Source of the DNA: Sedimenticola sp.
GTDB taxonomy: Bacteria; Pseudomonadota; Gammaproteobacteria; Chromatiales; Chromatiaceae
NCBI GenBank assembly: GCA_027083925.1
Contig: JALWMK010000070.1
Span: forward strand, 1 to 54,446
Direction: 5' to 3'
DNA length: 54,446 nucleotides
The position numbers and the translations under genes are program-made. Positions 1 to 54,446 of this stretch are shown piece by piece; position 1 is the first letter of the stretch, and each line of letters begins with the position of its first letter. The notes beneath the pieces are model-generated. The model had not been told where the DNA came from. It did not search any database and was given only the letters and a program-made list of their open reading frames with translations.

Positions 1-537
1 GAGGATATTGAAAAGCTGGCTGGTGAAACAGCCGGAGTTGATCTGTCGGGATTTTTTGCCCTGGCGGTACATGGCACCGGGGATTTGCCCTTGCAGGACT
101 GGTTTGCTTCTGTGGGTATTGGCTACCAGCTACGTCCGGCACAGAACCAGGAGGATTGGGGTGGTGTTCGGGATGAATCCGAAGCAGTGGAGCCAAGACC
201 CGCTCTCGGGGCGCGCTACCGCCAGCAAGAGGGTCTTGTCGAGCTTGTGCAGGTCTTTGATGGTGGTTCCGCCCAGGAAGCGGGTCTGTCGGCGGGTGAC
301 AGACTCATCGCCATTGATGGATTGCAGGTGACGGCCAAAAACCTGGATGCGCTTATTGGGCGATTTGCCCCCGGGGAAAAAGTGCTGGTGCATGCTTTTC
401 GCCGGGACGAGCTTATGGCCTTCTCACTACCCGTTCAGCTGGTGCCGCAGGATACCTGTGATCTCTGGTTTCTTCCCGAGGCGCAATGCACATCCGCACA
501 GCTTGCCAGGCGCCGCAACTGGCTGAATGAGCAATGA
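1..537 (+). CDS. M61 family peptidase with PDZ domain, C-terminal part (partial)
   Basis: The frame is open at the left edge of the window and ends at the TGA at 535-537. The visible ~178 residues begin in the helical end of the glycyl-aminopeptidase (M61) domain, with the usual 'FFALAVHGTGDLPLQDW' stretch. They continue into a PDZ domain whose carboxylate-binding and GDRI-like segments read GGSAQEAGLSAGDRLIAIDG. The M61 zinc site would lie upstream, outside the window. The reading frame overlaps birA by four bases (ATGA), which suggests translational coupling. The family is known for periplasmic or cytoplasmic aminopeptidases; the exact substrate cannot be told from this fragment. Confidence 0.85.
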   Translation, partial: EDIEKLAGETAGVDLSGFFALAVHGTGDLPLQDWFASVGIGYQLRPAQNQEDWGGVRDESEAVEPRPALGARYRQQEGLVELVQVFDGGSAQEAGLSAGDRLIAIDGLQVTAKNLDALIGRFAPGEKVLVHAFRRDELMAFSLPVQLVPQDTCDLWFLPEAQCTSAQLARRRNWLNEQ

Positions 538-1517
538 ATGCGGAGGAATATCAACTGCTGAGAGTGCTCGCCGATGCCGAATTCCATTCCGGAGAGGTAC
601 TGGCCGGGCAGTTTTCCGTTACCCGTGCCGCCATCTGGAAACGGGTGCAGAACCTGAACCAGATTCCCGGTATCGGCATCCAGTCAGTACGCGGCAAGGG
701 CTATCGCCTGCCCGCCGCCCTGGAGCTTCTTGCTGTGGACGCCATACTTGCCCGCATCGGGGCTGGCCTGCGCCCCCGGCTGCCCGAGCTGCAGCTGTTG
801 CCGGTCATTTGCTCCACCAATGAATACCTGTTGAATCAGTGCAATCCGTTGTTGCACAGCGGGCATGCCTGTGTGGCTGAGTACCAGAGTGCAGGGCGCG
901 GCCGGCGGGGCAGGCAATGGGTATCGGTGTTCGGGAAAAATGTCTGCCTTTCCCTGGCATGGCGATTTGATCTTTCCATGGCTGATCTGGCAGGCCTGAG
1001 CATTGCCGCCGGGGTGGCCGTTGCCAGGGTGCTGACTGCTCACGGTTTGCAAGGCCATGGCCTGAAATGGCCAAACGATATTCACATTCACGGGAAAAAA
1101 CTGGCAGGCATACTGGTGGAAGCCAATGGTGAAATGGAAGGCCCCTGTCTTGCTGTTCTTGGTATTGGCCTGAATATCCGGCTGCCTGCATCGGTGGCAG
1201 GGGATATCGACCAGCCGTGGACGGATCTTGCCGCCCACCTCGCTCCTTTGCCGGATCGCAACGAACTGGTTGGTGATTTGCTTGAGGCACTGTTGAATGC
1301 CTGTATCCAGTATCAACAACAGGGTCTGGCTCCCTTTCTGGCAGCCTGGAAAGAGTATGATATCTACATGGGCAAGCAAGTGGAGTTACTCATGGGGAAC
1401 AATACGCTCACGGGAACCTATGCTGGGTTGGATCACCGGGGAGGGCTGATTGTGGATGGCCCTTCAGGAAGGCAAACCTGGTATACCGGAGAAGTCAGTT
1501 TGCGGGGCAAAACCTGA
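534..1517 (+). CDS. birA: Bifunctional biotin--[acetyl-CoA-carboxylase] ligase / biotin operon repressor
   Basis: The 327-residue protein activates biotin with ATP and transfers it to the biotin carboxyl carrier protein. Residues ~5-60 form a winged helix-turn-helix (VTRAAIWKRVQNL), so it probably also represses biotin genes. The catalytic core shows the biotinyl-AMP loop GRGRRGR at 121-127 and KWPNDI plus GKKLAG at ~178-191, where the family's catalytic lysine lies. The C-terminal SH3-like domain is present. The ATG overlaps the upstream stop by four bases, and coaX starts one base after the stop, so the genes are likely co-transcribed. Length and motifs are normal for the full-length BirA type. 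Confidence 0.95.
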   Translation: MNAEEYQLLRVLADAEFHSGEVLAGQFSVTRAAIWKRVQNLNQIPGIGIQSVRGKGYRLPAALELLAVDAILARIGAGLRPRLPELQLLPVICSTNEYLLNQCNPLLHSGHACVAEYQSAGRGRRGRQWVSVFGKNVCLSLAWRFDLSMADLAGLSIAAGVAVARVLTAHGLQGHGLKWPNDIHIHGKKLAGILVEANGEMEGPCLAVLGIGLNIRLPASVAGDIDQPWTDLAAHLAPLPDRNELVGDLLEALLNACIQYQQQGLAPFLAAWKEYDIYMGKQVELLMGNNTLTGTYAGLDHRGGLIVDGPSGRQTWYTGEVSLRGKT

Positions 1518-1518
1518 A

Positions 1519-2256
1519 ATGGGGCGGCTGTATGTCGATCTGGGCAATTCCCGGCTGAAATGGATGCGAGATTTTGCACCCATGGAGGCGCTGGCGTATT
1601 CCGGAAACCGGCTGCATGGGCAGCTGACTTCCGCGTGGTATGGAGAAGCTCCGCCCGAGCAGGTCTGGGTGGCGTCTGTGGCGAACCAGGTGGCATATGA
1701 CAACCTGCTGAACTGGCTGGTGGACTGCTGGGGGCTTGTTCCCCATGTCATGGAAGTATCTGCCGCAGATTGCGGCCTGACTTGCAGCTACCGCGAACCC
1801 CGGCAACTGGGCGTGGACCGCTGGGCGGCGATGATTGCTGCCTATGCCGCTAAGCCCGATGGTGTCTGTGTGGTAGATTGCGGCACCGCCGTCACCCTGG
1901 ATGCTGTGGACGGGCAGGGGCGGCATCTGGGTGGTTATATTCTGCCAGGTGTGGATGCAATGCAGCGGGTGTTGCAGCAGGAAACCGCCATTGAGACAGA
2001 AACCGATGCCACTGTTGACGGCCGGGAGTGGGGAAACAGCACCTCCGGTTGTATTGAACTGGGAACATGCAAATCCATTGCAGCTCTGATTGAGCGGTCA
2101 GTGGAGCAAATGCAGGCTGGCGGCGTCAGTAACCCTGGCCTGATATTGACAGGCGGGGGAAGCGGGTTGATCGAACCGTTCATGCAGATCGACTACCAAC
2201 ACCGGGATGCGCTGGTGCTGGAAGGAATACAATTGTACGCAGAAGAGAAAAGCTGA
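1519..2256 (+). CDS. coaX: Type III pantothenate kinase
   Basis: It phosphorylates pantothenate, the first step of coenzyme A synthesis. The ATG at 1519 follows the birA stop by one base. An in-frame upstream ATG at 1450 exists but would overlap birA heavily and adds a non-homologous leader, so I prefer 1519. The 245-residue protein carries the ASKHA-fold motifs of CoaX: the phosphate loop DLGNSRLKW at 7-15, GVDRW at 98-102 and DCGTAVT at 120-126. GGYILPGV follows. CoaX next to birA is a common arrangement in gammaproteobacteria. It overlaps the next gene by one base (TGATG). Confidence 0.95.
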   Translation: MGRLYVDLGNSRLKWMRDFAPMEALAYSGNRLHGQLTSAWYGEAPPEQVWVASVANQVAYDNLLNWLVDCWGLVPHVMEVSAADCGLTCSYREPRQLGVDRWAAMIAAYAAKPDGVCVVDCGTAVTLDAVDGQGRHLGGYILPGVDAMQRVLQQETAIETETDATVDGREWGNSTSGCIELGTCKSIAALIERSVEQMQAGGVSNPGLILTGGGSGLIEPFMQIDYQHRDALVLEGIQLYAEEKS

Positions 2257-2996
2257 TGATACGCCTGTTGCTGGGCCTGCTGATTGCAGGCAATGTGGTG
2301 CTGTTGCTGTGGATCCAGTATGGTGATTCCAGGGGGAATGACAGCCAGCAGCTGACCCGCAAGCCGGATTTTGGTGATATCCGCCTCCTGCGGGAAGTGA
2401 GCGCACCGGAATTGCCGATGCCGGAGCAACTGGCGCCCCCGGATCCTGAAGGGGAAGTGGTGGTGCCAGCCCCGCAGCAGGTATTGAGCGAGCCTAAAAC
2501 CGAGCCTGAGCCTGCGATCGTCTATTGTGGTGAGCTAGGGCCGGTTCGCAGCAGGAATATGGCAGAAGGCTACCGGCGAGTACTTTCCCAAAGTGAAGCC
2601 GCTGCCTTGCAGGTAGAAGTGAGAACGGGTCAAGAAACCACCGGCTATTGGGCCATGATCCCGGCGCAGCCGGATGTGGCCAGTGCCGAAGCCATGCTGA
2701 AGAGGTTGCAGGCGGCAGGTTTGGAGGATCTGTGGCTGATTCGCAAAGGGGAGCTGGAGAATGCTATTTCCCTGGGTTTGTATACCGAAGAGCGCTATGC
2801 AAGGCGTCATGCTGACAAGGTGCGTAAATTGGGGTTCGAGCCGACCATAGTGCCAAAGAAAAAGAAGGCACGCGTGTATTGGGTAGTGTTTTCCGGAGTT
2901 GCAGAGATCGTGCTGGCAGAATTTGATGCAAAGAAACTGCCCGCCAATACAGTGCTGCACAAAAAAGTTTGCAAACAGACTTTGACTGGTAACTGA
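2256..2996 (+). CDS. SPOR domain-containing membrane protein
   Basis: A 246-residue protein with one N-terminal membrane segment (residues ~1-20), a charged and proline-rich linker (~25-90) and a C-terminal region with the spacing of SPOR domains. In that region GYWAMIPAQPDVASAEAML is followed by LWLIRKGELENAISLGLY, which has the S/N-A-I-S-L-G-L-Y pattern typical of the family. SPOR domains bind denuded peptidoglycan, often at the septum, and the topology puts this one in the periplasm. It is the last gene of the birA-coaX operon, coupled by a one-base overlap. A tRNA promoter overlaps its 3' end. Confidence 0.85.
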   Translation: MIRLLLGLLIAGNVVLLLWIQYGDSRGNDSQQLTRKPDFGDIRLLREVSAPELPMPEQLAPPDPEGEVVVPAPQQVLSEPKTEPEPAIVYCGELGPVRSRNMAEGYRRVLSQSEAAALQVEVRTGQETTGYWAMIPAQPDVASAEAMLKRLQAAGLEDLWLIRKGELENAISLGLYTEERYARRHADKVRKLGFEPTIVPKKKKARVYWVVFSGVAEIVLAEFDAKKLPANTVLHKKVCKQTLTGN

Positions 2997-3009
2997 CAAG
3001 CTGTAAAAT
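2982..3009 (+). promoter_or_regulatory. Predicted sigma-70 promoter of tRNA-Thr
   Basis: TTGACT (2982-2987) and TAAAAT (3004-3009) are separated by 16 bases, and the tRNA begins 12 bases downstream. The -35 box lies in the last codons of the SPOR gene. Predicted by eye. Confidence 0.55.
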
Positions 3010-3020
3010 ACGCAGCCCAT

Positions 3021-3096
3021 GCCGGTGTAGCTCAGTTGGTAGAGCGCCTCACTTGTAATGAGGATGTCGTGGGTTCAACTCCTGTCACCGGCTCCA
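3021..3096 (+). tRNA. tRNA-Thr (anticodon TGT)
   Basis: A complete cloverleaf can be folded. The acceptor stem GCCGGTG pairs with CACCGGC, the D arm has the GCTC/GAGC stem, and the anticodon stem CCTCA/TGAGG closes loop CTTGTAA with TGT at 3054-3056. The T arm reads GTGGG-TTCAACT-CCTGT. Discriminator T (3093) is followed by an encoded CCA. It reads ACA codons. An intrinsic terminator follows six bases later. Confidence 0.97.
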
Positions 3097-3101
3097 ATCA
3101 C

Positions 3102-3129
3102 AAAAACCCGTCATGTTTGACGGGTTTTT
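3102..3129 (+). terminator. Intrinsic terminator after tRNA-Thr
   Basis: AAAACCCGTCA and TGACGGGTTTT form a stem with a short TGTT-type loop, followed by a T run. The hairpin is symmetrical (A run before, T run after) and directly follows the tRNA. Confidence 0.85.
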
Positions 3130-3182
3130 GCTTTTCCCAGACTGTTACCATACCGCCCTGTATAACAAACAAGGTAATCGAT

Positions 3183-3590
3183 ATGTATAAGCTGCTGTTT
3201 TTATTTGTATTTATCATGCCGTTTCCAGTGGCGGCGGCTGTAGCAAACATCAACAATGCGGAGCTGGAAAAGCTGATCAGCGAGGGCGTTCCCGTGATTG
3301 ACATTCGCCGTGCGGAAGAGTGGCGGCAAACAGGAGTGGTCAAAGGCAGTCATTTGATCACCTTTTTCGACAAGCGGGGCAACTACAATGTGCCCGCGTG
3401 GCTGGAGAAACTGGCCCCCATTGCGGATAAGAACCAGCCTTTTATACTGATTTGCAGAACCGGCAATCGTACCGGAACCCTGAGTAACTTTCTGGACAAG
3501 AAACTGGGTTACACCAAGGTCTATAATGTCCGAAGAGGGATCACTGACTGGATTGCCAAAGGCAAGCCGGTAGTCAAGCCCGGTAGTTGA
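3183..3590 (+). CDS. Rhodanese-like domain protein, exported
   Basis: The start at 3183 is supported by AAGGTAA a few bases upstream and by a signal peptide (residues 1-~19, ending PVAAAV). Longer in-frame starts run into the tRNA. The 135-residue mature region is a single rhodanese domain with VIDIRRAEEW and the active-site loop CRTGNRT, with the cysteine nucleophile present. Such periplasmic rhodaneses transfer sulfane sulfur or act as persulfide or phosphatase-like proteins; the substrate is not known. It stands alone between a tRNA and ychF. Confidence 0.9.
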   Translation: MYKLLFLFVFIMPFPVAAAVANINNAELEKLISEGVPVIDIRRAEEWRQTGVVKGSHLITFFDKRGNYNVPAWLEKLAPIADKNQPFILICRTGNRTGTLSNFLDKKLGYTKVYNVRRGITDWIAKGKPVVKPGS

Positions 3591-3614
3591 GCGGTTTCAT
3601 CGGAGTAATTATCT

Positions 3615-4706
3615 ATGGGTTTCAAATGCGGAATCGTGGGTTTGCCCAATGTGGGCAAATCCACCTTGTTCAATGCGCTTACCAAAGCAACCATCGCAGC
3701 AGAAAACTACCCTTTTTGCACCATCGACCCCAATGTGGGCATTGTCCCTATAGCAGATCCGCGCCAGAACCGGATTGCCGAAATCGTCAAGCCGGAGCGC
3801 ATTGTCCCCACCACCATGCAGTTCGTGGACATTGCCGGCCTGGTGGCAGGTGCTTCCAAGGGGGAAGGTCTGGGCAACAAATTTCTGGCGAATATCCGTG
3901 AGACAGATGCCATCGTGCAGGTAGTGCGCTGTTTCGAGAACGACGATGTCGTGCATGTGGCTGGCAGGGTAGATCCGCTGGCCGATATTGAGGTGATCAA
4001 CACTGAACTGGCGCTGGCCGACCTGGAAAGTGTGGAAAAAGCCCTGGACAAGACCGCTCGCATGGCCAAGACCGGTGACAAGAAGATCCTGGCCCACAAG
4101 CTGCTGCTGGAGAAAGTGCATGAACATCTGGATCGGGGTCTGCCTGTGCGTTCCCTGCGGCTGGATGAGGATGCGCAGGCGGCGCTGTATGAGCTGCATT
4201 TGCTGACCATCAAGAAAGTATTGTATATCGCCAATGTTAGCGAGGACGGGTTCGACAACAACCCTTATCTGGATACAGTGCGTGGACACGCACAAGAAGA
4301 AGGGGCAGAAGTCGTGCCCATATGCGCCGCCATCGAAATGGAGCTGGTGGAGCTGGATGATGAGGACAAGGCGGATTTTCTGGCGGAAATGGGTCAGGAC
4401 GAGCCAGGCCTGAACCGCGTGGTGCGCGCCGGATACGGTTTGCTGGGGCTGCAAACCTACTTCACCGCCGGTGTGAAAGAAGTGCGCGCCTGGACCGTGC
4501 CGGTAGGTGCTACCGCTCCCCAGGCTGCCGGCGTTATTCATACAGATTTTGAGCGGGGTTTCATCCGTGCAGAAGTCATCGCCTATGAAGACTTCATCGC
4601 CTGTGGCGGTGAGCACAGAGCGAAGGAAGCGGGCAAACTCCGTCTGGAGGGCAAGGACTATGTTGTTCAGGACGGGGATATAATACATTTCCGTTTTAAT
4701 GTTTAG
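3615..4706 (+). CDS. ychF: Redox-regulated ATPase YchF (Obg-like)
   Basis: A 363-residue member of the universal Obg-related YchF family, a ribosome-associated P-loop ATPase linked to stress and redox responses. The Walker A loop GLPNVGKST is at ~8-16, the switch segment [17 protein letters not shown] follows, and a coiled-coil A domain occupies the middle. The C-terminal TGS domain ends in the invariant-looking [16 protein letters not shown]. In place of the G4 NKxD, the YchF-type segment LYIANVSED is seen, in keeping with ATP rather than GTP use. Full length. Confidence 0.96.
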
Positions 4707-4894
4707 CTCAGGATCGGCCCTCAATCGAGGCTCTCGGGTTTAGGGAGCTTTAATTTCGATGCAGTACACCATGCCTGGGCAATAGTTCCCCGCAGGATAC
4801 AGGCTATCCTGGGGCGATCGATTGGCGGCAGCATTCTTGTGAGGCTTTTACCTGTGCTAATCTGTAGGCCGAACTGACTAAGGAAGAGCTGGAT

Positions 4895-7800
4895 ATGCAT
4901 AGGACAACCTGGCTGATTGCTGCGGTGTTGTTTTTTTCGTGCTCGCCTATCACCGGGCTGGCTGGAGATGGTGTTGGAGCGGCTGGTGCAGTTGATGGCA
5001 TCAATTCTGCTTTGCTGCGCTCAGAGCTGGAAAAAGTGCAGTCCAGAAAGGATTTGCTGCCAGAACGCCAGAAGGCCATTGCCACCGTCTATGAAGAAGC
5101 GCATGACTGGCTGGCCCAGGCGGATCAGTATAAGAACGCCACCAAGCAGTTTCTTGCTTCCCGCACCAGCGCACCGACGAAAGCCAAGGCAATCCGTGAA
5201 CAGCTGGGCAAAAAGGTAGAAAAGCTTCCGGGGGCAGGCCAGTTCAACAACAAACCCCTGGAAGAACTGGAACAATTGCTGGAAACGGAAAAAGCAAAGC
5301 AGGCTGCCCTGGAAGCCCGGGTGGCGGAGATGGCACAAGCGGTGGCCATCGAGGCGAACCGTCCTGATGCGGCGCGCAAAGAGCTGACGGAATCTGGCCA
5401 GCAAATGGATGAATTGCAAAAAGCACTGTCTGCACAGGAGTTGCCTGCAGATGCCATGACGTTGGCGCAATACCGACGTAATCAGGCAAAGCTGCTGGCG
5501 CTGAAAAGGCAAACCGCCATGCTGGAACAGGAAATGCTTTCTCACCCGGCGCGCCTGGCGCTGAGCAAGGCGCAACTGGAGCAGGCCGAAACTGAAGCGG
5601 CGCTCGCCGGCAAGCGGGTGGCGTCGCTGGAAGATCTGGCCAACAAACGCAGGAAAACGGAAGTTGAACAGGTAAGCAAGGTCGAGGAAAGGAAAGAACA
5701 GGATATTGCCGAAAAGTATCCCGCCCTGAAAGACATCGCCGTGGAAAATGCCCGCCTTGGTAAGGAGCTCAAGGATACGACCCAGACCCTGGAGCGCGCC
5801 AGCAAGCGTGACAATGAACTGCGCGAACAGGCGCAGCGTATGGAAATGGAATACCGCAATACCCAGCGCAAGGTTGAAATTGCCGGGTTGAAAGAAGCGC
5901 TGGGGCAGATCCTCCTCGAACATCGCAAGAGCCTTCCTGATCCCCGTGAGTACAAGAAACAGGAGGCGCGCCTGAGAAAGCATGTCACGGAAACCGGGCT
6001 GCGCCAAATCCAATACAAGGAATTGCGCCGCCAGCTGGATGACCTGGATGCAGCTGCCACCAGCCTGCTTGGCGGGTTGCCGGAGCAAGAGCGGGCCAAT
6101 CTCAAGAAACCCCTCGCAGAGCTGTTGCAACGCAAGCGGGAACTGCTGGACAAACTGATTGCAACAGATGAGGCCTATTTACGCGCCCTGAGCGAACAGG
6201 ATGTCATGTTACGGCGGGTGCAGGAGGTGTTGCGCACCTATGACGAGTTTCTGGCGGAACACCTGCTGTGGGTGAGAAATACCACCGTGCTTGGCCTGGA
6301 AGATCTGAAAAAGATCCCGGCTGAACTGCAGGCATTGTTCAACCTGCCGGCCTGGTTGGAGGTCTGGAAGAACTTTGCCCGGCAGCTGTTCGCCTCGTAC
6401 CTGTTTTATCTGCTCCTGTTGCCAGTGCTGGGCGCGTTCTGGCTGAGGCGGCGTATCAGGAATGCTTTGGTTATCAGCAGCAACACCATTGGGAAACCGG
6501 CCGGAGGCAGTTTCTCTGCTACGCTGAAAGCGCTTCTGTACAGTTTTCTATTGCCTGTGGCGCCGGCGTTATTGCTGCTGTTGCTGGCATGGCAGTTGAA
6601 ACAGGGTGCAGGTTCCTCTCCCTATGCAGACGCCCTGGCGGAGGCTTTTTATTGGGCCTGGAAGCCGTTGTATTCTCTCTTGCTGCTGCGAACGCTGGCT
6701 TGCCGCCGCGGCGTGTTGGAAGCGCATTTCCGCTGGCGCAGGGAAAGTATCCAGCGCCTGCGCAAGGCAGTTGGCTTTCTACTGTCGTCGTTTATTCCCG
6801 TATCCATGCTGATAGTGATCCTGATCAACGTTGGGGAAGCTGGCCTGGTTGGGGTGCTGCTTAAGTTTGCCTTCCTGCTTGCGGCAGTTTCCCAGAGCGT
6901 TTTCATCTATATGGTGTTTCACTGGAACAGGGGGGTGGTGGCAAGTTATCTGCAGCAACACCCCGGGGGCCTGGCGTGGAAATCCCGCTGGTTGTGGTTT
7001 CCGTTGATGGTGGGTATTCCCATGTTGCTGGGAGCCCTGTCCATGCTGGGCTATGTCTATACCGCCGCCACGCTCCTGAAGCAGGTCATCAATACCTTGT
7101 GGCTGGTTGCAGCATTGGTGGTTCTGCAGCAGCTGGCGGAACACTGGCTGTTGCTCAGCCGTAGGCGCATTGCCTACCAGGCGGCGCTGGAAAGGCGCAA
7201 GGCAATGGCGGAAAGGGAAACGGAAGAGCATCCTCCGGAAGCGGAAGCCGGAACCGAGATCAATGAACCCAAAATCGACCTGGTAACCCTGAGCAAGGAA
7301 AGCCGCAAATTGCTTAACGCGGCCATTCTGATTGCTACGGTTATCGGCTTGTGGCTGATTTGGGCGGAGTCTCTGCCTGCACTCGGTGTTCTGGATACGA
7401 TTCCATTGTGGCAACACGGCACTATGGTAAATGGCGTCGAAACCCAGGTTCCTGTAACCCTGGGGAATCTGCTGCTGGTTGTTGCCATCATTATCACCAC
7501 CCTGGTGGCATCCCGGAACCTTCCGTCACTGCTGGAGATTATTCTTTTGCAGTATTTTCACCTGTCCTCCGGCAGCCGTTACACCACTCGCACCCTGGCC
7601 GGCTACACCATCGCTGCAACCGGCATGGTGCTGGTTTTCAAGGCCGTCGGCGGCAGTTGGAACCAGATCCAGTGGCTGGTGGCGGCCTTGGGGGTGGGTA
7701 TCGGGTTCGGCCTGCAGGAGATTGTCGCCAATTTCATCAGCGGCCTGATCATCCTGTTTGAACGCCCCATTCGTGTGGGGGATTATGTCACCGTTGGTGA

Positions 7801-8257
7801 CAGCAGCGGAACGGTTACACGCATCCGCATCCGCGCCACAACAATACTGACCCGGGATCGCAAGGAACTGCTGGTGCCCAACAAGGAATTCATTACCGGG
7901 CGCCTGCTCAACTGGTCATTGTCCGACCAGACCACACGGCTAAAACTTGCCGTGGGCATCCCTTACGGGGCAGATGTGGAGCTGGCCGAAAAACTGATGG
8001 TGGAAGCGGCCGAAGAGCACCAACTGGTACTTGAGGAGCCAAAGCCCTTCGTGTACTTCCAAAGCTTTGGTGACAGCGCCCTGCTGCTGGAACTGCGCTG
8101 TGTGATCGATTCCATAGACTACCGTGTCTCCACCCTGAGCGAACTGCATCATGCCATCAATCGCAAGTTCCGCCAGGCAGGTATGGAGATTCCCTATCCC
8201 CAGCAGGATGTGCATCTGGATCTTCGCGGGCCACTGGAAGTAAAGCTGCAACCCTGA
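4895..8257 (+). CDS. MscK/KefA-type large mechanosensitive channel
   Basis: The 1120-residue protein starts with a signal peptide (1-~24). A long periplasmic region of heptad-rich, highly charged helices follows (~30-450, predicted coiled coils), then about eight hydrophobic membrane segments (~490-860). The C-terminus is a MscS-type pore (~880-1110). The pore segment reads VAALGVGIGFGLQEIVANFISG, with the Gly/Ala spacing of the MscS TM3. The beta-domain signature FERPIRVGDYV follows, with the cytoplasmic cage after it. It is expected to open under hypo-osmotic stress. Whether it is of the MscK type (potassium dependent) or the MscM/YjeP type cannot be told. It is read alone. Confidence 0.9.
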   Translation: MHRTTWLIAAVLFFSCSPITGLAGDGVGAAGAVDGINSALLRSELEKVQSRKDLLPERQKAIATVYEEAHDWLAQADQYKNATKQFLASRTSAPTKAKAIREQLGKKVEKLPGAGQFNNKPLEELEQLLETEKAKQAALEARVAEMAQAVAIEANRPDAARKELTESGQQMDELQKALSAQELPADAMTLAQYRRNQAKLLALKRQTAMLEQEMLSHPARLALSKAQLEQAETEAALAGKRVASLEDLANKRRKTEVEQVSKVEERKEQDIAEKYPALKDIAVENARLGKELKDTTQTLERASKRDNELREQAQRMEMEYRNTQRKVEIAGLKEALGQILLEHRKSLPDPREYKKQEARLRKHVTETGLRQIQYKELRRQLDDLDAAATSLLGGLPEQERANLKKPLAELLQRKRELLDKLIATDEAYLRALSEQDVMLRRVQEVLRTYDEFLAEHLLWVRNTTVLGLEDLKKIPAELQALFNLPAWLEVWKNFARQLFASYLFYLLLLPVLGAFWLRRRIRNALVISSNTIGKPAGGSFSATLKALLYSFLLPVAPALLLLLLAWQLKQGAGSSPYADALAEAFYWAWKPLYSLLLLRTLACRRGVLEAHFRWRRESIQRLRKAVGFLLSSFIPVSMLIVILINVGEAGLVGVLLKFAFLLAAVSQSVFIYMVFHWNRGVVASYLQQHPGGLAWKSRWLWFPLMVGIPMLLGALSMLGYVYTAATLLKQVINTLWLVAALVVLQQLAEHWLLLSRRRIAYQAALERRKAMAERETEEHPPEAEAGTEINEPKIDLVTLSKESRKLLNAAILIATVIGLWLIWAESLPALGVLDTIPLWQHGTMVNGVETQVPVTLGNLLLVVAIIITTLVASRNLPSLLEIILLQYFHLSSGSRYTTRTLAGYTIAATGMVLVFKAVGGSWNQIQWLVAALGVGIGFGLQEIVANFISGLIILFERPIRVGDYVTVGDSSGTVTRIRIRATTILTRDRKELLVPNKEFITGRLLNWSLSDQTTRLKLAVGIPYGADVELAEKLMVEAAEEHQLVLEEPKPFVYFQSFGDSALLLELRCVIDSIDYRVSTLSELHHAINRKFRQAGMEIPYPQQDVHLDLRGPLEVKLQP

Positions 8258-8279
8258 TCAGGACTTTCTTGACAATGTT

Positions 8280-8867
8280 ATGATTCCACACATGAAAATA
8301 CCGCTACTGATCTTGGTTTTGCTGCTTGGTGGCTGCGCCTATCAATCACCGCCCGCCCGTTTCTTTGTGCTCAGCCCGCAAGCAGAGGTGTCCCCGACGG
8401 CGCACTCTGACCTGCTTCTGGGTGTGGGGCCGGTAAATCTTGCGGACTATCTGGATCGCAACCAGATTGTGCGTAGAGACACCGAAGTGCGCCTGCGGAT
8501 GGACGAGTTCAACCGCTGGGCTGGCGACCATGGAAAAAACATTACCGCAGTACTGGCGGAGAATCTTGCCAGAAGCTTGGGTGCGGATGGTGTGCTGGCC
8601 TATCCCTGGGCGTCTTCTCTGGATCTGGATTATCAAGTGGTGGTGGATATCAAGCGTTTCGACGCCGGGCCGGATAACCTGGTTGTGCTGGAAGCACAAT
8701 GGCAGCTGCTTAGAGAACCCAGGCAATTGTTGCGGCTGCAGCGCTCGCATATTGAAATCCGGGCGGCAGATAACAGCCATGAGGCACAGGTCGAGGCGCA
8801 AAGCCAAGCCCTTGCCGAGTTGGGAAAGGCCATTGCCGCTGCGGTACAGGCAGCGGAAAGCAGCTGA
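8280..8867 (+). CDS. PqiC/DUF330-type ABC-transport auxiliary lipoprotein
   Basis: A 195-residue protein with an N-terminal lipoprotein signal ending in LLGGCAY. Lipidation would be at the cysteine, and the residue after it does not favour inner-membrane retention. The body matches the PqiC/YmbA family pattern: ARFFVLSP near the start, VGPVNLADYLDRNQIV, RWAGDHGKNITAVLAENLA, and a C-terminal acidic and helical end. Family members pair with MCE proteins of the Pqi lipid-transport system at the outer membrane, but no MCE gene adjoins it here. An internal ATG at 8292 is an equally good start; neither has a clear ribosome-binding site. Confidence 0.8.
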   Translation: MIPHMKIPLLILVLLLGGCAYQSPPARFFVLSPQAEVSPTAHSDLLLGVGPVNLADYLDRNQIVRRDTEVRLRMDEFNRWAGDHGKNITAVLAENLARSLGADGVLAYPWASSLDLDYQVVVDIKRFDAGPDNLVVLEAQWQLLREPRQLLRLQRSHIEIRAADNSHEAQVEAQSQALAELGKAIAAAVQAAESS

Positions 8868-8901
8868 TCAAAATACGCTGCCGGCAAGCGCTGAAAATCA
8901 G

Positions 8902-9915
8902 TTATAATCCCCACCCCGCCGCCCGTAGCTCAGCTGGATAGAGCGCAGCCCTCCGGAGGCTGAGGTCAGAGGTTCGAATCCTCTCGGGCGGGCCATATAA
9001 AAAATCCCGCTTCAAGCGGGCTTTTTTATATGGTTTGTCCGGGGGCGGATTTGCACCTTTTCCGGTTCGATAAAAGGGCAGCATCTGCCGGTTTGACATT
9101 TCCTTCATTCGGAAAATAAAGTCGCCAAGAGTCTTTTCGTAGTCTGGCTGACTCAAAAGAAATCCACCGTTGTGCCCGCCTTTCATTGTTGCGAAAAACT
9201 TCGGCTGGTTCGCTGCCTGGAATGCTTTTGCACCAAGGCGAAAGGGAACGATCTCGTCCTGCGGGCTGTGCAGCATCAATACTGGTGATTTGACCTGCTT
9301 CAGATAAGCAGCGGTATTGAATTGATAGCGCAGCAGAACCAGCCGGGAAAGTATGGGAAAAAATGAATGCGCCATGTCTTTTGCGGAGCTGAAGGTGGAC
9401 TCAAGGATCACCCGTCCCGGCTGAACCTCTGCGGCCAGTCTTGCCGCAACTGCACCACCGAGGGAGCGCCCGAACAAGATGATGTCTTTGCCGTTGTATT
9501 CTCGTTCATGGGTCAGGTAATTCCATGCTGCCCTGGCATCTTTGTAGAGTCCGGCTTCGCCCGGTTTTCCTTGGCTCTTGCCATAGCCCCGATAGTCGAA
9601 GATAAAGACGTTCAGACCCAGACGGTGAAAGACCTCCAGCGAATCGCCGCGGTGGGAGATGTTGCCTGCATTCCCGTGAAAAAAGAGCAAAACCTGTTTT
9701 GATGCAGGTTGGGGAAGGTACCATCCGTGCAGTTTTATGCCATCTTCTGTTTCCAGGGACACCTCTTCATATTCAAGTCCCCAGTCAGCGGGCGTCTGGC
9801 CAAACTCTGGATACGGGAAAAAGGTCATCGATGGCTGCTGCAGGTACATGGCGCCGTTCAACAGGGCGAGACCCGAAAGCAGCAGCAGGCCGTTTTTTAT
9901 CAGGCGGGTCATCAA
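8902..9915 (-). CDS. Alpha/beta hydrolase (Bem46-like), membrane-anchored, with tRNA-antisense tail
   Basis: A 337-residue frame. Residues ~6-25 are a hydrophobic anchor; the rest to ~280 is an alpha/beta hydrolase. It has the oxyanion segment FFHGNAGN, the nucleophile elbow GRSLGG (Ser), an aspartate in MLHSPQDEIVP and a histidine in KGGHNGG. It resembles the Bem46/YfhR group of serine hydrolases, whose substrate is unknown. Its start overlaps the stop of the DUF2459 gene by four bases. The last ~35 residues are encoded by the complement of a terminator hairpin and of tRNA-Arg, and give the tail PPERIRTSDLSLRRAALYP often seen in databases. They are probably not a functional domain. Confidence 0.85.
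   Translation of the reverse strand: MMTRLIKNGLLLLSGLALLNGAMYLQQPSMTFFPYPEFGQTPADWGLEYEEVSLETEDGIKLHGWYLPQPASKQVLLFFHGNAGNISHRGDSLEVFHRLGLNVFIFDYRGYGKSQGKPGEAGLYKDARAAWNYLTHEREYNGKDIILFGRSLGGAVAARLAAEVQPGRVILESTFSSAKDMAHSFFPILSRLVLLRYQFNTAAYLKQVKSPVLMLHSPQDEIVPFRLGAKAFQAANQPKFFATMKGGHNGGFLLSQPDYEKTLGDFIFRMKEMSNRQMLPFYRTGKGANPPPDKPYKKARLKRDFLYGPPERIRTSDLSLRRAALYPAELRAAGWGL
8903..8908 (+). promoter_or_regulatory. -10 box of the tRNA-Arg promoter
   Basis: A perfect TATAAT lies 11 bases before the tRNA. I see no good -35 box at the right distance. Confidence 0.5.
8919..8995 (+). tRNA. tRNA-Arg (anticodon CCG)
   Basis: The acceptor stem CCGCCCG pairs with CGGGCGG, followed by discriminator G and an encoded CCA. 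The anticodon stem CAGCC/GGCTG closes loop CTCCGGA with anticodon CCG (reads CGG). The T arm is AGAGG-TTCGAAT-CCTCT. The complementary strand of the whole tRNA is read in frame by the overlapping hydrolase gene, which is unusual. Confidence 0.97.
9000..9027. terminator. Bidirectional intrinsic terminator after tRNA-Arg
   Basis: CCCGCT-TCA-AGCGGG is flanked by an A run on the left and a T run on the right, so it can stop transcription on both strands. On the minus strand it lies inside the hydrolase reading frame, before that frame's stop codon. Confidence 0.8.
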
Positions 9916-10631
9916 TGCGCTCTTCCGCTTTGCATTGCTGTGCCAAAGCGGCGCGCCTGGGACATGAGTCCTTCCACGCGTATGGCACGCATGGGGCTGA
10001 AGGGAAGGCCGGCGTTGCCCAGCATCCGGGCGACCCAGACGTTGCAGGTGTTGAACAAATGATAGCGCTCGTTGGATAGGTAGAAGCGGCTGTTTCCATA
10101 GATGCCTGAACCCAGGGGCTGAAGTTTTCCGGTTTCATCTTTAGCGAAACTCCCGGCGATCTTGCGCGAGAGCCGCCTGAAGTCATCAGTGGGCAACTTG
10201 ATTCTGATAATCTCGCTGTTGGGAAAATAGGCCGTCACGGGGGAGGTGAAGCCGACAATGTGCAAGACGCTGGTGGTGGGCAGCAGCGCCGCCTTGGCGA
10301 TGAGTCCAATGCCCGGATCAGGCGTGCGGTAGAAATCCCTGTCGCCCCAGCCCACCTCCAGATAGCGTGAATCGGGAAAATCCTCCAGTACCAGCCAGTC
10401 CCTGGCACCGAGATCGGCGCGATACAGTACGATTCCGGCGTGCCAGCCATGGCTGACCAGGTAGATGGTCTTTGTCGGTGGGTTTGCACTGCGAACGGGA
10501 GGATCCTTGACCGCTGCACTACAGGCGCTGGCGAGGGCTGCGAGAACAAGGATTCCGCTCAGCATCAATCTTCCTCTGCCGGGAAAACGACCCTTGCGGC
10601 TTTGGTTTATCCTGGTAGTGGCGCCAATCAT
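9912..10631 (-). CDS. DUF2459-family lipoprotein
   Basis: A 239-residue protein that overlaps its upstream neighbour (deacetylase) and its downstream neighbour (hydrolase) by four bases each. That supports the start at 10631. An internal ATG (residue 23) would place the lipoprotein signal, ending LASACSA, at the very N-terminus and may be the real start. The rest matches the DUF2459 pattern: IYLVSHGWHAGIVL, VGWGDRDFY and a conserved NTCNVWVARML with cysteine, which gives it the look of an NlpC/P60-like cysteine-histidine fold. No function is established for the family. Confidence 0.8.
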   Translation of the reverse strand: MIGATTRINQSRKGRFPGRGRLMLSGILVLAALASACSAAVKDPPVRSANPPTKTIYLVSHGWHAGIVLYRADLGARDWLVLEDFPDSRYLEVGWGDRDFYRTPDPGIGLIAKAALLPTTSVLHIVGFTSPVTAYFPNSEIIRIKLPTDDFRRLSRKIAGSFAKDETGKLQPLGSGIYGNSRFYLSNERYHLFNTCNVWVARMLGNAGLPFSPMRAIRVEGLMSQARRFGTAMQSGRAH

Positions 10632-11557
10632 GTGGAAAGAACCTGCAGGATGTCATTCCAGGCTTGCGCGAGATTGTTGCGGTTGTAACCGCCGCCGCCC
10701 AGTACCAATAGCCGTTGGCAGGGCAGGGTGGACAGCGCCCGGGCGACCATGCGGTGGGTCTTCGAGGACAGTTGCAGATGGGTGATGGGGTCTCCTGCAA
10801 TACTGTCTGCACCTGCCTGCAGAATACAGAATTCCACATCGAATTTGTTCAGGAAATCCCACGCGGCCGGCCAGCGCTTATCAAACAATGCATCATCTGC
10901 GTCCGGTGGCAGCGGGATATTCATCTTGTATCCCGTGGCGGCTCCTTTACCTGTTTCCACGGCTGCGCCTGTACCCGGGTAGAGAAAACGGCCATCTTCA
11001 TGGAAATCAACAAAGATGAGTGAAGGATCATCCTCAAAAGCGTAGAACACCCCATCGCCATGGTGGGCGTCAATATCGATATAGGCGATATGCTTCAGCC
11101 CGTGGACAAGCTTCAGGTGCTCGATCACGATTCCACAATCGTTGATTGCGCAAAAACCTGCTGCGCCGGTTCGGCGGGCGTGATGCAGCCCCGCGATGGG
11201 CACGAAAGCCTGTGCACATGCGCCGCTCATCAATTGATCTGCGGCATGACACACGGTGCCTGCAACGTTTAGCGATGCTTCCAGCACTCCTTCGAAAGCC
11301 GGGGTATCCCCTTCATCCAGATAACCTTTTCCGGTCTGCGTCTTTCCTTCCAGTAGCTGTACATAGGTTGGTGTGTGAAACAATTCCAGCAATTTTGCAG
11401 GGGCGGAAACCGGAGGAAGGATGTGGGTGTGGTGCGGCAGGCCGCGGCGTTCAAATTCCTGCTGAAATGCACCCATGCGATCGGTGCCGAAAGGATGCGG
11501 GTCGCCAAAGCCGTAACGCGCCAGTTCCGGCCCGAGGTAGACACAGGTATTGCCCAT
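10628..11557 (-). CDS. Histone deacetylase-family (acetoin utilisation-type) deacetylase
   Basis: The start at 11557 is decided by AAAGGAGGT seven bases upstream; longer in-frame starts lack a site. The 309-residue protein has the arginase/HDAC fold signatures: the His-His dyad in LHHARRTGAAGFCAINDCG, the zinc ligands in DIDAHHGDG, and a third ligand in QAGADSIAGDP. LGGGGYN supplies the active-site tyrosine region. All metal ligands appear present, so it should be an active zinc amidohydrolase on acetylated lysine, polyamine or a small molecule. It is the first gene of a three-gene operon with four-base overlaps. Confidence 0.9.
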   Translation of the reverse strand: MGNTCVYLGPELARYGFGDPHPFGTDRMGAFQQEFERRGLPHHTHILPPVSAPAKLLELFHTPTYVQLLEGKTQTGKGYLDEGDTPAFEGVLEASLNVAGTVCHAADQLMSGACAQAFVPIAGLHHARRTGAAGFCAINDCGIVIEHLKLVHGLKHIAYIDIDAHHGDGVFYAFEDDPSLIFVDFHEDGRFLYPGTGAAVETGKGAATGYKMNIPLPPDADDALFDKRWPAAWDFLNKFDVEFCILQAGADSIAGDPITHLQLSSKTHRMVARALSTLPCQRLLVLGGGGYNRNNLAQAWNDILQVLST

Positions 11558-11652
11558 GAAAAAATACCTCCTTTGGGAGTTGTCGAATTCTTCCGGGCTT
11601 CTGTCCCGTGCCCCTTTTCGTGGATGCAATCGATCCAGAACCCCGGGGAACG

Positions 11653-12012
11653 CTATTCCTTGACAATCTCCACGGCCTGCACGAAGAGAATACTGGGAAA
11701 CTCTCTTTTCAGGGTATTGCTGAAGAAGTTCTTCATGGTGATACCCTGGGAATAGCGAATCAGGGCGCCATCAGCTACTGTCTGTTTTTGTGTGGCTATC
11801 CAGATTTTCTGGTCTCCCTGCTGTACTTCGATGTAGGTATAGTTGTTGGTCGGAATAGTGCTGATAACAGTGCCCTCGTTGACGAGGGCTTTTCCGCCAT
11901 TGTCCGGTGATGCATTCATGGGTTGTGGTATGGATGGGTGCCCCTTGGGCAGGGTTTCCGCCATGCCCGGCGTGGAAAAAGCAAACAGCAGGCTGAAAAT
12001 GATTGTTTTCAT
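11653..12012 (-). CDS. Small periplasmic OB-fold-like protein, NrfJ-related family (copy 1)
   Basis: The start at 12012 is chosen because GGAG lies six bases upstream and a signal peptide begins there (cleavage after GMAE-like). The mature ~100 residues match a small family annotated as NrfJ-related: LPKGHPSI near the start, then GTVISTIPTNNYTYIEVQQG and KIWIATQ. An (N)FFSNTLKREFPSILFV end completes the match. It is a close paralogue of the protein at 24705-25067; even the leader ATGGAGCC...ATGAAAAC is conserved. I infer an OB-like beta barrel in the periplasm. No redox motif is present, and the function is unknown. A 45-bp mobile-element relic lies just upstream, between promoter region and gene. 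Confidence 0.75.
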   Translation of the reverse strand: MKTIIFSLLFAFSTPGMAETLPKGHPSIPQPMNASPDNGGKALVNEGTVISTIPTNNYTYIEVQQGDQKIWIATQKQTVADGALIRYSQGITMKNFFSNTLKREFPSILFVQAVEIVKE

Positions 12013-12029
12013 AATTGGCTCCATCATTT

Positions 12030-12074
12030 GGGCACCTCTATTATTCCCCCGCCGGGTTAATAATAGAGGTGCCC
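12030..12074. mobile_element. Family 1 element, minimal 45-bp copy with target duplication
   Basis: The left end GGGCACCTCTATTATTC and right end TAATAATAGAGGTGCCC are inverted copies of each other over 16 bases and enclose only ~11 bases. It is flanked by ATTT on both sides (12026-12029 and 12075-12078), a 4-bp target duplication. The ends match those of the longer copies at 50782 and 53197. As RNA it would form a strong hairpin in the leader of the NrfJ-like gene. Confidence 0.8.
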
Positions 12075-12343
12075 ATTTGTTCATTTTCCTGAAAAGCGCA
12101 TGTAAAGGAGGCAGGAATTCGACCACCTTTGCAGGAGTACTTGATTTATTGAACATTCAACTATACCACCATTTTTCGCAGACGAAGCAAGCATTCCCGG
12201 GGATGCTACGGAAGTTATTCACCTGGCATCACCTATATTGGTGCCGGGTTAATAAATAATAGTGCAATGGCAGGAACCGGGGTCTGCCGGGAGCTAGGTC
12301 TGTGGATATTCAGGGCAAGGGTGTTTATACTCTTTAGGATAGA

Positions 12344-12501
12344 CCTGAATCCATGGGTTCATGACGGCGCATAGCGCAAGTTCTGGATCCCCCAGCGGTT
12401 CAAAAAATGCCCGCTTAACCTGAGTGAGGCGAGGATTTTTTGATCCCACCGGGAAATCAATAGCATACGCCCTGCATCCGCTCTGAACCCACGGATTCAG
12501 G
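12344..12501. mobile_element. Family 2 element (MITE-like), complete 158-bp copy
   Basis: It begins CCTGAATCCATGGGTTCA and ends TGAACCCACGGATTCAGG, an 18-bp inverted repeat with one mismatch. It is flanked by the 5-bp direct repeat ATAGA (12339-12343 and 12502-12506). Related copies occur at 36962, 45444 and 50695. No gene is seen in the surrounding 12075-12610 stretch; open frames there fall in the element and are not convincing. Confidence 0.8.
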
Positions 12502-12610
12502 ATAGAAAGAACGATAAAATGGAATGGTTTGAGATGCCGCATAAACGGAAGCCTTGTCTGTTTTGCACGGGAAGGCCTTCGTTTACCACGATACCGAATA
12601 GGTGGGCCGA

Positions 12611-13969
12611 GTGATCAAGATAATGATTGTTGGAGGAGGGAGTGGTGGTACGGCGCTGCTGCCGATTTTGCATGAATATCCCGAGATCGAGGTGGTGGGC
12701 GTAGTGGATATACGCGATGATGCACCGGGAGTGCTTCTTGCCAAAAAGCTGGGGATACCCACCGAAAATCGCTATTGCGTCCTGCTGGAGCAGCTGGATG
12801 TCGATATTGTTATTGATGTGTCCGGCAGCAGGAGTGTCTCGGAAGATCTCTGCGCCAGAATGGCCAGGAAATCCATCGAACTGATCGAGGGGATCAGTGC
12901 AAATCTGCTTTTCAAGCTTATCGATGAGCGGAGGACGCGAGAGAAAGAAGCGCTTGGCAGGCTGCGGGAGCAGGAGGCTCTTTACAGGATCGGGATCATG
13001 CTGACTTCCTCCGAGAGTGAGGACAAGCTACTGTCCACCATTCTTGATTGCGCCACCAGCCTGACGCAGACACCCGCCGGCAGTATCGCGCTCTATGATG
13101 ATTCCGAGGGCCGCATGGAACTGGTTGCCACACATGGCTTCAGCAAGAGCATTCCCCTCAACAATACCTGGGAGATAAGGGGTGGTGGCCTGACCGAGTA
13201 TATTCTCAACGAGAATGCCGTTATTACCATAAAGGATCTTGAAAAGTTTGAAAGAGTCCCCGTTGATGAGCTTTTGAAAGAAGGACTCCGTTCCCTGGTT
13301 GCCACCCCGCTGGTTGCAGACAGAAGAATCATTGGCATCCTTTATGTGGATGATTTTGTGCCGCGTGATTTTTCCGCCAAAGAAGAGTCGATTCTTTCCT
13401 TGCTGGCCACTCAGGCGGCGATAGCGATAGGGAAGATGCAGCTGTATGAAAAAATGAAAAGGCTTGCGACCACGGATGGGTTGACCGGCCTCTGCAATCA
13501 CCGAAATTTTGTGAAGGCGCTGCGCAAGGAGCTTAGGCGCTCCAGACGCTATGGACATCAGCTGTCAGTAATTATTCTCGATGTAGACCACTTCAAGATT
13601 TACAACGATACCAACGGACACCTCAAGGGAAACATTGCACTGAAGAAAGTTACGGCAACCATGAAAGCCGAGATCAGGAACGTCGATACTCTCGCCAGGT
13701 ATGGAGGGGAAGAGTTTGCCATTATCCTGCCGGAAACGGACAGGACGCAGGCGCTCAATATGGCTGCGAGAATGTGCCAGGCCGTAGAACGGGAGAAATT
13801 TCCCGGCGAGGAGACGCAGCCGCAGAATACGCTGACGATCAGTGCGGGTGTCGCAACTTTTCCTGCAGATGCTGAAACAGAGGAGGAGCTTCTTGAAAAA
13901 GCCGACAGCGCACTTTATACCGCAAAGCATGCTGGAAGAAACCAGGCAGTTCTCTATCAAGGTGAGTGA
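12611..13969 (+). CDS. Rossmann-like + GAF + GGDEF diguanylate cyclase
   Basis: A GTG start at 12611 is preferred because AGGTGG lies five bases upstream; 12602 (GTG) is possible. Residues ~1-110 look like a nucleotide-binding Rossmann domain: IKIMIVGGGSGGTALLPIL, then VVGVVDIRDDAPG, LAKKLGIPT and DIVIDVSG, as in NAD-dependent dehydrogenases or CoA-binding proteins. A GAF domain (~125-280) and a GGDEF domain (~290-450) follow. The latter has DGLTGLCNHRNF, an intact GGEEF active site and ISAGVATFP, so cyclic di-GMP synthesis is expected. The RxxD inhibitory site is not seen before GGEEF. The N-terminal fusion suggests a nucleotide or redox input. Confidence 0.9.
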   Translation: MIKIMIVGGGSGGTALLPILHEYPEIEVVGVVDIRDDAPGVLLAKKLGIPTENRYCVLLEQLDVDIVIDVSGSRSVSEDLCARMARKSIELIEGISANLLFKLIDERRTREKEALGRLREQEALYRIGIMLTSSESEDKLLSTILDCATSLTQTPAGSIALYDDSEGRMELVATHGFSKSIPLNNTWEIRGGGLTEYILNENAVITIKDLEKFERVPVDELLKEGLRSLVATPLVADRRIIGILYVDDFVPRDFSAKEESILSLLATQAAIAIGKMQLYEKMKRLATTDGLTGLCNHRNFVKALRKELRRSRRYGHQLSVIILDVDHFKIYNDTNGHLKGNIALKKVTATMKAEIRNVDTLARYGGEEFAIILPETDRTQALNMAARMCQAVEREKFPGEETQPQNTLTISAGVATFPADAETEEELLEKADSALYTAKHAGRNQAVLYQGE

Positions 13970-14011
13970 TCCACCAGCGCGGCTGGTTCATGTGCTTCGG
14001 AAAGTCAGGTT

Positions 14012-14335
14012 TTGCTCCTTGCCGTCATTTGGAGATGGAAACCATTGTTGGATCAGCTGATCGGCATTGTCGCCGTTGTCATTTCCAGCTTTGTACTGAT
14101 TGAGCGCTATGGCATTCCGGATGCAGGCACTGCGTTGGGCTATTTCCTGTTTGGGGCGCTGTTCGTTACTCTGGGCGTATTCATTGGAAAAATGCTCGAT
14201 GCCAGCACGCTTCATTTGCTGATACTTGCGCAGTGGAATGTGAATATCTCTTTGATGGTCATCGGTTATTCGACCATCGTTGCAGCATTGGCTGGTTGGG
14301 GTAGCGCAATTTTCCGGATTTGCAAATCCCGATAG
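14012..14335 (+). CDS. Small hydrophobic membrane protein of unknown function
   Basis: A frame of up to 107 residues beginning at TTG, with three predicted membrane helices: ~16-30 (LIGIVAVVISSFVLI), ~43-60 (YFLFGALFVTLGVFIG) and ~78-98 (ISLMVIGYSTIVAALAGW). No clear ribosome-binding site is seen, and the start may be a later TTG (14048). The hydrophobic pattern argues for a real membrane protein over the opposite-strand frame. I do not recognise the family. It lies 42 bases after the GGDEF gene and could be co-transcribed. Confidence 0.45.
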   Translation: MLLAVIWRWKPLLDQLIGIVAVVISSFVLIERYGIPDAGTALGYFLFGALFVTLGVFIGKMLDASTLHLLILAQWNVNISLMVIGYSTIVAALAGWGSAIFRICKSR

Positions 14336-14394
14336 GGCGCCCCGAAAAATCCGGTTTTCTTCGCCCTGGTGCAATTTCCGGGATAAGGCGCGGG

Positions 14395-14424
14395 CAAAAA
14401 AAGCCCGGGTGGAGAACCCGGGGC
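14395..14424 (-). terminator. Intrinsic terminator of the DsrC-like gene
   Basis: On the minus strand GCCCCGGGT-TCTCC-ACCCGGGC is followed by seven T. It lies ~120 bases downstream of the minus-strand gene at 14545-14907. Confidence 0.75.
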
Positions 14425-14544
14425 AAAGTAAGGGGTCGAACAAAAAAGAGTTACATCATCAAGGGAACTCGGATTGAGTTGTGAACCGGCGTTTTGCGTA
14501 CGATTTGCCTCGTCCGGATCTGGATCAGAGTGTCCCTGATTCGG

Positions 14545-14907
14545 TTATTGCATGTGATTTCTTATGTCTTCTCCAGGATCAGGCAAGCCAGCGATACGCC
14601 AGACTTCGGCGCAGCTTCCAAACAGTTTCTTGAATTCTTCGCGCTCCAGTCCGCTGCCACGGCAGAGATTGCGTATTGGCGGGATGGCGCCAAGCCGTAG
14701 GTAGCGGTCGCGGATAAAGAGTATCGCCTGCCAGTGTTTTTCCTGCAAAGCGCCAATTCCATCGTGCATGGCGATGGCTGCAGCAACTTCCTCGGTCCAG
14801 TCCTGGGGATCCAGCAAAAAGCCATACTCGTCGAATCGGAGTGAATCCAGCAAATTTCCGGCATTGAATGCCGGACGTCCTTTTTCAAGTGGAATCATGT
14901 TTTTCAT
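14545..14907 (-). CDS. DsrC/TusE-family protein lacking the C-terminal redox cysteines
   Basis: A 120-residue protein; the start at 14907 (MKNMIPLEK) is chosen because the upstream in-frame start gives an unrelated leader. The family pattern is clear: DEYGFLLDPQDWTEEVA, ALQEKHWQAILFIRDRYL, PPIRNL, LFGSC and RIAGLPDP. Canonical DsrC ends in AGLPKPTGCV with two redox cysteines, and TusE keeps one. Here the end is AGLPDPGEDIRNHMQ with neither; the one remaining cysteine (FGSC) is at another place. It therefore belongs to the regulatory-type homologues without sulfur-carrier cysteines. It cannot carry sulfur like DsrC; a regulatory or binding role is inferred. Confidence 0.8.
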   Translation of the reverse strand: MKNMIPLEKGRPAFNAGNLLDSLRFDEYGFLLDPQDWTEEVAAAIAMHDGIGALQEKHWQAILFIRDRYLRLGAIPPIRNLCRGSGLEREEFKKLFGSCAEVWRIAGLPDPGEDIRNHMQ

Positions 14908-15037
14908 ATTGCGCCTATTGCTTGTTTCGGGATCTTGTGCCAGCGACAACAATAATACGACTGCTGCACCCATAGAAATAGTATTTTGTCCTATAGATAG
15001 TACTAATTGTTATCAGTAGTGGAAAACTCCTGTATTT

Positions 15038-15811
15038 TCAATAAATAACCATTTGCATCCCAATAAGCAGCAGAGCAACGGCAAGGACTCTTCGTACATA
15101 CTGTTCGGGCAGGCGGGTGCCCAGTTTCGCCCCCAGCCATACGCCGGGCGCGGCGCCCAACACCAGGCTGCCAAGCAATGGAAAATCGACATTCCCCAGT
15201 TGCCAGTGCCCCAGTGCGGCGACACCAACCAGAGGAACCGCATGCATCAGATCCGTTCCCACAACAGAAATCGCCGGCAATAGCGGGTACAGCAGTATCA
15301 GCACGGCGGCGCCGACTGCCCCCGAGCCTATGGAACTCAGGGTAACCAGAAAGCCGAGCAATGCGCCCATCAGGATGGTCAGATATCCGGTGTGCCGGGT
15401 ATTGCTCAGGGGGTGTTTTTCCCCCCGTTCCTTGTTGTTTTTCCGCAAGGAGAGCAACATGGCTGAGGCAGTTAATACCAGCATTACCCCCACAATGTCA
15501 CGGATCAGCCATTGATAGTCTATGTTGTGCTCATCGAGAGATTTGAGCATGACCATGCAGGCAAGAGATGCAGGAATGCTGCCCAGCGCAAGTCGGCCGA
15601 CAATGCCCCAGTTTACTGTTCCTTTGATGTGGTGCAGCCAGGCGCCAATGCTTTTGCTGAACAGGGCGTACACCAGGTCCGTGCCAATGGCGATGGCGGG
15701 GCTGATGCCATAGTGAATCAGAAACGGTGTCATCAGGGCGCCTCCGCCTACCCCGCACAGGCCGATGACCCCGCCCACGGCAAAACCGGCAAATACCAAT
15801 GTCGGATCCAT
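15038..15811 (-). CDS. TauE/SafE-family anion (sulfite) exporter
   Basis: A 257-residue membrane protein with eight hydrophobic segments in two homologous halves. The first half has GVIGLCGVGGGALMTPFLIH and the second LVTLSSIGSGAVGAAVLILLYP, the paired Gly-rich re-entrant motifs of TauE/SafE. The family moves sulfite, sulfoacetate and other anions across the inner membrane. It starts 47 bases after the end of cysI and probably forms the last gene of the sulfate-assimilation operon. Removal of excess sulfite would fit that place. Confidence 0.85.
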   Translation of the reverse strand: MDPTLVFAGFAVGGVIGLCGVGGGALMTPFLIHYGISPAIAIGTDLVYALFSKSIGAWLHHIKGTVNWGIVGRLALGSIPASLACMVMLKSLDEHNIDYQWLIRDIVGVMLVLTASAMLLSLRKNNKERGEKHPLSNTRHTGYLTILMGALLGFLVTLSSIGSGAVGAAVLILLYPLLPAISVVGTDLMHAVPLVGVAALGHWQLGNVDFPLLGSLVLGAAPGVWLGAKLGTRLPEQYVRRVLAVALLLIGMQMVIY

Positions 15812-15858
15812 TTACCAGCAATCTCTGCATCTATTGGCGCATCGCGGGAAATCTTCTT

Positions 15859-17931
15859 TCACATCGATGTACAGGAAGCGAGATCGGGCTGCTGTTTGGG
15901 CGCTTGCAAAATACGGCAGCTGCTGCGGGCCGATTCCACCCACTCATTGGTTTTTTGCAAAAGATCGGGAAAAAGGATTTCGTCCGGGTCATCGGGGAAG
16001 TCACCCAGCGCCTTTTCCAGCTTTGCAAAGCTTGCTGCCAGGGCATCGTCTTTCTTCGCCAGCGATCTGGCCAGGTTGGAAGCCAGGGTTTCCGGTGTTT
16101 CATCCTTGCCTCCCGAGGCCAGCAGCAGGGCGCGACCGACAAGCTGCAGCCGGTTGCGAAGACATTCGCTTGCTTCCACATATTTCTGCTTGGCGAGAAA
16201 TGCCTGGGCCAGGGTGGATTCATACGCGGCGCTGAGGAGTAACTGGTCAGCCGGGTTTGCCTGGCTGCCTGCGCATTCGCCCATGCCGGCGGCGGTTACC
16301 CGGAATATCGTACTGTCGCCCTGATCGCGGGAGAGGAAGGGGATTTCACTCTTGCCCACTGTGGTCAGGCTTTCCAGCAGGGTATGGAAATAGCTCTTGC
16401 CCTTGCGCCTGCTCCAGGCAGGGAAGCTTTCGCCATTGCTGCGTTGGGCCAGCCAGGCCTCCCGAACCTGTCGGATTGCCGCAGGCGTACGCACTGCCGG
16501 AATATCCGGTCCGGCAACGCCCAGTTCCTCGCCACCTCCCAGCCGCAAGGCATAGGATGGCACCATCTGGCCATGATGGCGCCGCGCCTTTCCAATCAGG
16601 CCGATATCCGAAACTTCTGCGCCGGCGCAGCCATTGTGGCAGCCGTTGATACCCAGCCGCAGGCCCGGGACTGTGCCTGCCAATGACCTGGCCATGCGTC
16701 TTGATGTGGTAATGCCGAGAGGGCAGGTTTCGATGCCGGGGCAGCTGACCACGTCATCACCACCCCCGGGGAGGCCCAGTCGCAGGGCCGCCAGTTTTTC
16801 CAGGCAGGTTTCGAGGCGTGCTTCTGGCACACCCAGCAATACCAGGTTCTGCGCCTGGGTGGTGCGCAGCCTGGCGGCATCTCCATCGTCCAGGAGCCGG
16901 GCAAGCCCCCGGAGTTGTTCCGGGTTTATGGTGCCGCCCAGCAGATTTACCGGCACCACAAGACCGCTGTTGTTGTCCCAGGCCATAGAGGCCGGAACCG
17001 TCAGGCATGCGGGATTCTGCCCGTTCCAGCCCATGTCGGCCCCCAGGCTGGTGTGCCATGCCCCAATGGGGGCGCTGGAGGTATCAAAGGCGGAGCGGGT
17101 GCGAGCGAACTCGGTTTGGAATTTTTGCTGCAGTTCTTCCGCCCCGAATCGATCAATGAGGAATTTGAGGCGTGAGCGGGTTCTTCTGCTTCGGTCTGAA
17201 TACTTGTCATGCAGCACCACCACGGCTTCAATCGCCGGCAGCAAGTCAGCCTCCTTGACAAATTCCTCCAGGACAATGGCCAGGCGTGGTTTGGCGCCAA
17301 GCCCGCCACCTGCCAGAACCTTGAACCCCGGGTGGCCATCGGGGTCCTGGGTGGGGATGAACGCCAGGTCATGGGTGTTGCCCCGGGCGCAGTCCCGGGC
17401 GCAGCCGGAAAAGGCGATTTTGACCTTTCTTGGCAGGGATTGGGTAAGAGGATGATGGAGAAAATAACGGGAAACCGCTGTAGCGTAAGGCGCTACGTCC
17501 ACAAGCTCATGGGGGCAGGCGCCAGCCAGGGTGCAGGTGGTTATGTTGCGTATGGTGTTACCACCAGCTTCACGGGTGGTGACGCCATGTTGGGCCAGCA
17601 GGCGCAGCAGTGCCGGGGTGTCGTCCAGTGTGATGTGGTAGAGCTGAATGTCCTGGCGGGTGGTGATGTGTGCATCACCCATCTGCGTATAGGTTTGCAC
17701 CGCCTCTGCCAGCCCCCGCAGCTGGGTGGCATCCAGGTTGCCGCCGGGAAGCTTGGTTCGCAGCATGTACCAGCCCTCCTGGCGTTGGGCATAGATTCCC
17801 CTGAGCAGTCGCTCGCTGACAAAGCTGTGGGAGTCCAGGCTTCCCTCCTGAAAATCTGCCAGTAAGGTTTCGTAGTCATTGATATCCGAATGGTCAACAA
17901 ATGGGGTGATCTGGTTCATAGTGGTTCTCAT
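15859..17931 (-). CDS. cysI: Sulfite/nitrite reductase haemoprotein with extra C-terminal helical domain
   Basis: It reduces sulfite to sulfide (or nitrite to ammonia) with sirohaem and a 4Fe-4S cluster. The start is set at 17931, one base after the preceding stop; 17919 is an alternative. Both halves of the duplicated fold are present: TTRQDIQLYH, FSGCARDCARG, then the cluster ligands SCPGIETCPLG and NGCHNGC in the C-x5-C and C-x3-C spacing. About 130 residues beyond the usual end (from ~560) form a helix-rich domain with LLLSAAYESTLAQAFLAKQKY. This may be a HEPN-like addition. Context with cysH and cysB supports the assimilatory sulfite role. Confidence 0.88.
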   Translation of the reverse strand: MRTTMNQITPFVDHSDINDYETLLADFQEGSLDSHSFVSERLLRGIYAQRQEGWYMLRTKLPGGNLDATQLRGLAEAVQTYTQMGDAHITTRQDIQLYHITLDDTPALLRLLAQHGVTTREAGGNTIRNITTCTLAGACPHELVDVAPYATAVSRYFLHHPLTQSLPRKVKIAFSGCARDCARGNTHDLAFIPTQDPDGHPGFKVLAGGGLGAKPRLAIVLEEFVKEADLLPAIEAVVVLHDKYSDRSRRTRSRLKFLIDRFGAEELQQKFQTEFARTRSAFDTSSAPIGAWHTSLGADMGWNGQNPACLTVPASMAWDNNSGLVVPVNLLGGTINPEQLRGLARLLDDGDAARLRTTQAQNLVLLGVPEARLETCLEKLAALRLGLPGGGDDVVSCPGIETCPLGITTSRRMARSLAGTVPGLRLGINGCHNGCAGAEVSDIGLIGKARRHHGQMVPSYALRLGGGEELGVAGPDIPAVRTPAAIRQVREAWLAQRSNGESFPAWSRRKGKSYFHTLLESLTTVGKSEIPFLSRDQGDSTIFRVTAAGMGECAGSQANPADQLLLSAAYESTLAQAFLAKQKYVEASECLRNRLQLVGRALLLASGGKDETPETLASNLARSLAKKDDALAASFAKLEKALGDFPDDPDEILFPDLLQKTNEWVESARSSCRILQAPKQQPDLASCTSM

Positions 17932-17932
17932 T

Positions 17933-18274
17933 CTATATGTAGTCCAGTTCTGGAAAGCGTTCCGCCAGGTCAAGTGCCACTTCGGTTGTGGAAGCCCTGG
18001 CTTGCAGGACTTCCCGCTTGAGGCGCAGGAAGGAGTCGTAGATGTGCTCGTTGCCGCCCTTGTCCCGGACGATGAAGAAAGGCGCCCGGCTAACCTGGTG
18101 CCGGGCAGCCAGGCGCATCCCCTCGCTGTCGGGGTTGTGTGGATCTGCAGTCACGATACGGTCGATATGCTGCAGCAGTCCATCGCGCAGCAAACGCTCG
18201 TACACTTCCCCGCATTTCCGGCACGGGGCGCCATCTGCCAAAATCTTTTTCACCATGATGATGTGGGTAGTCAT
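17933..18274 (-). CDS. Thioredoxin/glutaredoxin-like protein
   Basis: A 113-residue protein whose ATG overlaps the cysH stop by four bases and is preceded by GGAGG. It has a redox motif APCRKC at ~15-20, helix and strand pattern [10 protein letters not shown], and a cis-proline segment [10 protein letters not shown], all as in thioredoxin folds. The spacing between cysH and cysI makes it a good candidate electron donor to the APS reductase, which needs thioredoxin or glutaredoxin. The specific family is not recognised; the donor role is inferred from position. Confidence 0.7.
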
Positions 18275-19020
18275 GCTACCTCCGCAGGCTGGGGACGGCT
18301 GGGTTCCGCGGTGGCTACATGCAGGCCGCAGTCTTTCAGGGCTTCTTCCTCCCACCACCAGCGCCCTGCGCGCTCGTGTTGATTGGGCAGGGTTGTGCGG
18401 GTGCAGGGCTCGCAGCCGATACTGATATAGCCGCGGCGGTGCAGTTCGTTGAAAGGCACGTTGTTGTTGCGGATGTACTCCCACACTTGGGCGGAAGACC
18501 AGTTGGCCAAGGGATTGAACTTCACCAGGGCGTGCTCCGGAGTGGAAAAGGCCGTGTCTTCCTGCGCCACAGGTACCGAGGCGCGAACGGGTGTCTGGTC
18601 ATGGCGCAGCCCGGTAATCCAGGCGTCCACAGTTGCCAGTTTGCGGCGCAAAGGGGCGACCTTGCGGATTGCGCAGCACTCCTTGTGCCCATCCTGATAA
18701 AAGCTGAACAAACCTTTTGTGCGTACCAGCTGCTCCAGCTCGCGGCTGTCGGGGCTGAGAAGCTCAAGCTGGATGCCATAATGGTTCCGCACTTCTTCAA
18801 GAAAACGGTAGGTTTCCGGATGCAGGCGCCCGGTATCCAGGGAAAACACTTGTATATCCTTGCGGATACGCAGGGCCATGTCGATGAGGACGATATCCTC
18901 GGCACCACTGAAAGAGATGGCGCTGCTGGGGAAATGCTCCAGTGCTACCCGGAGTATTTCGACGGGATCGTTTTGTTCCTGGTGAGTTGCCAGTTGCTCA
19001 ATGTTCAGATTCGTGTTCAT
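18271..19020 (-). CDS. cysH: Adenylyl-sulfate (APS) reductase, 4Fe-4S type
   Basis: It reduces adenylyl sulfate to sulfite using thioredoxin or glutaredoxin. The start at 19020 has GAGGT six bases upstream. The 249-residue protein shows the PP-loop [14 protein letters not shown], then [11 protein letters not shown]. It has both cysteine pairs that bind a 4Fe-4S cluster, KECCAIRK and GCEPCTR, which mark the APS-using rather than the PAPS-using type. It is the first gene of the operon with the thioredoxin-like protein and cysI, and is divergent from cysB. The catalytic C-terminal EC..H..L segment seen in many CysH proteins is not evident; the end reads DCGLHVA. Confidence 0.9.
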
Positions 19021-19119
19021 GGATGACCTCTGCCCGCAGGCGTTTTGAATTGATGTACCGGCGGCAAGCAACCAAGCAATGCCGTGGTGTTGTGAGCAGA
19101 CAGTAGCAAGAGATATGTG

Positions 19120-19149
19120 ATGACAAAAAATACTTTATAGGCATATAAT
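19120..19149 (+). promoter_or_regulatory. Predicted promoter of cysB
   Basis: ATGACA (19120-19125) and TATAAT (19144-19149) are 18 bases apart. Transcription would start about 100 bases before the cysB ATG. The divergent cysH promoter must lie in the same ~230-base region; no CysB site could be named by eye. Confidence 0.5.
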
Positions 19150-19253
19150 TATTCTGATGGGTTATATCCTGCCCGTTGCCGCAACGATCTCACCAATCGA
19201 ACCCCATGAGGTATCATGCCTTTTTCACTGGATGGTAATGCCGGGTCAATAAA

Positions 19254-20225
19254 ATGAAACTCCAGCAGCTTCGCTATATCCTGGAGGTCGAGCGCCGTGG
19301 CCTGAACGTGTCGGCTGCCGCCGAGGCGTTGTTTACTTCCCAGCCGGGGGTGAGCCGCCAGATCCGCGAGTTGGAGGCGGAGCTGGGGGTCAGGGTCTTC
19401 GAGCGGGCCGGAAGACAATTGACCCGGGTTACACCCGCCGGGCGCACCATCCTGGATCTGGCTGCCAAGGTTATGGGTGAGGTTGCCAACATCCAGCAGG
19501 TTGGCAGGGAATATGGTGACCCTGGACACGGGGTGCTTTCCCTGGCCACAACCCATACCCAGGCGCGGTACAGACTGCCACAGGTGATCAGGAAATTCAT
19601 TGGCCGCTATCCCGGCGTGCGGCTCAATATTCAGCAGGGTACGCCCATGCAGATTGCCCAGATGACCGTGGGTGGTGATGTGGATTGCTGCATCGCCACC
19701 GAAGCCGTAGAGCTTTTTGAAGAGCTGGTGATGCTTCCCTGCTACCGCTGGGATCGTTGCATTCTTACTCCTTGCGACCATCCTTTGCGGGAAGAGGAAA
19801 GCCTGACCCTGGAGACCCTGGCTGAGTACCCTATCATCACCTATGTGTTTGGGTTCACGGGGCGTTCTGCGCTGGATAAATCTTTCCAGAAGGTCGGGAT
19901 CACGCCCAATGTGGTGTTGACCGCCGCCGATGCCGACGTGATCAAAACCTATGTGCGTTTAGGGCTTGGCGTGGGCATTGTGGCCAAAATGGCTTATGAC
20001 CCCAGGGTTGATACCGACCTTTGCGCCCTGGATGCCGGCCATTTGTTTGAGAGCAGCGTCACCAGGTTCGGTTTGCGCCGGAATTCCATCCTGCCTGGCT
20101 ATCTGTACGATTTTATCGAACTGTTTGCTCCGCACCTGAAGCGGGAGCTGGTGGAAAAAGCGCTGTCTGCTGGCAATGCAAAGGATGTGAGCCGTTTGTT
20201 TGAGGATGTTCCCCTGTATTCGTGA
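19254..20225 (+). CDS. cysB: CysB-type LysR regulator
   Basis: A 323-residue LysR protein with an N-terminal winged helix (MKLQQLRYILEV, AAAEALFTSQPGVSRQI). The effector domain carries CysB-specific segments: ATTHTQARYRLPQVI, which binds sulfate or N-acetylserine in the family, and GFTGRSALDK. CysB-type proteins switch on sulfate assimilation under sulfur limitation. The gene is divergent from cysH, and control of the neighbouring operon is the natural inference. Length and start are normal; a TAA-GG context precedes the ATG. Confidence 0.93.
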   Translation: MKLQQLRYILEVERRGLNVSAAAEALFTSQPGVSRQIRELEAELGVRVFERAGRQLTRVTPAGRTILDLAAKVMGEVANIQQVGREYGDPGHGVLSLATTHTQARYRLPQVIRKFIGRYPGVRLNIQQGTPMQIAQMTVGGDVDCCIATEAVELFEELVMLPCYRWDRCILTPCDHPLREEESLTLETLAEYPIITYVFGFTGRSALDKSFQKVGITPNVVLTAADADVIKTYVRLGLGVGIVAKMAYDPRVDTDLCALDAGHLFESSVTRFGLRRNSILPGYLYDFIELFAPHLKRELVEKALSAGNAKDVSRLFEDVPLYS

Positions 20226-20372
20226 GGGGTTGTGGCAGAAACTCTTTTCCCTTGTGGGCAAGGTAAGCGGCCAAGGCCTTGCCGGAAGCAAAAAAACAAC
20301 AGCTTTTACCCCCTTTTGTATTGTCCCCTGATCAGCTAAGGTTGGTAGTCCTCGCAGCTTGCAGGAGACTGT

Positions 20373-23300
20373 GTGCTTTCAAACTACCTCGACAACCTGA
20401 AAATACGGCACAAGCTTCTGTTGTTGCTGATTTTCCCGTTTGCCATTCTGATGCTCTTCACCGGTTACGGGGTGGCGCAGAAATGGCATCAATGGGGCGA
20501 AGCGGGACAGATGCAGGATCTGTATGAAGCTGCCCTTGATTTTTCTGATGTTATTCATGCGTTGCAAAAGGAGCGGGGGCTTTCTGCCGGTTACCTGGGG
20601 AGTAAGGGAGGCAAGTTTCGCCAGGAGCTGGGGCAGCAGCGGATGGAAACCGACCGGCTTATCCGGGAAGCAAGGTTTTTCGATCCCCAAAGCTCTTTGC
20701 TGGAGGGTAAATTCGGCCGTATCGGGAGCGATGTGTCCAGTTTCGTTGATACGCTAGAATATTTGCCGACCCTGCGAGGTCATGTGAATGATGGCAGGGC
20801 GGAGGGCATCTTCGAGCATTACTCCACCATCATAGCCAATGCCATCAATTTGATTGAAAACATTGGAGTGATGACAGAAGATGCAGTTCTTGCCAGAAAT
20901 GACCAGATCTACGGCATCCTCCTGCGGCTTCAGGAATTTTCCAGCCGCGAGCGGGGGCTGGTCAATGTGCTGCTTTCCTCCGGAAAGATCGAGCATGCGC
21001 TGATTTCGCGGGTGATCTTTATCCTGGCAGAGCAGGATTCTCTGCGCAAACGCTTCAGGCATATTACGGCTGCGACCAACCTGGCTGCGCAAATGGAGAG
21101 CCTGCATGCTGATCCGGTCAATGTCCACATGCGGGATATGCGTGAAGCGTTATCCTCGAAGATGAAAAAACTGGATACCCTGGATCAGATGGCCTCTGTT
21201 CTAGGCTATGGCGGTCTGGTTCATCAGTTCAAGGATTATGTCATCCGCGGAAAGGAAGCCTGCAAGACTGGATTTTTGCAGCACTACGCCCAGGTGCAGG
21301 AATATCTGGATCGTTTTCTCACCCTACCCAACCTGACGGAAAGTGAGTTGGCGGATGTCGAAGTAATCAAGACCACTATTGAGAAGTACCATTTTTTTCT
21401 TCCTGTTATTGAGCAAATGCATGAGGAAGGCGCTGCTGTCAGCCAGATAGATAGCACCGTCAGGGTTGATGACGCTTCTGCCGTTGCCGCCATCGCAAGC
21501 CTGCGCGCCGGGGTGCCGGCAATAGATGCCGGTGATTGGTTTCGTTCTGCCACAAATGCCATCAATCTGCTGAAAACGGCCAGCGATACCGTCAGGCAGC
21601 AAAGCCTGCTGTACATTGAACAAAAAACCGGAAGAGCACTTTTCGCCCTGGCCAGCTATGCCTTGCTGGCTGCAGTTGTTGCACTGCTGTCGTTTTACCT
21701 GGGTGTCACCATTGCGCGGCGCCTGACCACAGGCACATTGGCAATTTCACAGGCGCTGCAGCGGGTGGAAGACAGTGGGGATTTTAGCGGCCCTATCCAG
21801 GTGTATGGCAATGATGAAATTGCAGTTATGGGTCGCTCTTTTAACAGCCTGATAGAGGAAAGACGTGCGGCAGAAAGAAAGCTGCATCTCGTGTTCAGGG
21901 TTTTTGACAGCACCGCTGACGGTATCGTGGTTACCGATTCTGAACAAAGGATTATCCTGGTGAATCGGGCGACAACCATGATTACCGGGTTTTCCGAGGA
22001 AGAGTTGGTAGGAAAAACACCGCGGGTATTGAGTTCTGGCCGTCATGATCAGGATTTTTACCAGGCCATGTGGAAGACTATCGCAGAAAAGGGATCCTGG
22101 CAGGGTGATATCTGGAATCGGCGCAAGAATGGAGAGGTCTATCCGCAGTGGCAGAACATCAGTGAGGTACGGGATGAGCAGGGGCGTTTGCTCAACTATA
22201 TTTCTGTTTTTTCCGACATCAGCAGCATTATGCAGTCCCAGGCACAACTGGAACACCTGGCCCATCATGATCCCCTGACCGGCTTGCCGAATCGCCTGCT
22301 GCTGGATCAGCATCTTGCCCAGGGACTGGAGCGGGCGTATCGCCAACATCAGCTGATGGCGGTATTGTTTCTCGATCTGGATCGTTTCAAGAACGTCAAT
22401 GACTCGCTGGGGCATCTGGCCGGGGACGCCCTCCTGAAGCAGGTTTCCCAGCGCCTGAAGCAGCTGATCCGGGCTGAGGATCTGATCGCCCGTCTGGGGG
22501 GGGACGAGTTTGCCATTGTCCTGGAATCTCCTGCGGATGCGCTGAGCGTCGGATTGGTTGCGCAAAAATGCATCGATGCGTTTACCGAACCCTTCATGAT
22601 CAATAATAGTGTTGTATATGTCAGCACCAGTATCGGTATCAGTATTTTTCCGGATGACGGCACAGAACCTGCTGACCTGATTAAGCATGCGGACACCGCT
22701 ATGTACTGCGTCAAGGAAGGCGGGAGAAACGCATTTCAATTCTACAACCGGCAGATGACCGAGCAGGCGGTGCATCGTCTGACGGTAGAGAATGAGCTGC
22801 GCGAAGCCATCAATAACGAAGACTTCATCCTCTATTACCAGCCACAGGTTTCTCTGGCCAGTGGCCGGATTGTTGGTGCAGAGGTGCTGATCCGCTGGCA
22901 GAAAGCAATGGGTGAGTTCGTTGCACCGGATACTTTTGTGCCGGTTGCAGAAGAATCCGGTCTGATCGAGTATATCGATCGCTGGGTGCTGCAGAAAGCA
23001 TGCTCAGAGGTGGTTCAATGGCAGGAAGAAGGGGTTTCTCTGGGTTTTGTGGCAGTCAATATATCCGGTTTTTCCATCGAGCATGGCCTGCTGGTCGAGA
23101 TGGTGGAAAATGCCCTGCAGCAAAGCCGGATGGATCCGCATCGTCTGGAGCTTGAAATTACAGAAGGCTATTTGATGGAGCACAAGGATGCGGCGGTGAA
23201 AACGATCGATGAGCTGCGCAAGCGTGGAGTAATGTTTTCCATTGATGATTTTGGAACCGGCTACTCCTCATTGAGCTACCTGAAAACCCTGCCGGTGAAC

Positions 23301-23564
23301 AAGCTGAAGATTGACCGTTCCTTCATACGGGATATTCAGAGCAATGAATATGACAAGGCTATCGCCATGTCAGTGATTGCATTGGGGCACAGCATCCAGA
23401 TGGAAGTGATTGCCGAAGGCGTGGAGATGGCAGGGCAGGCAGATATTCTTTCCGCATTGGGGTGTGATTCCGTCCAGGGTTACTTCTATAGCAAGCCGGT
23501 GCCGGGGGATGCCTTTATTGAACTGCTGCAAAAACAACAGGGCACCTCTATGCATTCTGTTTGA
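20373..23564 (+). CDS. NIT-HAMP-PAS-GGDEF-EAL cyclic di-GMP protein
   Basis: A GTG start with AGGAG five bases upstream. Between membrane helices at ~16-36 and ~425-445 lies a periplasmic all-helical region of the nitrate/nitrite-sensing (NIT) type, with ALQKERGLSAGYLGS and FSSRERGLVN. HAMP (~450-500), PAS (~510-630), GGDEF (~640-800) and EAL (~815-1055) follow. The GGDEF site reads GGDEF and is intact; the EAL site reads EVLIRW instead of ExLxRW but keeps the metal-site segments DDFGTGYSSL and VIAEGVE. Both synthesis and hydrolysis of cyclic di-GMP are possible. The last residues QGTSMHSV come from the left end of a family 1 element, so the original C-terminus has been replaced. Confidence 0.9.
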   Translation: MLSNYLDNLKIRHKLLLLLIFPFAILMLFTGYGVAQKWHQWGEAGQMQDLYEAALDFSDVIHALQKERGLSAGYLGSKGGKFRQELGQQRMETDRLIREARFFDPQSSLLEGKFGRIGSDVSSFVDTLEYLPTLRGHVNDGRAEGIFEHYSTIIANAINLIENIGVMTEDAVLARNDQIYGILLRLQEFSSRERGLVNVLLSSGKIEHALISRVIFILAEQDSLRKRFRHITAATNLAAQMESLHADPVNVHMRDMREALSSKMKKLDTLDQMASVLGYGGLVHQFKDYVIRGKEACKTGFLQHYAQVQEYLDRFLTLPNLTESELADVEVIKTTIEKYHFFLPVIEQMHEEGAAVSQIDSTVRVDDASAVAAIASLRAGVPAIDAGDWFRSATNAINLLKTASDTVRQQSLLYIEQKTGRALFALASYALLAAVVALLSFYLGVTIARRLTTGTLAISQALQRVEDSGDFSGPIQVYGNDEIAVMGRSFNSLIEERRAAERKLHLVFRVFDSTADGIVVTDSEQRIILVNRATTMITGFSEEELVGKTPRVLSSGRHDQDFYQAMWKTIAEKGSWQGDIWNRRKNGEVYPQWQNISEVRDEQGRLLNYISVFSDISSIMQSQAQLEHLAHHDPLTGLPNRLLLDQHLAQGLERAYRQHQLMAVLFLDLDRFKNVNDSLGHLAGDALLKQVSQRLKQLIRAEDLIARLGGDEFAIVLESPADALSVGLVAQKCIDAFTEPFMINNSVVYVSTSIGISIFPDDGTEPADLIKHADTAMYCVKEGGRNAFQFYNRQMTEQAVHRLTVENELREAINNEDFILYYQPQVSLASGRIVGAEVLIRWQKAMGEFVAPDTFVPVAEESGLIEYIDRWVLQKACSEVVQWQEEGVSLGFVAVNISGFSIEHGLLVEMVENALQQSRMDPHRLELEITEGYLMEHKDAAVKTIDELRKRGVMFSIDDFGTGYSSLSYLKTLPVNKLKIDRSFIRDIQSNEYDKAIAMSVIALGHSIQMEVIAEGVEMAGQADILSALGCDSVQGYFYSKPVPGDAFIELLQKQQGTSMHSV

Positions 23565-23682
23565 GCAGATTCGTGCATGAGGGCAGTGAGAACCAGGTGA
23601 AGATCGCAGCAAATGCCCCAGGGCAGCTTCTCTTGCGCAAGCGCAATTCACCTTGTAGCAGGCGATTTGCAAGATTTTCAAA
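23540..23682 (+). mobile_element. Family 1 element, truncated copy overlapping a gene end
   Basis: It begins GGGCACCTCTATGCATTC inside the last codons of the GGDEF-EAL gene. It then follows the left halves of the copies at 50782 (same orientation) and 53197 (opposite orientation), up to the shared TTGCAAGATTTTCAA, after which similarity ends. No right inverted end is found. The rest up to 23967 holds no gene I can support. Confidence 0.75.
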
Positions 23683-23967
23683 AAACCTGCTGGCAAGATC
23701 ACGCTCTCAGCGCTAGTCTTAGCAAGTCCTGAAAATTGCTAGACAAATCCTCCCAGGCATGATATTTATTAACGTACATGCCGCAAATGAGGTGTGTATC
23801 GTCGCAGTCCAGTCAGGGAAAACGAGACGACAGGTGGCTTCCACCAAGATGTATGGTAGGGATTTCGCTTGTAGCCCGGAGAACAGGGATCGTCTCTGAA
23901 CGCAGCGTACCTCCGTATCAATCAAAATAACAACAGCTCGGGGCGGGCATTGCGCCTGATTATTACT

Positions 23968-24651
23968 ATGGACTTATCCAGCATTCGAAAGTTCAATCGT
24001 CTCCCTAAACGGGAGATTTTTCTTCTTGCCATCGTTGCGGGGTTGTCAGTATCAGTTACTGCTCATGCGGGAATCGTGGGGAGCGCTCACGATTTCAGCG
24101 TATTTGGCTGGTCGAACGGCGAGATATGTACGGTCTGTCATACGCCCCATAATGCGATCGGTGCTGAAAGCGCCCCGCTCTGGGGGCATACGCTCTCTAC
24201 GGCAACCTATCAGGTCTATCAAAGTGTGTATTCCGCCCCCAGAGATACGATTTATGCGCAGGGGGTGATTCATTCCCCCGGGCCGGAATCAATCGTGTGC
24301 CTGTCCTGTCATGACGGCACTATTGCCGTGGATTCGTTCGGCGGCAATGTTGGGAGTTCCTATATTTCCGGGGCGAAACTGATCGGTACCGATTTGAGAG
24401 ATGACCATCCCATCGGGGTAGAGTGGTCTCATCAGGTTGTATGGAAAAATACAACAGCAAACTGCACCAAATGCCATATTGACATTCCGATGCCGTTCGA
24501 CAAAATGCCGTTGCCATTTTTTAAAGGCACTGGCGTGGCGCGCATGGAATGTTCTACCTGCCATGATCCTCACAATGGCGATTCCAATGAAATGCTGCTG
24601 AGAAAAACCAATGCAGGCTCCGGTTTGTGCCTGCACTGTCACGACCAATAA
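23968..24651 (+). CDS. Exported pentahaem c-type cytochrome (doubled CXXCH type)
   Basis: A 227-residue protein with a signal peptide ending near TAHAG and five CXXCH motifs: CTVCH, CLSCH, CTKCH, CSTCH, CLHCH. The end reads CHDPHNGDSNEMLLRKTNAG then LCLHCH, the 'doubled CXXCH' (PF09699) pattern. It is a paralogue of the tetrahaem protein at 43419 and of the N-terminal part of the dodecahaem protein at 37173, sharing HDF, EIC.VCHTPHN, CLSCHDGT.A and GTDL..DHP. It is alone on the plus strand; a TTG at 23950 is an alternative start. A periplasmic or surface electron carrier is inferred. Confidence 0.88.
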   Translation: MDLSSIRKFNRLPKREIFLLAIVAGLSVSVTAHAGIVGSAHDFSVFGWSNGEICTVCHTPHNAIGAESAPLWGHTLSTATYQVYQSVYSAPRDTIYAQGVIHSPGPESIVCLSCHDGTIAVDSFGGNVGSSYISGAKLIGTDLRDDHPIGVEWSHQVVWKNTTANCTKCHIDIPMPFDKMPLPFFKGTGVARMECSTCHDPHNGDSNEMLLRKTNAGSGLCLHCHDQ

Positions 24652-24658
24652 TAAATAA

Positions 24659-24678
24659 ACCCCTGTGTTGACAGGGGT
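24659..24678 (-). terminator. Intrinsic terminator between convergent genes
   Basis: ACCCCTGT-GTTG-ACAGGGGT gives an 8-bp stem. On the minus strand it is followed by TTTATTTATTATT, so it should end transcripts of the NrfJ-like gene. The T content on the plus side is poorer. Confidence 0.75.
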
Positions 24679-24704
24679 GATTTGTGGCGGGTGCTGAGAA
24701 ATAT

Positions 24705-25067
24705 CTACTCTTTGGCGACCTCGACGGTCTGGACAAAGAGTATGCGCGGGAATTCCCTTTTCAGCGTGTCACTGTAGAAGTTGTCCATGGAGACTCCCTG
24801 GCCATAGCGGATCTTGGCACCATCCGGCAATACCAGCTGCTGTGCGGCCAGCCAGATCTTCTGCTTTCCCTGTTGTACTTCAATATAAGTGTAGTGTTCT
24901 GTTTGTACCGTGCTGACAACAGTGCCCTCATTGACCAGATTCTTGTCGCCAGCATTTGCTGATGCATCAATGGCTTGTTGTATGGTCGGGTGCCCGTCGG
25001 GTAGTTTTTCTGCCATGGTTGGTGCGGAAAAAGCAAGCAGCAGGCTAAAGATGATGATCGTTTTCAT
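24705..25067 (-). CDS. Small periplasmic OB-fold-like protein, NrfJ-related family (copy 2)
   Basis: A 120-residue paralogue of the protein at 11653-12012. The start at 25067 has GGAG six bases upstream and begins a signal peptide (MKTIIIFSLLLAFSAPTMAE). Shared segments are LPDGHPTIQQAI, NEGTVVSTVQ, YTYIEVQQGKQKIWLA and a DTLKREFPRILFV-type end. It is the last minus-strand gene of the cytochrome block, ~230 bases after the octadecahaem gene, and is followed by a terminator. The family occurs beside c-type cytochrome genes elsewhere (hence the NrfJ name), but no function is established. Confidence 0.78.
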   Translation of the reverse strand: MKTIIIFSLLLAFSAPTMAEKLPDGHPTIQQAIDASANAGDKNLVNEGTVVSTVQTEHYTYIEVQQGKQKIWLAAQQLVLPDGAKIRYGQGVSMDNFYSDTLKREFPRILFVQTVEVAKE

Positions 25068-25300
25068 TGTCGGCTCCATCATTTTGATCATTTCGTGTAT
25101 TGCCCTGGAAAGCAAACGGGTTTGATTGCTCGTGCAGGGCGGTTTCAGGGTTAAAAATGCATGTAGTATCAGATGTTCATGGGGTCTTCTGCAAGGGTCG
25201 CCGCCATATCGTCGTTCGCCAGGGTTAACAAGCAAGAAATAACAATGAATGATGGACTCCGCTCACCATTGCCGGACCGGTCAGGAATCAGCTGATGATA

Positions 25301-27661
25301 CTACTCCTTATATAGAAAGTAATCTTTCCTGGAAGTTCGGCCATGGAAGTATTTGTAGCGAAAAATTCCGTCTGCACCGTGGCAGTCTGCGCATACGATA
25401 TTTTCGCTGGAAGCATTGCGCAGGAAGCTGTTGGTCGCATCGCCTTCAATATTGGTTCCTTTTCCTTCCTTTGGTTTGCCGGGATCCCAGATATGGGGGT
25501 TGTGGCAACTGGCGCAGGCGATGGTTCCGGCGATGGTTCTGTCTCCCCGATGGTTGAACACGGGTATAGCGGGAAGATGGCGGCGCGCTGAAGCGGGTGC
25601 ACGGGCAGTATTTGACCAGACAACTACCTGAGGGGGGTGGCTGAGCCGTTCCGGAGCTTTGTTTTCTGCACTGCCGCCTGGTTTGTGGCAGCCAAGGCAA
25701 AGCCCTTCCTGTCTATTCCCGGGTTCTATTTTTCGCCCCCAGAGTGCGGGGCCGGACAGGGCATTGTGAATGCTATGGCACTGGCCGCAGATGCCGGACT
25801 GTTTTACCGTCTGATCCTTATTGTTCTTTGCCGTGGCAGCAGTTACATTTAGATCGTGATCTGTGCCGCGTACAAAGCGCTTGTTGCGGTGGCAGTCCAC
25901 GCACAAGGATGAATTTGGCGCAGCTGGTTTGCGCAGGAAGCTGGTTGTCGCATCACCTTCCGCTTTCGGCTCTGCGCCAGCGGTAGAGTATGGTTTCCCG
26001 GGATCCCATTGATGAGGGTCGTGACAGGTGGCGCAATCGATCTTGCCCTTGGTGTGGCGCTTTCCTGATTTGTCGAACAGTGGCAGCCTGGTTTTTCCTG
26101 CAACATTTTTCAGGCTGCGCTGCAAGGGGTGGCTGTGTTTGCCGGTCAGTTTCTTTTCCGCCACGCCGCCTTCCACATGGCAGGTGCTGCAGAGTGATTG
26201 TATTGCGCCTTCGCCTTTGCGCTTGCGGACAGGCATCATCACGGTGCCCCGGCCGTTATGCGCCCGGTGGCAAGATCCACAGGCACCCTGATCCAGATTT
26301 TTCTGCACCATGGGGTCTTTTTGCAGTTTTTTCTTTTTGGACTCTTTTAACTTGTGTTTCGATCGTAAAAGAGTTCGTTTGTCCACATGGCAATTGATGC
26401 ACAAGGCGCTGTTGGTGCCTTGTGCGATACGTAAGAAGCTGGATTGTCCATCTCCCTCTTCCTTGAATTGGTTTTTGTTTTTCTGCTTTTTGTTGCGGGT
26501 GCTCCAGACGTGGGGATCATGGCAGGTCAGGCACGCCACCCTGGTGCCGTCTTCAGATTGCTGTCCATGTTCATCCAGCAAGGGCAGGGATTTGAGTGCC
26601 CCTTTCTTTGCTCCAGGGCTGCTCCAGCCATCCTTGCCCGGCTTGATGCCCAGCTCGGTGATGGATACGTCAAGAGGGTGGCTGTGATTTCCTACCAGTT
26701 TTTTCTTGGCCAGCCCGTCCTTGTTGTGGCAGCTTTTGCATACGCCAGAGATCCTGTCATTCTTGTCGATGGCCTTGCCACCCCACAAAGGCGCTGCCGG
26801 ATCCGCGTCATGCAGTACATGGCAGCCAAGGCAGGTGCCATATTCAGAGACTTTTTCACCCTTGCTGTTTTTTGCTTCAGGGGCAATCAGGCCGTAATCG
26901 TGCTTGGTTCCCACAATTTGTGCCTTGTCTGCATGACAGTTGCTGCATAGCCATGCCTTGCGGTTGTCCACTACCATCAGTGGTTTGCTGCGTGCAGCAT
27001 GTGGTGTGTGGCAGGTCTGGCAGATGATTTCCTGTTTCTTGCCGAATATGCCGCCCACGGCCGCGAGTCTTTCCGGGATCTCATCCAGCACTTCCAGCAC
27101 TGGATGATTGATGCCTTTTTTCTTTTCCGCATACCGCTCATGGCAGGCCATACACATACTGGACTCTACGTTGGGAATCCGAAGAAATATGGCGGATTCC
27201 TGTTGTTTCCATGACAAGCCATGGGCGCTGTGGCAGGTGCCGCAATAGACTTTTCCTTCGTCATTAAGTGGAAAAACAGTTTTCCCCTCTTTTTTGGGCA
27301 GAACAACCTTGTCTGACGGCTCTATCCCTACCGGATGATTATGCCGCCCCTCAAGCCACAGTGGTCTTGAATCGAGGGCAAAGCCGTCGTGGCAGGAAAA
27401 GCACATCCGTTCCGTGCTGACGACATCCTGCTTTCCGCTTTTTTGCATGGGCCGGGGGTCGTAGGGAACCAGGGTGGCTACATCATCTTTTTTAAAATCG
27501 GACATCCATGCGATATGACAGGTTGCGCATTCCCGTTTTTCGGCAACAACACGCGCAGCTTCGGCCGCGCCTGCCAGGGAAACGAGCAGGATTACCGCAA
27601 GCAGCTGCCGCTGCCAGTTACCGGCAAAGGCGCCCCCAGGCTGTATGTGCGGAAAATCCAT
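25301..27661 (-). CDS. Octadecahaem c-type cytochrome, doubled-CXXCH repeats
   Basis: A 786-residue protein with a signal peptide (to ~AEA-ARV) and 18 CXXCH motifs: CATCH, CFSCH, CGTCH, CMACH, CQTCH, CSNCH, CLGCH, CKSCH, CLTCH, CINCH, CGSCH, CSTCH, CATCH, CVDCH, CGQCH, CLGCH, CASCH, CADCH. An internal repeat recurs about four times: a CH..H pair, an SHP segment with a likely distal haem ligand, a '.LP.F.' turn, CATCHDPH.WDPGKP, EGD..SFLR and LC..CH. Linkers are lysine-rich. No C-terminal anchor is seen, so it is probably soluble or surface-held. The NHL gene ends eight bases upstream, so the two are likely co-transcribed. The start at 27661 is uncertain (27679 TTG possible). Confidence 0.9.
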   Translation of the reverse strand: MDFPHIQPGGAFAGNWQRQLLAVILLVSLAGAAEAARVVAEKRECATCHIAWMSDFKKDDVATLVPYDPRPMQKSGKQDVVSTERMCFSCHDGFALDSRPLWLEGRHNHPVGIEPSDKVVLPKKEGKTVFPLNDEGKVYCGTCHSAHGLSWKQQESAIFLRIPNVESSMCMACHERYAEKKKGINHPVLEVLDEIPERLAAVGGIFGKKQEIICQTCHTPHAARSKPLMVVDNRKAWLCSNCHADKAQIVGTKHDYGLIAPEAKNSKGEKVSEYGTCLGCHVLHDADPAAPLWGGKAIDKNDRISGVCKSCHNKDGLAKKKLVGNHSHPLDVSITELGIKPGKDGWSSPGAKKGALKSLPLLDEHGQQSEDGTRVACLTCHDPHVWSTRNKKQKNKNQFKEEGDGQSSFLRIAQGTNSALCINCHVDKRTLLRSKHKLKESKKKKLQKDPMVQKNLDQGACGSCHRAHNGRGTVMMPVRKRKGEGAIQSLCSTCHVEGGVAEKKLTGKHSHPLQRSLKNVAGKTRLPLFDKSGKRHTKGKIDCATCHDPHQWDPGKPYSTAGAEPKAEGDATTSFLRKPAAPNSSLCVDCHRNKRFVRGTDHDLNVTAATAKNNKDQTVKQSGICGQCHSIHNALSGPALWGRKIEPGNRQEGLCLGCHKPGGSAENKAPERLSHPPQVVVWSNTARAPASARRHLPAIPVFNHRGDRTIAGTIACASCHNPHIWDPGKPKEGKGTNIEGDATNSFLRNASSENIVCADCHGADGIFRYKYFHGRTSRKDYFLYKE

Positions 27662-27668
27662 TAGGCCA

Positions 27669-28688
27669 TCACCGCTCAAGCCACAGAACGCTCACGCGAT
27701 TGGCGAGCATTTCCGAGACGTACAGCCGTCTCTTGCCGTCAGTGGCCAGACCTGTGGGCGTGTCAAAGTAGCCGATATCCCCCTTGTTTCCCAGAACCGC
27801 ATGAAAGCGGGTATCGGAATTGAAAGCCTGGACGACCCCAAGATAGCTGTCGCTGACGAAGATCATGCCATCTTTTCGGATGGTGACTCCCTTCGGGCGG
27901 AACAGCTTTCCCGGCGTTATGCCCCAAGAGCCGACTGTTGCCAGTATTTTTCCGGAAAAGTCGAATACCTGGACTCTTGAATTAAAAACGTCCACCACAT
28001 ATACGTCATCGTGTGTCCCAACCGCTATTGCTGCGGGGTAGCGGAAATCTCCAAGATTGCTTCCGGGCTTGCCCCAAACCAGATCGGATCTGCCCTTGTT
28101 GTTATACACGAATACCCGGTGTATGGGGGCGCTGATGGTGACATAGAGATGTTTTTCGTCATCACCCAGAACGACATCCACAGGAGAAACATACTGCTTT
28201 CCTACGCGTGTAGTAATGGATTTGAGAAAATTTCCATTGGCATCAAATACCTGTATCCGGTGGTTGCCTCTGTCCGCCACCAGCACGCTGCCATCCGATG
28301 CAGTGGTAATACCAACGGGAGCAAGTAGCTGGCCTTCCCCTTCCCCTGGAGAGCCAAACGCGAAAAGATAGGTACCGTCTTCCGCAAAAACCAGAATGCG
28401 GTTGTTGCCGCTGTCCACAACATACACCTGACCCTTGACGCCTATGGCGACATCGGTTGGCATGACCATGGGGTGATCAGGCGGGCCGGTAAGCTCTTGA
28501 ATCTTTTTGAAGCCCATCAGCGACTTGGGCTTTGCGGGTGCGATCCCTGGAATCAGCTGGGGCAGCCGGGGGTTTTCCAGGGTCTTTTCCGGCACACCAA
28601 AGCCTTCAGGCGCTACCGGAAGCTCCTCGGATGCTGCAACAGAAAAGGCGGGAAAGATCAGCAACAAAAAGATCTTTTCCCACCGCAT
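27669..28688 (-). CDS. Exported NHL-repeat beta-propeller protein
   Basis: About 339 residues with a signal peptide (MRWEKIFLLLIFPAFSVAAS) and six NHL repeats of the type 'G..VA..G.VYVVDSGNNRI.VF...G'. Examples are YVVDSGNNRILVF, LVADRGNHRIQVF, YVVDVFNSRVQVF and FVSDSYLGVVQAF. Propellers of this kind bind proteins or small ligands and have no redox group. It precedes the octadecahaem cytochrome and repeats the NHL-next-to-cytochrome pairing seen at 38912 and 41966. It may scaffold or cap the cytochrome. The start at 28688 is chosen for the signal peptide; no strong ribosome-binding site is seen, and 28727 is possible. Confidence 0.85.
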   Translation of the reverse strand: MRWEKIFLLLIFPAFSVAASEELPVAPEGFGVPEKTLENPRLPQLIPGIAPAKPKSLMGFKKIQELTGPPDHPMVMPTDVAIGVKGQVYVVDSGNNRILVFAEDGTYLFAFGSPGEGEGQLLAPVGITTASDGSVLVADRGNHRIQVFDANGNFLKSITTRVGKQYVSPVDVVLGDDEKHLYVTISAPIHRVFVYNNKGRSDLVWGKPGSNLGDFRYPAAIAVGTHDDVYVVDVFNSRVQVFDFSGKILATVGSWGITPGKLFRPKGVTIRKDGMIFVSDSYLGVVQAFNSDTRFHAVLGNKGDIGYFDTPTGLATDGKRRLYVSEMLANRVSVLWLER

Positions 28689-28914
28689 CAACCATTCATT
28701 CACGGCGTCCAGATTCCAAAGTAGCATTCAACCAATGTGTATATCAATAGAATAAATACTATCACACTAGCACTGGATAATCCCTACCCGGAATCTTCCG
28801 CAAGAGGTTCTTTGTTCAGGACGCTCCCGGCAATCCTGCCTGCATGGATTTGCGCCTGAGCGAATCAGAAAGCAATGATGATCGCAGCACATGGCGCACT
28901 ATTTTGTGCTCATA

Positions 28915-29877
28915 TCAGTCTGGGGTGGTGCTATCCCTCAGGAATTCAACGGAGGGTTTCTTTGCGCGGGATTTTTCTTCCGGCTTCACATGATCAAAAC
29001 CGCCGCCTCTGAGAAACTCAGGAATATAAAAATCCTGGTATTTCTTTATCATTCCGACTACTTCCGTGCTGGTCAGCTCGTGAAGACGGCGTTTGGGATA
29101 GCCCACTTCGAGAAAGGGGATGTAAGGCTTTTTCTTGGCCGTGTGGCAGCCTTCGCACAGTAGCGGCTCTTCGTTTACGTTCCTGTGCAAGACATTTTTC
29201 ATCTTCGACTTTTGGGTGTCGTTCAGGCGCTCCTCTTCCTGCAGGTATTTATTGACGAATGCCAGTTCTTTGGGGCCGTTCAGGAAACGGAATTGGCCGT
29301 TACTGTCGATTTTGCCAGGCCCGAGTTTGGCCGAATAGTTCCCATACATGGCCTCTTTCAGGGTGTTCAGCCCCGGGGGAGGAGAAATCACTTCCCCGGT
29401 TTCCTTGTCGTACCACTTGAATATCCAGGGGCCTTCTCCTGCTGCTTCAGGGCGTACATGGCAGGTTTCGCAAGCCAAATAGAAGGCATGCATATTGAGA
29501 AATGCACGAATGGTTTTCGCCCGGTCATGGGGAACAGCACCATGGCAGCGCATGCAGACGCTGTTACTGTCTGGCTCGACTTTCATGCCGACATGGTGGA
29601 AATGCCCTTGTACATACTGTTCTTCGATAACCATGTATCCCAAGTCCGTGGTGGCGGTCTGTTGCTGCTCCTTCAGTGATTTCAGAAAGGCCTTTTCCTC
29701 GTCAGTGGTTCCTTCCCCGTAAAAGGCCGCCAGATCCTGGCCTGCGTCCGCGGCATTTTTGTTTTCGTCCCCATGTCCGAAAATTACCGGGTAGAGGAAG
29801 AAGCCATACCAGACGGTGAACGCCATCAGGGCGAGGATGTAAAGGGTGCGGATAAATTTCTTCAGTGCTTTTAACAC
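28915..29877 (-). CDS. Membrane-anchored trihaem c-type cytochrome (module 1)
   Basis: One N-terminal membrane anchor (~LYILALMAFTVWYGFFLYPVI) and three CXXCH motifs, CMRCH, CETCH and CEGCH, in the periplasmic part. A GTG at 29877 has AGGTGG five bases upstream; a TTG at 29898 overlapping the cytochrome b stop is the alternative. It is homologous to the trihaem protein of module 2 (33225): both have H....D..VC..CHG..PH, LLNMH.....C.TCH, a KR.LHELT-type segment and a conserved FY.PE end. With the b cytochrome and octahaem c upstream it likely forms one quinone:cytochrome c oxidoreductase complex in the inner membrane. Confidence 0.85.
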   Translation of the reverse strand: MLKALKKFIRTLYILALMAFTVWYGFFLYPVIFGHGDENKNAADAGQDLAAFYGEGTTDEEKAFLKSLKEQQQTATTDLGYMVIEEQYVQGHFHHVGMKVEPDSNSVCMRCHGAVPHDRAKTIRAFLNMHAFYLACETCHVRPEAAGEGPWIFKWYDKETGEVISPPPGLNTLKEAMYGNYSAKLGPGKIDSNGQFRFLNGPKELAFVNKYLQEEERLNDTQKSKMKNVLHRNVNEEPLLCEGCHTAKKKPYIPFLEVGYPKRRLHELTSTEVVGMIKKYQDFYIPEFLRGGGFDHVKPEEKSRAKKPSVEFLRDSTTPD

Positions 29878-29894
29878 ATTAGCCACCTTGCTGC

Positions 29895-30689
29895 TCAATG
29901 ATGTTGGGGCTTGATTTCATGTTCCAGGCCTTCTTCTTTCATGGTTTGTAAATATTCATCATAGTGTTCGTGGATCATGTCTGCTTCGGGCAGATATCCC
30001 GTCAGAAATACAGTGCCAAGGGGAAATTTCTCAGGCGCATAGTGGACGTTGTACCAGTGAACGAAGAACAGGAAGAGGGCAGCGAGAAGCGCCTCATCCG
30101 TGTGCATGATGTAGAAGGCGTTCAATACGATGCCGGGTAAAAAATGGCTGACTTCATCGCGATACCATAGCGCCAGACCGGCCGGGCCAAGGATGGGGAT
30201 ACCCCAATAGGGAGCGAAATAGTCAAATTTCTCCTTCCAGGAAATGCGGTCGTAGCGTGGTGGGCGGTTGGTGAAATAGAGCAGGTACTTAAACATGTTA
30301 ACCATGTCCCTGCCATCCTTGCCATTAGGGATCATTTCCTGGGAGAGAAATTCCTTGACCAGGTTGCCTGCGGTAACACGTTTTTCCCGGATCAGTTTTC
30401 CCACCCTGTTTTTGAAAAACAGGTAGATCCAGTATCCGGTGTGGAACAGAAATAGCGCCAGCAGGATCAGTCCGGTGATCCTGTGGATGTAGGGGGCTAC
30501 TTCGATGCCGCCAAAAAATTCGTACAGCGGCTTGGCCCAGGGCTGATCATAATAGCGTAACGGAAACCCGGTGAGAGCCAAGGTGATCACCGTAGTGAAC
30601 AGAATGATGTGCTGCACTCTCTGAACCAGAGAAAACCGGAAGAAATAGCGCTTACCATTTCGAATGGCGATCTTGGGATATTTTTGCAT
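29895..30689 (-). CDS. FdnI/HydC-type b cytochrome (module 1)
   Basis: A 264-residue protein with four membrane helices of the cytochrome b561-like family (HydC/FdnI), which passes electrons between haem b and quinone. Likely haem-ligand histidines are in helix 1 (RVQHIILFTT), helix 2 (YIHRITGLILLALFLFHTGYW) and helix 4 (HTDEALLAALFLFFVHWYNVHY). This matches the pattern of the module 2 protein at 34534. The trihaem gene starts within a few bases of its stop, and the octahaem gene lies 15 bases upstream. Direction of electron flow cannot be read from the sequence. Confidence 0.88.
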   Translation of the reverse strand: MQKYPKIAIRNGKRYFFRFSLVQRVQHIILFTTVITLALTGFPLRYYDQPWAKPLYEFFGGIEVAPYIHRITGLILLALFLFHTGYWIYLFFKNRVGKLIREKRVTAGNLVKEFLSQEMIPNGKDGRDMVNMFKYLLYFTNRPPRYDRISWKEKFDYFAPYWGIPILGPAGLALWYRDEVSHFLPGIVLNAFYIMHTDEALLAALFLFFVHWYNVHYAPEKFPLGTVFLTGYLPEADMIHEHYDEYLQTMKEEGLEHEIKPQHH

Positions 30690-30704
30690 GATAGTAGACT
30701 TCTG

Positions 30705-31847
30705 TTACTGGTTGCCAGGCGGTGTTTTGCTTGCCGCTTCAGGTTGCTTGATAAACGAAAATTTCGGGAACAGGCGGCGTAGCAATTCCAGGAAAATCAG
30801 GATGACGAAAAAGTACAGCACTGCTGCCATCAAAAACTTGAAGAATGTAAGCATGTAAGATTGCAGTGGATATTTTTCGGGGTCATCGTAGTCGACATGA
30901 ACCTGATAGCCGGCAATATTCTCACCCGCCCTGGAATGGCACTCCGAGCTTCGACAGGTCTGGGCGACGTTCTTCGGATTGGTTGCCGAGGTGGGCGAGT
31001 CCTTGCTCTCGATGGAGTGGACGCTCTCCCCATAGACTACATGACAGTCGATGCAGTCCGGTGTGTCTTCCGAACCGAAATATGCCGCCTTTCCATGAAA
31101 AGTTTCCCAGTAGGATGCGACTACATTGCCTTGCAGCCCATGGCGTTCCTGGAATTCCTCGTCGCCGTGGCATTTGGCGCATATGCCCGCGATTTCCTTG
31201 GAAACCCGAAGTTTTTGCAGGCGAGAAGTAACATGAGCATAGAAATCTTCGGCAAAATCCCCGGTTCTGTGGCAGGTCTTGCAGCGGCTCAAGCCTCGTT
31301 CGGAAATTCCGGCTTCGTGTCCCTTGAAAAAGGACAGAGGGCGATAGAGTGGCTGATCATGGCAGCTGGTGCAGTGGGGAAAATCTTCTGCGAGTTCTTT
31401 CTCGTCGCCGTCCTCGTTCAACTTTCCGTGCACGCTTTTGGAGAGGATTTCGGCGACGGGTTTGTGTGAGAATTTTTCCTCACCCGAGGGTTCAATCAGG
31501 TGGCATTGTACGGTGCAGTCTACTTTCTTGGCTGGATCATGGGGGATCTTTTCGATGTCCCGGTGGCAGTCCTTGCATTGAATGCGCTTGTGAGGCCCTT
31601 TTTTGAAAAGGTCTTCATTGATGTAAAACAGCCGGAAATTGCCTTGTTCATCGATCCTGCTCAGACCCCGGTACTTGTGGCACAAGACGCAATTCAGTTC
31701 GTCTGCTGCCTGCGTTCCTGGTGACCAGGAAATAAAGACCAAACCCGATAAAATGAGTGTGAGGGAAAGCGCCCATTTTCCAATGGAGGCAGGCATTCTG
31801 TTAATAGTGTCCCGGCGACTGCAGTTACTACCACCTGGCATATTCAT
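30705..31847 (-). CDS. Octahaem c-type cytochrome with C-terminal membrane anchor (module 1)
   Basis: About 380 residues. A signal peptide lies before AADELNC (start 31847, or 31796 from ATG MPASIGK). The canonical motifs are CVLCH, CKDCH, CTSCH, CKTCH, CAKCH and CIDCH. Two non-standard motifs are CTVQCH (C-x3-CH) and CRSSECH (C-x4-CH). A membrane helix near the C-terminus (~325-350, MLTFFKFLMAAVLYFFVILIFL) places the haems in the periplasm. The order and the C-x3-CH position match the octahaem protein at 35576. It would receive electrons from, or give them to, the adjacent cytochrome b. Confidence 0.88.
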   Translation of the reverse strand: MNMPGGSNCSRRDTINRMPASIGKWALSLTLILSGLVFISWSPGTQAADELNCVLCHKYRGLSRIDEQGNFRLFYINEDLFKKGPHKRIQCKDCHRDIEKIPHDPAKKVDCTVQCHLIEPSGEEKFSHKPVAEILSKSVHGKLNEDGDEKELAEDFPHCTSCHDQPLYRPLSFFKGHEAGISERGLSRCKTCHRTGDFAEDFYAHVTSRLQKLRVSKEIAGICAKCHGDEEFQERHGLQGNVVASYWETFHGKAAYFGSEDTPDCIDCHVVYGESVHSIESKDSPTSATNPKNVAQTCRSSECHSRAGENIAGYQVHVDYDDPEKYPLQSYMLTFFKFLMAAVLYFFVILIFLELLRRLFPKFSFIKQPEAASKTPPGNQ

Positions 31848-32175
31848 CTTTCAAGGTTCTCCGAGCAGCTTGTGAATGTCCAGGAATGAATGTTGCTCCT
31901 GCAAGGCCGGTAAAGACGCCAACAAGTCATAATCCCCCTCTATCACGAAAGCTGAATTTCAATAAAATGGCTAATGCATAGCCCAAAAAAATCCTTCAGC
32001 AGTAGATGCATCGCTGCCGAACTCCTCTCCAACGTATCGTCTTTACGAGGGCCTGATGGAACCCTTCTTGTTATTTCAGAAGTCTCTGGTCTGCCATGAA
32101 CTGGTATCTTGCGTTCAGGCTTAATGAGGGCTTCCTGAATGGCCGACAATAAAAAAATCGGTAAAAATTATACGG
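31848..32175. other. Intergenic stretch without recognised features
   Basis: 328 bases between the module 1 octahaem gene and the peptidase-like gene. A 68-codon minus-strand frame (31943-32149) has no signal, motif or ribosome-binding site that would support it. I see no repeat of the two element families here. Confidence 0.5.
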
Positions 32176-33039
32176 TCATAAGTCTATCGCAGTTCTGTTC
32201 CACTTGAATTGACTTCCATCAAGGTTCCATGACCAAAATATCTTCACCGCTACACCGTTGATTTCATCCTCGTGGATGTAACCGAACATTCTGCTGTCAA
32301 AACCAAACTCCCTGGCATCGGCCAGTACAAAAAAAGAGTCAGGTGGTACAGTGCCGGGTGGCAGGTGGTAATCTTGTGATATGAACTCGTTCAGGCTTTC
32401 TGTCTTGCCAAAGGATGCGTAGGGTTCATCCAGCAAGTTGCCATTCAGGTATACCTGCCTGCCCTTGATCTCAACAGTATCTCCTTCCCGGGCTATGATC
32501 CTGCGCAAGATCTGATCCTTGATGATTCTGGAAGCATTTTCCTTTTGCGCCTTTTTGAATGCGATCAGCACAATGTCTCCGCGCTTGGGTTTGGCGAGCT
32601 TGTTGATTACGACCAGATCATGCTCATATACACTGGGGTACATGCTTCCTGAGGTAACAAAAAAAGCGCGGACGATTTGCTTGCCAACCAGATAGTCCAT
32701 GAGGGGGTTGATGGTAACGAGCAGGCCGGCGAAAACCGCCACATAGATCCAGCCCCGGTTGAACCACTTCAGCCTGTAGTCCGGCGGTTGGCGTTTGGCG
32801 CAAATCATCGCATCGATGGCGATGATTGCAATCCCCAGGAAAGGCACCATGAGCAGCAACAGGCCGACAATGCGAGAAGTGACATACATGTAGGCGATTG
32901 CGGCCAGCCAGGAGATGACGACCAGGCTGATGTATGCCGCTATTCCTCTTCCCAGCTTGCCGGAATATTGTTGCCCGAGACCGGGGCAAATGGACAGCAG
33001 CAAGGCGATCAACGGCCAACGGGGTTTTACATCACCCAT
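32176..33039 (-). CDS. Signal peptidase I-like (S26) protein with N-terminal membrane domain and altered catalytic lysine
   Basis: GGGAG lies six bases before the ATG. Residues ~8-85 form a TM domain with PGLGQQYSGKLGRGI, as seen in small TM2-like proteins. The S26 peptidase domain follows from ~100, with one helix and the nucleophile segment TSGSMYPSVYEHDLVVINK (Ser present). The second catalytic box, normally KR-V-V-G-x-P-G-D, reads LRRIIAREGD. The lysine base is replaced by arginine (codon CGC) and the G-x-P is changed. The third box is DAREFGFDSRMFGYI. It may be inactive or use another base. It sits between the two cytochrome modules. Confidence 0.85.
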   Translation of the reverse strand: MGDVKPRWPLIALLLSICPGLGQQYSGKLGRGIAAYISLVVISWLAAIAYMYVTSRIVGLLLLMVPFLGIAIIAIDAMICAKRQPPDYRLKWFNRGWIYVAVFAGLLVTINPLMDYLVGKQIVRAFFVTSGSMYPSVYEHDLVVINKLAKPKRGDIVLIAFKKAQKENASRIIKDQILRRIIAREGDTVEIKGRQVYLNGNLLDEPYASFGKTESLNEFISQDYHLPPGTVPPDSFFVLADAREFGFDSRMFGYIHEDEINGVAVKIFWSWNLDGSQFKWNRTAIDL

Positions 33040-33224
33040 GTGACGCTCCCTTTTTCTTCAATTCAAAATTCTGTTGCAGCCGCGTTATTATTTGGTTGTA
33101 GCTGCTGCCGGATGGCTGCTCTACCCCTTGGGAAGCCCGCGCATTATTGTCATTCCAGCGTGCGCCGGGATGGTGATTTGATCAGGCGTTCCCCTGTTTG
33201 GAGCCAGTGTACTGCGCCAGTAGT

Positions 33225-34292
33225 TTATTCGTCAATCGTGGGATCGGTATCGCCTCGCCACCAGCTGCGTTTGTCGGTGGGATCTTTTTCCAGTGTGGGC
33301 ATTTCAATTTCCGGCCCCATAAGCGATTTCACTGCATCTGGCGTGAGCGCGCGGTTCATCAATTCCGGCATGTAGAACTTCTTGTACTTCTGTACCAGGC
33401 CGATAATATTCAGATTTGTAAGTTCTTCAACCCTTCTTTGCGAGAATCCGAGTTCCCGGAACGGGATAAAGCTCTTGCTTTCCTCGGTGTGGCATTTGGT
33501 ACAGAAACGCCCCTTGGCTGCAACGATCCGGTGGAAGCTCTTTTTGACCAGATCCCGATCCTGGCCGGTAAGCTGCTCCTGTATCTTTACGAAGTCGATG
33601 GCAGTAGGATCTTTTTCGCTGATCTCAAGTGATCGTTCGGTTCCGTTTTCCTGAACATAGGCAACAATCTTTGAGTAGAGGTCATCTGTTGGAACCAGAA
33701 AACCTGAATCGCCGTCATAATCTGTACCAAAGTGTGGGCCTGTTACCTCGATCCCCGAGAAGTTCAGCCATCTCAACGTCATTGTGTTTTCGTCCACCTT
33801 CTCCGGGTCTGCATGGCATGTCATGCAGCCGAGAAACTGCGTGTGCATGTTGAGCAGGGTGCGGATCATGGGCTGTTCAAAATGGGGGAAATCACCGTGG
33901 CAGTAGAAACAGACGCTCTTGTCTCCCTCCAGCGCCATGGATGTGGCCGAATTGTGGAAGTGGCGTGCTTGCTCTGTGTCGCGCTTTTCCGCCAGTTCCG
34001 CCAGTAGCCCGGAGGGTTTCTTGGCCTCGGCCAGCAGGGTCTTGTTCAGTATGGATGCGGTAAGTTGAAAGCCGATGGCGCCGATAATTGTCAACAGGAA
34101 CGCGCCCACCAGATAGGACCAGATGGGGTGGTTCTGGCGGCGTCCGGTAATGTGGAACAGATCCTGCCGCAATTCTCCGGGAATCCTTGCCTTGTGATCG
34201 ATGACGATTACGATCAAGACGAGAATAAGGACAAAAAGCAGTACTGCTGCAGCTGTTATGATGACCGTGTTGGTAAACATTGTCTCTTGCAT
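33225..34292 (-). CDS. Membrane-anchored trihaem c-type cytochrome (module 2)
   Basis: A 355-residue paralogue of the protein at 28915. It has two membrane segments (~8-30 and ~62-82) instead of one, and three CXXCH motifs: CFYCH, CMTCH, CTKCH. Shared with module 1 are LLNMHTQFLGCMTCH, a long acidic linker and FRELGFSQRRVEELTN before the C-terminal YKKFYMPELM. Starts at 34292 and 34280 are both possible. It is the last cytochrome gene of module 2, after the octahaem c, cytochrome b and a 40-codon membrane protein. Confidence 0.85.
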   Translation of the reverse strand: MQETMFTNTVIITAAAVLLFVLILVLIVIVIDHKARIPGELRQDLFHITGRRQNHPIWSYLVGAFLLTIIGAIGFQLTASILNKTLLAEAKKPSGLLAELAEKRDTEQARHFHNSATSMALEGDKSVCFYCHGDFPHFEQPMIRTLLNMHTQFLGCMTCHADPEKVDENTMTLRWLNFSGIEVTGPHFGTDYDGDSGFLVPTDDLYSKIVAYVQENGTERSLEISEKDPTAIDFVKIQEQLTGQDRDLVKKSFHRIVAAKGRFCTKCHTEESKSFIPFRELGFSQRRVEELTNLNIIGLVQKYKKFYMPELMNRALTPDAVKSLMGPEIEMPTLEKDPTDKRSWWRGDTDPTIDE

Positions 34293-34407
34293 TTAAAGTC
34301 GCCTCTGTAGACCGGCCAGGATTTGTTCCACATCAATGAGCACCCACCGCGCAGGCAGATAGCTCTGCCGCATTGTCACTTGAGCAATAGCCCGGGTCAT
34401 TGCTTTT

Positions 34408-34530
34408 CTAGTTTCCAGGATCGAACAGATAAACCCCTATCATAAACAGCAGCCACAGGGTCCATATTCCAATGAACGCCAGTGAACCATAGGCGATCCA
34501 TTTCTGTTTTCTGTTTAATGGCTCGAGCAC
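34408..34530 (-). CDS. 40-residue single-helix membrane protein in the cytochrome module
   Basis: A GTG start at 34530 lies four bases after the cytochrome b stop codon; the stop is TAG at 34408-34410. The product is LEPLNRKQK followed by one strongly hydrophobic, tryptophan-rich helix (ending FMIGVYLFDPGN). The basic N-terminus and acidic C-terminus predict N-in orientation. Alternative frames across the same DNA give no such helix. No clear ribosome-binding site is visible, so translation may be coupled to cytochrome b. Small one-helix subunits are common in cytochrome complexes (CcoQ, CydX), which is the model I infer. Module 1 has no equivalent. Confidence 0.55.
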   Translation of the reverse strand: MLEPLNRKQKWIAYGSLAFIGIWTLWLLFMIGVYLFDPGN

Positions 34531-34533
34531 GGC

Positions 34534-35487
34534 TCATTGTCCGTCCGCCGGTACTGATGCAGGCAACCCTTCCGACAGCCGTTCCTGCGCCCGCAAATCA
34601 TATTTCTGCAGCAATGTGCGGAGATAGGCTCTTTCTGCTGGTTGTTCTACCAGATTGCGCAGGTACTCAAGAAAATGTTCCTCGATCTGGTGCTCCCGGG
34701 TAATTTTTCCGGTGAGATAGGTCCACTGCATGGGGAATCGGCCCGGAGCCAGGTGTACGTTATACCAATGCCAGAATGCGATTACGACCAGGGCGAGCAG
34801 GGCTTCATGGGGATGTGCAAGGCGCATGATGTCCTGAAAATAGTATGCCCAGCCTGAGGGAAGGATGCTCGCCCAGATATCCGGGAAGAGAAATGCAGAG
34901 CCGGACAGCACCATAACGGAGTTGCCAAATGCTGCGGCAAAGTAGTGGATCTTCTGCTTGTACATGAACTTGTCCATTTCTGGGCGTTGCTTCCTGGTGC
35001 CAGCGAAATACATGACATCTTCCTTCATGTCCTGCAGATCCTTGTACATGGGAATAACGGTCCGCCGTATGTCGAAACGGCCTCTGGCGAGCCGGATGAT
35101 GGTGCCAGCGGCCAGGGTGGCAACGTGATAGATCATGGTAAAGATCATGACTGCGGCCAGTGTTCGGTGGATGGTGCGGGTAACCTCGATTCCTCCCAGC
35201 ATGCTGTTGAAAGGTTCTGCCCAGAAGGCATCGGAAAAGTGAACCGGCAAGCCGGTGAAGGCCAGTAGCAGAAAGGTGGAAAAGGTCAATAAGTGCTGGA
35301 TGCGGATATGAATGGAATAGCGGGGCAGATCTCCAATGGGGTTGGAGATTACATTCTTGTACAACAGCACCCGATCCTGGGGCATTAGTTCAATGAGATC
35401 CTCAACCTCTTTTCGATCCTTGTCCGGTGTGCGGTTCTGACGCATGCATTTCTGCAGCGCTTTTTCTGCCTCTTTCGATAACTTCAT
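34534..35487 (-). CDS. FdnI/HydC-type b cytochrome (module 2)
   Basis: A 317-residue protein with four membrane helices and the same histidine pattern as the module 1 protein: HIRIQHLLTFSTF, IHRTLAAVMIFTMIYH and HPHEALLALVVIAFWHWYNVHLAP. It differs by an N-terminal cytoplasmic extension of ~55 charged residues and a C-terminal extension of ~40. The extensions contain one cysteine (LQKCMRQ) and no known domain. It should exchange electrons between the quinone pool and the flanking c cytochromes. Confidence 0.88.
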   Translation of the reverse strand: MKLSKEAEKALQKCMRQNRTPDKDRKEVEDLIELMPQDRVLLYKNVISNPIGDLPRYSIHIRIQHLLTFSTFLLLAFTGLPVHFSDAFWAEPFNSMLGGIEVTRTIHRTLAAVMIFTMIYHVATLAAGTIIRLARGRFDIRRTVIPMYKDLQDMKEDVMYFAGTRKQRPEMDKFMYKQKIHYFAAAFGNSVMVLSGSAFLFPDIWASILPSGWAYYFQDIMRLAHPHEALLALVVIAFWHWYNVHLAPGRFPMQWTYLTGKITREHQIEEHFLEYLRNLVEQPAERAYLRTLLQKYDLRAQERLSEGLPASVPADGQ

Positions 35488-35575
35488 ATTGTGTCTCAGT
35501 TATACAGCCGCCTTGGTGGCCTCTATTGTTGTCTATTTGTCTCTTGTCTCACTCCAGGGACCCGATGATAAAGCT

Positions 35576-36703
35576 TTACCGGGGGATAATACGCTTGCGC
35601 TTGCGCTTGCTTCTGCGCCACCATGTTGAACCCCAGCGTATGCGCCAGCCAACGCCGTCACGCCGCCGGCCAAAGGTTTCAAACAGGGAGAGGCCGATCA
35701 GGGCAACTACAACGCCGTTTCCGACAACGCCGTAAATTGCCTCGGCTTTGTGCAGTACCGGGTTGTATTTTGCGTCGAAAGAAGGGTGTGGATCGACGGC
35801 CAGGAATTTCTCATCTGCGTACTTGTGGCACTGGCGGCAAGTCTCCACCCGGTTGTTGCTATGGGTTGGCGATGCCGGATCCCGTGAAGAGAGAATGCCG
35901 TGGACGCCCCGGTAGTAGTTTTCCTGGTCGGCATGGCAAACCAGGCAGGTTGCCGCCCCTTCGAGTCCATATTTTGTCACCTTGCCGTGAAAGCTCTCCT
36001 CGTAGGATTTTGCGGCGATGAGGAACTTTTTGCCGAGTGGTTCGCCCGCCTCTTCTGCTGCAGCGGCATGGCGCTCGAGCATTTTTTCGTTGCTGTGGCA
36101 GCGACTGCACAGGGCGACAATTTCTTCGCCGGAGCGCTTGACCTCCAGCACCCGTCTGCTGGTATGGGAGTACCACTGGGTAACGAAGTCCAGCTTTTCA
36201 TGGCACAGTTCGCAACGGTCGATCACCTTCTTCGGCGGCTCCGTCTGGTGGGGGTTGTACAGGGGGTTGGTGTGACAGCTTATGCAGTATGGCTTGTCGG
36301 CATCCAGCCCCTCGGCAATTTTCCCCCGGGCATGAACGCTGTTCTGATACAGGTCATAGACCGGCTTGTGGCTGAAGGGCTTGCCTGTGGCCGGGTTTTT
36401 CTTGGTGTGGCATTCCTGTTCGCAGGTGACGCCTGTCTCTACCGGGCGGTGGGGCAGTTCCTTGATGTAGTTGTGGCAGTCACGGCAGGGAACGTTCCGA
36501 TGCACGGTATTGGAAAACATTTCTGGTGGCACATTGTAAGAGCGGAAAACGCCATCCTGGGTGACTCTGCCCATACGGGGATATTTGTGGCACATGAGGC
36601 AGGCTTCATCATCTTCGAAAGCGGCTTGTGCTGTCGACAGGCCGGTCAGTGCCAATGTCAGCACTAACACGAATAAAAGCCAATATATCAAGCGGTTTTG
36701 CAT
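35576..36703 (-). CDS. Octahaem c-type cytochrome with C-terminal membrane anchor (module 2)
   Basis: The start at 36703 is decided by AGGGGAG six bases upstream and by the signal peptide MQNRLIYWLLFVLVLTLALTG that begins there. The 375-residue protein has CLMCH, CRDCH, CEQECH (C-x3-CH), CISCH, CELCH, CSRCH, CLVCH and CRQCH. That makes eight motifs in the same order as the module 1 protein (second C-x3-CH motif again third in line). A membrane helix lies near residues 325-345 and a very basic tail RRSKRKRKRIIPR follows. It is the first gene of module 2. Confidence 0.9.
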   Translation of the reverse strand: MQNRLIYWLLFVLVLTLALTGLSTAQAAFEDDEACLMCHKYPRMGRVTQDGVFRSYNVPPEMFSNTVHRNVPCRDCHNYIKELPHRPVETGVTCEQECHTKKNPATGKPFSHKPVYDLYQNSVHARGKIAEGLDADKPYCISCHTNPLYNPHQTEPPKKVIDRCELCHEKLDFVTQWYSHTSRRVLEVKRSGEEIVALCSRCHSNEKMLERHAAAAEEAGEPLGKKFLIAAKSYEESFHGKVTKYGLEGAATCLVCHADQENYYRGVHGILSSRDPASPTHSNNRVETCRQCHKYADEKFLAVDPHPSFDAKYNPVLHKAEAIYGVVGNGVVVALIGLSLFETFGRRRDGVGWRIRWGSTWWRRSKRKRKRIIPR

Positions 36704-36961
36704 CTTAAACTCCCCTGACAAAGCCAATCGTCACCAAAGTCGATTGCTATGACGAAATTGTTATTATTCTATGTAGGTATGGCCTTTATAATTGTTGGGA
36801 ATGTGGCCGATTGCTGCTAACAATTGTGCTGATGAGCATAGCAAGATAGCTAATCGGAGACAAGTTTTCTTGCGGGCGTCCGATGTTCAGGATTCACGGG
36901 CAAACCCTGGAGCAGGACTCGGCCTCCCCGAACGCGCAAAATATTCAGGGCATCTTCTCCT

Positions 36962-37091
36962 GCGCAAGCGCAAGCGCTGGATTCCCCAGCGGTTCAAAAA
37001 ATGCCCGCTTAACCTGAGGCGAGGGTGAAGCTGAGATTTCTTGATTTTACGGGAAAATCAATAGCATACGCTCTGAACCCGCAGATTCAGG
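36962..37091. mobile_element. Family 2 element, left end degenerate
   Basis: It shares the block CCAGCGGTTCAAAAAATGCC and CGCTTAACCTGA with the copies at 12344 and 50695. It also shares the right part ..GGGAAAATCAATAGCATACG and the end TGAACCCGCAGATTCAGG. The left inverted end is not recognisable. The rest of 36704-37172 contains no gene I can support. Confidence 0.65.
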
Positions 37092-37172
37092 CTGCAGTTA
37101 TCATGGCAATTGGAGCAGTAACCTGCATACGATGCATTCCGCCCGGGAACCGATGGTTTTTCATTCAAATAC

Positions 37173-38915
37173 TCAAGGCCCCATGCAGCCCATGCCGCCA
37201 CCGCCACCACCGCCATAGGTACATGGGTTATGGTTTTTACCGTGGCAGCTCAAATAACAGCTGCCCTCAAAAGTGCCGGTTGATTGGTAGTAGAGCAGGC
37301 CATCGCTGTTTGGTTGTACGACATCCAGATCGAAGTTGATCAGTTTTGTTCCACTGTGCAGCCCTGATGGGCGCACTCCATGGGGATCGTGGCATACATT
37401 GCAGGGCGTGTTCAAACTGCCACCGCCACCGCCACCACCCATGCCGGAGATATGGCGTCTGTGCTTGGAGAAGCTTTGGTCGCCCAGGATGCTGCTGCGG
37501 TCGTGGCATTTGTAGCAAAGCGCATAGGCGGATGCTGATTCCGGGTTGGGGTCTGTGGTGATGTACTGGCGTTGCAATATTGGCTGATAGTTGGATCCAT
37601 GCGGCCCCCTGGACGTCGAATCAGGTCCGGGAAAGGGTTCATCGTTGTCGTGGCAATCGGTGCATTTCATTGTGCTGCCGGTGCTCCACGGGGAGATCAG
37701 ACTGGGAACATTCGGGTTTGCCCCCGGGGCGGCTATGGGGTGGTAGGAGGGATTGGAGGTGGAGAAATCCAGGCGCACATTGGGTTCCGGAATCAGCCGG
37801 TTGGTTCTCACCTCGGCGGAGGGCTGGGTGTCGCCGTGACAACGGAAGCACAGCTGGTACTCGGCAGTAATCGGGTCCACCTCTGCACCGCCGATGGTGA
37901 TTCCCCTTACGTTCCGCAATGTTCCCATTCCGGCAGCGATCGGCCATACGGCGTGTGAGTTGTGGCAGTCTTGGCATTCGACGTGGCGGTCGCTGACCAA
38001 TACATTTTCCGTAGGATCGTGGACGCCGGTAGTAAGATTCAGGGGGTGTGCGGATATCTTGCTCAGGGCGGTGTCGATGTTGCTTCGCGCCACATGCCCG
38101 TTGTGACAGTCCAGGCAGACCTGCTCTTCTGCGGCATGCTTCAACAGCCTTTCTCCGCCAGCCTGGTGGGGGGTGTGGCAGCTATAGCAAGCGTTGGCAT
38201 TTACTGTGGTCCATTCCGTATAGGGCCAGGGGTCTGGCCCTATACCATCCCAGCTTTTCCCGGTTATCTGGTGCGAGGTGATGTCGTGGTAGGCAGTATG
38301 GCAGGTCTCACATAACGCCCCATATCCATCCCCCTTGACCAGAAATTTGCCATTGCTGTTATCGTGGGGGTCATGGCAACTCGTGCACTGTACCTGACCG
38401 GAGGCATCCAGCTTGACCGCTCCGGTCAGGGTAGAGGGGGATTTCAGCCTGCCATCTGCAGTGGCCAGCGCTTCGGTGTACTCAAATGAGACAGGATGGT
38501 CATCAGACAGATCCGTTCCCAGTTTGCTTCTGCCTTCGGGCATCGTCGTCACTCCACCAGCCATGGCAACCGGGGTGTCCCTGCTGATCAGGTCTCCCAG
38601 GGCGATGGTGCCGTCATGGCAGCTCAGGCAGAGCAGCGAGGCGCCGGTAGGTTGCCCGGGTGCGGCATCGCTGGTGCTGCTGCTGTATGGGGTATAGTTT
38701 TGCCCTGCATCCTGACGGTTCCAGAGGGGGACTTGGGGTGAGGCGTTGTGCGGTGTATGGCAAAATATGCAAATCTCGGACTCGCTGGTGGCTTTGATGC
38801 TGCCGGTACCAGAAGCAGACAAATTGTGCTTGGTGGTCTCTATGCCTCCTGACAGCAATTCCATATACAGCACAGACAGGGTAAAGAGCAGGATTGAGAT
38901 GGCTGTTTTATTCAT
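37173..38915 (-). CDS. Dodecahaem c-type cytochrome with glycine-rich C-terminus
   Basis: A 580-residue protein with an N-terminal signal or anchor and 11 CXXCH motifs (CIFCH, CLSCH, CTSCH, CETCH, CYSCH, CLDCH, CQDCH, CFRCH, CTDCH, CYKCH, CNVCH) plus CYLSCH (C-x3-CH). The first ~200 residues are homologous to the tetrahaem protein at 43419. Two runs of seven glycines occur, at MGGGGGGGS and in the C-terminal YGGGGGGGMGCMGP. The start overlaps the stop of the NHL lipoprotein gene by four bases. It is the best candidate for the haem wire that works with the barrel at 39955. Confidence 0.9.
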   Translation of the reverse strand: MNKTAISILLFTLSVLYMELLSGGIETTKHNLSASGTGSIKATSESEICIFCHTPHNASPQVPLWNRQDAGQNYTPYSSSTSDAAPGQPTGASLLCLSCHDGTIALGDLISRDTPVAMAGGVTTMPEGRSKLGTDLSDDHPVSFEYTEALATADGRLKSPSTLTGAVKLDASGQVQCTSCHDPHDNSNGKFLVKGDGYGALCETCHTAYHDITSHQITGKSWDGIGPDPWPYTEWTTVNANACYSCHTPHQAGGERLLKHAAEEQVCLDCHNGHVARSNIDTALSKISAHPLNLTTGVHDPTENVLVSDRHVECQDCHNSHAVWPIAAGMGTLRNVRGITIGGAEVDPITAEYQLCFRCHGDTQPSAEVRTNRLIPEPNVRLDFSTSNPSYHPIAAPGANPNVPSLISPWSTGSTMKCTDCHDNDEPFPGPDSTSRGPHGSNYQPILQRQYITTDPNPESASAYALCYKCHDRSSILGDQSFSKHRRHISGMGGGGGGGSLNTPCNVCHDPHGVRPSGLHSGTKLINFDLDVVQPNSDGLLYYQSTGTFEGSCYLSCHGKNHNPCTYGGGGGGGMGCMGP

Positions 38916-39955
38916 CTTTCGTCCCCAAGATAGCGAAAAACCTGCACACGGTTGTTAAAGGAGTCCGCAACGAAAATGCGGTTTTTGTCATCGATAAAAA
39001 TGCCGGTTGGCAGCCAAAACTGCCCCGGCCCATGTCCTTGTTCACCTATGTAGAGTAGCAATTCTCCTGCAGGATTGAAAATTTGCATGGAATTGTGCAG
39101 AGAATCCAGCACATACAGGTTTCCATGGCGGTCTGTTGCAATGCCTTTGGGCCTGGGCAAATCACCGGTCGCGTCTCCAGGGCGGCCGAAGGCGGAAATG
39201 AAACGGCCGTTTTCATCAAACTGCTGGATACGGAAATTGAGTGAGTCCGTAACCCAGAGGCGGCGAGTGGACGGGTCGTTCCAGATCATCGTCGGGAAGT
39301 TGAATTCTCCCGTCCCCGCTCCCCGCTTGCCAAACTGGTAGAGCAGCTGTCCTTCCAGATCAAATACCAGTATTTCATGCCGGAGAGTATTGACAACGTA
39401 CAGCCGCTCTCCATCCACGGCCAGCCCGGTGGGCTGGTCGAGTGCAATGCTGGTCTGCAAAGGAATGGCATACTGATCATCGCCGGATATCAAAAAAATC
39501 TGGTTTAAGCCGGAGTCCGAGACATAGACCCGGTTTCCCGGCCCGATAGCCAGAGCAATCGGGGAGCGAAAAGCTGCCCCGTTTTTCGGGCGTATAATAT
39601 CGTGTTCCTTACGCCGGGTATTGAAGCGGTATACCGCTCTGGAGCCAGGGTCGGCAACATACAGAACCTCATCCGCTGTCATTACCGCAGCAGTGGGACG
39701 GATCAGGCGGCTTTCCTTGCTTCCGGCAAGCCAGCCTGCCAGTTTGTGCCACAACCCGGGCTTGATTCCAAGGTCTGCTGGGATGGAAATTTGCCGAACA
39801 TACTCTAGCCTTGCCATTGCAGGTGGTTTCGGCCAGGTTATGCGCTGCTGACTTTTCTGCACGCCAGAATTTGGGCTGCCCGCGCAGGATGAAAGCAGCA
39901 GCCCCGCCGCCAACAAAGCTACTGCTCCGGCAAGCCTTCGGGCAAGGCTGGCCAT
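38912..39955 (-). CDS. NHL-repeat lipoprotein (downstream of barrel)
   Basis: A 347-residue protein with a lipoprotein signal ending LLSSCAG, then ~six NHL blades. Examples are YVADPGSRAVYRF, YVSDSGLNQIFLI, WVTDSLNFRIQQF, YVLDSLHNSMQIF and FVADSFNNRVQVF. Its start overlaps the barrel stop by one base (TGATG) and its stop overlaps the dodecahaem start by four. The three are thus translated as a unit, strong evidence that they work together. A propeller tethered to the outer membrane beside a barrel and a cytochrome is inferred. Confidence 0.9.
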   Translation of the reverse strand: MASLARRLAGAVALLAAGLLLSSCAGSPNSGVQKSQQRITWPKPPAMARLEYVRQISIPADLGIKPGLWHKLAGWLAGSKESRLIRPTAAVMTADEVLYVADPGSRAVYRFNTRRKEHDIIRPKNGAAFRSPIALAIGPGNRVYVSDSGLNQIFLISGDDQYAIPLQTSIALDQPTGLAVDGERLYVVNTLRHEILVFDLEGQLLYQFGKRGAGTGEFNFPTMIWNDPSTRRLWVTDSLNFRIQQFDENGRFISAFGRPGDATGDLPRPKGIATDRHGNLYVLDSLHNSMQIFNPAGELLLYIGEQGHGPGQFWLPTGIFIDDKNRIFVADSFNNRVQVFRYLGDER

Positions 39956-41949
39956 CAGAAACGCCTTGAAATGGAGATATCGAACCGGGTTCTTTCTCTG
40001 TCGGAATCGCCGATGGAATTACTGTTGTAACGAGCGTTGGCGGTTACTTTCAGCTGGCGGATTTTCCAGTCAAAACGAAGGGAGGCGCTGGTATTGGATC
40101 GCAATTTGGTTCCTCCGGTATCTTCTTCATCGATGACATTGATGCTCATGGTGCTTCTGCGCCACGGCGATGCGTTATAACGTATTCCCCAGCGGGTCAA
40201 ATCAGTATCTTCGGGCGAGCCGTCCCTGTCAACCAGTTCCCTGTCGGCAAAAATGCGCAGACGCCCGTTTAATGGCGTGGGCATTTGCACATAGAGACCG
40301 TATTGGGTGCTGTCATAGGGGATGATTTCATCTTCGTAGCGCTCCAGTTCGCTGCGGCCTCCAAAGGACCATTCATCCCAGAAGGGAAGGTCAAAGTTGA
40401 GGCCAACTTTCGTGCTCTTGCTGGAATTTAAGGGCAGGGTGGGATTGCCTTCGTCCAGGGATCTTTCTACATTATGGTATTGTGCGAAAGCTCTGATGTG
40501 CTGCCCCCTGTTGAGATCGATCCGATAGCGCTGGTTTATGCCGTTGAATACGGCAGTTCCGCCAGTTTCATATGAATAATCCACCTGTACTTCTTCTCCG
40601 TCAGTGATATTTCCCGTGGGGATTCGCTGAATGCTGGTGGCGTCTCCAGAGACGATCAGGCGGTAATCGATGCTCTCTACATAAACCTGTGTGGAGGACA
40701 GGTTAGTTATTTTTACGCTTCCGGTGACAACGTAGCTGCGTGACAGGGTGGAGGGCGTGGTGTTGTTTAAAATATGATGTTCGGCAAAAATCTGGGCCTG
40801 GTCAGAGGCTGCCTGGCGATCCGTTCGATCCACCGTCCAGCCCGTGCTGTAACGTATGTTGAACAGGCTGAACTCCTGCAGATAAGACAGGGACAGGCTG
40901 CCGCTGAGGTAGTCCTGGTTATATGCTTCCGCCTGGTAGTTTTGCGCTTTGGCGGCCGCACTGACATGCAGGCGTTTGTCAAAAGGATAGTAGCTCACGC
41001 CAAGATTTAGTTGATTCGATTGGGAGTCTGTTTGTTCTGCGGTCCAATCGCGGAAAGTGTAGCGATAATAGGAAGTCAGGTTATCGGCATGGGTCCAGTT
41101 GATGCTGGGCCGGTACGAGATCTCTTCCAGTGTGGGCCGGCTGTCTTGCTTCTTATAGGTGAAGAAATTGTTGAACAGAATCTGCCCGTTTTCTCCAAAA
41201 GTATGCTCTGCCTGTATATCCAAGGTGTTTGTTGTTCTTGACGTTGGCGCAATGGGTAGTTCGTAGCTTCCGCTGCTGGATTGTTCCTTAAGCCAGTAAT
41301 ACCCGATACTTCCGTCTCCATTAGAACCCAGGTCAATGGATAGCACGACAGATGCCTGATCGCTCGCTTCGTCAACTTTGCGCTGTATGCTGCTGCCATC
41401 CGTCTGCTGTGAACTCATGCGAATATCCAGCAGCGGCGCCATTACAAAAGGGTTTTTTAGGGAAAAATCAATTCCATATCTGCTTCTTTCCAGTAGCATC
41501 CTGTCTTGGGTTGCTGCTGAACTGCTACTGAAGTTTCGATCGTAGTATAAGGTAAACGGGTAGTTTTTCTCTTTGAGGATATTTGCCTTGGCGTGGAAAT
41601 TGAAAAATTGTTCATTGGTGGAATGGGTAACCAAATCAGAATCATAACTATTTTGCAAAAAAACCGGGCCACCCCCAAAATCCAGTAGGACAAGATTGGG
41701 ATGGTAGATATAGCTGTGAATCAGAATATCCAGTTCTTCCTGGAAGGTATTACCGGTGCGGTAGCTGTTGTTTTTGTTATCGGCGTTATCAGTAGCAATG
41801 TACTCGTCAAAAAAATAGGCTAACGTCAATTCTGTTTCAATGCCGGTGATACGGAAAGGGGTGATTTCCACTGATCTGGTGCTGGTCGAGAGGAAAATCA
41901 GCGCCCCTGTACTTGCTAGCAATAGCGTATTGAACTTTAGTCTCAGCAT
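39955..41949 (-). CDS. Outer-membrane beta-barrel, putative porin of a cytochrome conduit
   Basis: A 664-residue protein with a signal peptide (1-~27) and a body of alternating hydrophobic and polar residues with many aromatic strand ends, such as NYPFTLYYDRNFSSSS, LTSYYRYTFRDW and QYGLYVQMPTPL. It ends in the C-terminal phenylalanine typical of BAM substrates. Size fits ~22-28 strands, as in MtrB/PioB-type conduit barrels, but I see no cysteine and no CXXC near the N-terminus, so it is not a plain MtrB. It lies 16 bases after one NHL lipoprotein gene and overlaps the next by one base. Role as a sheath for a multihaem cytochrome is inferred from position. Confidence 0.85.
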   Translation of the reverse strand: MLRLKFNTLLLASTGALIFLSTSTRSVEITPFRITGIETELTLAYFFDEYIATDNADNKNNSYRTGNTFQEELDILIHSYIYHPNLVLLDFGGGPVFLQNSYDSDLVTHSTNEQFFNFHAKANILKEKNYPFTLYYDRNFSSSSAATQDRMLLERSRYGIDFSLKNPFVMAPLLDIRMSSQQTDGSSIQRKVDEASDQASVVLSIDLGSNGDGSIGYYWLKEQSSSGSYELPIAPTSRTTNTLDIQAEHTFGENGQILFNNFFTYKKQDSRPTLEEISYRPSINWTHADNLTSYYRYTFRDWTAEQTDSQSNQLNLGVSYYPFDKRLHVSAAAKAQNYQAEAYNQDYLSGSLSLSYLQEFSLFNIRYSTGWTVDRTDRQAASDQAQIFAEHHILNNTTPSTLSRSYVVTGSVKITNLSSTQVYVESIDYRLIVSGDATSIQRIPTGNITDGEEVQVDYSYETGGTAVFNGINQRYRIDLNRGQHIRAFAQYHNVERSLDEGNPTLPLNSSKSTKVGLNFDLPFWDEWSFGGRSELERYEDEIIPYDSTQYGLYVQMPTPLNGRLRIFADRELVDRDGSPEDTDLTRWGIRYNASPWRRSTMSINVIDEEDTGGTKLRSNTSASLRFDWKIRQLKVTANARYNSNSIGDSDRERTRFDISISRRF

Positions 41950-41965
41950 GTGATTTCAGCTGCGT

Positions 41966-43057
41966 TCACTGATAATCCATGTCCTGCATTTTGCCGAAAC
42001 CATACACGTTTACCTTGTTAGGCCCAAATTGATTACTGACAAGAATCACATACTCCAGTTGGAAACCCGGTGCCGCATATGGCTGGAAATAGGCCACGTT
42101 TTCATAGTCAATGGATATATCGGTTGGCAGGTAGAGCTGGCCGGGGCCGATTCCCGGTTCAGCGAAAAACAACAAAAGCATCCCCTCAGAATTAAAAACT
42201 TGGACATTTTGAAAGGCTGCGTCTACTACATAGGTGTGTCTATCCCTGTCTACAGCGATGCCCTTGGGGCGGGCGAAATTTCCCAGCGAGGTGCCAACCT
42301 CACCCAGCTTGCGGATAAAGCGGCCTTCGGGGGAAAACACCTCTACTCGGAAATTTGCGCTATCGCTCACATACAGGTTGCCATCCGGACCCACGGCGAT
42401 ATTGGTGGGGTAAACAAATTTTCCTTCGTCAGATCCGGCGGTGCCGATGGTATAGAGGAATTCCCCGGAAACTTTATCCAAAACCCTGACTTGGTGATTC
42501 TTCAGGTCTGTTACAAACAGTTTATTGCCGAGGATGGCAATGCCGCTTGGTTTCATTTCTCCGGTTTGGCCAAAAGCCTTGATTCTGTTGTTCCCTTGAT
42601 CAAATACCAGCACTTGTTTGAGGATGGTGTCTGTGATGTATTTGTTGCCTTCGGCATCGATGGCGATATTGATTGGTTTTTTCAGACCCCCAACGGTATG
42701 GAAAGTATCGTTCTTAAGATCGAATATCGCGTATCCACCGCTGCTGCTATCGACTACATACAACTTACCGTCGAACAACGTTACCCCATAGGGCTTTTTT
42801 AGCATTTGCTCCTCAATGCTCTCTTTTCCCAAGACAAAAGCGGCAAGCCCCGATTTTTCCTTCTTTTTCAAGTCCTTGGCGCCAGAGAAAGAGGTAAGGA
42901 ACTGAATGCGTGGTGGGTTGGGCAGCGGTGGGTAGAAAACCGCTCCGGTTTCCTTTTTCTCCTCTTGGGGTTTGGGTGGCGTAGCGCAACCCGCAAGTAT
43001 TAGGATGGCAAGAAAAACAGCAAAAAAAGTGTATGGATTAAGTTTTCTATTATTCAT
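41966..43057 (-). CDS. NHL-repeat lipoprotein (upstream of barrel)
   Basis: A 363-residue protein with a lipoprotein signal (LAILILAGCAT), a lysine-rich linker and NHL blades such as KYITDTILKQVLVF, LFVTDLKNHQVRVL, YVSDSANFRVEVF and YVVDAAFQNVQVF. It is about the same length as, and clearly paralogous to, the protein at 38912; both contain 'RPKGIAVD/TD' and 'GPGQ.(W/Y)LPT' segments. It is the first gene of the barrel-cytochrome operon. No redox centre is present; an adaptor role is inferred. Confidence 0.9.
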   Translation of the reverse strand: MNNRKLNPYTFFAVFLAILILAGCATPPKPQEEKKETGAVFYPPLPNPPRIQFLTSFSGAKDLKKKEKSGLAAFVLGKESIEEQMLKKPYGVTLFDGKLYVVDSSSGGYAIFDLKNDTFHTVGGLKKPINIAIDAEGNKYITDTILKQVLVFDQGNNRIKAFGQTGEMKPSGIAILGNKLFVTDLKNHQVRVLDKVSGEFLYTIGTAGSDEGKFVYPTNIAVGPDGNLYVSDSANFRVEVFSPEGRFIRKLGEVGTSLGNFARPKGIAVDRDRHTYVVDAAFQNVQVFNSEGMLLLFFAEPGIGPGQLYLPTDISIDYENVAYFQPYAAPGFQLEYVILVSNQFGPNKVNVYGFGKMQDMDYQ

Positions 43058-43357
43058 GTGGGTATATTATAAAGCCTGCTGATAGCGCTATTCTGCTCTT
43101 TCCGGAGCTGGAAAAAAGAATCAAAATAAAACCACGGTCTGGCATAGAAGCTTTATTTTGGAATTCTCATTCCATTCTCTTGCATGAGGGAAAATTCAGA
43201 TAGCTAAAAACACCGAGTTAGGCCAGGCTGTTCTTGGATTTATTATTAACGGTCTCGCTTCCTTAAAATGTGTCTAAAGGAGGCGGAAGATGCCTGGCTT
43301 ACAGCAAGGTGTTGCCGCGAAAACCTTGAAAGGGAAATTGGTAAGAATCTCAGTACT

Positions 43358-43394
43358 CCGCCTCCAGTCAGGTTGGTTATCTGGCTGGAGGCGG
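43358..43394. other. 10-bp hairpin in the intergenic region 43058-43418
   Basis: CCGCCTCCAG (43358-43367) and CTGGAGGCGG (43385-43394) are a perfect inverted repeat with a 17-base loop, ~25 bases beyond the end of the tetrahaem gene. No T run follows on either strand, so factor-independent termination is doubtful. The rest of this 361-base region contains no gene I can support. Confidence 0.5.
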
Positions 43395-43418
43395 CTGCCT
43401 GGTATGTTTACTACCGCA

Positions 43419-44099
43419 TTACTTATTATGGCAAGCCAAGCAAATCTGGCTTCCCAGTCTGTTGACTCTCAGTAGCTTGTTCGTGGTTGCCGGGCCTTGG
43501 GTGAACCCATTATGCACATCGTGACAGCTTGCGCATTGCAGTTTGCCAGATAGCAGCATGACGTCATCAATGGTGCCGGTCTTTTGCTTGTCGCCTTCGC
43601 CAATCGTAATCGTTTTGGTTGTTGGGTCAAACAAGCCGGGGTCGGCTGTAGCCAGTGCGGCATCATAAGTGAAAGAGATGGGGTGGTCATTTGACAGGTC
43701 TGTGCCAAGATTGGATCTGCCTGTAAGGGTAAATCCACCGCCAGCGGCACCCCCATATGAATCAACTGCCACTGTGCCATCGTGGCAAGAGAGACACAAA
43801 ACCGAGCTGCCATCTGGCTGCCCTATGGTGCCAGCGCCGTCAAAGCTTGGGCTGGTGTAGGTTGTGAAGGTAGATGTGGTTACCTCATGGTTCCACAAAG
43901 GGGCATCGGGAATGGTTGATGAGTTATGCGGAGTGTGGCATACGATACAGATTTCGTTTGATGAGTTCCAAGCTTGGGCTGCAAAATCATGTTTTGAGCC
44001 AATAATTGTGCCGGCTGTTGCTGAGGTTGCAAAAGCCAGTCCTGCTGCGATCAGGCTTCCAGCGAGTATACTTTGAACACGCCCTTTGGTATTAGCCAT
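43419..44099 (-). CDS. Exported tetrahaem c-type cytochrome (doubled CXXCH type)
   Basis: The start at 44099 has AGGAGG seven bases upstream. The 226-residue protein has a signal peptide ending ATSATAG and four motifs: CIVCH, CLSCH, CASCH, CLACH. The layout HDF....EICIVCHTPHN, PLWNHE, CLSCHDGTVAVDS, GTDLSNDHPISF, CASCHDVHNG..LL....ICLACH recurs in the pentahaem protein (23968). It recurs also in the first 200 residues of the dodecahaem protein (37173). It is monocistronic by spacing. A soluble periplasmic shuttle is a likely role. Confidence 0.9.
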   Translation of the reverse strand: MANTKGRVQSILAGSLIAAGLAFATSATAGTIIGSKHDFAAQAWNSSNEICIVCHTPHNSSTIPDAPLWNHEVTTSTFTTYTSPSFDGAGTIGQPDGSSVLCLSCHDGTVAVDSYGGAAGGGFTLTGRSNLGTDLSNDHPISFTYDAALATADPGLFDPTTKTITIGEGDKQKTGTIDDVMLLSGKLQCASCHDVHNGFTQGPATTNKLLRVNRLGSQICLACHNK

Positions 44100-44413
44100 G
44101 GTAAATCCTCCTGTTACGGTTTCCCACATTATCTTAAGAGTCTTCTTAACTGCCGCTCTATAGTAATGTATAGATATATGGATGCACATGAATAAATTTA
44201 CTTCATATGCCTGACATGAAAAATAGACAAAAAACCGTCACAAGTCAAGCAATTTGTTCGGCTGCGGCGCCAATAAAGCGCCTGGAGTGCCAGCAAGCTG
44301 ACGAGTGGGGCTTTCAGGCCGATGAACGGGGACTCTGCATGTGGTTTCAGCGGATCAGCGGAGTTGTCGGGCCGTTCTTTCAGGAATCGAAAAGCTTTGG
44401 CGACGATTTTTCA
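44100..44413. other. Intergenic region upstream of the tetrahaem cytochrome
   Basis: 314 bases without a supported gene. The part next to the cytochrome is AT-rich (43-60% by eye) and probably carries its promoter, but no box pair stands out enough to name. Confidence 0.4.
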
Positions 44414-45160
44414 TCATAGCTGAAATGGCAGGTAAATGTAGTTCAAATCGTGTTTGTGTGTGCCTATTGCCTTTCTGTCTTCGAAATCGAACTGGTAGCC
44501 GGAACCGACGAAGGGGCTTGCCGGGTTATGGCACTGTGTTGCACAGACATTGTTTTCCGGGGATGGCATGGTCAGCCCGCCCTTGGTTTGGTATTCCTCT
44601 AGGGTGTATGTCCCTTGTTTTTTCAGCATCATTTCTGCATAGATGCTGCCGGGGCCGTGGCAGGCTTCGCACTGGATATTGGCCATTTCCGGGGTCTGTT
44701 CCATGCTGATAAAGCCGCCTGGCTGACCAAAGCCGGTAACATGGCATCTTACGCACTCGCGGTTATTGGTATAATCTTGTTCCGGATCCAGCCCCGCCTT
44801 GCGTTTTGCTTCGGTTCTTGTTCCCGGCTTCAGCAGTTCGAAGGCTTTGGACATCTTGGTATCTGCCCAGGATTCGAAATGAGGCAAGTGGCATAGTTTG
44901 CAGTTGTCGATACCGACGTATTCCCGGCGCTCGTTGAAGCTGACTCCTTCTTCCGCCACGGGCAGATCCAGCACAAATTGACCGTCGATCACGGTTATTC
45001 CGGTTCTTGCTTCTGCGATGGTAATGGTTGCTGGTTTCTCTTTCGCAGCAGGGTATTCGGCACGGGAAGTTTCCGGAAGTTTTGAGGCGGTTCCGGCAGT
45101 GAATGCGAAACCCGAAAGAGCAGCAGCTAGCAAAGCTGCCGGTGTTGGATGTTTTCCCAT
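44414..45160 (-). CDS. Cytochrome c554-like tetrahaem protein
   Basis: A 248-residue exported protein with CKLCH, CVRCH, CEACH and CATQCH (C-x3-CH). The arrangement YVGIDNCKLCHLPHFESWADTKMSKAFELL matches the cytochrome c554 family: first haem, then a helix with 'W..TKM.KAF..L'. So does the later VRCHVTGFGQPGGF, NIQCEACHGPGS. The family shuttles electrons (from hydroxylamine oxidoreductase in nitrifiers) and occurs in many other lineages. No hydroxylamine oxidoreductase gene is in the window, so the partner here is unknown; the neighbouring cytochromes are likely. Confidence 0.85.
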   Translation of the reverse strand: MGKHPTPAALLAAALSGFAFTAGTASKLPETSRAEYPAAKEKPATITIAEARTGITVIDGQFVLDLPVAEEGVSFNERREYVGIDNCKLCHLPHFESWADTKMSKAFELLKPGTRTEAKRKAGLDPEQDYTNNRECVRCHVTGFGQPGGFISMEQTPEMANIQCEACHGPGSIYAEMMLKKQGTYTLEEYQTKGGLTMPSPENNVCATQCHNPASPFVGSGYQFDFEDRKAIGTHKHDLNYIYLPFQL

Positions 45161-45443
45161 GAGTGTTCACCGCTTGGGTTGTTGCTGCGGATGGATCAAC
45201 GCAAAGTGCAGCTGGATTACTCCGGCACCAACAGCAGCCCATCTCCTGCGCGATCATCACACGAATTCATGAAATTTCCGGGCTAGACGCAAGGCGTACT
45301 TGCGCAGCAAGGGCTACCTACCCCTTTCGAGCGGATATAATAGTGGAGTCCCCCAACAAATGCCAGAACGGCGCTGGGGCGCAGTAACCGTTGCCTGCGC
45401 ACCCCGCTTTGTTCTGGCGCTTTTGGAGGATCCTGGAAGAGCC

Positions 45444-45507
45444 TTTGATTCCACCGGGAAATCAATATCATACGCTTTGCATCCGCCCTGAATCCACGGA
45501 TTCAGGG
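45444..45507. mobile_element. Family 2 element, right-end fragment
   Basis: TTTGATTCCACCGGGAAATC, then ATCATACG, GCATCCGCCCTGAATCC and ACGGATTCAGGG match the right ~65 bases of the copies at 12344 and 50695. The left part is missing. It lies upstream of rdgC; the rest of 45161-45627 holds no supported gene. Confidence 0.65.
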
Positions 45508-45627
45508 CCGACGCAGCAGGTTTTTCTGCCCCCGGTATGGCCTTTTGGGCTGCTTTCCCGGGGTAATGCCGGTGTGTGGCTGTGGTGCTACAATCACTGC
45601 CCTTTTCTTTCTCCTAAGGAACGCTCC

Positions 45628-46548
45628 ATGTGGTTCAGAAACCTCGTCCTGTATCGTTTTACCCAGCCATTTGACTTGAGTCCGGAGGCTTTGGAAGAAA
45701 AACTGGGGGAAAAACCATTCCGCCCGGTTGGTGACATGGAGCCTGCGTTTTCCGGTTGGGTGGAACCGTTGGGAAAAGAAGGCAGGCAGCTGGTGCATAC
45801 ATCGGGAAACTGTATGCTGCTGTGTGCACGCAAGGAGGAGAAAATCCTGCCAGCGGCGGCCGTGCGTGAGCTGGTGGAGGTGCGGGCGGCAGAGATCGAG
45901 GAAAGGGAAGGGCGTGAAGTGCGCACCAGGGAGCGTCGGGAGCTAAAGGAAACCGTGTTGCTGGAGATGATTCCCCGTGCGTTCAGCAAAAGCCGCCGCC
46001 AATATGCCTATATCGACGGCAAGAACGGCTGGCTGGTGGTGGATAGTGCAAGCGCCAGCCGTGCAGAAGAGCTGATTGATTTATTGCGTGAGTGCCTGGG
46101 AAGCTTTCCGGTTGTACCTCTGCAGGTGGAGGAGGCGCCGGATGTGATCCTGACGGAATGGCTCAAACAGCGGCTGACGCCGGTGGAGGTGCAAATCGGG
46201 GATGAATGTGAATTGCGTGACCTGGTAGAGGATGGCGCCATTGTTCGGGTGCGCCGCGAAGACTTGTTCTCCGATGAGATCCGCGTCCATCTGGATGCGG
46301 GAAAGCGTGTGATGCGGCTGGCGCTGACCTGGGATGAGCGGGTCAGCTTTGTGCTGGATGAAAAGTTCCAACTCAGGCGCTTGCGCTTTCAGGACGCTGT
46401 GCTCGATGAAGCCGGAGAGTCTGGTGCGGAAACTGCAGCGGAACGCTTTGATGCGGACTATGCGCTGATGGCCGGGGAGCTTACCCGGTTGCTGCCCCGC
46501 CTGGTGGCCTTGTTCGGGGGTGAGGCGGGCGGCTTCACGGGGGGGTAA
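45628..46548 (+). CDS. rdgC: Recombination-associated protein RdgC
   Basis: The start at 45628 has AAGGA upstream and begins the family's usual MWFRNLVLYRF. A longer in-frame start would translate a repeat element. At 306 residues it is full length for RdgC, a ring-shaped DNA-binding protein that limits RecA. Conserved segments include FRPVGDMEPAFSGWVEPLG, LLCARKEEKILPA, IPRAFSKSRRQYAYID and a helix-rich end. Its last 14 bases overlap the end of the convergent TPR membrane protein gene. Confidence 0.95.
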   Translation: MWFRNLVLYRFTQPFDLSPEALEEKLGEKPFRPVGDMEPAFSGWVEPLGKEGRQLVHTSGNCMLLCARKEEKILPAAAVRELVEVRAAEIEEREGREVRTRERRELKETVLLEMIPRAFSKSRRQYAYIDGKNGWLVVDSASASRAEELIDLLRECLGSFPVVPLQVEEAPDVILTEWLKQRLTPVEVQIGDECELRDLVEDGAIVRVRREDLFSDEIRVHLDAGKRVMRLALTWDERVSFVLDEKFQLRRLRFQDAVLDEAGESGAETAAERFDADYALMAGELTRLLPRLVALFGGEAGGFTGG

Positions 46549-48781
46549 TGTGCGAACGGGCTTTTGCCGCCCATTTGCTTTGGGGAAACTGCGCCAGAAA
46601 TTCGCGCCAATGGGTTGCAGCGCGCCCATCCCCGGCGCCCTGCAGCGCCAGAGCCAACCCGTATAACGCGCTCTCCAGGCTCGGAGCAAGCTTTCGCGCC
46701 TTCTCGAACAACGGAATTGCGTTGCCGTAGCGACCGGAATCGATATAGAGAAAGCCAAGATTGATCAGCACACTGAGCTGATCCGGCTGGTTGGCAAGTA
46801 TGTTCTCGAATGCTTCCTCTGCCTGTTCCAGATCTCCCGACAGGTAGAACGTGGTGGCCAGCAAAAAATCGACCTCGGCGCTGTCTCCAAACTGTGTGGC
46901 CTGCTGGAGGAACGCTTTCGCCTTGGCCCATTGCTTGTGTTCCAGCGCAAATTTCGCGGCGCGCAAACCCAGGTTGAAATGGATGAAGCCTAGGGCGGCA
47001 TTGATGTCGGCGGCGGAGCGGTAATATTCCAGCGCCTCGATGCGTCCGGCCGTCTGGAGAAAAACGGCGAGCGAGAAATGGGTGGCGAAGCTGTCCGGTG
47101 CCAGTTCGATGGCGCGGCGAAGTTCTGCTTCCGCCTCTGCAGCCTGTGGCCCTGTTGCAAGGGGAATCAGATAGGAAAAATCGGTGCTATTCGGCTGAAT
47201 GAGCCGGAACACCTTATTCTTTTGTGCCGACTTCCTGGCAAACTGGGAATCCCTGCGCGCAAAGACTGCGGCCTGGTCGTCTGAAAACACCAGGTCGAAT
47301 GCCGGAGAGATGTTGAAGAAGTCCAGATGGCGCTGATCCGTCTGAGCAATAAGCGCGCCCTGTACCTGCTGTTCATGGACGAACTCCGCAAGGGCCATGG
47401 AGTTCATTCCCGCCAGTTTTTCTACCAGGGCGACCTGGGCATCCAGGGCGCGCCCATCGACGAGAGTTTTTGCCTGGGGCAGGTGGAATTGGGCGTAACC
47501 GCCGAACTTCCAGCTGTTGAACAGATTTCCCGCGAAATCCGCCTCACGGAGAAAATCCACCGCTTTCGCCGGGTATCGGCTCTCCTGGATGCCCAGCCCG
47601 GGCTGGTAGACCTTGGTCTCGGTGAAGGTCGTGCTGTAGGCGTACCAGCCCCCGAGGAGGAGCAAGGGGGTGAAGAGTGCTGCCTGTATCCTCATGGACA
47701 GGCGGAATTTGCTGAAAGCGGTAGTATCGAACAGTGTCTGCAAGTTGATTGCGAGGATGGTGGCCTGAAGCATCGAGGCAAAGCCGACGTATCGAACCGA
47801 GCTGACGGCAAGATAAGAGGTTGAGAGGAAAACCAGCAGCAGGAAGATTCTGGGATGTTGCCAGGTGAGGGAAAAGCTCACTGCGGTTGCAATCATCAAT
47901 GCCCAGAAGCCCATATGTTCCCCCCAGGCCAGGGCGGCATGTTCTTCAATGGCGAGATCGTAGCTGACCGAAGTGGTGATGAAGATCTGGATAATCCATT
48001 CGGGAAGCGCCAGTCCGTGGGGTGTGGCGAATGCGATTAGCCCCACTCCCGCCAGCAGTAAGGCAATTGCGCCAGGGGAGGACAGGTCTTCCCGGGTGCT
48101 GCCCCGGCCTGCCATCACGCCAGGAACGCCGGCCGGAAGCAGCTGGAACGGATAGGATCCACCCCGCCGGGCGAGAACCCGGGAGATCAACGCTTCGAGC
48201 AGAAGAAATCCGATGAACAATATGCCAAGAATGAAGCTGGCGTGGGCATTCACCCAGAACAGCATCAGGGGCAGCAAAACCAGCAGTTGCCGGGGTTTGT
48301 GGCGGTTGTAGCGGCAAAGCAGGTAGAAAAAGATCGCCAAAAGCAAAAAAGCGAATACATGGGGGCGCAGAAGGAAGCGGAATCTTGCAATGGGCACCGC
48401 CGCGCCGATGAGCAATGCCGCCAGAAAAGGATTGGCGCCCATGCGCACGGCAAGCAGGTAGCAGATGCCGAATGCCGCGCCGATGATGGCTGCCTTGAAC
48501 AGGATGAGTCCGTCGATTCCCGCCAGCTCGTAGAGGTAGGCAAAAATGACATCCGACAGCCAGGCGTGGGGAACCCATGCCGCCCCTGCGGTGGCGAAGC
48601 CGAAAGAATCCACGGCGGGTATTGCGCCATGCGCGAGAATCCATTGGCCGGTTTTTAGGTGCCACCAGATGTCGTAGTTATACACTTTCTCGATGGCGAA
48701 AAGGGCGGCAAAGCAGGCGATGGCCAGGGTCAGTGCAACAATCAGGCTACGGGGCGCGGCAGTGGGCTTGTCGGGCGGCAT
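46535..48781 (-). CDS. Polytopic membrane protein with C-terminal TPR repeats
   Basis: A 748-residue protein. The N-terminal ~430 residues hold about ten membrane helices, with an early periplasmic DIWWHLKTGQWIL and HAWLSDVIF as in GT-C-like or 'dolichyl mannosyltransferase-like' membrane proteins. A globular part (~440-530) with NSWKFGGYAQFHLP and DGRALDAQV follows. TPR repeats (~555-730) end the protein, e.g. AELRRAIELAPDSFATHF and AEEAFENILANQPDQLSVLI. It lies upstream of a methyltransferase and a glycosyltransferase, so a role in envelope glycan assembly is inferred. No catalytic residue can be named. Confidence 0.75.
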   Translation of the reverse strand: MPPDKPTAAPRSLIVALTLAIACFAALFAIEKVYNYDIWWHLKTGQWILAHGAIPAVDSFGFATAGAAWVPHAWLSDVIFAYLYELAGIDGLILFKAAIIGAAFGICYLLAVRMGANPFLAALLIGAAVPIARFRFLLRPHVFAFLLLAIFFYLLCRYNRHKPRQLLVLLPLMLFWVNAHASFILGILFIGFLLLEALISRVLARRGGSYPFQLLPAGVPGVMAGRGSTREDLSSPGAIALLLAGVGLIAFATPHGLALPEWIIQIFITTSVSYDLAIEEHAALAWGEHMGFWALMIATAVSFSLTWQHPRIFLLLVFLSTSYLAVSSVRYVGFASMLQATILAINLQTLFDTTAFSKFRLSMRIQAALFTPLLLLGGWYAYSTTFTETKVYQPGLGIQESRYPAKAVDFLREADFAGNLFNSWKFGGYAQFHLPQAKTLVDGRALDAQVALVEKLAGMNSMALAEFVHEQQVQGALIAQTDQRHLDFFNISPAFDLVFSDDQAAVFARRDSQFARKSAQKNKVFRLIQPNSTDFSYLIPLATGPQAAEAEAELRRAIELAPDSFATHFSLAVFLQTAGRIEALEYYRSAADINAALGFIHFNLGLRAAKFALEHKQWAKAKAFLQQATQFGDSAEVDFLLATTFYLSGDLEQAEEAFENILANQPDQLSVLINLGFLYIDSGRYGNAIPLFEKARKLAPSLESALYGLALALQGAGDGRAATHWREFLAQFPQSKWAAKARSHITPP

Positions 48782-48803
48782 CGATAGGTTCTCGGCGTTG
48801 TTG

Positions 48804-49613
48804 CTATTTGGTTGCGACTACGGCCAGGTTCCAGGCGTATCGCTCAACCAGGGGGATTTTTTTCAGGTAATGATCCAGTCGTTCCAGGCGTTGGTAGCTG
48901 TTGCGCAACCGTGGTTCATCATAGATGATTTTTTTCCAGTAGCGCTCCTGGTTCGGCGATACCCTTTCAATCAGGTAAAAGCGCAGAAAGATCCAGAGAG
49001 TGGAGAGCCAGAAAGTCTCGTGTGAGACGTTTGAAAACAGCTCTTCCACAGTTTTGACGAAGCCGATGGAAAGAGGGGCTTCGTCCTCGCTCCTGACCTG
49101 GGTGGCCATGCGCCGATACAGGTTGATCAGGGGGTTGTGCTGCAGCGGATCCCAGAAGCAGACCTTGCCGCCTGGCTTGCATACGCGGTGCATTTCGCGC
49201 AGGGCGGTTTCGGGGCAGACGTGGTGCAGCAGGTTGGCGGCGTAGACATAATCGAAGCTGTCGTCCGGAAGCTCGATGGCTTCGGCGTTAATGCATCTGG
49301 TCTCTATTGCAACATCATGTTTTCGGGCCAGCAATTGCGCCGTTTCCAGCATGCCGGGCGAGTAGTCAGCGGCGATGCAACGGGCGCCCTTGAGGGCAAA
49401 ATACACGCTGTTTTCCCCGGCGCCGCATCCAAGATCGAGGAGTTTCTTTCCCTTCAGGCTTCCCAGCTGCTCCAGGATGAAACGATTCTCCGGCGCTGTG
49501 CATGCCTCGAAGGATTCCCTCACCAGAATCTTGTCGATATCGAGATCGGCGGCCCATTGATCGTGGTGCTGTCTTTCCCGCGCCAGAGCTTCTGCAGTCG
49601 TTTTACGGTGCAT
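48804..49613 (-). CDS. SAM-dependent class I methyltransferase
   Basis: A 269-residue protein with motif I LLDLGCGAGENSVYFA, the acidic end of strand 2 (AADYSP), motif II-like SFDYVYAANLLHHV and the later LREMHRVCKPGGKVCFWDP. The ~90-residue C-terminal part is unusual, basic and aromatic (FLRFYLIERVSPNQERYWKK). It begins eight bases after the glycosyltransferase stop, so the two are probably co-transcribed. It may methylate a lipid-linked sugar or a small metabolite. Confidence 0.85.
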   Translation of the reverse strand: MHRKTTAEALARERQHHDQWAADLDIDKILVRESFEACTAPENRFILEQLGSLKGKKLLDLGCGAGENSVYFALKGARCIAADYSPGMLETAQLLARKHDVAIETRCINAEAIELPDDSFDYVYAANLLHHVCPETALREMHRVCKPGGKVCFWDPLQHNPLINLYRRMATQVRSEDEAPLSIGFVKTVEELFSNVSHETFWLSTLWIFLRFYLIERVSPNQERYWKKIIYDEPRLRNSYQRLERLDHYLKKIPLVERYAWNLAVVATK

Positions 49614-49621
49614 GGGGAAGG

Positions 49622-50623
49622 TTATTTGCCATCCAGGATGTTGCTGGATATCCTGGTTTCACGGGAAATGTCGCTGAACTCCCGCAGGTCAATATTCTTT
49701 GCATCGTACAGCCAATACAGGGGGCGGCGCTGGCCCTGCTCGAAGATGCGGCCGATGTAGGTGGCGATAATGCTCAGGCAAAAGAGCACGATGCCGGTAT
49801 AAAAAGTCATCAGGATGACGATTGAGGTCCAGCCCTGCACCGTGATTTCCAACAAGAAATGATCGACAAGTGCCTTGACCAGATAGACTAGGCTGGCGAA
49901 CCAAAGCAGTACAGATAGCCAGGCGATAGTGTGTAACGGGGTCGCAGAAAAACTCAGGATGGCATTTGATGCCAGCCGGAACATTTTGCGCAAGGGATAC
50001 TTTGTCTGCCCGGCAAAACGTGGGTCACGGTCGTACTGCAGGGTGGTCTGGCGGAAACCGATCATGGCAAATAGTCCGCGCATGAAGCGGTGTTTCTCGC
50101 GAAATTGCCCCATGGCCTTGAGTACTGGCCGGGTAAAGGCGCGAAAATCACCGCTGTTTTCCACAATGCGGGCATTGCCCACATGTTTCATCAGCCAATA
50201 GAATGCAGAAGAGGATGCCAGTTTGAACCGGGATTCACCGGGGCGCTTGCGGCGTTGCATATGAATCACATCATAACCATGGGCCATCTTTTCCAGGATT
50301 TCGTCAATCAGTTCGGGAGGATCCTGAAGGTCGGCGTCAATGGTCACGATGATATCGCCCGATGAAAAATCCATGCCGGCGGTAATTGCTTCCTGATGCC
50401 CCATGTTTCTTGCGAAGTGCAGGATTTTTGCCCGGGAATCCTTGTCCGCAATCTCGTTGAGAAGCTGGGGTGTTTCGTCCCGGCTGCCGTCATTAATGAA
50501 GACGAATTCGAATTCATAGTCACTTCTGGCATCGGCAACTGTACAGATGCGCCGATAAAATTCGGGCAATACCGCTGCTTCGTTGTAACAAGGAATCACA
50601 TAGGATACATTTTTTTTGTTCAT
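49622..50623 (-). CDS. Family 2 glycosyltransferase, DPM1/GtrB type
   Basis: The start at 50623 begins MNKKNVSYVIPCYNEAAVLPEF. The frame continues upstream to 50917, but that extension is translated from repeat elements and is not part of the protein. The GT-A domain shows EFVFINDGSRDETP, the DXD-like VTIDADLQDPPELI and QRRKRPGESRFK. Two C-terminal membrane helices (~230-290) are as in the GtrB/DPM1 group that load a sugar onto polyprenyl phosphate. With the methyltransferase and the multi-helix TPR protein this forms a likely polyprenyl-sugar pathway. Confidence 0.9.
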   Translation of the reverse strand: MNKKNVSYVIPCYNEAAVLPEFYRRICTVADARSDYEFEFVFINDGSRDETPQLLNEIADKDSRAKILHFARNMGHQEAITAGMDFSSGDIIVTIDADLQDPPELIDEILEKMAHGYDVIHMQRRKRPGESRFKLASSSAFYWLMKHVGNARIVENSGDFRAFTRPVLKAMGQFREKHRFMRGLFAMIGFRQTTLQYDRDPRFAGQTKYPLRKMFRLASNAILSFSATPLHTIAWLSVLLWFASLVYLVKALVDHFLLEITVQGWTSIVILMTFYTGIVLFCLSIIATYIGRIFEQGQRRPLYWLYDAKNIDLREFSDISRETRISSNILDGK

Positions 50624-50694
50624 GGTTTCCCAGAAATCCTCAGCCAGGCAAGGCGGGTACACAGGTTTGCGCCGATACGGCTTGTTTTGTTCAG

Positions 50695-51016
50695 CCTGAA
50701 TCCGTGGGCTCATGACGGCGCATAGCGCAAGCGCTTGATCCCCCAGCGGTTCAAAAAATGCCCGCTTAACCTGGGGGTGAAGGGCACCTCTATTAATTCT
50801 GTTTGAGCAGATTCGTGCATGAGGGCAGTGAGAACAAGGCGAAGATCGTAGCAAATAGCAGGCTATTTGCAAGATTTTCAACGAAGTTATCGCTGTCCTC
50901 ATGTGCGTAGATGCCAATCATGAATTAATAGAGGTGCCCTGAAGCTAAGGTTTTTTGATTCCACCGGGAAATCAATATCATACGCTCTGCATCCGCCCTG
51001 AACCCACGGATTCAGG
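50695..51016. mobile_element. Family 2 element, complete, interrupted by a family 1 element
   Basis: It begins CCTGAATCCGTGGGCTCA and ends TGAACCCACGGATTCAGG, flanked by 5-bp direct repeats TTCAG (50690-50694 and 51017-51021). Removing the inserted family 1 copy and one target duplication leaves about 160 bases, equal to the 158-base copy at 12344. The order of events is therefore clear. Confidence 0.85.
50782..50939. mobile_element. Family 1 element, complete 158-bp copy
   Basis: Perfect 18-base inverted ends GGGCACCTCTATTAATTC (50782-50799) and its complement (50922-50939), flanked by the 4-bp duplication TGAA (50778-50781 and 50940-50943). Its interior is collinear with the 247-bp copy at 53197 (in reverse) but lacks two internal segments. 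It has no coding capacity for a transposase. Confidence 0.85.
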
Positions 51017-51095
51017 TTCAGGTCAGTTTCCAATTTACACCGGGACAGTTGGCTTGTAAAATTCCCGGAACATCTTTCTATCAGGAACCTGCGTT

Positions 51096-51467
51096 ATGAA
51101 TCGTCTCACAATTTTTCTACTGGCTGTTTTTCTCTGCCTTGGATCAACCGTTACCCTGGCCTCGGAAGCCGTTACCAAAACCGTGGGCGCCGTCTATGGG
51201 GAAAAAGCACAACTGGCGGGCAAACAGGTGCGGGTCAGTGGCGAGGTCGTGAAGGTGAACAACCAGATCATGGGGCGTAACTTCCTGCATCTACGGGATG
51301 GCACCGGCAAGCAAGGCAGCAATGACCTTACTGTCACCAGCCAGGAAACTGCCGGGGTTGGTGATCAGGTAGTGATTGTTGGAACCGTCTCAACCGATGT
51401 CGATTTCGGTTCTGGCTATATCTATCCGCTATTGATTGAAAAAGCCACGATCACAAAAGCAAAATAA
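51096..51467 (+). CDS. Exported OB-fold domain protein
   Basis: A 123-residue protein with AGGAA nine bases upstream of ATG and a signal peptide (MNRLTIFLLAVFLCLGSTVTLAS). The mature part AGKQVRVSGEVVKVNNQIMG, LHLRDGTG, DLTVTSQ and VGDQVVIVGTVSTDVDFGSGY is a plain OB-fold barrel like the nucleic-acid-binding OB (tRNA_anti) group. It is distantly alike to the two NrfJ-like proteins of the window. Its stop codon falls within a family 1 element end. The function is unknown. Confidence 0.8.
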   Translation: MNRLTIFLLAVFLCLGSTVTLASEAVTKTVGAVYGEKAQLAGKQVRVSGEVVKVNNQIMGRNFLHLRDGTGKQGSNDLTVTSQETAGVGDQVVIVGTVSTDVDFGSGYIYPLLIEKATITKAK

Positions 51468-51479
51468 ATAGAGGTGCCC
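51462..51479. mobile_element. Solo right end of a family 1 element
   Basis: AAATAAATAGAGGTGCCC matches the right inverted end GAATTAATAGAGGTGCCC at 16 of 18 positions. No left partner is seen nearby. It contains the stop codon of the OB-fold gene (51465-51467). Confidence 0.5.
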
Positions 51480-51535
51480 TTGAGTGATTGAAGAAAATCA
51501 GCGGCCTGGTGCAATTTCCGGGCTAGGGTCGTGGC

Positions 51536-52969
51536 TCATTTTTGGCTTCGTTGGCGTCCGTAAACGTCGTCCAGGCGCTTGATGTCGTCTTCGCCAAGAT
51601 AGCTTCCTGACTGAACCTCAATGATCTCCAGGGGGATTTTCCCGGGATTTTCCAGGCGGTGCAGCTCTCCGACGGGGATGTAGGTGGACTGGTTCTCGGA
51701 CAGGATGAAGGTTTCCTCTCCACGGGTGACTCTGGCTGTGCCCTTTACCACGATCCAGTGCTCCGCCCGGTGATGATGCATTTGTAGCGACAAGGCTGCA
51801 CCGGGCGCGACGCTGATGCGCTTTACCTGGTAACGCTCTGCCCGGTCAATGCCCTGGTAGCTGCCCCAGGGGCGATGAACCAGGGCGTGGATGTCGATTT
51901 CCTGGCGCTGTTCTGTGCTGAGCCGGTTCACCAGGTCTTTGACTTTTTGCACCTGGCTCTTGTGGGCGACCAGCACCACATCATGGGTGTCGATAACCAT
52001 GATGTCTTCGATACCAACCGTGGCCAGCAATCGATTGTCAGAGCGAAGATAACAACCGTTTGAATCCTGAGCCAGCACGTCACCGACAATGACATTTTTG
52101 TTCTCGTCCTTGTCGCCAATATCCCACAAGGCTGACCAGGAGCCCACATCGCTCCATCCCGCATCCAGGGGGATCACAACACCGTTGCCTGTATGCTCCA
52201 TGACGGCATAGTCGATGGAATCAGAAGGGCAGCCCGAGAAAGCGTTCTTGTCGAGGCGGATAAAGTCTACATCGGCGAGGGATTGCTCCCAGGCCTTGCG
52301 GGTGGCGGTGAGGATTTCCGGAGAAAACTGCTCCAGTGCATCCAGATAGGTGCTGGCGCGGAAGATAAACATGCCGCTGTTCCAGAAGTACTCTCCGGAA
52401 TCCAGGTAGTGTTTCGCGGTCTCCTGATCCGGTTTTTCCACAAAGCGGTTGATCCGCATGGCTTCTGGCAGTTGCTCCAGGCTATTGCCGCCCTGGATAT
52501 AGCCATAACCCGTTTCCGCTGCGGTAGGTACGATGCCAAAGGTCACCAGATGTCCTGCCTGGGCGAGGCGCTCGGCTTTTGCAAGAGCTGTGTGAAAGCG
52601 GGTGAGGTCTTTGATGACATGATCCGCAGGTAGCACCAACAGGACGGGATCTTCACCATCCGGCGCATTTTGCAGGGCGTGGAAAGCTGCTGCGGCGACG
52701 GCGGGCGCAGTGTTCCTGCCCGCAGGTTCGAGGATGATCGCAACATTGCCCAGCGCGCTGTTTTGCAGTTGATGGGCAACAAAAAACCGGTGCTCCTCGT
52801 TGCACACAATGACCGGCTCCTGCATGCCGGAATAGTCTTCGAGGCGGCTGCAGGTATCCTGCAACATGCTGTGTTCAGACAGCAGCGGCCAGAATTGCTT
52901 GGGGTGGGTTTTGCGGGAAACCGGCCACAGCCTTGTGCCTGAGCCGCCAGAGAGAATAACGGGAATCAT
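51536..52969 (-). CDS. manC: Mannose-1-phosphate guanylyltransferase / mannose-6-phosphate isomerase
   Basis: A 477-residue bifunctional enzyme that makes GDP-mannose for polysaccharides. The N-terminal nucleotidyltransferase begins with the signature LSGGSGTRLWPVSRKTHPKQF. Then VLPADHVI, FVEKPD and WNSGMFIF follow, and SDVGSWSALWDI later. The C-terminal cupin isomerase domain (~345-470) has RPWGSYQGID and MHHHRAEHWIVVKG with metal-binding histidines. It is monocistronic by spacing, near the other glycan genes. Confidence 0.95.
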   Translation of the reverse strand: MIPVILSGGSGTRLWPVSRKTHPKQFWPLLSEHSMLQDTCSRLEDYSGMQEPVIVCNEEHRFFVAHQLQNSALGNVAIILEPAGRNTAPAVAAAAFHALQNAPDGEDPVLLVLPADHVIKDLTRFHTALAKAERLAQAGHLVTFGIVPTAAETGYGYIQGGNSLEQLPEAMRINRFVEKPDQETAKHYLDSGEYFWNSGMFIFRASTYLDALEQFSPEILTATRKAWEQSLADVDFIRLDKNAFSGCPSDSIDYAVMEHTGNGVVIPLDAGWSDVGSWSALWDIGDKDENKNVIVGDVLAQDSNGCYLRSDNRLLATVGIEDIMVIDTHDVVLVAHKSQVQKVKDLVNRLSTEQRQEIDIHALVHRPWGSYQGIDRAERYQVKRISVAPGAALSLQMHHHRAEHWIVVKGTARVTRGEETFILSENQSTYIPVGELHRLENPGKIPLEIIEVQSGSYLGEDDIKRLDDVYGRQRSQK

Positions 52970-53049
52970 TGTTTGTAAACCTGACCTGATTGGAATTTTA
53001 TAGTATCACAGGGTTGATAGTAACCCGGCGAGGGAATCGTTCATGTTCA

Positions 53050-53145
53050 GCGCTTGAAGAAACCATCAGCGCAAGGCGCGCCTCGCCGGCAATGGCAAGC
53101 CCTTGTCAAGATGCGCAATGCGGCTATGGTGGTTTCTTGAAGCGC
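53050..53145. repeat. 96-bp imperfect inverted repeat upstream of manC
   Basis: GCGCTTGAAGAAACCATC (53050-53067) and GGTGGTTTCTTGAAGCGC (53128-53145) are inverted copies at 16 of 18 positions around a GC-rich core. I see no second copy and no clear flanking duplication. It could be a third small element or a regulatory hairpin. Confidence 0.5.
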
Positions 53146-53196
53146 CTGACTTGTTGAATTTGAATGGACAGGCTGCCACCCACCCCTTGTCCTTAA

Positions 53197-53443
53197 GGGC
53201 ACCTCTATTAATTCATGATTGGCATCTACGCACATGAGGGCAGCGATAACTTCGTCGCCTACAGGGAGGTAGGTGAGGGGCGTAAGCTGGGAGCGGAAGC
53301 TTTGAAAATCTTGCAAATCGCCTGCTACAAGGTGAATTGCGCTTGCGCAAGAGAAGGTGCCCTGGGGTATTTGCTACGATCTTCGCCTTGTTCTCACTGT
53401 CCTCATGCGCGAATCTGCTCAAACAGAATGAATAGAGGCGCCC
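53197..53443. mobile_element. Family 1 element, longest copy (247 bp)
   Basis: The left end GGGCACCTCTATTAATTC (53197-53214) and right end GAATGAATAGAGGCGCCC (53426-53443) are inverted, 16 of 18 matching. The copy is flanked by the duplication TTAA (53193-53196 and 53444-53447). It lies in the opposite orientation to the copies at 23540 and 50782 and holds all their internal segments. Its centre has the palindrome TTGCGCTTGCGCAA. The region 52970-53463 has no other feature than this and the 96-bp repeat. Confidence 0.85.
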
Positions 53444-53463
53444 TTAAGCAAGCGTCATTCGTA

Positions 53464-54446
53464 TCAATGTCCGTTTTCCCGGATCTTGTATAAAGCACCC
53501 AGGGGATCCAGATATACCGGAGTAACGGGCAAGCTGCCGCCGTTGTCCCAGCGCAGTGTTTGTGTGTGTTGATCGAACCGCAGCCCGGGAATGGGGTGCA
53601 GGATAAGAACATACCCTCCCTTTTCGCTGTATTTCTGCCTTGGGTAGCTGTCCTGATTGAATACGTTGTGCGGTGCCAGCCACCAGGGAGTTTTTGCCCA
53701 AAAATAGTTTCTGTTCTTGTCCAGTACATAGATGAACTGGGGTTCGGCAGGCAGCACTTCATTTTTCAAGCGCTGAAAATATTGGTAGTAATCTGCATCC
53801 AAACCGGCTTCATATCGTTCCGCCAATGCTTTTTCCGCGTAGATGTTGCGGGTCAGCTGGGTTTGCTGAAACAGGTTGAACAGCCAGCGGGCGTCCAGCA
53901 ACATCCAGCCAAACAGCAGCGCGGCAGCGATTTTTCCTGCGTTGACCGGTTGCCTCTTTCGCCGCATCAACAGGCTGTAGATCAGCAGGCCCAGAAGTAC
54001 CCAGGCACCCACCACAACCACAATAGACAGGCGGCCGTTGGTGGCACCACCATAGATGAAGTTGATGGAGTGCTGAGACCATACTTCAAACTCCAGCCAG
54101 TCGGAGAAAATACTCAGGTAGCGCTGCTCGAGCGTGTCCGGGGAAAAACTGAACTCCCGCAGGGTCCAGTGCTGGCCGTTTTTTTCTGAAAAGATGAATC
54201 CGTATTCTGAGACAGGGCCACTCCATTGCTTGTGGCGCTTCAGGTCGAGATGATCCAGTATGTTTTCTTCCAGCGCCATGGTGTGCAACTGGCCGGTTTT
54301 GGCGGAACGCCAGAAGAATAGGGGCAGATCGTCTATCAGTTTCGCCGGAAGCAACTGGAACTGCAGGTAGCGGAAGCGACCGCTGTTTTCCAATCCCTGG
54401 AGGTTGCTGATGACGGCCTTGCCATCGGTATATTGATCGACAATCA
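53464..54446 (-). CDS. Unknown membrane protein, C-terminal part (partial)
   Basis: The frame runs off the right edge; the N-terminus is outside. The visible ~327 residues have a periplasmic first part, a helix VVVVGAWVLLGLLIYSLLM followed by basic RRKRQP, a second helix KIAAALLFGWMLL, and a globular end. The end includes AERYEAGLDADYYQYFQRLK and LDKNRNYFWAKTPWWLAPHNVF. I do not recognise the family. Nearby glycan genes make an envelope function plausible, no more. Confidence 0.65.
   Translation of the reverse strand, partial: IVDQYTDGKAVISNLQGLENSGRFRYLQFQLLPAKLIDDLPLFFWRSAKTGQLHTMALEENILDHLDLKRHKQWSGPVSEYGFIFSEKNGQHWTLREFSFSPDTLEQRYLSIFSDWLEFEVWSQHSINFIYGGATNGRLSIVVVVGAWVLLGLLIYSLLMRRKRQPVNAGKIAAALLFGWMLLDARWLFNLFQQTQLTRNIYAEKALAERYEAGLDADYYQYFQRLKNEVLPAEPQFIYVLDKNRNYFWAKTPWWLAPHNVFNQDSYPRQKYSEKGGYVLILHPIPGLRFDQHTQTLRWDNGGSLPVTPVYLDPLGALYKIRENGH

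Follow-up and report, generated by a model that had tools for sequence, protein, structure and literature searches.

A multihaem cytochrome block that probably encodes a Uet-type system for extracellular electron transfer and includes its own inner-membrane end

Among the described systems closest to the locus reported here are the Uet pathway and the cytochrome nanowires of Geobacter, whose osc operon encodes the propeller OscD and the isomerase OscH. The undecahaem electron transfer (Uet) pathway is known from the Tenderiales (Candidatus Tenderia) and Gallionella, according to the available part of PMC10734462, and for OmcS wires the osc operon has been proposed to supply a folding protein (OscH), secretion proteins (OscEFG), and a morphology protein (OscD) (PMC13194489, available part). 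OmcS is described in the accessible portion of PMC9473688 as having no sequence similarity to OmcE, and a 2025 review, as far as its available text goes, states that nanowire anchoring and the electron entry point are unresolved (PMC12307469). Among the titles listed in the literature searched, none joined Uet with OmcE, although earlier work may have done so; PMC12203936 contains both OmcE and "undecaheme," but in its available text the latter refers to another protein. In OmcE filaments, haem 2 is ligated by a histidine from the adjoining subunit (PMC12203936), and the rise is 34 Å (PMC12954529). We analyzed a window of 54,446 nucleotides (the whole stretch of DNA, contig JALWMK010000070.1) from a probable Sedimenticola-like autotroph, whose genome carries two RuBisCO large subunits, a cbb3 oxidase, and DsrB.

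Contents of the cytochrome block

The block spans positions 23950 to 45160, its start lying at 23950 and not at 23968 as given in an earlier note on this DNA. It contains the following features.

23950..24651, plus strand: A_5h, pentahaem cytochrome, OmcE-like over its whole length (5 CXXCH)
24705..25058, minus strand: OBF, small protein of unknown function (signal-peptide-like start by inspection)
25301..27679, minus strand: B_18h, 18-haem doubled-CXXCH cytochrome, candidate periplasmic bridge (PF09699, E 6e-34)
27669..28727, minus strand: NHL1, NHL propeller without lipobox (PF01436); overlaps B_18h
28915..29898, minus strand: T1, trihaem cytochrome, probably membrane-anchored (3 CXXCH; N-terminal hydrophobic segment)
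29895..30689, minus strand: b1, cytochrome b of b561/FdnI type (PF01292, 36.8 bits, cut-off 30.1)
30705..31847, minus strand: O1, octahaem cytochrome (6 CXXCH, CX3CH, and CX4CH; C-terminal hydrophobic anchor 330-361)
32176..33039, minus strand: signal peptidase I (TIGR02227, 110 bits, cut-off 47)
33225..34292, minus strand: T2, trihaem cytochrome, probably membrane-anchored (3 CXXCH; N-terminal hydrophobic segments)
34534..35487, minus strand: b2, cytochrome b (PF01292, 33.8 bits, cut-off 30.1)
35576..36727, minus strand: O2, octahaem cytochrome with C-terminal hydrophobic anchor (7 CXXCH and CX3CH)
36728..37172, minus strand: gap; an octahaem gene (c8) stands here in ten relatives, and only a dispersed repeat was recognised in the block
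37173..38915, minus strand: D_12h, 12-haem UetJ-like cytochrome, an OmcE-like domain plus 8 haems (11 CXXCH and CX3CH)
38912..39955, minus strand: NHL2, UetH/I-like NHL propeller lipoprotein (PF01436; lipobox LSSC at residue 21)
39955..41949, minus strand: UetC-like outer-membrane beta-barrel (AlphaFold2 mean pLDDT 90.2)
41966..43057, minus strand: NHL3, UetH/I-like NHL propeller lipoprotein (PF01436; lipobox LAGC at residue 21)
43419..44189, minus strand: E_4h, tetrahaem cytochrome, OmcE homologue, UetA-like (4 CXXCH)
44414..45160, minus strand: C554-like tetrahaem cytochrome (PF13435, 87 bits; 1bvb, E 4.9e-27)

The nine multihaem cytochromes hold 60 CXXCH motifs, four CX3CH motifs, and one CX4CH motif, which fall as 5, 18, 3, 8, 3, 8, 12, 4, and 4 per frame in order. 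This recount agrees with the counts and the approximately 65 sites of the earlier note, provided that CX3CH and CX4CH are included. The two b-type cytochromes, three NHL propellers, and single barrel that it listed are also present, and its peptidase-like gene is the signal peptidase I. In the six-frame translation of the block, we counted 67 CXXCH motifs; 20 single-base shuffles of the block averaged 1.35 and never exceeded 4. All 51 aligned sequences keep the CX3CH of D_12h, and all 12 octahaem sequences keep one CX3CH; since they are invariant among homologues, these motifs are not due to chance. The shuffles and the invariant odd motifs together rule out chance clustering of haem motifs. 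Promoter-like and terminator-like sites were near chance in number (18 versus 16.2 expected and 33 versus 24.3 expected [sd 5.9], respectively).

The cytochromes do cluster as the earlier note had claimed, but one of them probably does not belong to the unit. The A_5h gene lies on the other strand, convergent to the remaining block genes, and the C554-like cytochrome is probably a neighbour, since in a close relative (G009, 94% identity) its gene adjoins rdgC and the barrel was not found in the genome. In G009, the nearest of the same-genus genomes, only 290 bp separate the C554-like gene from the contig end, and the left flank of the island gave short matches only, so that absence there and missing assembly are indistinguishable; the barrel was found in 1 of 14 other same-genus genomes. 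OBF gave no Pfam or NCBIfam match, and its homologues occur in ten other loci with core genes (11 frames in 82 loci examined). The signal peptidase I is a second PF10502 copy (two matches in the genome) and holds an equal position in loci L015 and L018, which we take to be Candidatus Thiodiazotropha, clam symbionts. No c8 remnant was found in the 445-bp gap, either by six-frame reading or when three c8 proteins were searched against it by tblastn at E 10, and a distant c8-like protein is encoded on another contig of the genome (C43).

OmcE-like cytochromes, barrel, and propellers

Homology to OmcE, which the earlier note did not mention, is shared by the 4-haem protein, the 5-haem protein, and the N-terminal 200 residues of the 12-haem protein. 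E_4h matches OmcE (PDB 7tfs) over residues 43-256 (phmmer E 5.6e-30), A_5h over residues 25-232 (phmmer E 3.7e-19), and D_12h over residues 6-207 (E 1.9e-35). Conservation of C and H columns at 90% or more across 71 OmcE-like rows is confined to four CXXCH motifs and four further histidines, each column being present in at least 69 rows. All 36 motif residues of D_12h are invariant in 51 sequences. The D_12h model is middling (pLDDT 73.2), with OmcE as its only significant structure match, and the C-terminal half was left uninterpreted for this reason. The OmcE-like domain of D_12h has the same four CXXCH motifs and four histidines as the subunits. Judged by sequence, E_4h may polymerise into an OmcE-type filament; weighing against this, OmcE homology is no proof of polymerisation. 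Tentatively, and with somewhat less than even confidence, we propose that D_12h is the base of an OmcE-type nanowire, with its OmcE-like domain as the first filament interface and the eight-haem remainder docking in or on the barrel. The 12-haem protein would thus have an adapter role.

The large barrel is flanked by the lipoproteins NHL2 and NHL3, and its model contains 29 strands of 9 or more residues. Against MtrB (6r2q_B) the model gave a Z score of 14.6 with 451 aligned residues and an rmsd of 6.3 Å, a Z score that ties with ten other rows at 14.6 to 15.6, porins and transporters (244 to 401 aligned; rmsd, 9 to 15). Of the 50 fold matches listed, none has a lower rmsd than MtrB and only one has a longer alignment; by Foldseek, the top TM-score among 50 rows listed was 0.44. 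No haem gene lies between NHL3 and the barrel in the block or in the 14 other scorable rows of its branch, whereas 34 of the 35 scorable rows outside this branch carry a 3-, 5-, or 9-haem gene there.

Inner-membrane modules and linkage in relatives

The two octahaem/cytochrome b/trihaem modules are paralogous. The b1/b2 family has 7 invariant histidines in 10 sequences, and a crude hydropathy scan found fewer segments above threshold than expected of a cytochrome b, a single one in b1 and three in b2. T1 and T2 scored 24.0 and 20.4 bits against the cytochrome c7 model, under its cut-off of 24.8, and O2 scored 38.9 bits against the MtrC/MtrF domain II/IV model (cut-off, 30). Neither the octahaem profile nor the 18-haem protein has a solved-structure relative at E 0.01; searched singly, O1 gave no meaningful match to solved structures and T1 only 1sp3 (E 0.08). 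Homologues of B_18h contain 18 to 24 haems and adjoin NHL1. Two fusions elsewhere in the genome are informative: one, on contig C43, joins an NHL part with a 14-haem cytochrome, which ties NHL1 to B_18h, and the other joins an octahaem-like part with a Fer4_5 membrane domain, which ties the octahaem protein to a donor or acceptor of electrons in the inner membrane.

Conservation was examined in the best 80 of 288 relatives of D_12h, that is, in the closer relatives only; L009 was left out as identical to L006, and the tree labels of L129, L131, L132, L133, L135, and the window were assigned by hand. The outer half (tetrahaem protein, two NHL lipoproteins, barrel, and 12-haem protein) recurs in nine phyla plus KSB1. 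Where the 12-haem gene is flanked by at least 9 kb on each side (37 loci), an OmcE-like gene is present in 35, an adjacent NHL2 in 35, NHL3 in 34, the barrel (by BLAST) in 30, and all four core genes in 27. Linkage of the inner module to the core was seen in 11 further loci, all gammaproteobacterial and one truncated by a contig end; in three of the 11 (L019, G182, and G101) part of the module is inverted or moved. In the same-genus genome G010, trihaem c7 genes occupy the place of T1-b1-O1. The genes remain together in relatives; their not being conserved together in any relative would, by the earlier note, have refuted its claim. Across 369 genomes of the class, with kinship ignored, the octahaem protein (E ≤1e-70) occurs in 11, all within the 13 that have the 12-haem protein (E ≤1e-120), cut-offs that were picked after viewing the match lists. 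Looser cut-offs, again with kinship ignored, gave 17 genomes with the 12-haem protein (1e-60) and 16 with the octahaem protein (1e-40) and weaken the co-occurrence (both in 11, octahaem only in 5, 12-haem only in 6).

Proposed electron route and comparison with known systems

We consider it fairly probable that the block encodes a Uet-type system for extracellular electron transfer and supplies the inner-membrane end itself, forming a quinone-to-outside route that ends in an OmcE-type filament. The b/octahaem/trihaem complexes would exchange electrons with quinone, the 18-haem protein would bridge the periplasm between the inner and outer parts, and electrons would cross the outer membrane inside the barrel to a filament of E_4h outside the cell, which the NHL lipoproteins would help assemble or hold. 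Weighing against passage inside the barrel, the block has neither the small cytochrome of the rows outside its branch nor the c8 of its ten near relatives. A complete route from quinone to exterior can be drawn, as the earlier note had held; the cytochrome genes that could supply a carrier through the barrel in relatives are absent here. In a probable autotroph such as this one, electrons would more likely flow mainly inward, reaching quinone from Fe(II), metal sulfide, an electrode, or a partner cell, although the parts could run either way.

Under export instead of uptake, exhaustion of oxygen and nitrate would lead the cell to discharge quinol electrons to electrodes, partner cells, or oxides of Fe(III) or Mn, and we regard this as a real possibility, if a somewhat doubtful one. 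The two parallel inner modules resemble the differing quinol oxidases ImcH, CbcL, and CbcBA as described in part, the likeness of the O/b pair to CbcBA being our assumption. In the available texts, OmcE serves oxide reduction in Geobacter (PMC12307469) and undecahaem cytochromes are cited for a Mn-reducing Dechloromonas (PMC13264449), whereas Uet was described from cathode- and iron-oxidising lineages (PMC10734462); neither this origin nor the RuBisCO and cbb3 oxidase of the genome, which also speak for uptake, excludes export. A different reading, which we judge less likely than not, makes the barrel and NHL propellers nanowire assembly or secretion parts that carry no electrons, with electrons reaching the filament otherwise. 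The proposed roles of the osc proteins in OmcS wire folding, secretion, and morphology (PMC13194489, available part) and the lack of a haem gene between NHL3 and the barrel throughout the scorable rows of the block's branch agree with it, but the haem genes present there outside the branch and the rank of the conduit barrel MtrB among the matches listed argue against it. That the block serves a soluble pathway, such as a periplasmic sulfur or nitrogen reductase, with the outer-membrane genes as accidental neighbours, is very improbable: the T proteins are weakly similar to the octahaem tetrathionate-reductase-family model (far below cut-off) and the C554-like protein is reminiscent of ammonia oxidisers, but barrel and inner module are linked in the 11 further loci and no catalytic reductase was recognised among the block genes.

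If D_12h anchors the filament, it would provide a cytochrome nanowire with the attachment and the electron entry point that are missing so far. The nanowire base would then be an old device common to about ten phyla, wired here to a dedicated quinone module, and nanowire-type electron exchange would extend to probable sulfur-oxidising autotrophs and Candidatus Thiodiazotropha (L015 and L018). The combination of an OmcE-type subunit, a larger cytochrome with the same domain, a barrel, and propellers makes nanowire anchoring and electron entry testable outside Geobacter.

E_4h matches OmcE of the nanowire over its mature length and has the same four CXXCH motifs and four distal histidines; unlike OmcE alone, the block also encodes a relative with 5 haems and a fused one with 12. 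As in MtrCAB/PCC3 conduits, a large barrel accompanies multihaem cytochromes. In contrast to MtrCAB, none of the nine cytochromes reaches the cut-off for the DmsE/MtrA or OmcA/MtrC family (TIGR03508 and TIGR03507 far below it wherever they matched), and NHL lipoproteins and an OmcE-like 12-haem protein are present; the earlier view of an envelope-spanning block unlike MtrCAB is supported by the linkage of its genes in relatives. In CbcBA of Geobacter, an inner-membrane quinol oxidase, a b cytochrome stands beside a C-terminally anchored multihaem c cytochrome, as in the O/b pair, a likeness by description only, the 14 control genomes including no Geobacter; in the block the third partner is usually a trihaem protein. 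The Geobacter osc operon likewise places secretion and morphology genes beside a nanowire cytochrome, compared here by description only (PMC13194489, available part). The nearest likeness in content is to Uet as described in the available part of PMC10734462, a judgement of gene content from descriptions, none of the 80 loci being named Tenderia: the block has an 11-12-haem doubled-CXXCH cytochrome (12 motifs, PF09699), as UetJ, and a tetrahaem cytochrome, barrel, and two NHL proteins in one cluster, as UetA, UetC, and UetHI. Unlike Uet, it has no c7 trihaem carriers (UetDEG), only T1 and T2 below the c7 cut-off, although c7 trihaems are present in G010; the peptidyl-prolyl isomerase UetB is absent (no such Pfam match at E 0.001 in the block's 17 genes), and in place of the trihaem carriers stand the two octahaem/b/trihaem modules together with an 18-haem cytochrome and a third propeller. 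The earlier note could match the whole to no named system; the outer half does match Uet by content, and the inner half is unlike described Uet. That a Uet-like outer half is joined to an inner-membrane module, and to what may be the base protein of a nanowire, looks new.

Composition and order of the cytochrome block

The nine multihaem cytochromes counted in the earlier note were confirmed together with their motif numbers (60 CXXCH, four CX3CH and one CX4CH). The six frames of the block (23950-45160) contain 67 CXXCH motifs, compared with about 1 in a shuffled block. The window is the entire contig C70 (54,446 bases), which belongs to a 2.58-Mb assembly of 176 contigs with a completeness of 98.81%. 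The genes are arranged as follows, in order of transcription.

Genes of the block
minus strand: C554-like tetrahaem cytochrome
minus strand: E_4h, OmcE-like tetrahaem cytochrome
minus strand: NHL3, propeller lipoprotein
minus strand: barrel
minus strand: NHL2, propeller lipoprotein
minus strand: D_12h, 12-haem cytochrome
minus strand: O2 (octahaem), b2 (cytochrome b), T2 (trihaem)
32176-33039, minus strand: signal peptidase I
minus strand: O1, b1, T1
minus strand: NHL1, propeller
minus strand: B_18h, 18-haem cytochrome
24705-25058, minus strand: small protein
convergent to the small-protein end: A_5h, pentahaem cytochrome

Overlaps of a few bases join barrel/NHL2, NHL2/D_12h, T1/b1 and NHL1/B_18h. 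Three pairs of paralogues are present, O1/O2, b1/b2 and T1/T2: homologues of either member also match its partner at about 28-35% identity, and the alignment of O1 with O2 gives 30%. A hydropathy scan found C-terminal hydrophobic segments in O1 and O2 and N-terminal ones in T1 and T2. A lipobox is present in NHL2 and NHL3, and none was found in NHL1. The signal peptidase I is the genome's second, is kept in position in two Thiodiazotropha loci, and is possibly dedicated to the exported proteins of the block. The small protein has no known family; homologues occur at ten other core-gene loci (L007, L008, L020, L022, L027, L028, L035, L041, L080 and L081), and the congeneric genome G010 carries a second copy on the contig bearing the left flank. 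Left of the island (15038-20225), genes for a TauE-type permease and for nitrite/sulfite-reductase-type and PAPS-reductase-domain proteins, with an adjoining LysR-type regulator, perhaps form a sulfur-assimilation block.

Conservation and OmcE likeness of the outer half

D_12h was searched against genome contigs; 288 relatives were confirmed, and the 80 best of them were retained. Among these 80, a Sedimenticola MAG (L009; 91% identity in D_12h) is the nearest of the named records that carry the same genes; it is identical to a G010 contig (L006). All four core families (OmcE-like, NHL3, barrel and NHL2) accompany D_12h in 43 of the 80 loci, from Pseudomonadota, Verrucomicrobiota, Chlorobiota, Bacteroidota, Nitrospirota, Ignavibacteriota, Omnitrophota, Calditrichota, Hydrogenedentota and KSB1. 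Contig ends truncate many loci outside this set. Among the 37 loci flanked by at least 9 kb on each side, a stricter test found all four families in 27. BLAST found no barrel match in 7 of these 37; in 6 of the 7, a frame of 652-676 aa was seen that has no haem motif and no BLAST match.

A 3-, 5- or 9-haem gene lies between NHL3 and the barrel in 34/35 scorable rows outside the window's branch (19 proteobacterial rows) and in 0/15 inside it. An 8-haem gene, c8, follows D_12h in ten gammaproteobacterial loci, G178, G182 and G355 among these, and is absent from that place in G101. The window has neither gene, and a dispersed repeat occupies the gap where c8 would be. This double absence is what most weakens any complete electron route. 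Dispersed intergenic repeats of about 120-145 bp were seen at 36962-37082, 12367-12481, 50718-50996 and 23538-23682; the last has six near-full-length and about 10 partial matches, among those listed, on 3 contigs of the congeneric genome G006.

Three cytochromes match PDB 7tfs, identified as the OmcE filament by its title and by a legend in PMC12954529: E_4h (residues 43-256, E 5.6e-30), A_5h (25-232, 3.7e-19) and D_12h (6-207, 1.9e-35). The D_12h model superposes on 7tfs with Z 8.4 and an rmsd of 3.1 across 154 residues, and PDB chain 9yuq_N ("putative multiheme cytochrome c") also matches all three. Across 71 OmcE-like rows, including the window's three, Cys and His are conserved at 90% or more only in the columns of four CXXCH motifs and of four additional His, which are enough ligands for four bis-His haems; in OmcE itself, all four extra His are visible in the alignment with E_4h. 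Because D_12h keeps these four His, we infer that it is a possible filament base. The OmcE-like gene is tandemly duplicated in G010 (L006 2561-4371).

The barrel model is confident (pLDDT 90.2). Among 50 listed Foldseek chains, MtrB was sixth by E-value with the top TM-score, 0.44. In a second comparison, its Z tied with porins and transporters. Its rmsd, 6.3, was below that of every other row among the 50 listed, and its alignment of 451 residues was exceeded only by that of a type 9 translocon chain (488 at rmsd 13.0). From its model, we take the barrel as a putative wide conduit type, which is no proof of family membership.

The inner O/b/T module and its partners

Linkage of the O/b/T module to the core was seen in L010 (the same locus as L134), L013, L015, L016 (the same as L130), L018, L019, G178, G182, G101 and G355, with part of the module inverted or moved in L019, G182 and G101; in L011, which is cut by its contig end, the linkage is partial. 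On the D_12h tree, the O/b/T-labelled rows fall inside one 14-row gammaproteobacterial branch (SH-aLRT 84, under the 95 mark), and the label requires 3 changes, compared with a shuffle mean of 10.5 (0/500 shuffles as low). The unlabelled rows of this branch are L011, cut after O2; L054, where a 10-haem gene follows D_12h and the remaining 3.8 kb contain no O; and L006. In 369 genomes of the class, D_12h was found in 13 (≤1e-120) and O in 11 (≤1e-70), all among the 13, at cut-offs chosen after the lists were seen; looser ones gave weaker agreement. In the remaining two, G021 and G305, trihaem genes precede the barrel or a frame of barrel size.

On another contig of G010, NHL1 and B_18h recur at 85-86% identity, and behind them come four proteins, three of them trihaem c7 and the fourth hexahaem; one of these four matches TIGR04257 above cut-off. 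Their genes lie where T1-b1-O1 would be, so the outer half appears, from gene content, to have two kinds of partner within one genus.

Elsewhere in the source genome, contig C43 encodes two fusion proteins. One joins an NHL part to a 14-haem cytochrome, comparable to the pair of NHL1 and B_18h; the other joins a Fer4_5 membrane part, presumably NapH-like, to an octahaem-like cytochrome, where the window instead has cytochrome b as a protein of its own. These two fusions support the pairing of the block's parts. They lie in a second multihaem cluster (7303-19728 of C43, L128) with a T-like trihaem, a c8-like 6-haem and 8-, 7- and 8-haem frames; a 432-aa frame with no Pfam match may be a small barrel.

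Electron direction and relation to known pathways

The source organism is likely a sulfur-oxidising autotroph, since its genome encodes two RuBisCO large subunits (apparently form I-like and form II-like), a cbb3 oxidase and DsrB. Uet is reported in cathode- and iron-oxidising lineages (PMC10734462), Tenderia has one undecahaem and three trihaem cytochromes (PMC5371394), and Geobacter OmcE and CbcBA work outward (PMC12307469). Electron uptake would be the more likely main flow through the block.

Uet, OmcE and conduits of the porin-cytochrome type have been described before. As far as our searches showed, three points are new: that Uet-type tetrahaem and 12-haem proteins are explicitly tied to OmcE, that the inner-membrane module is double, and that the partner changes within one genus; part of this may already be in print. 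Of the two kinds of partner, it is that of G010 that resembles the trihaems of the described Uet pathway.
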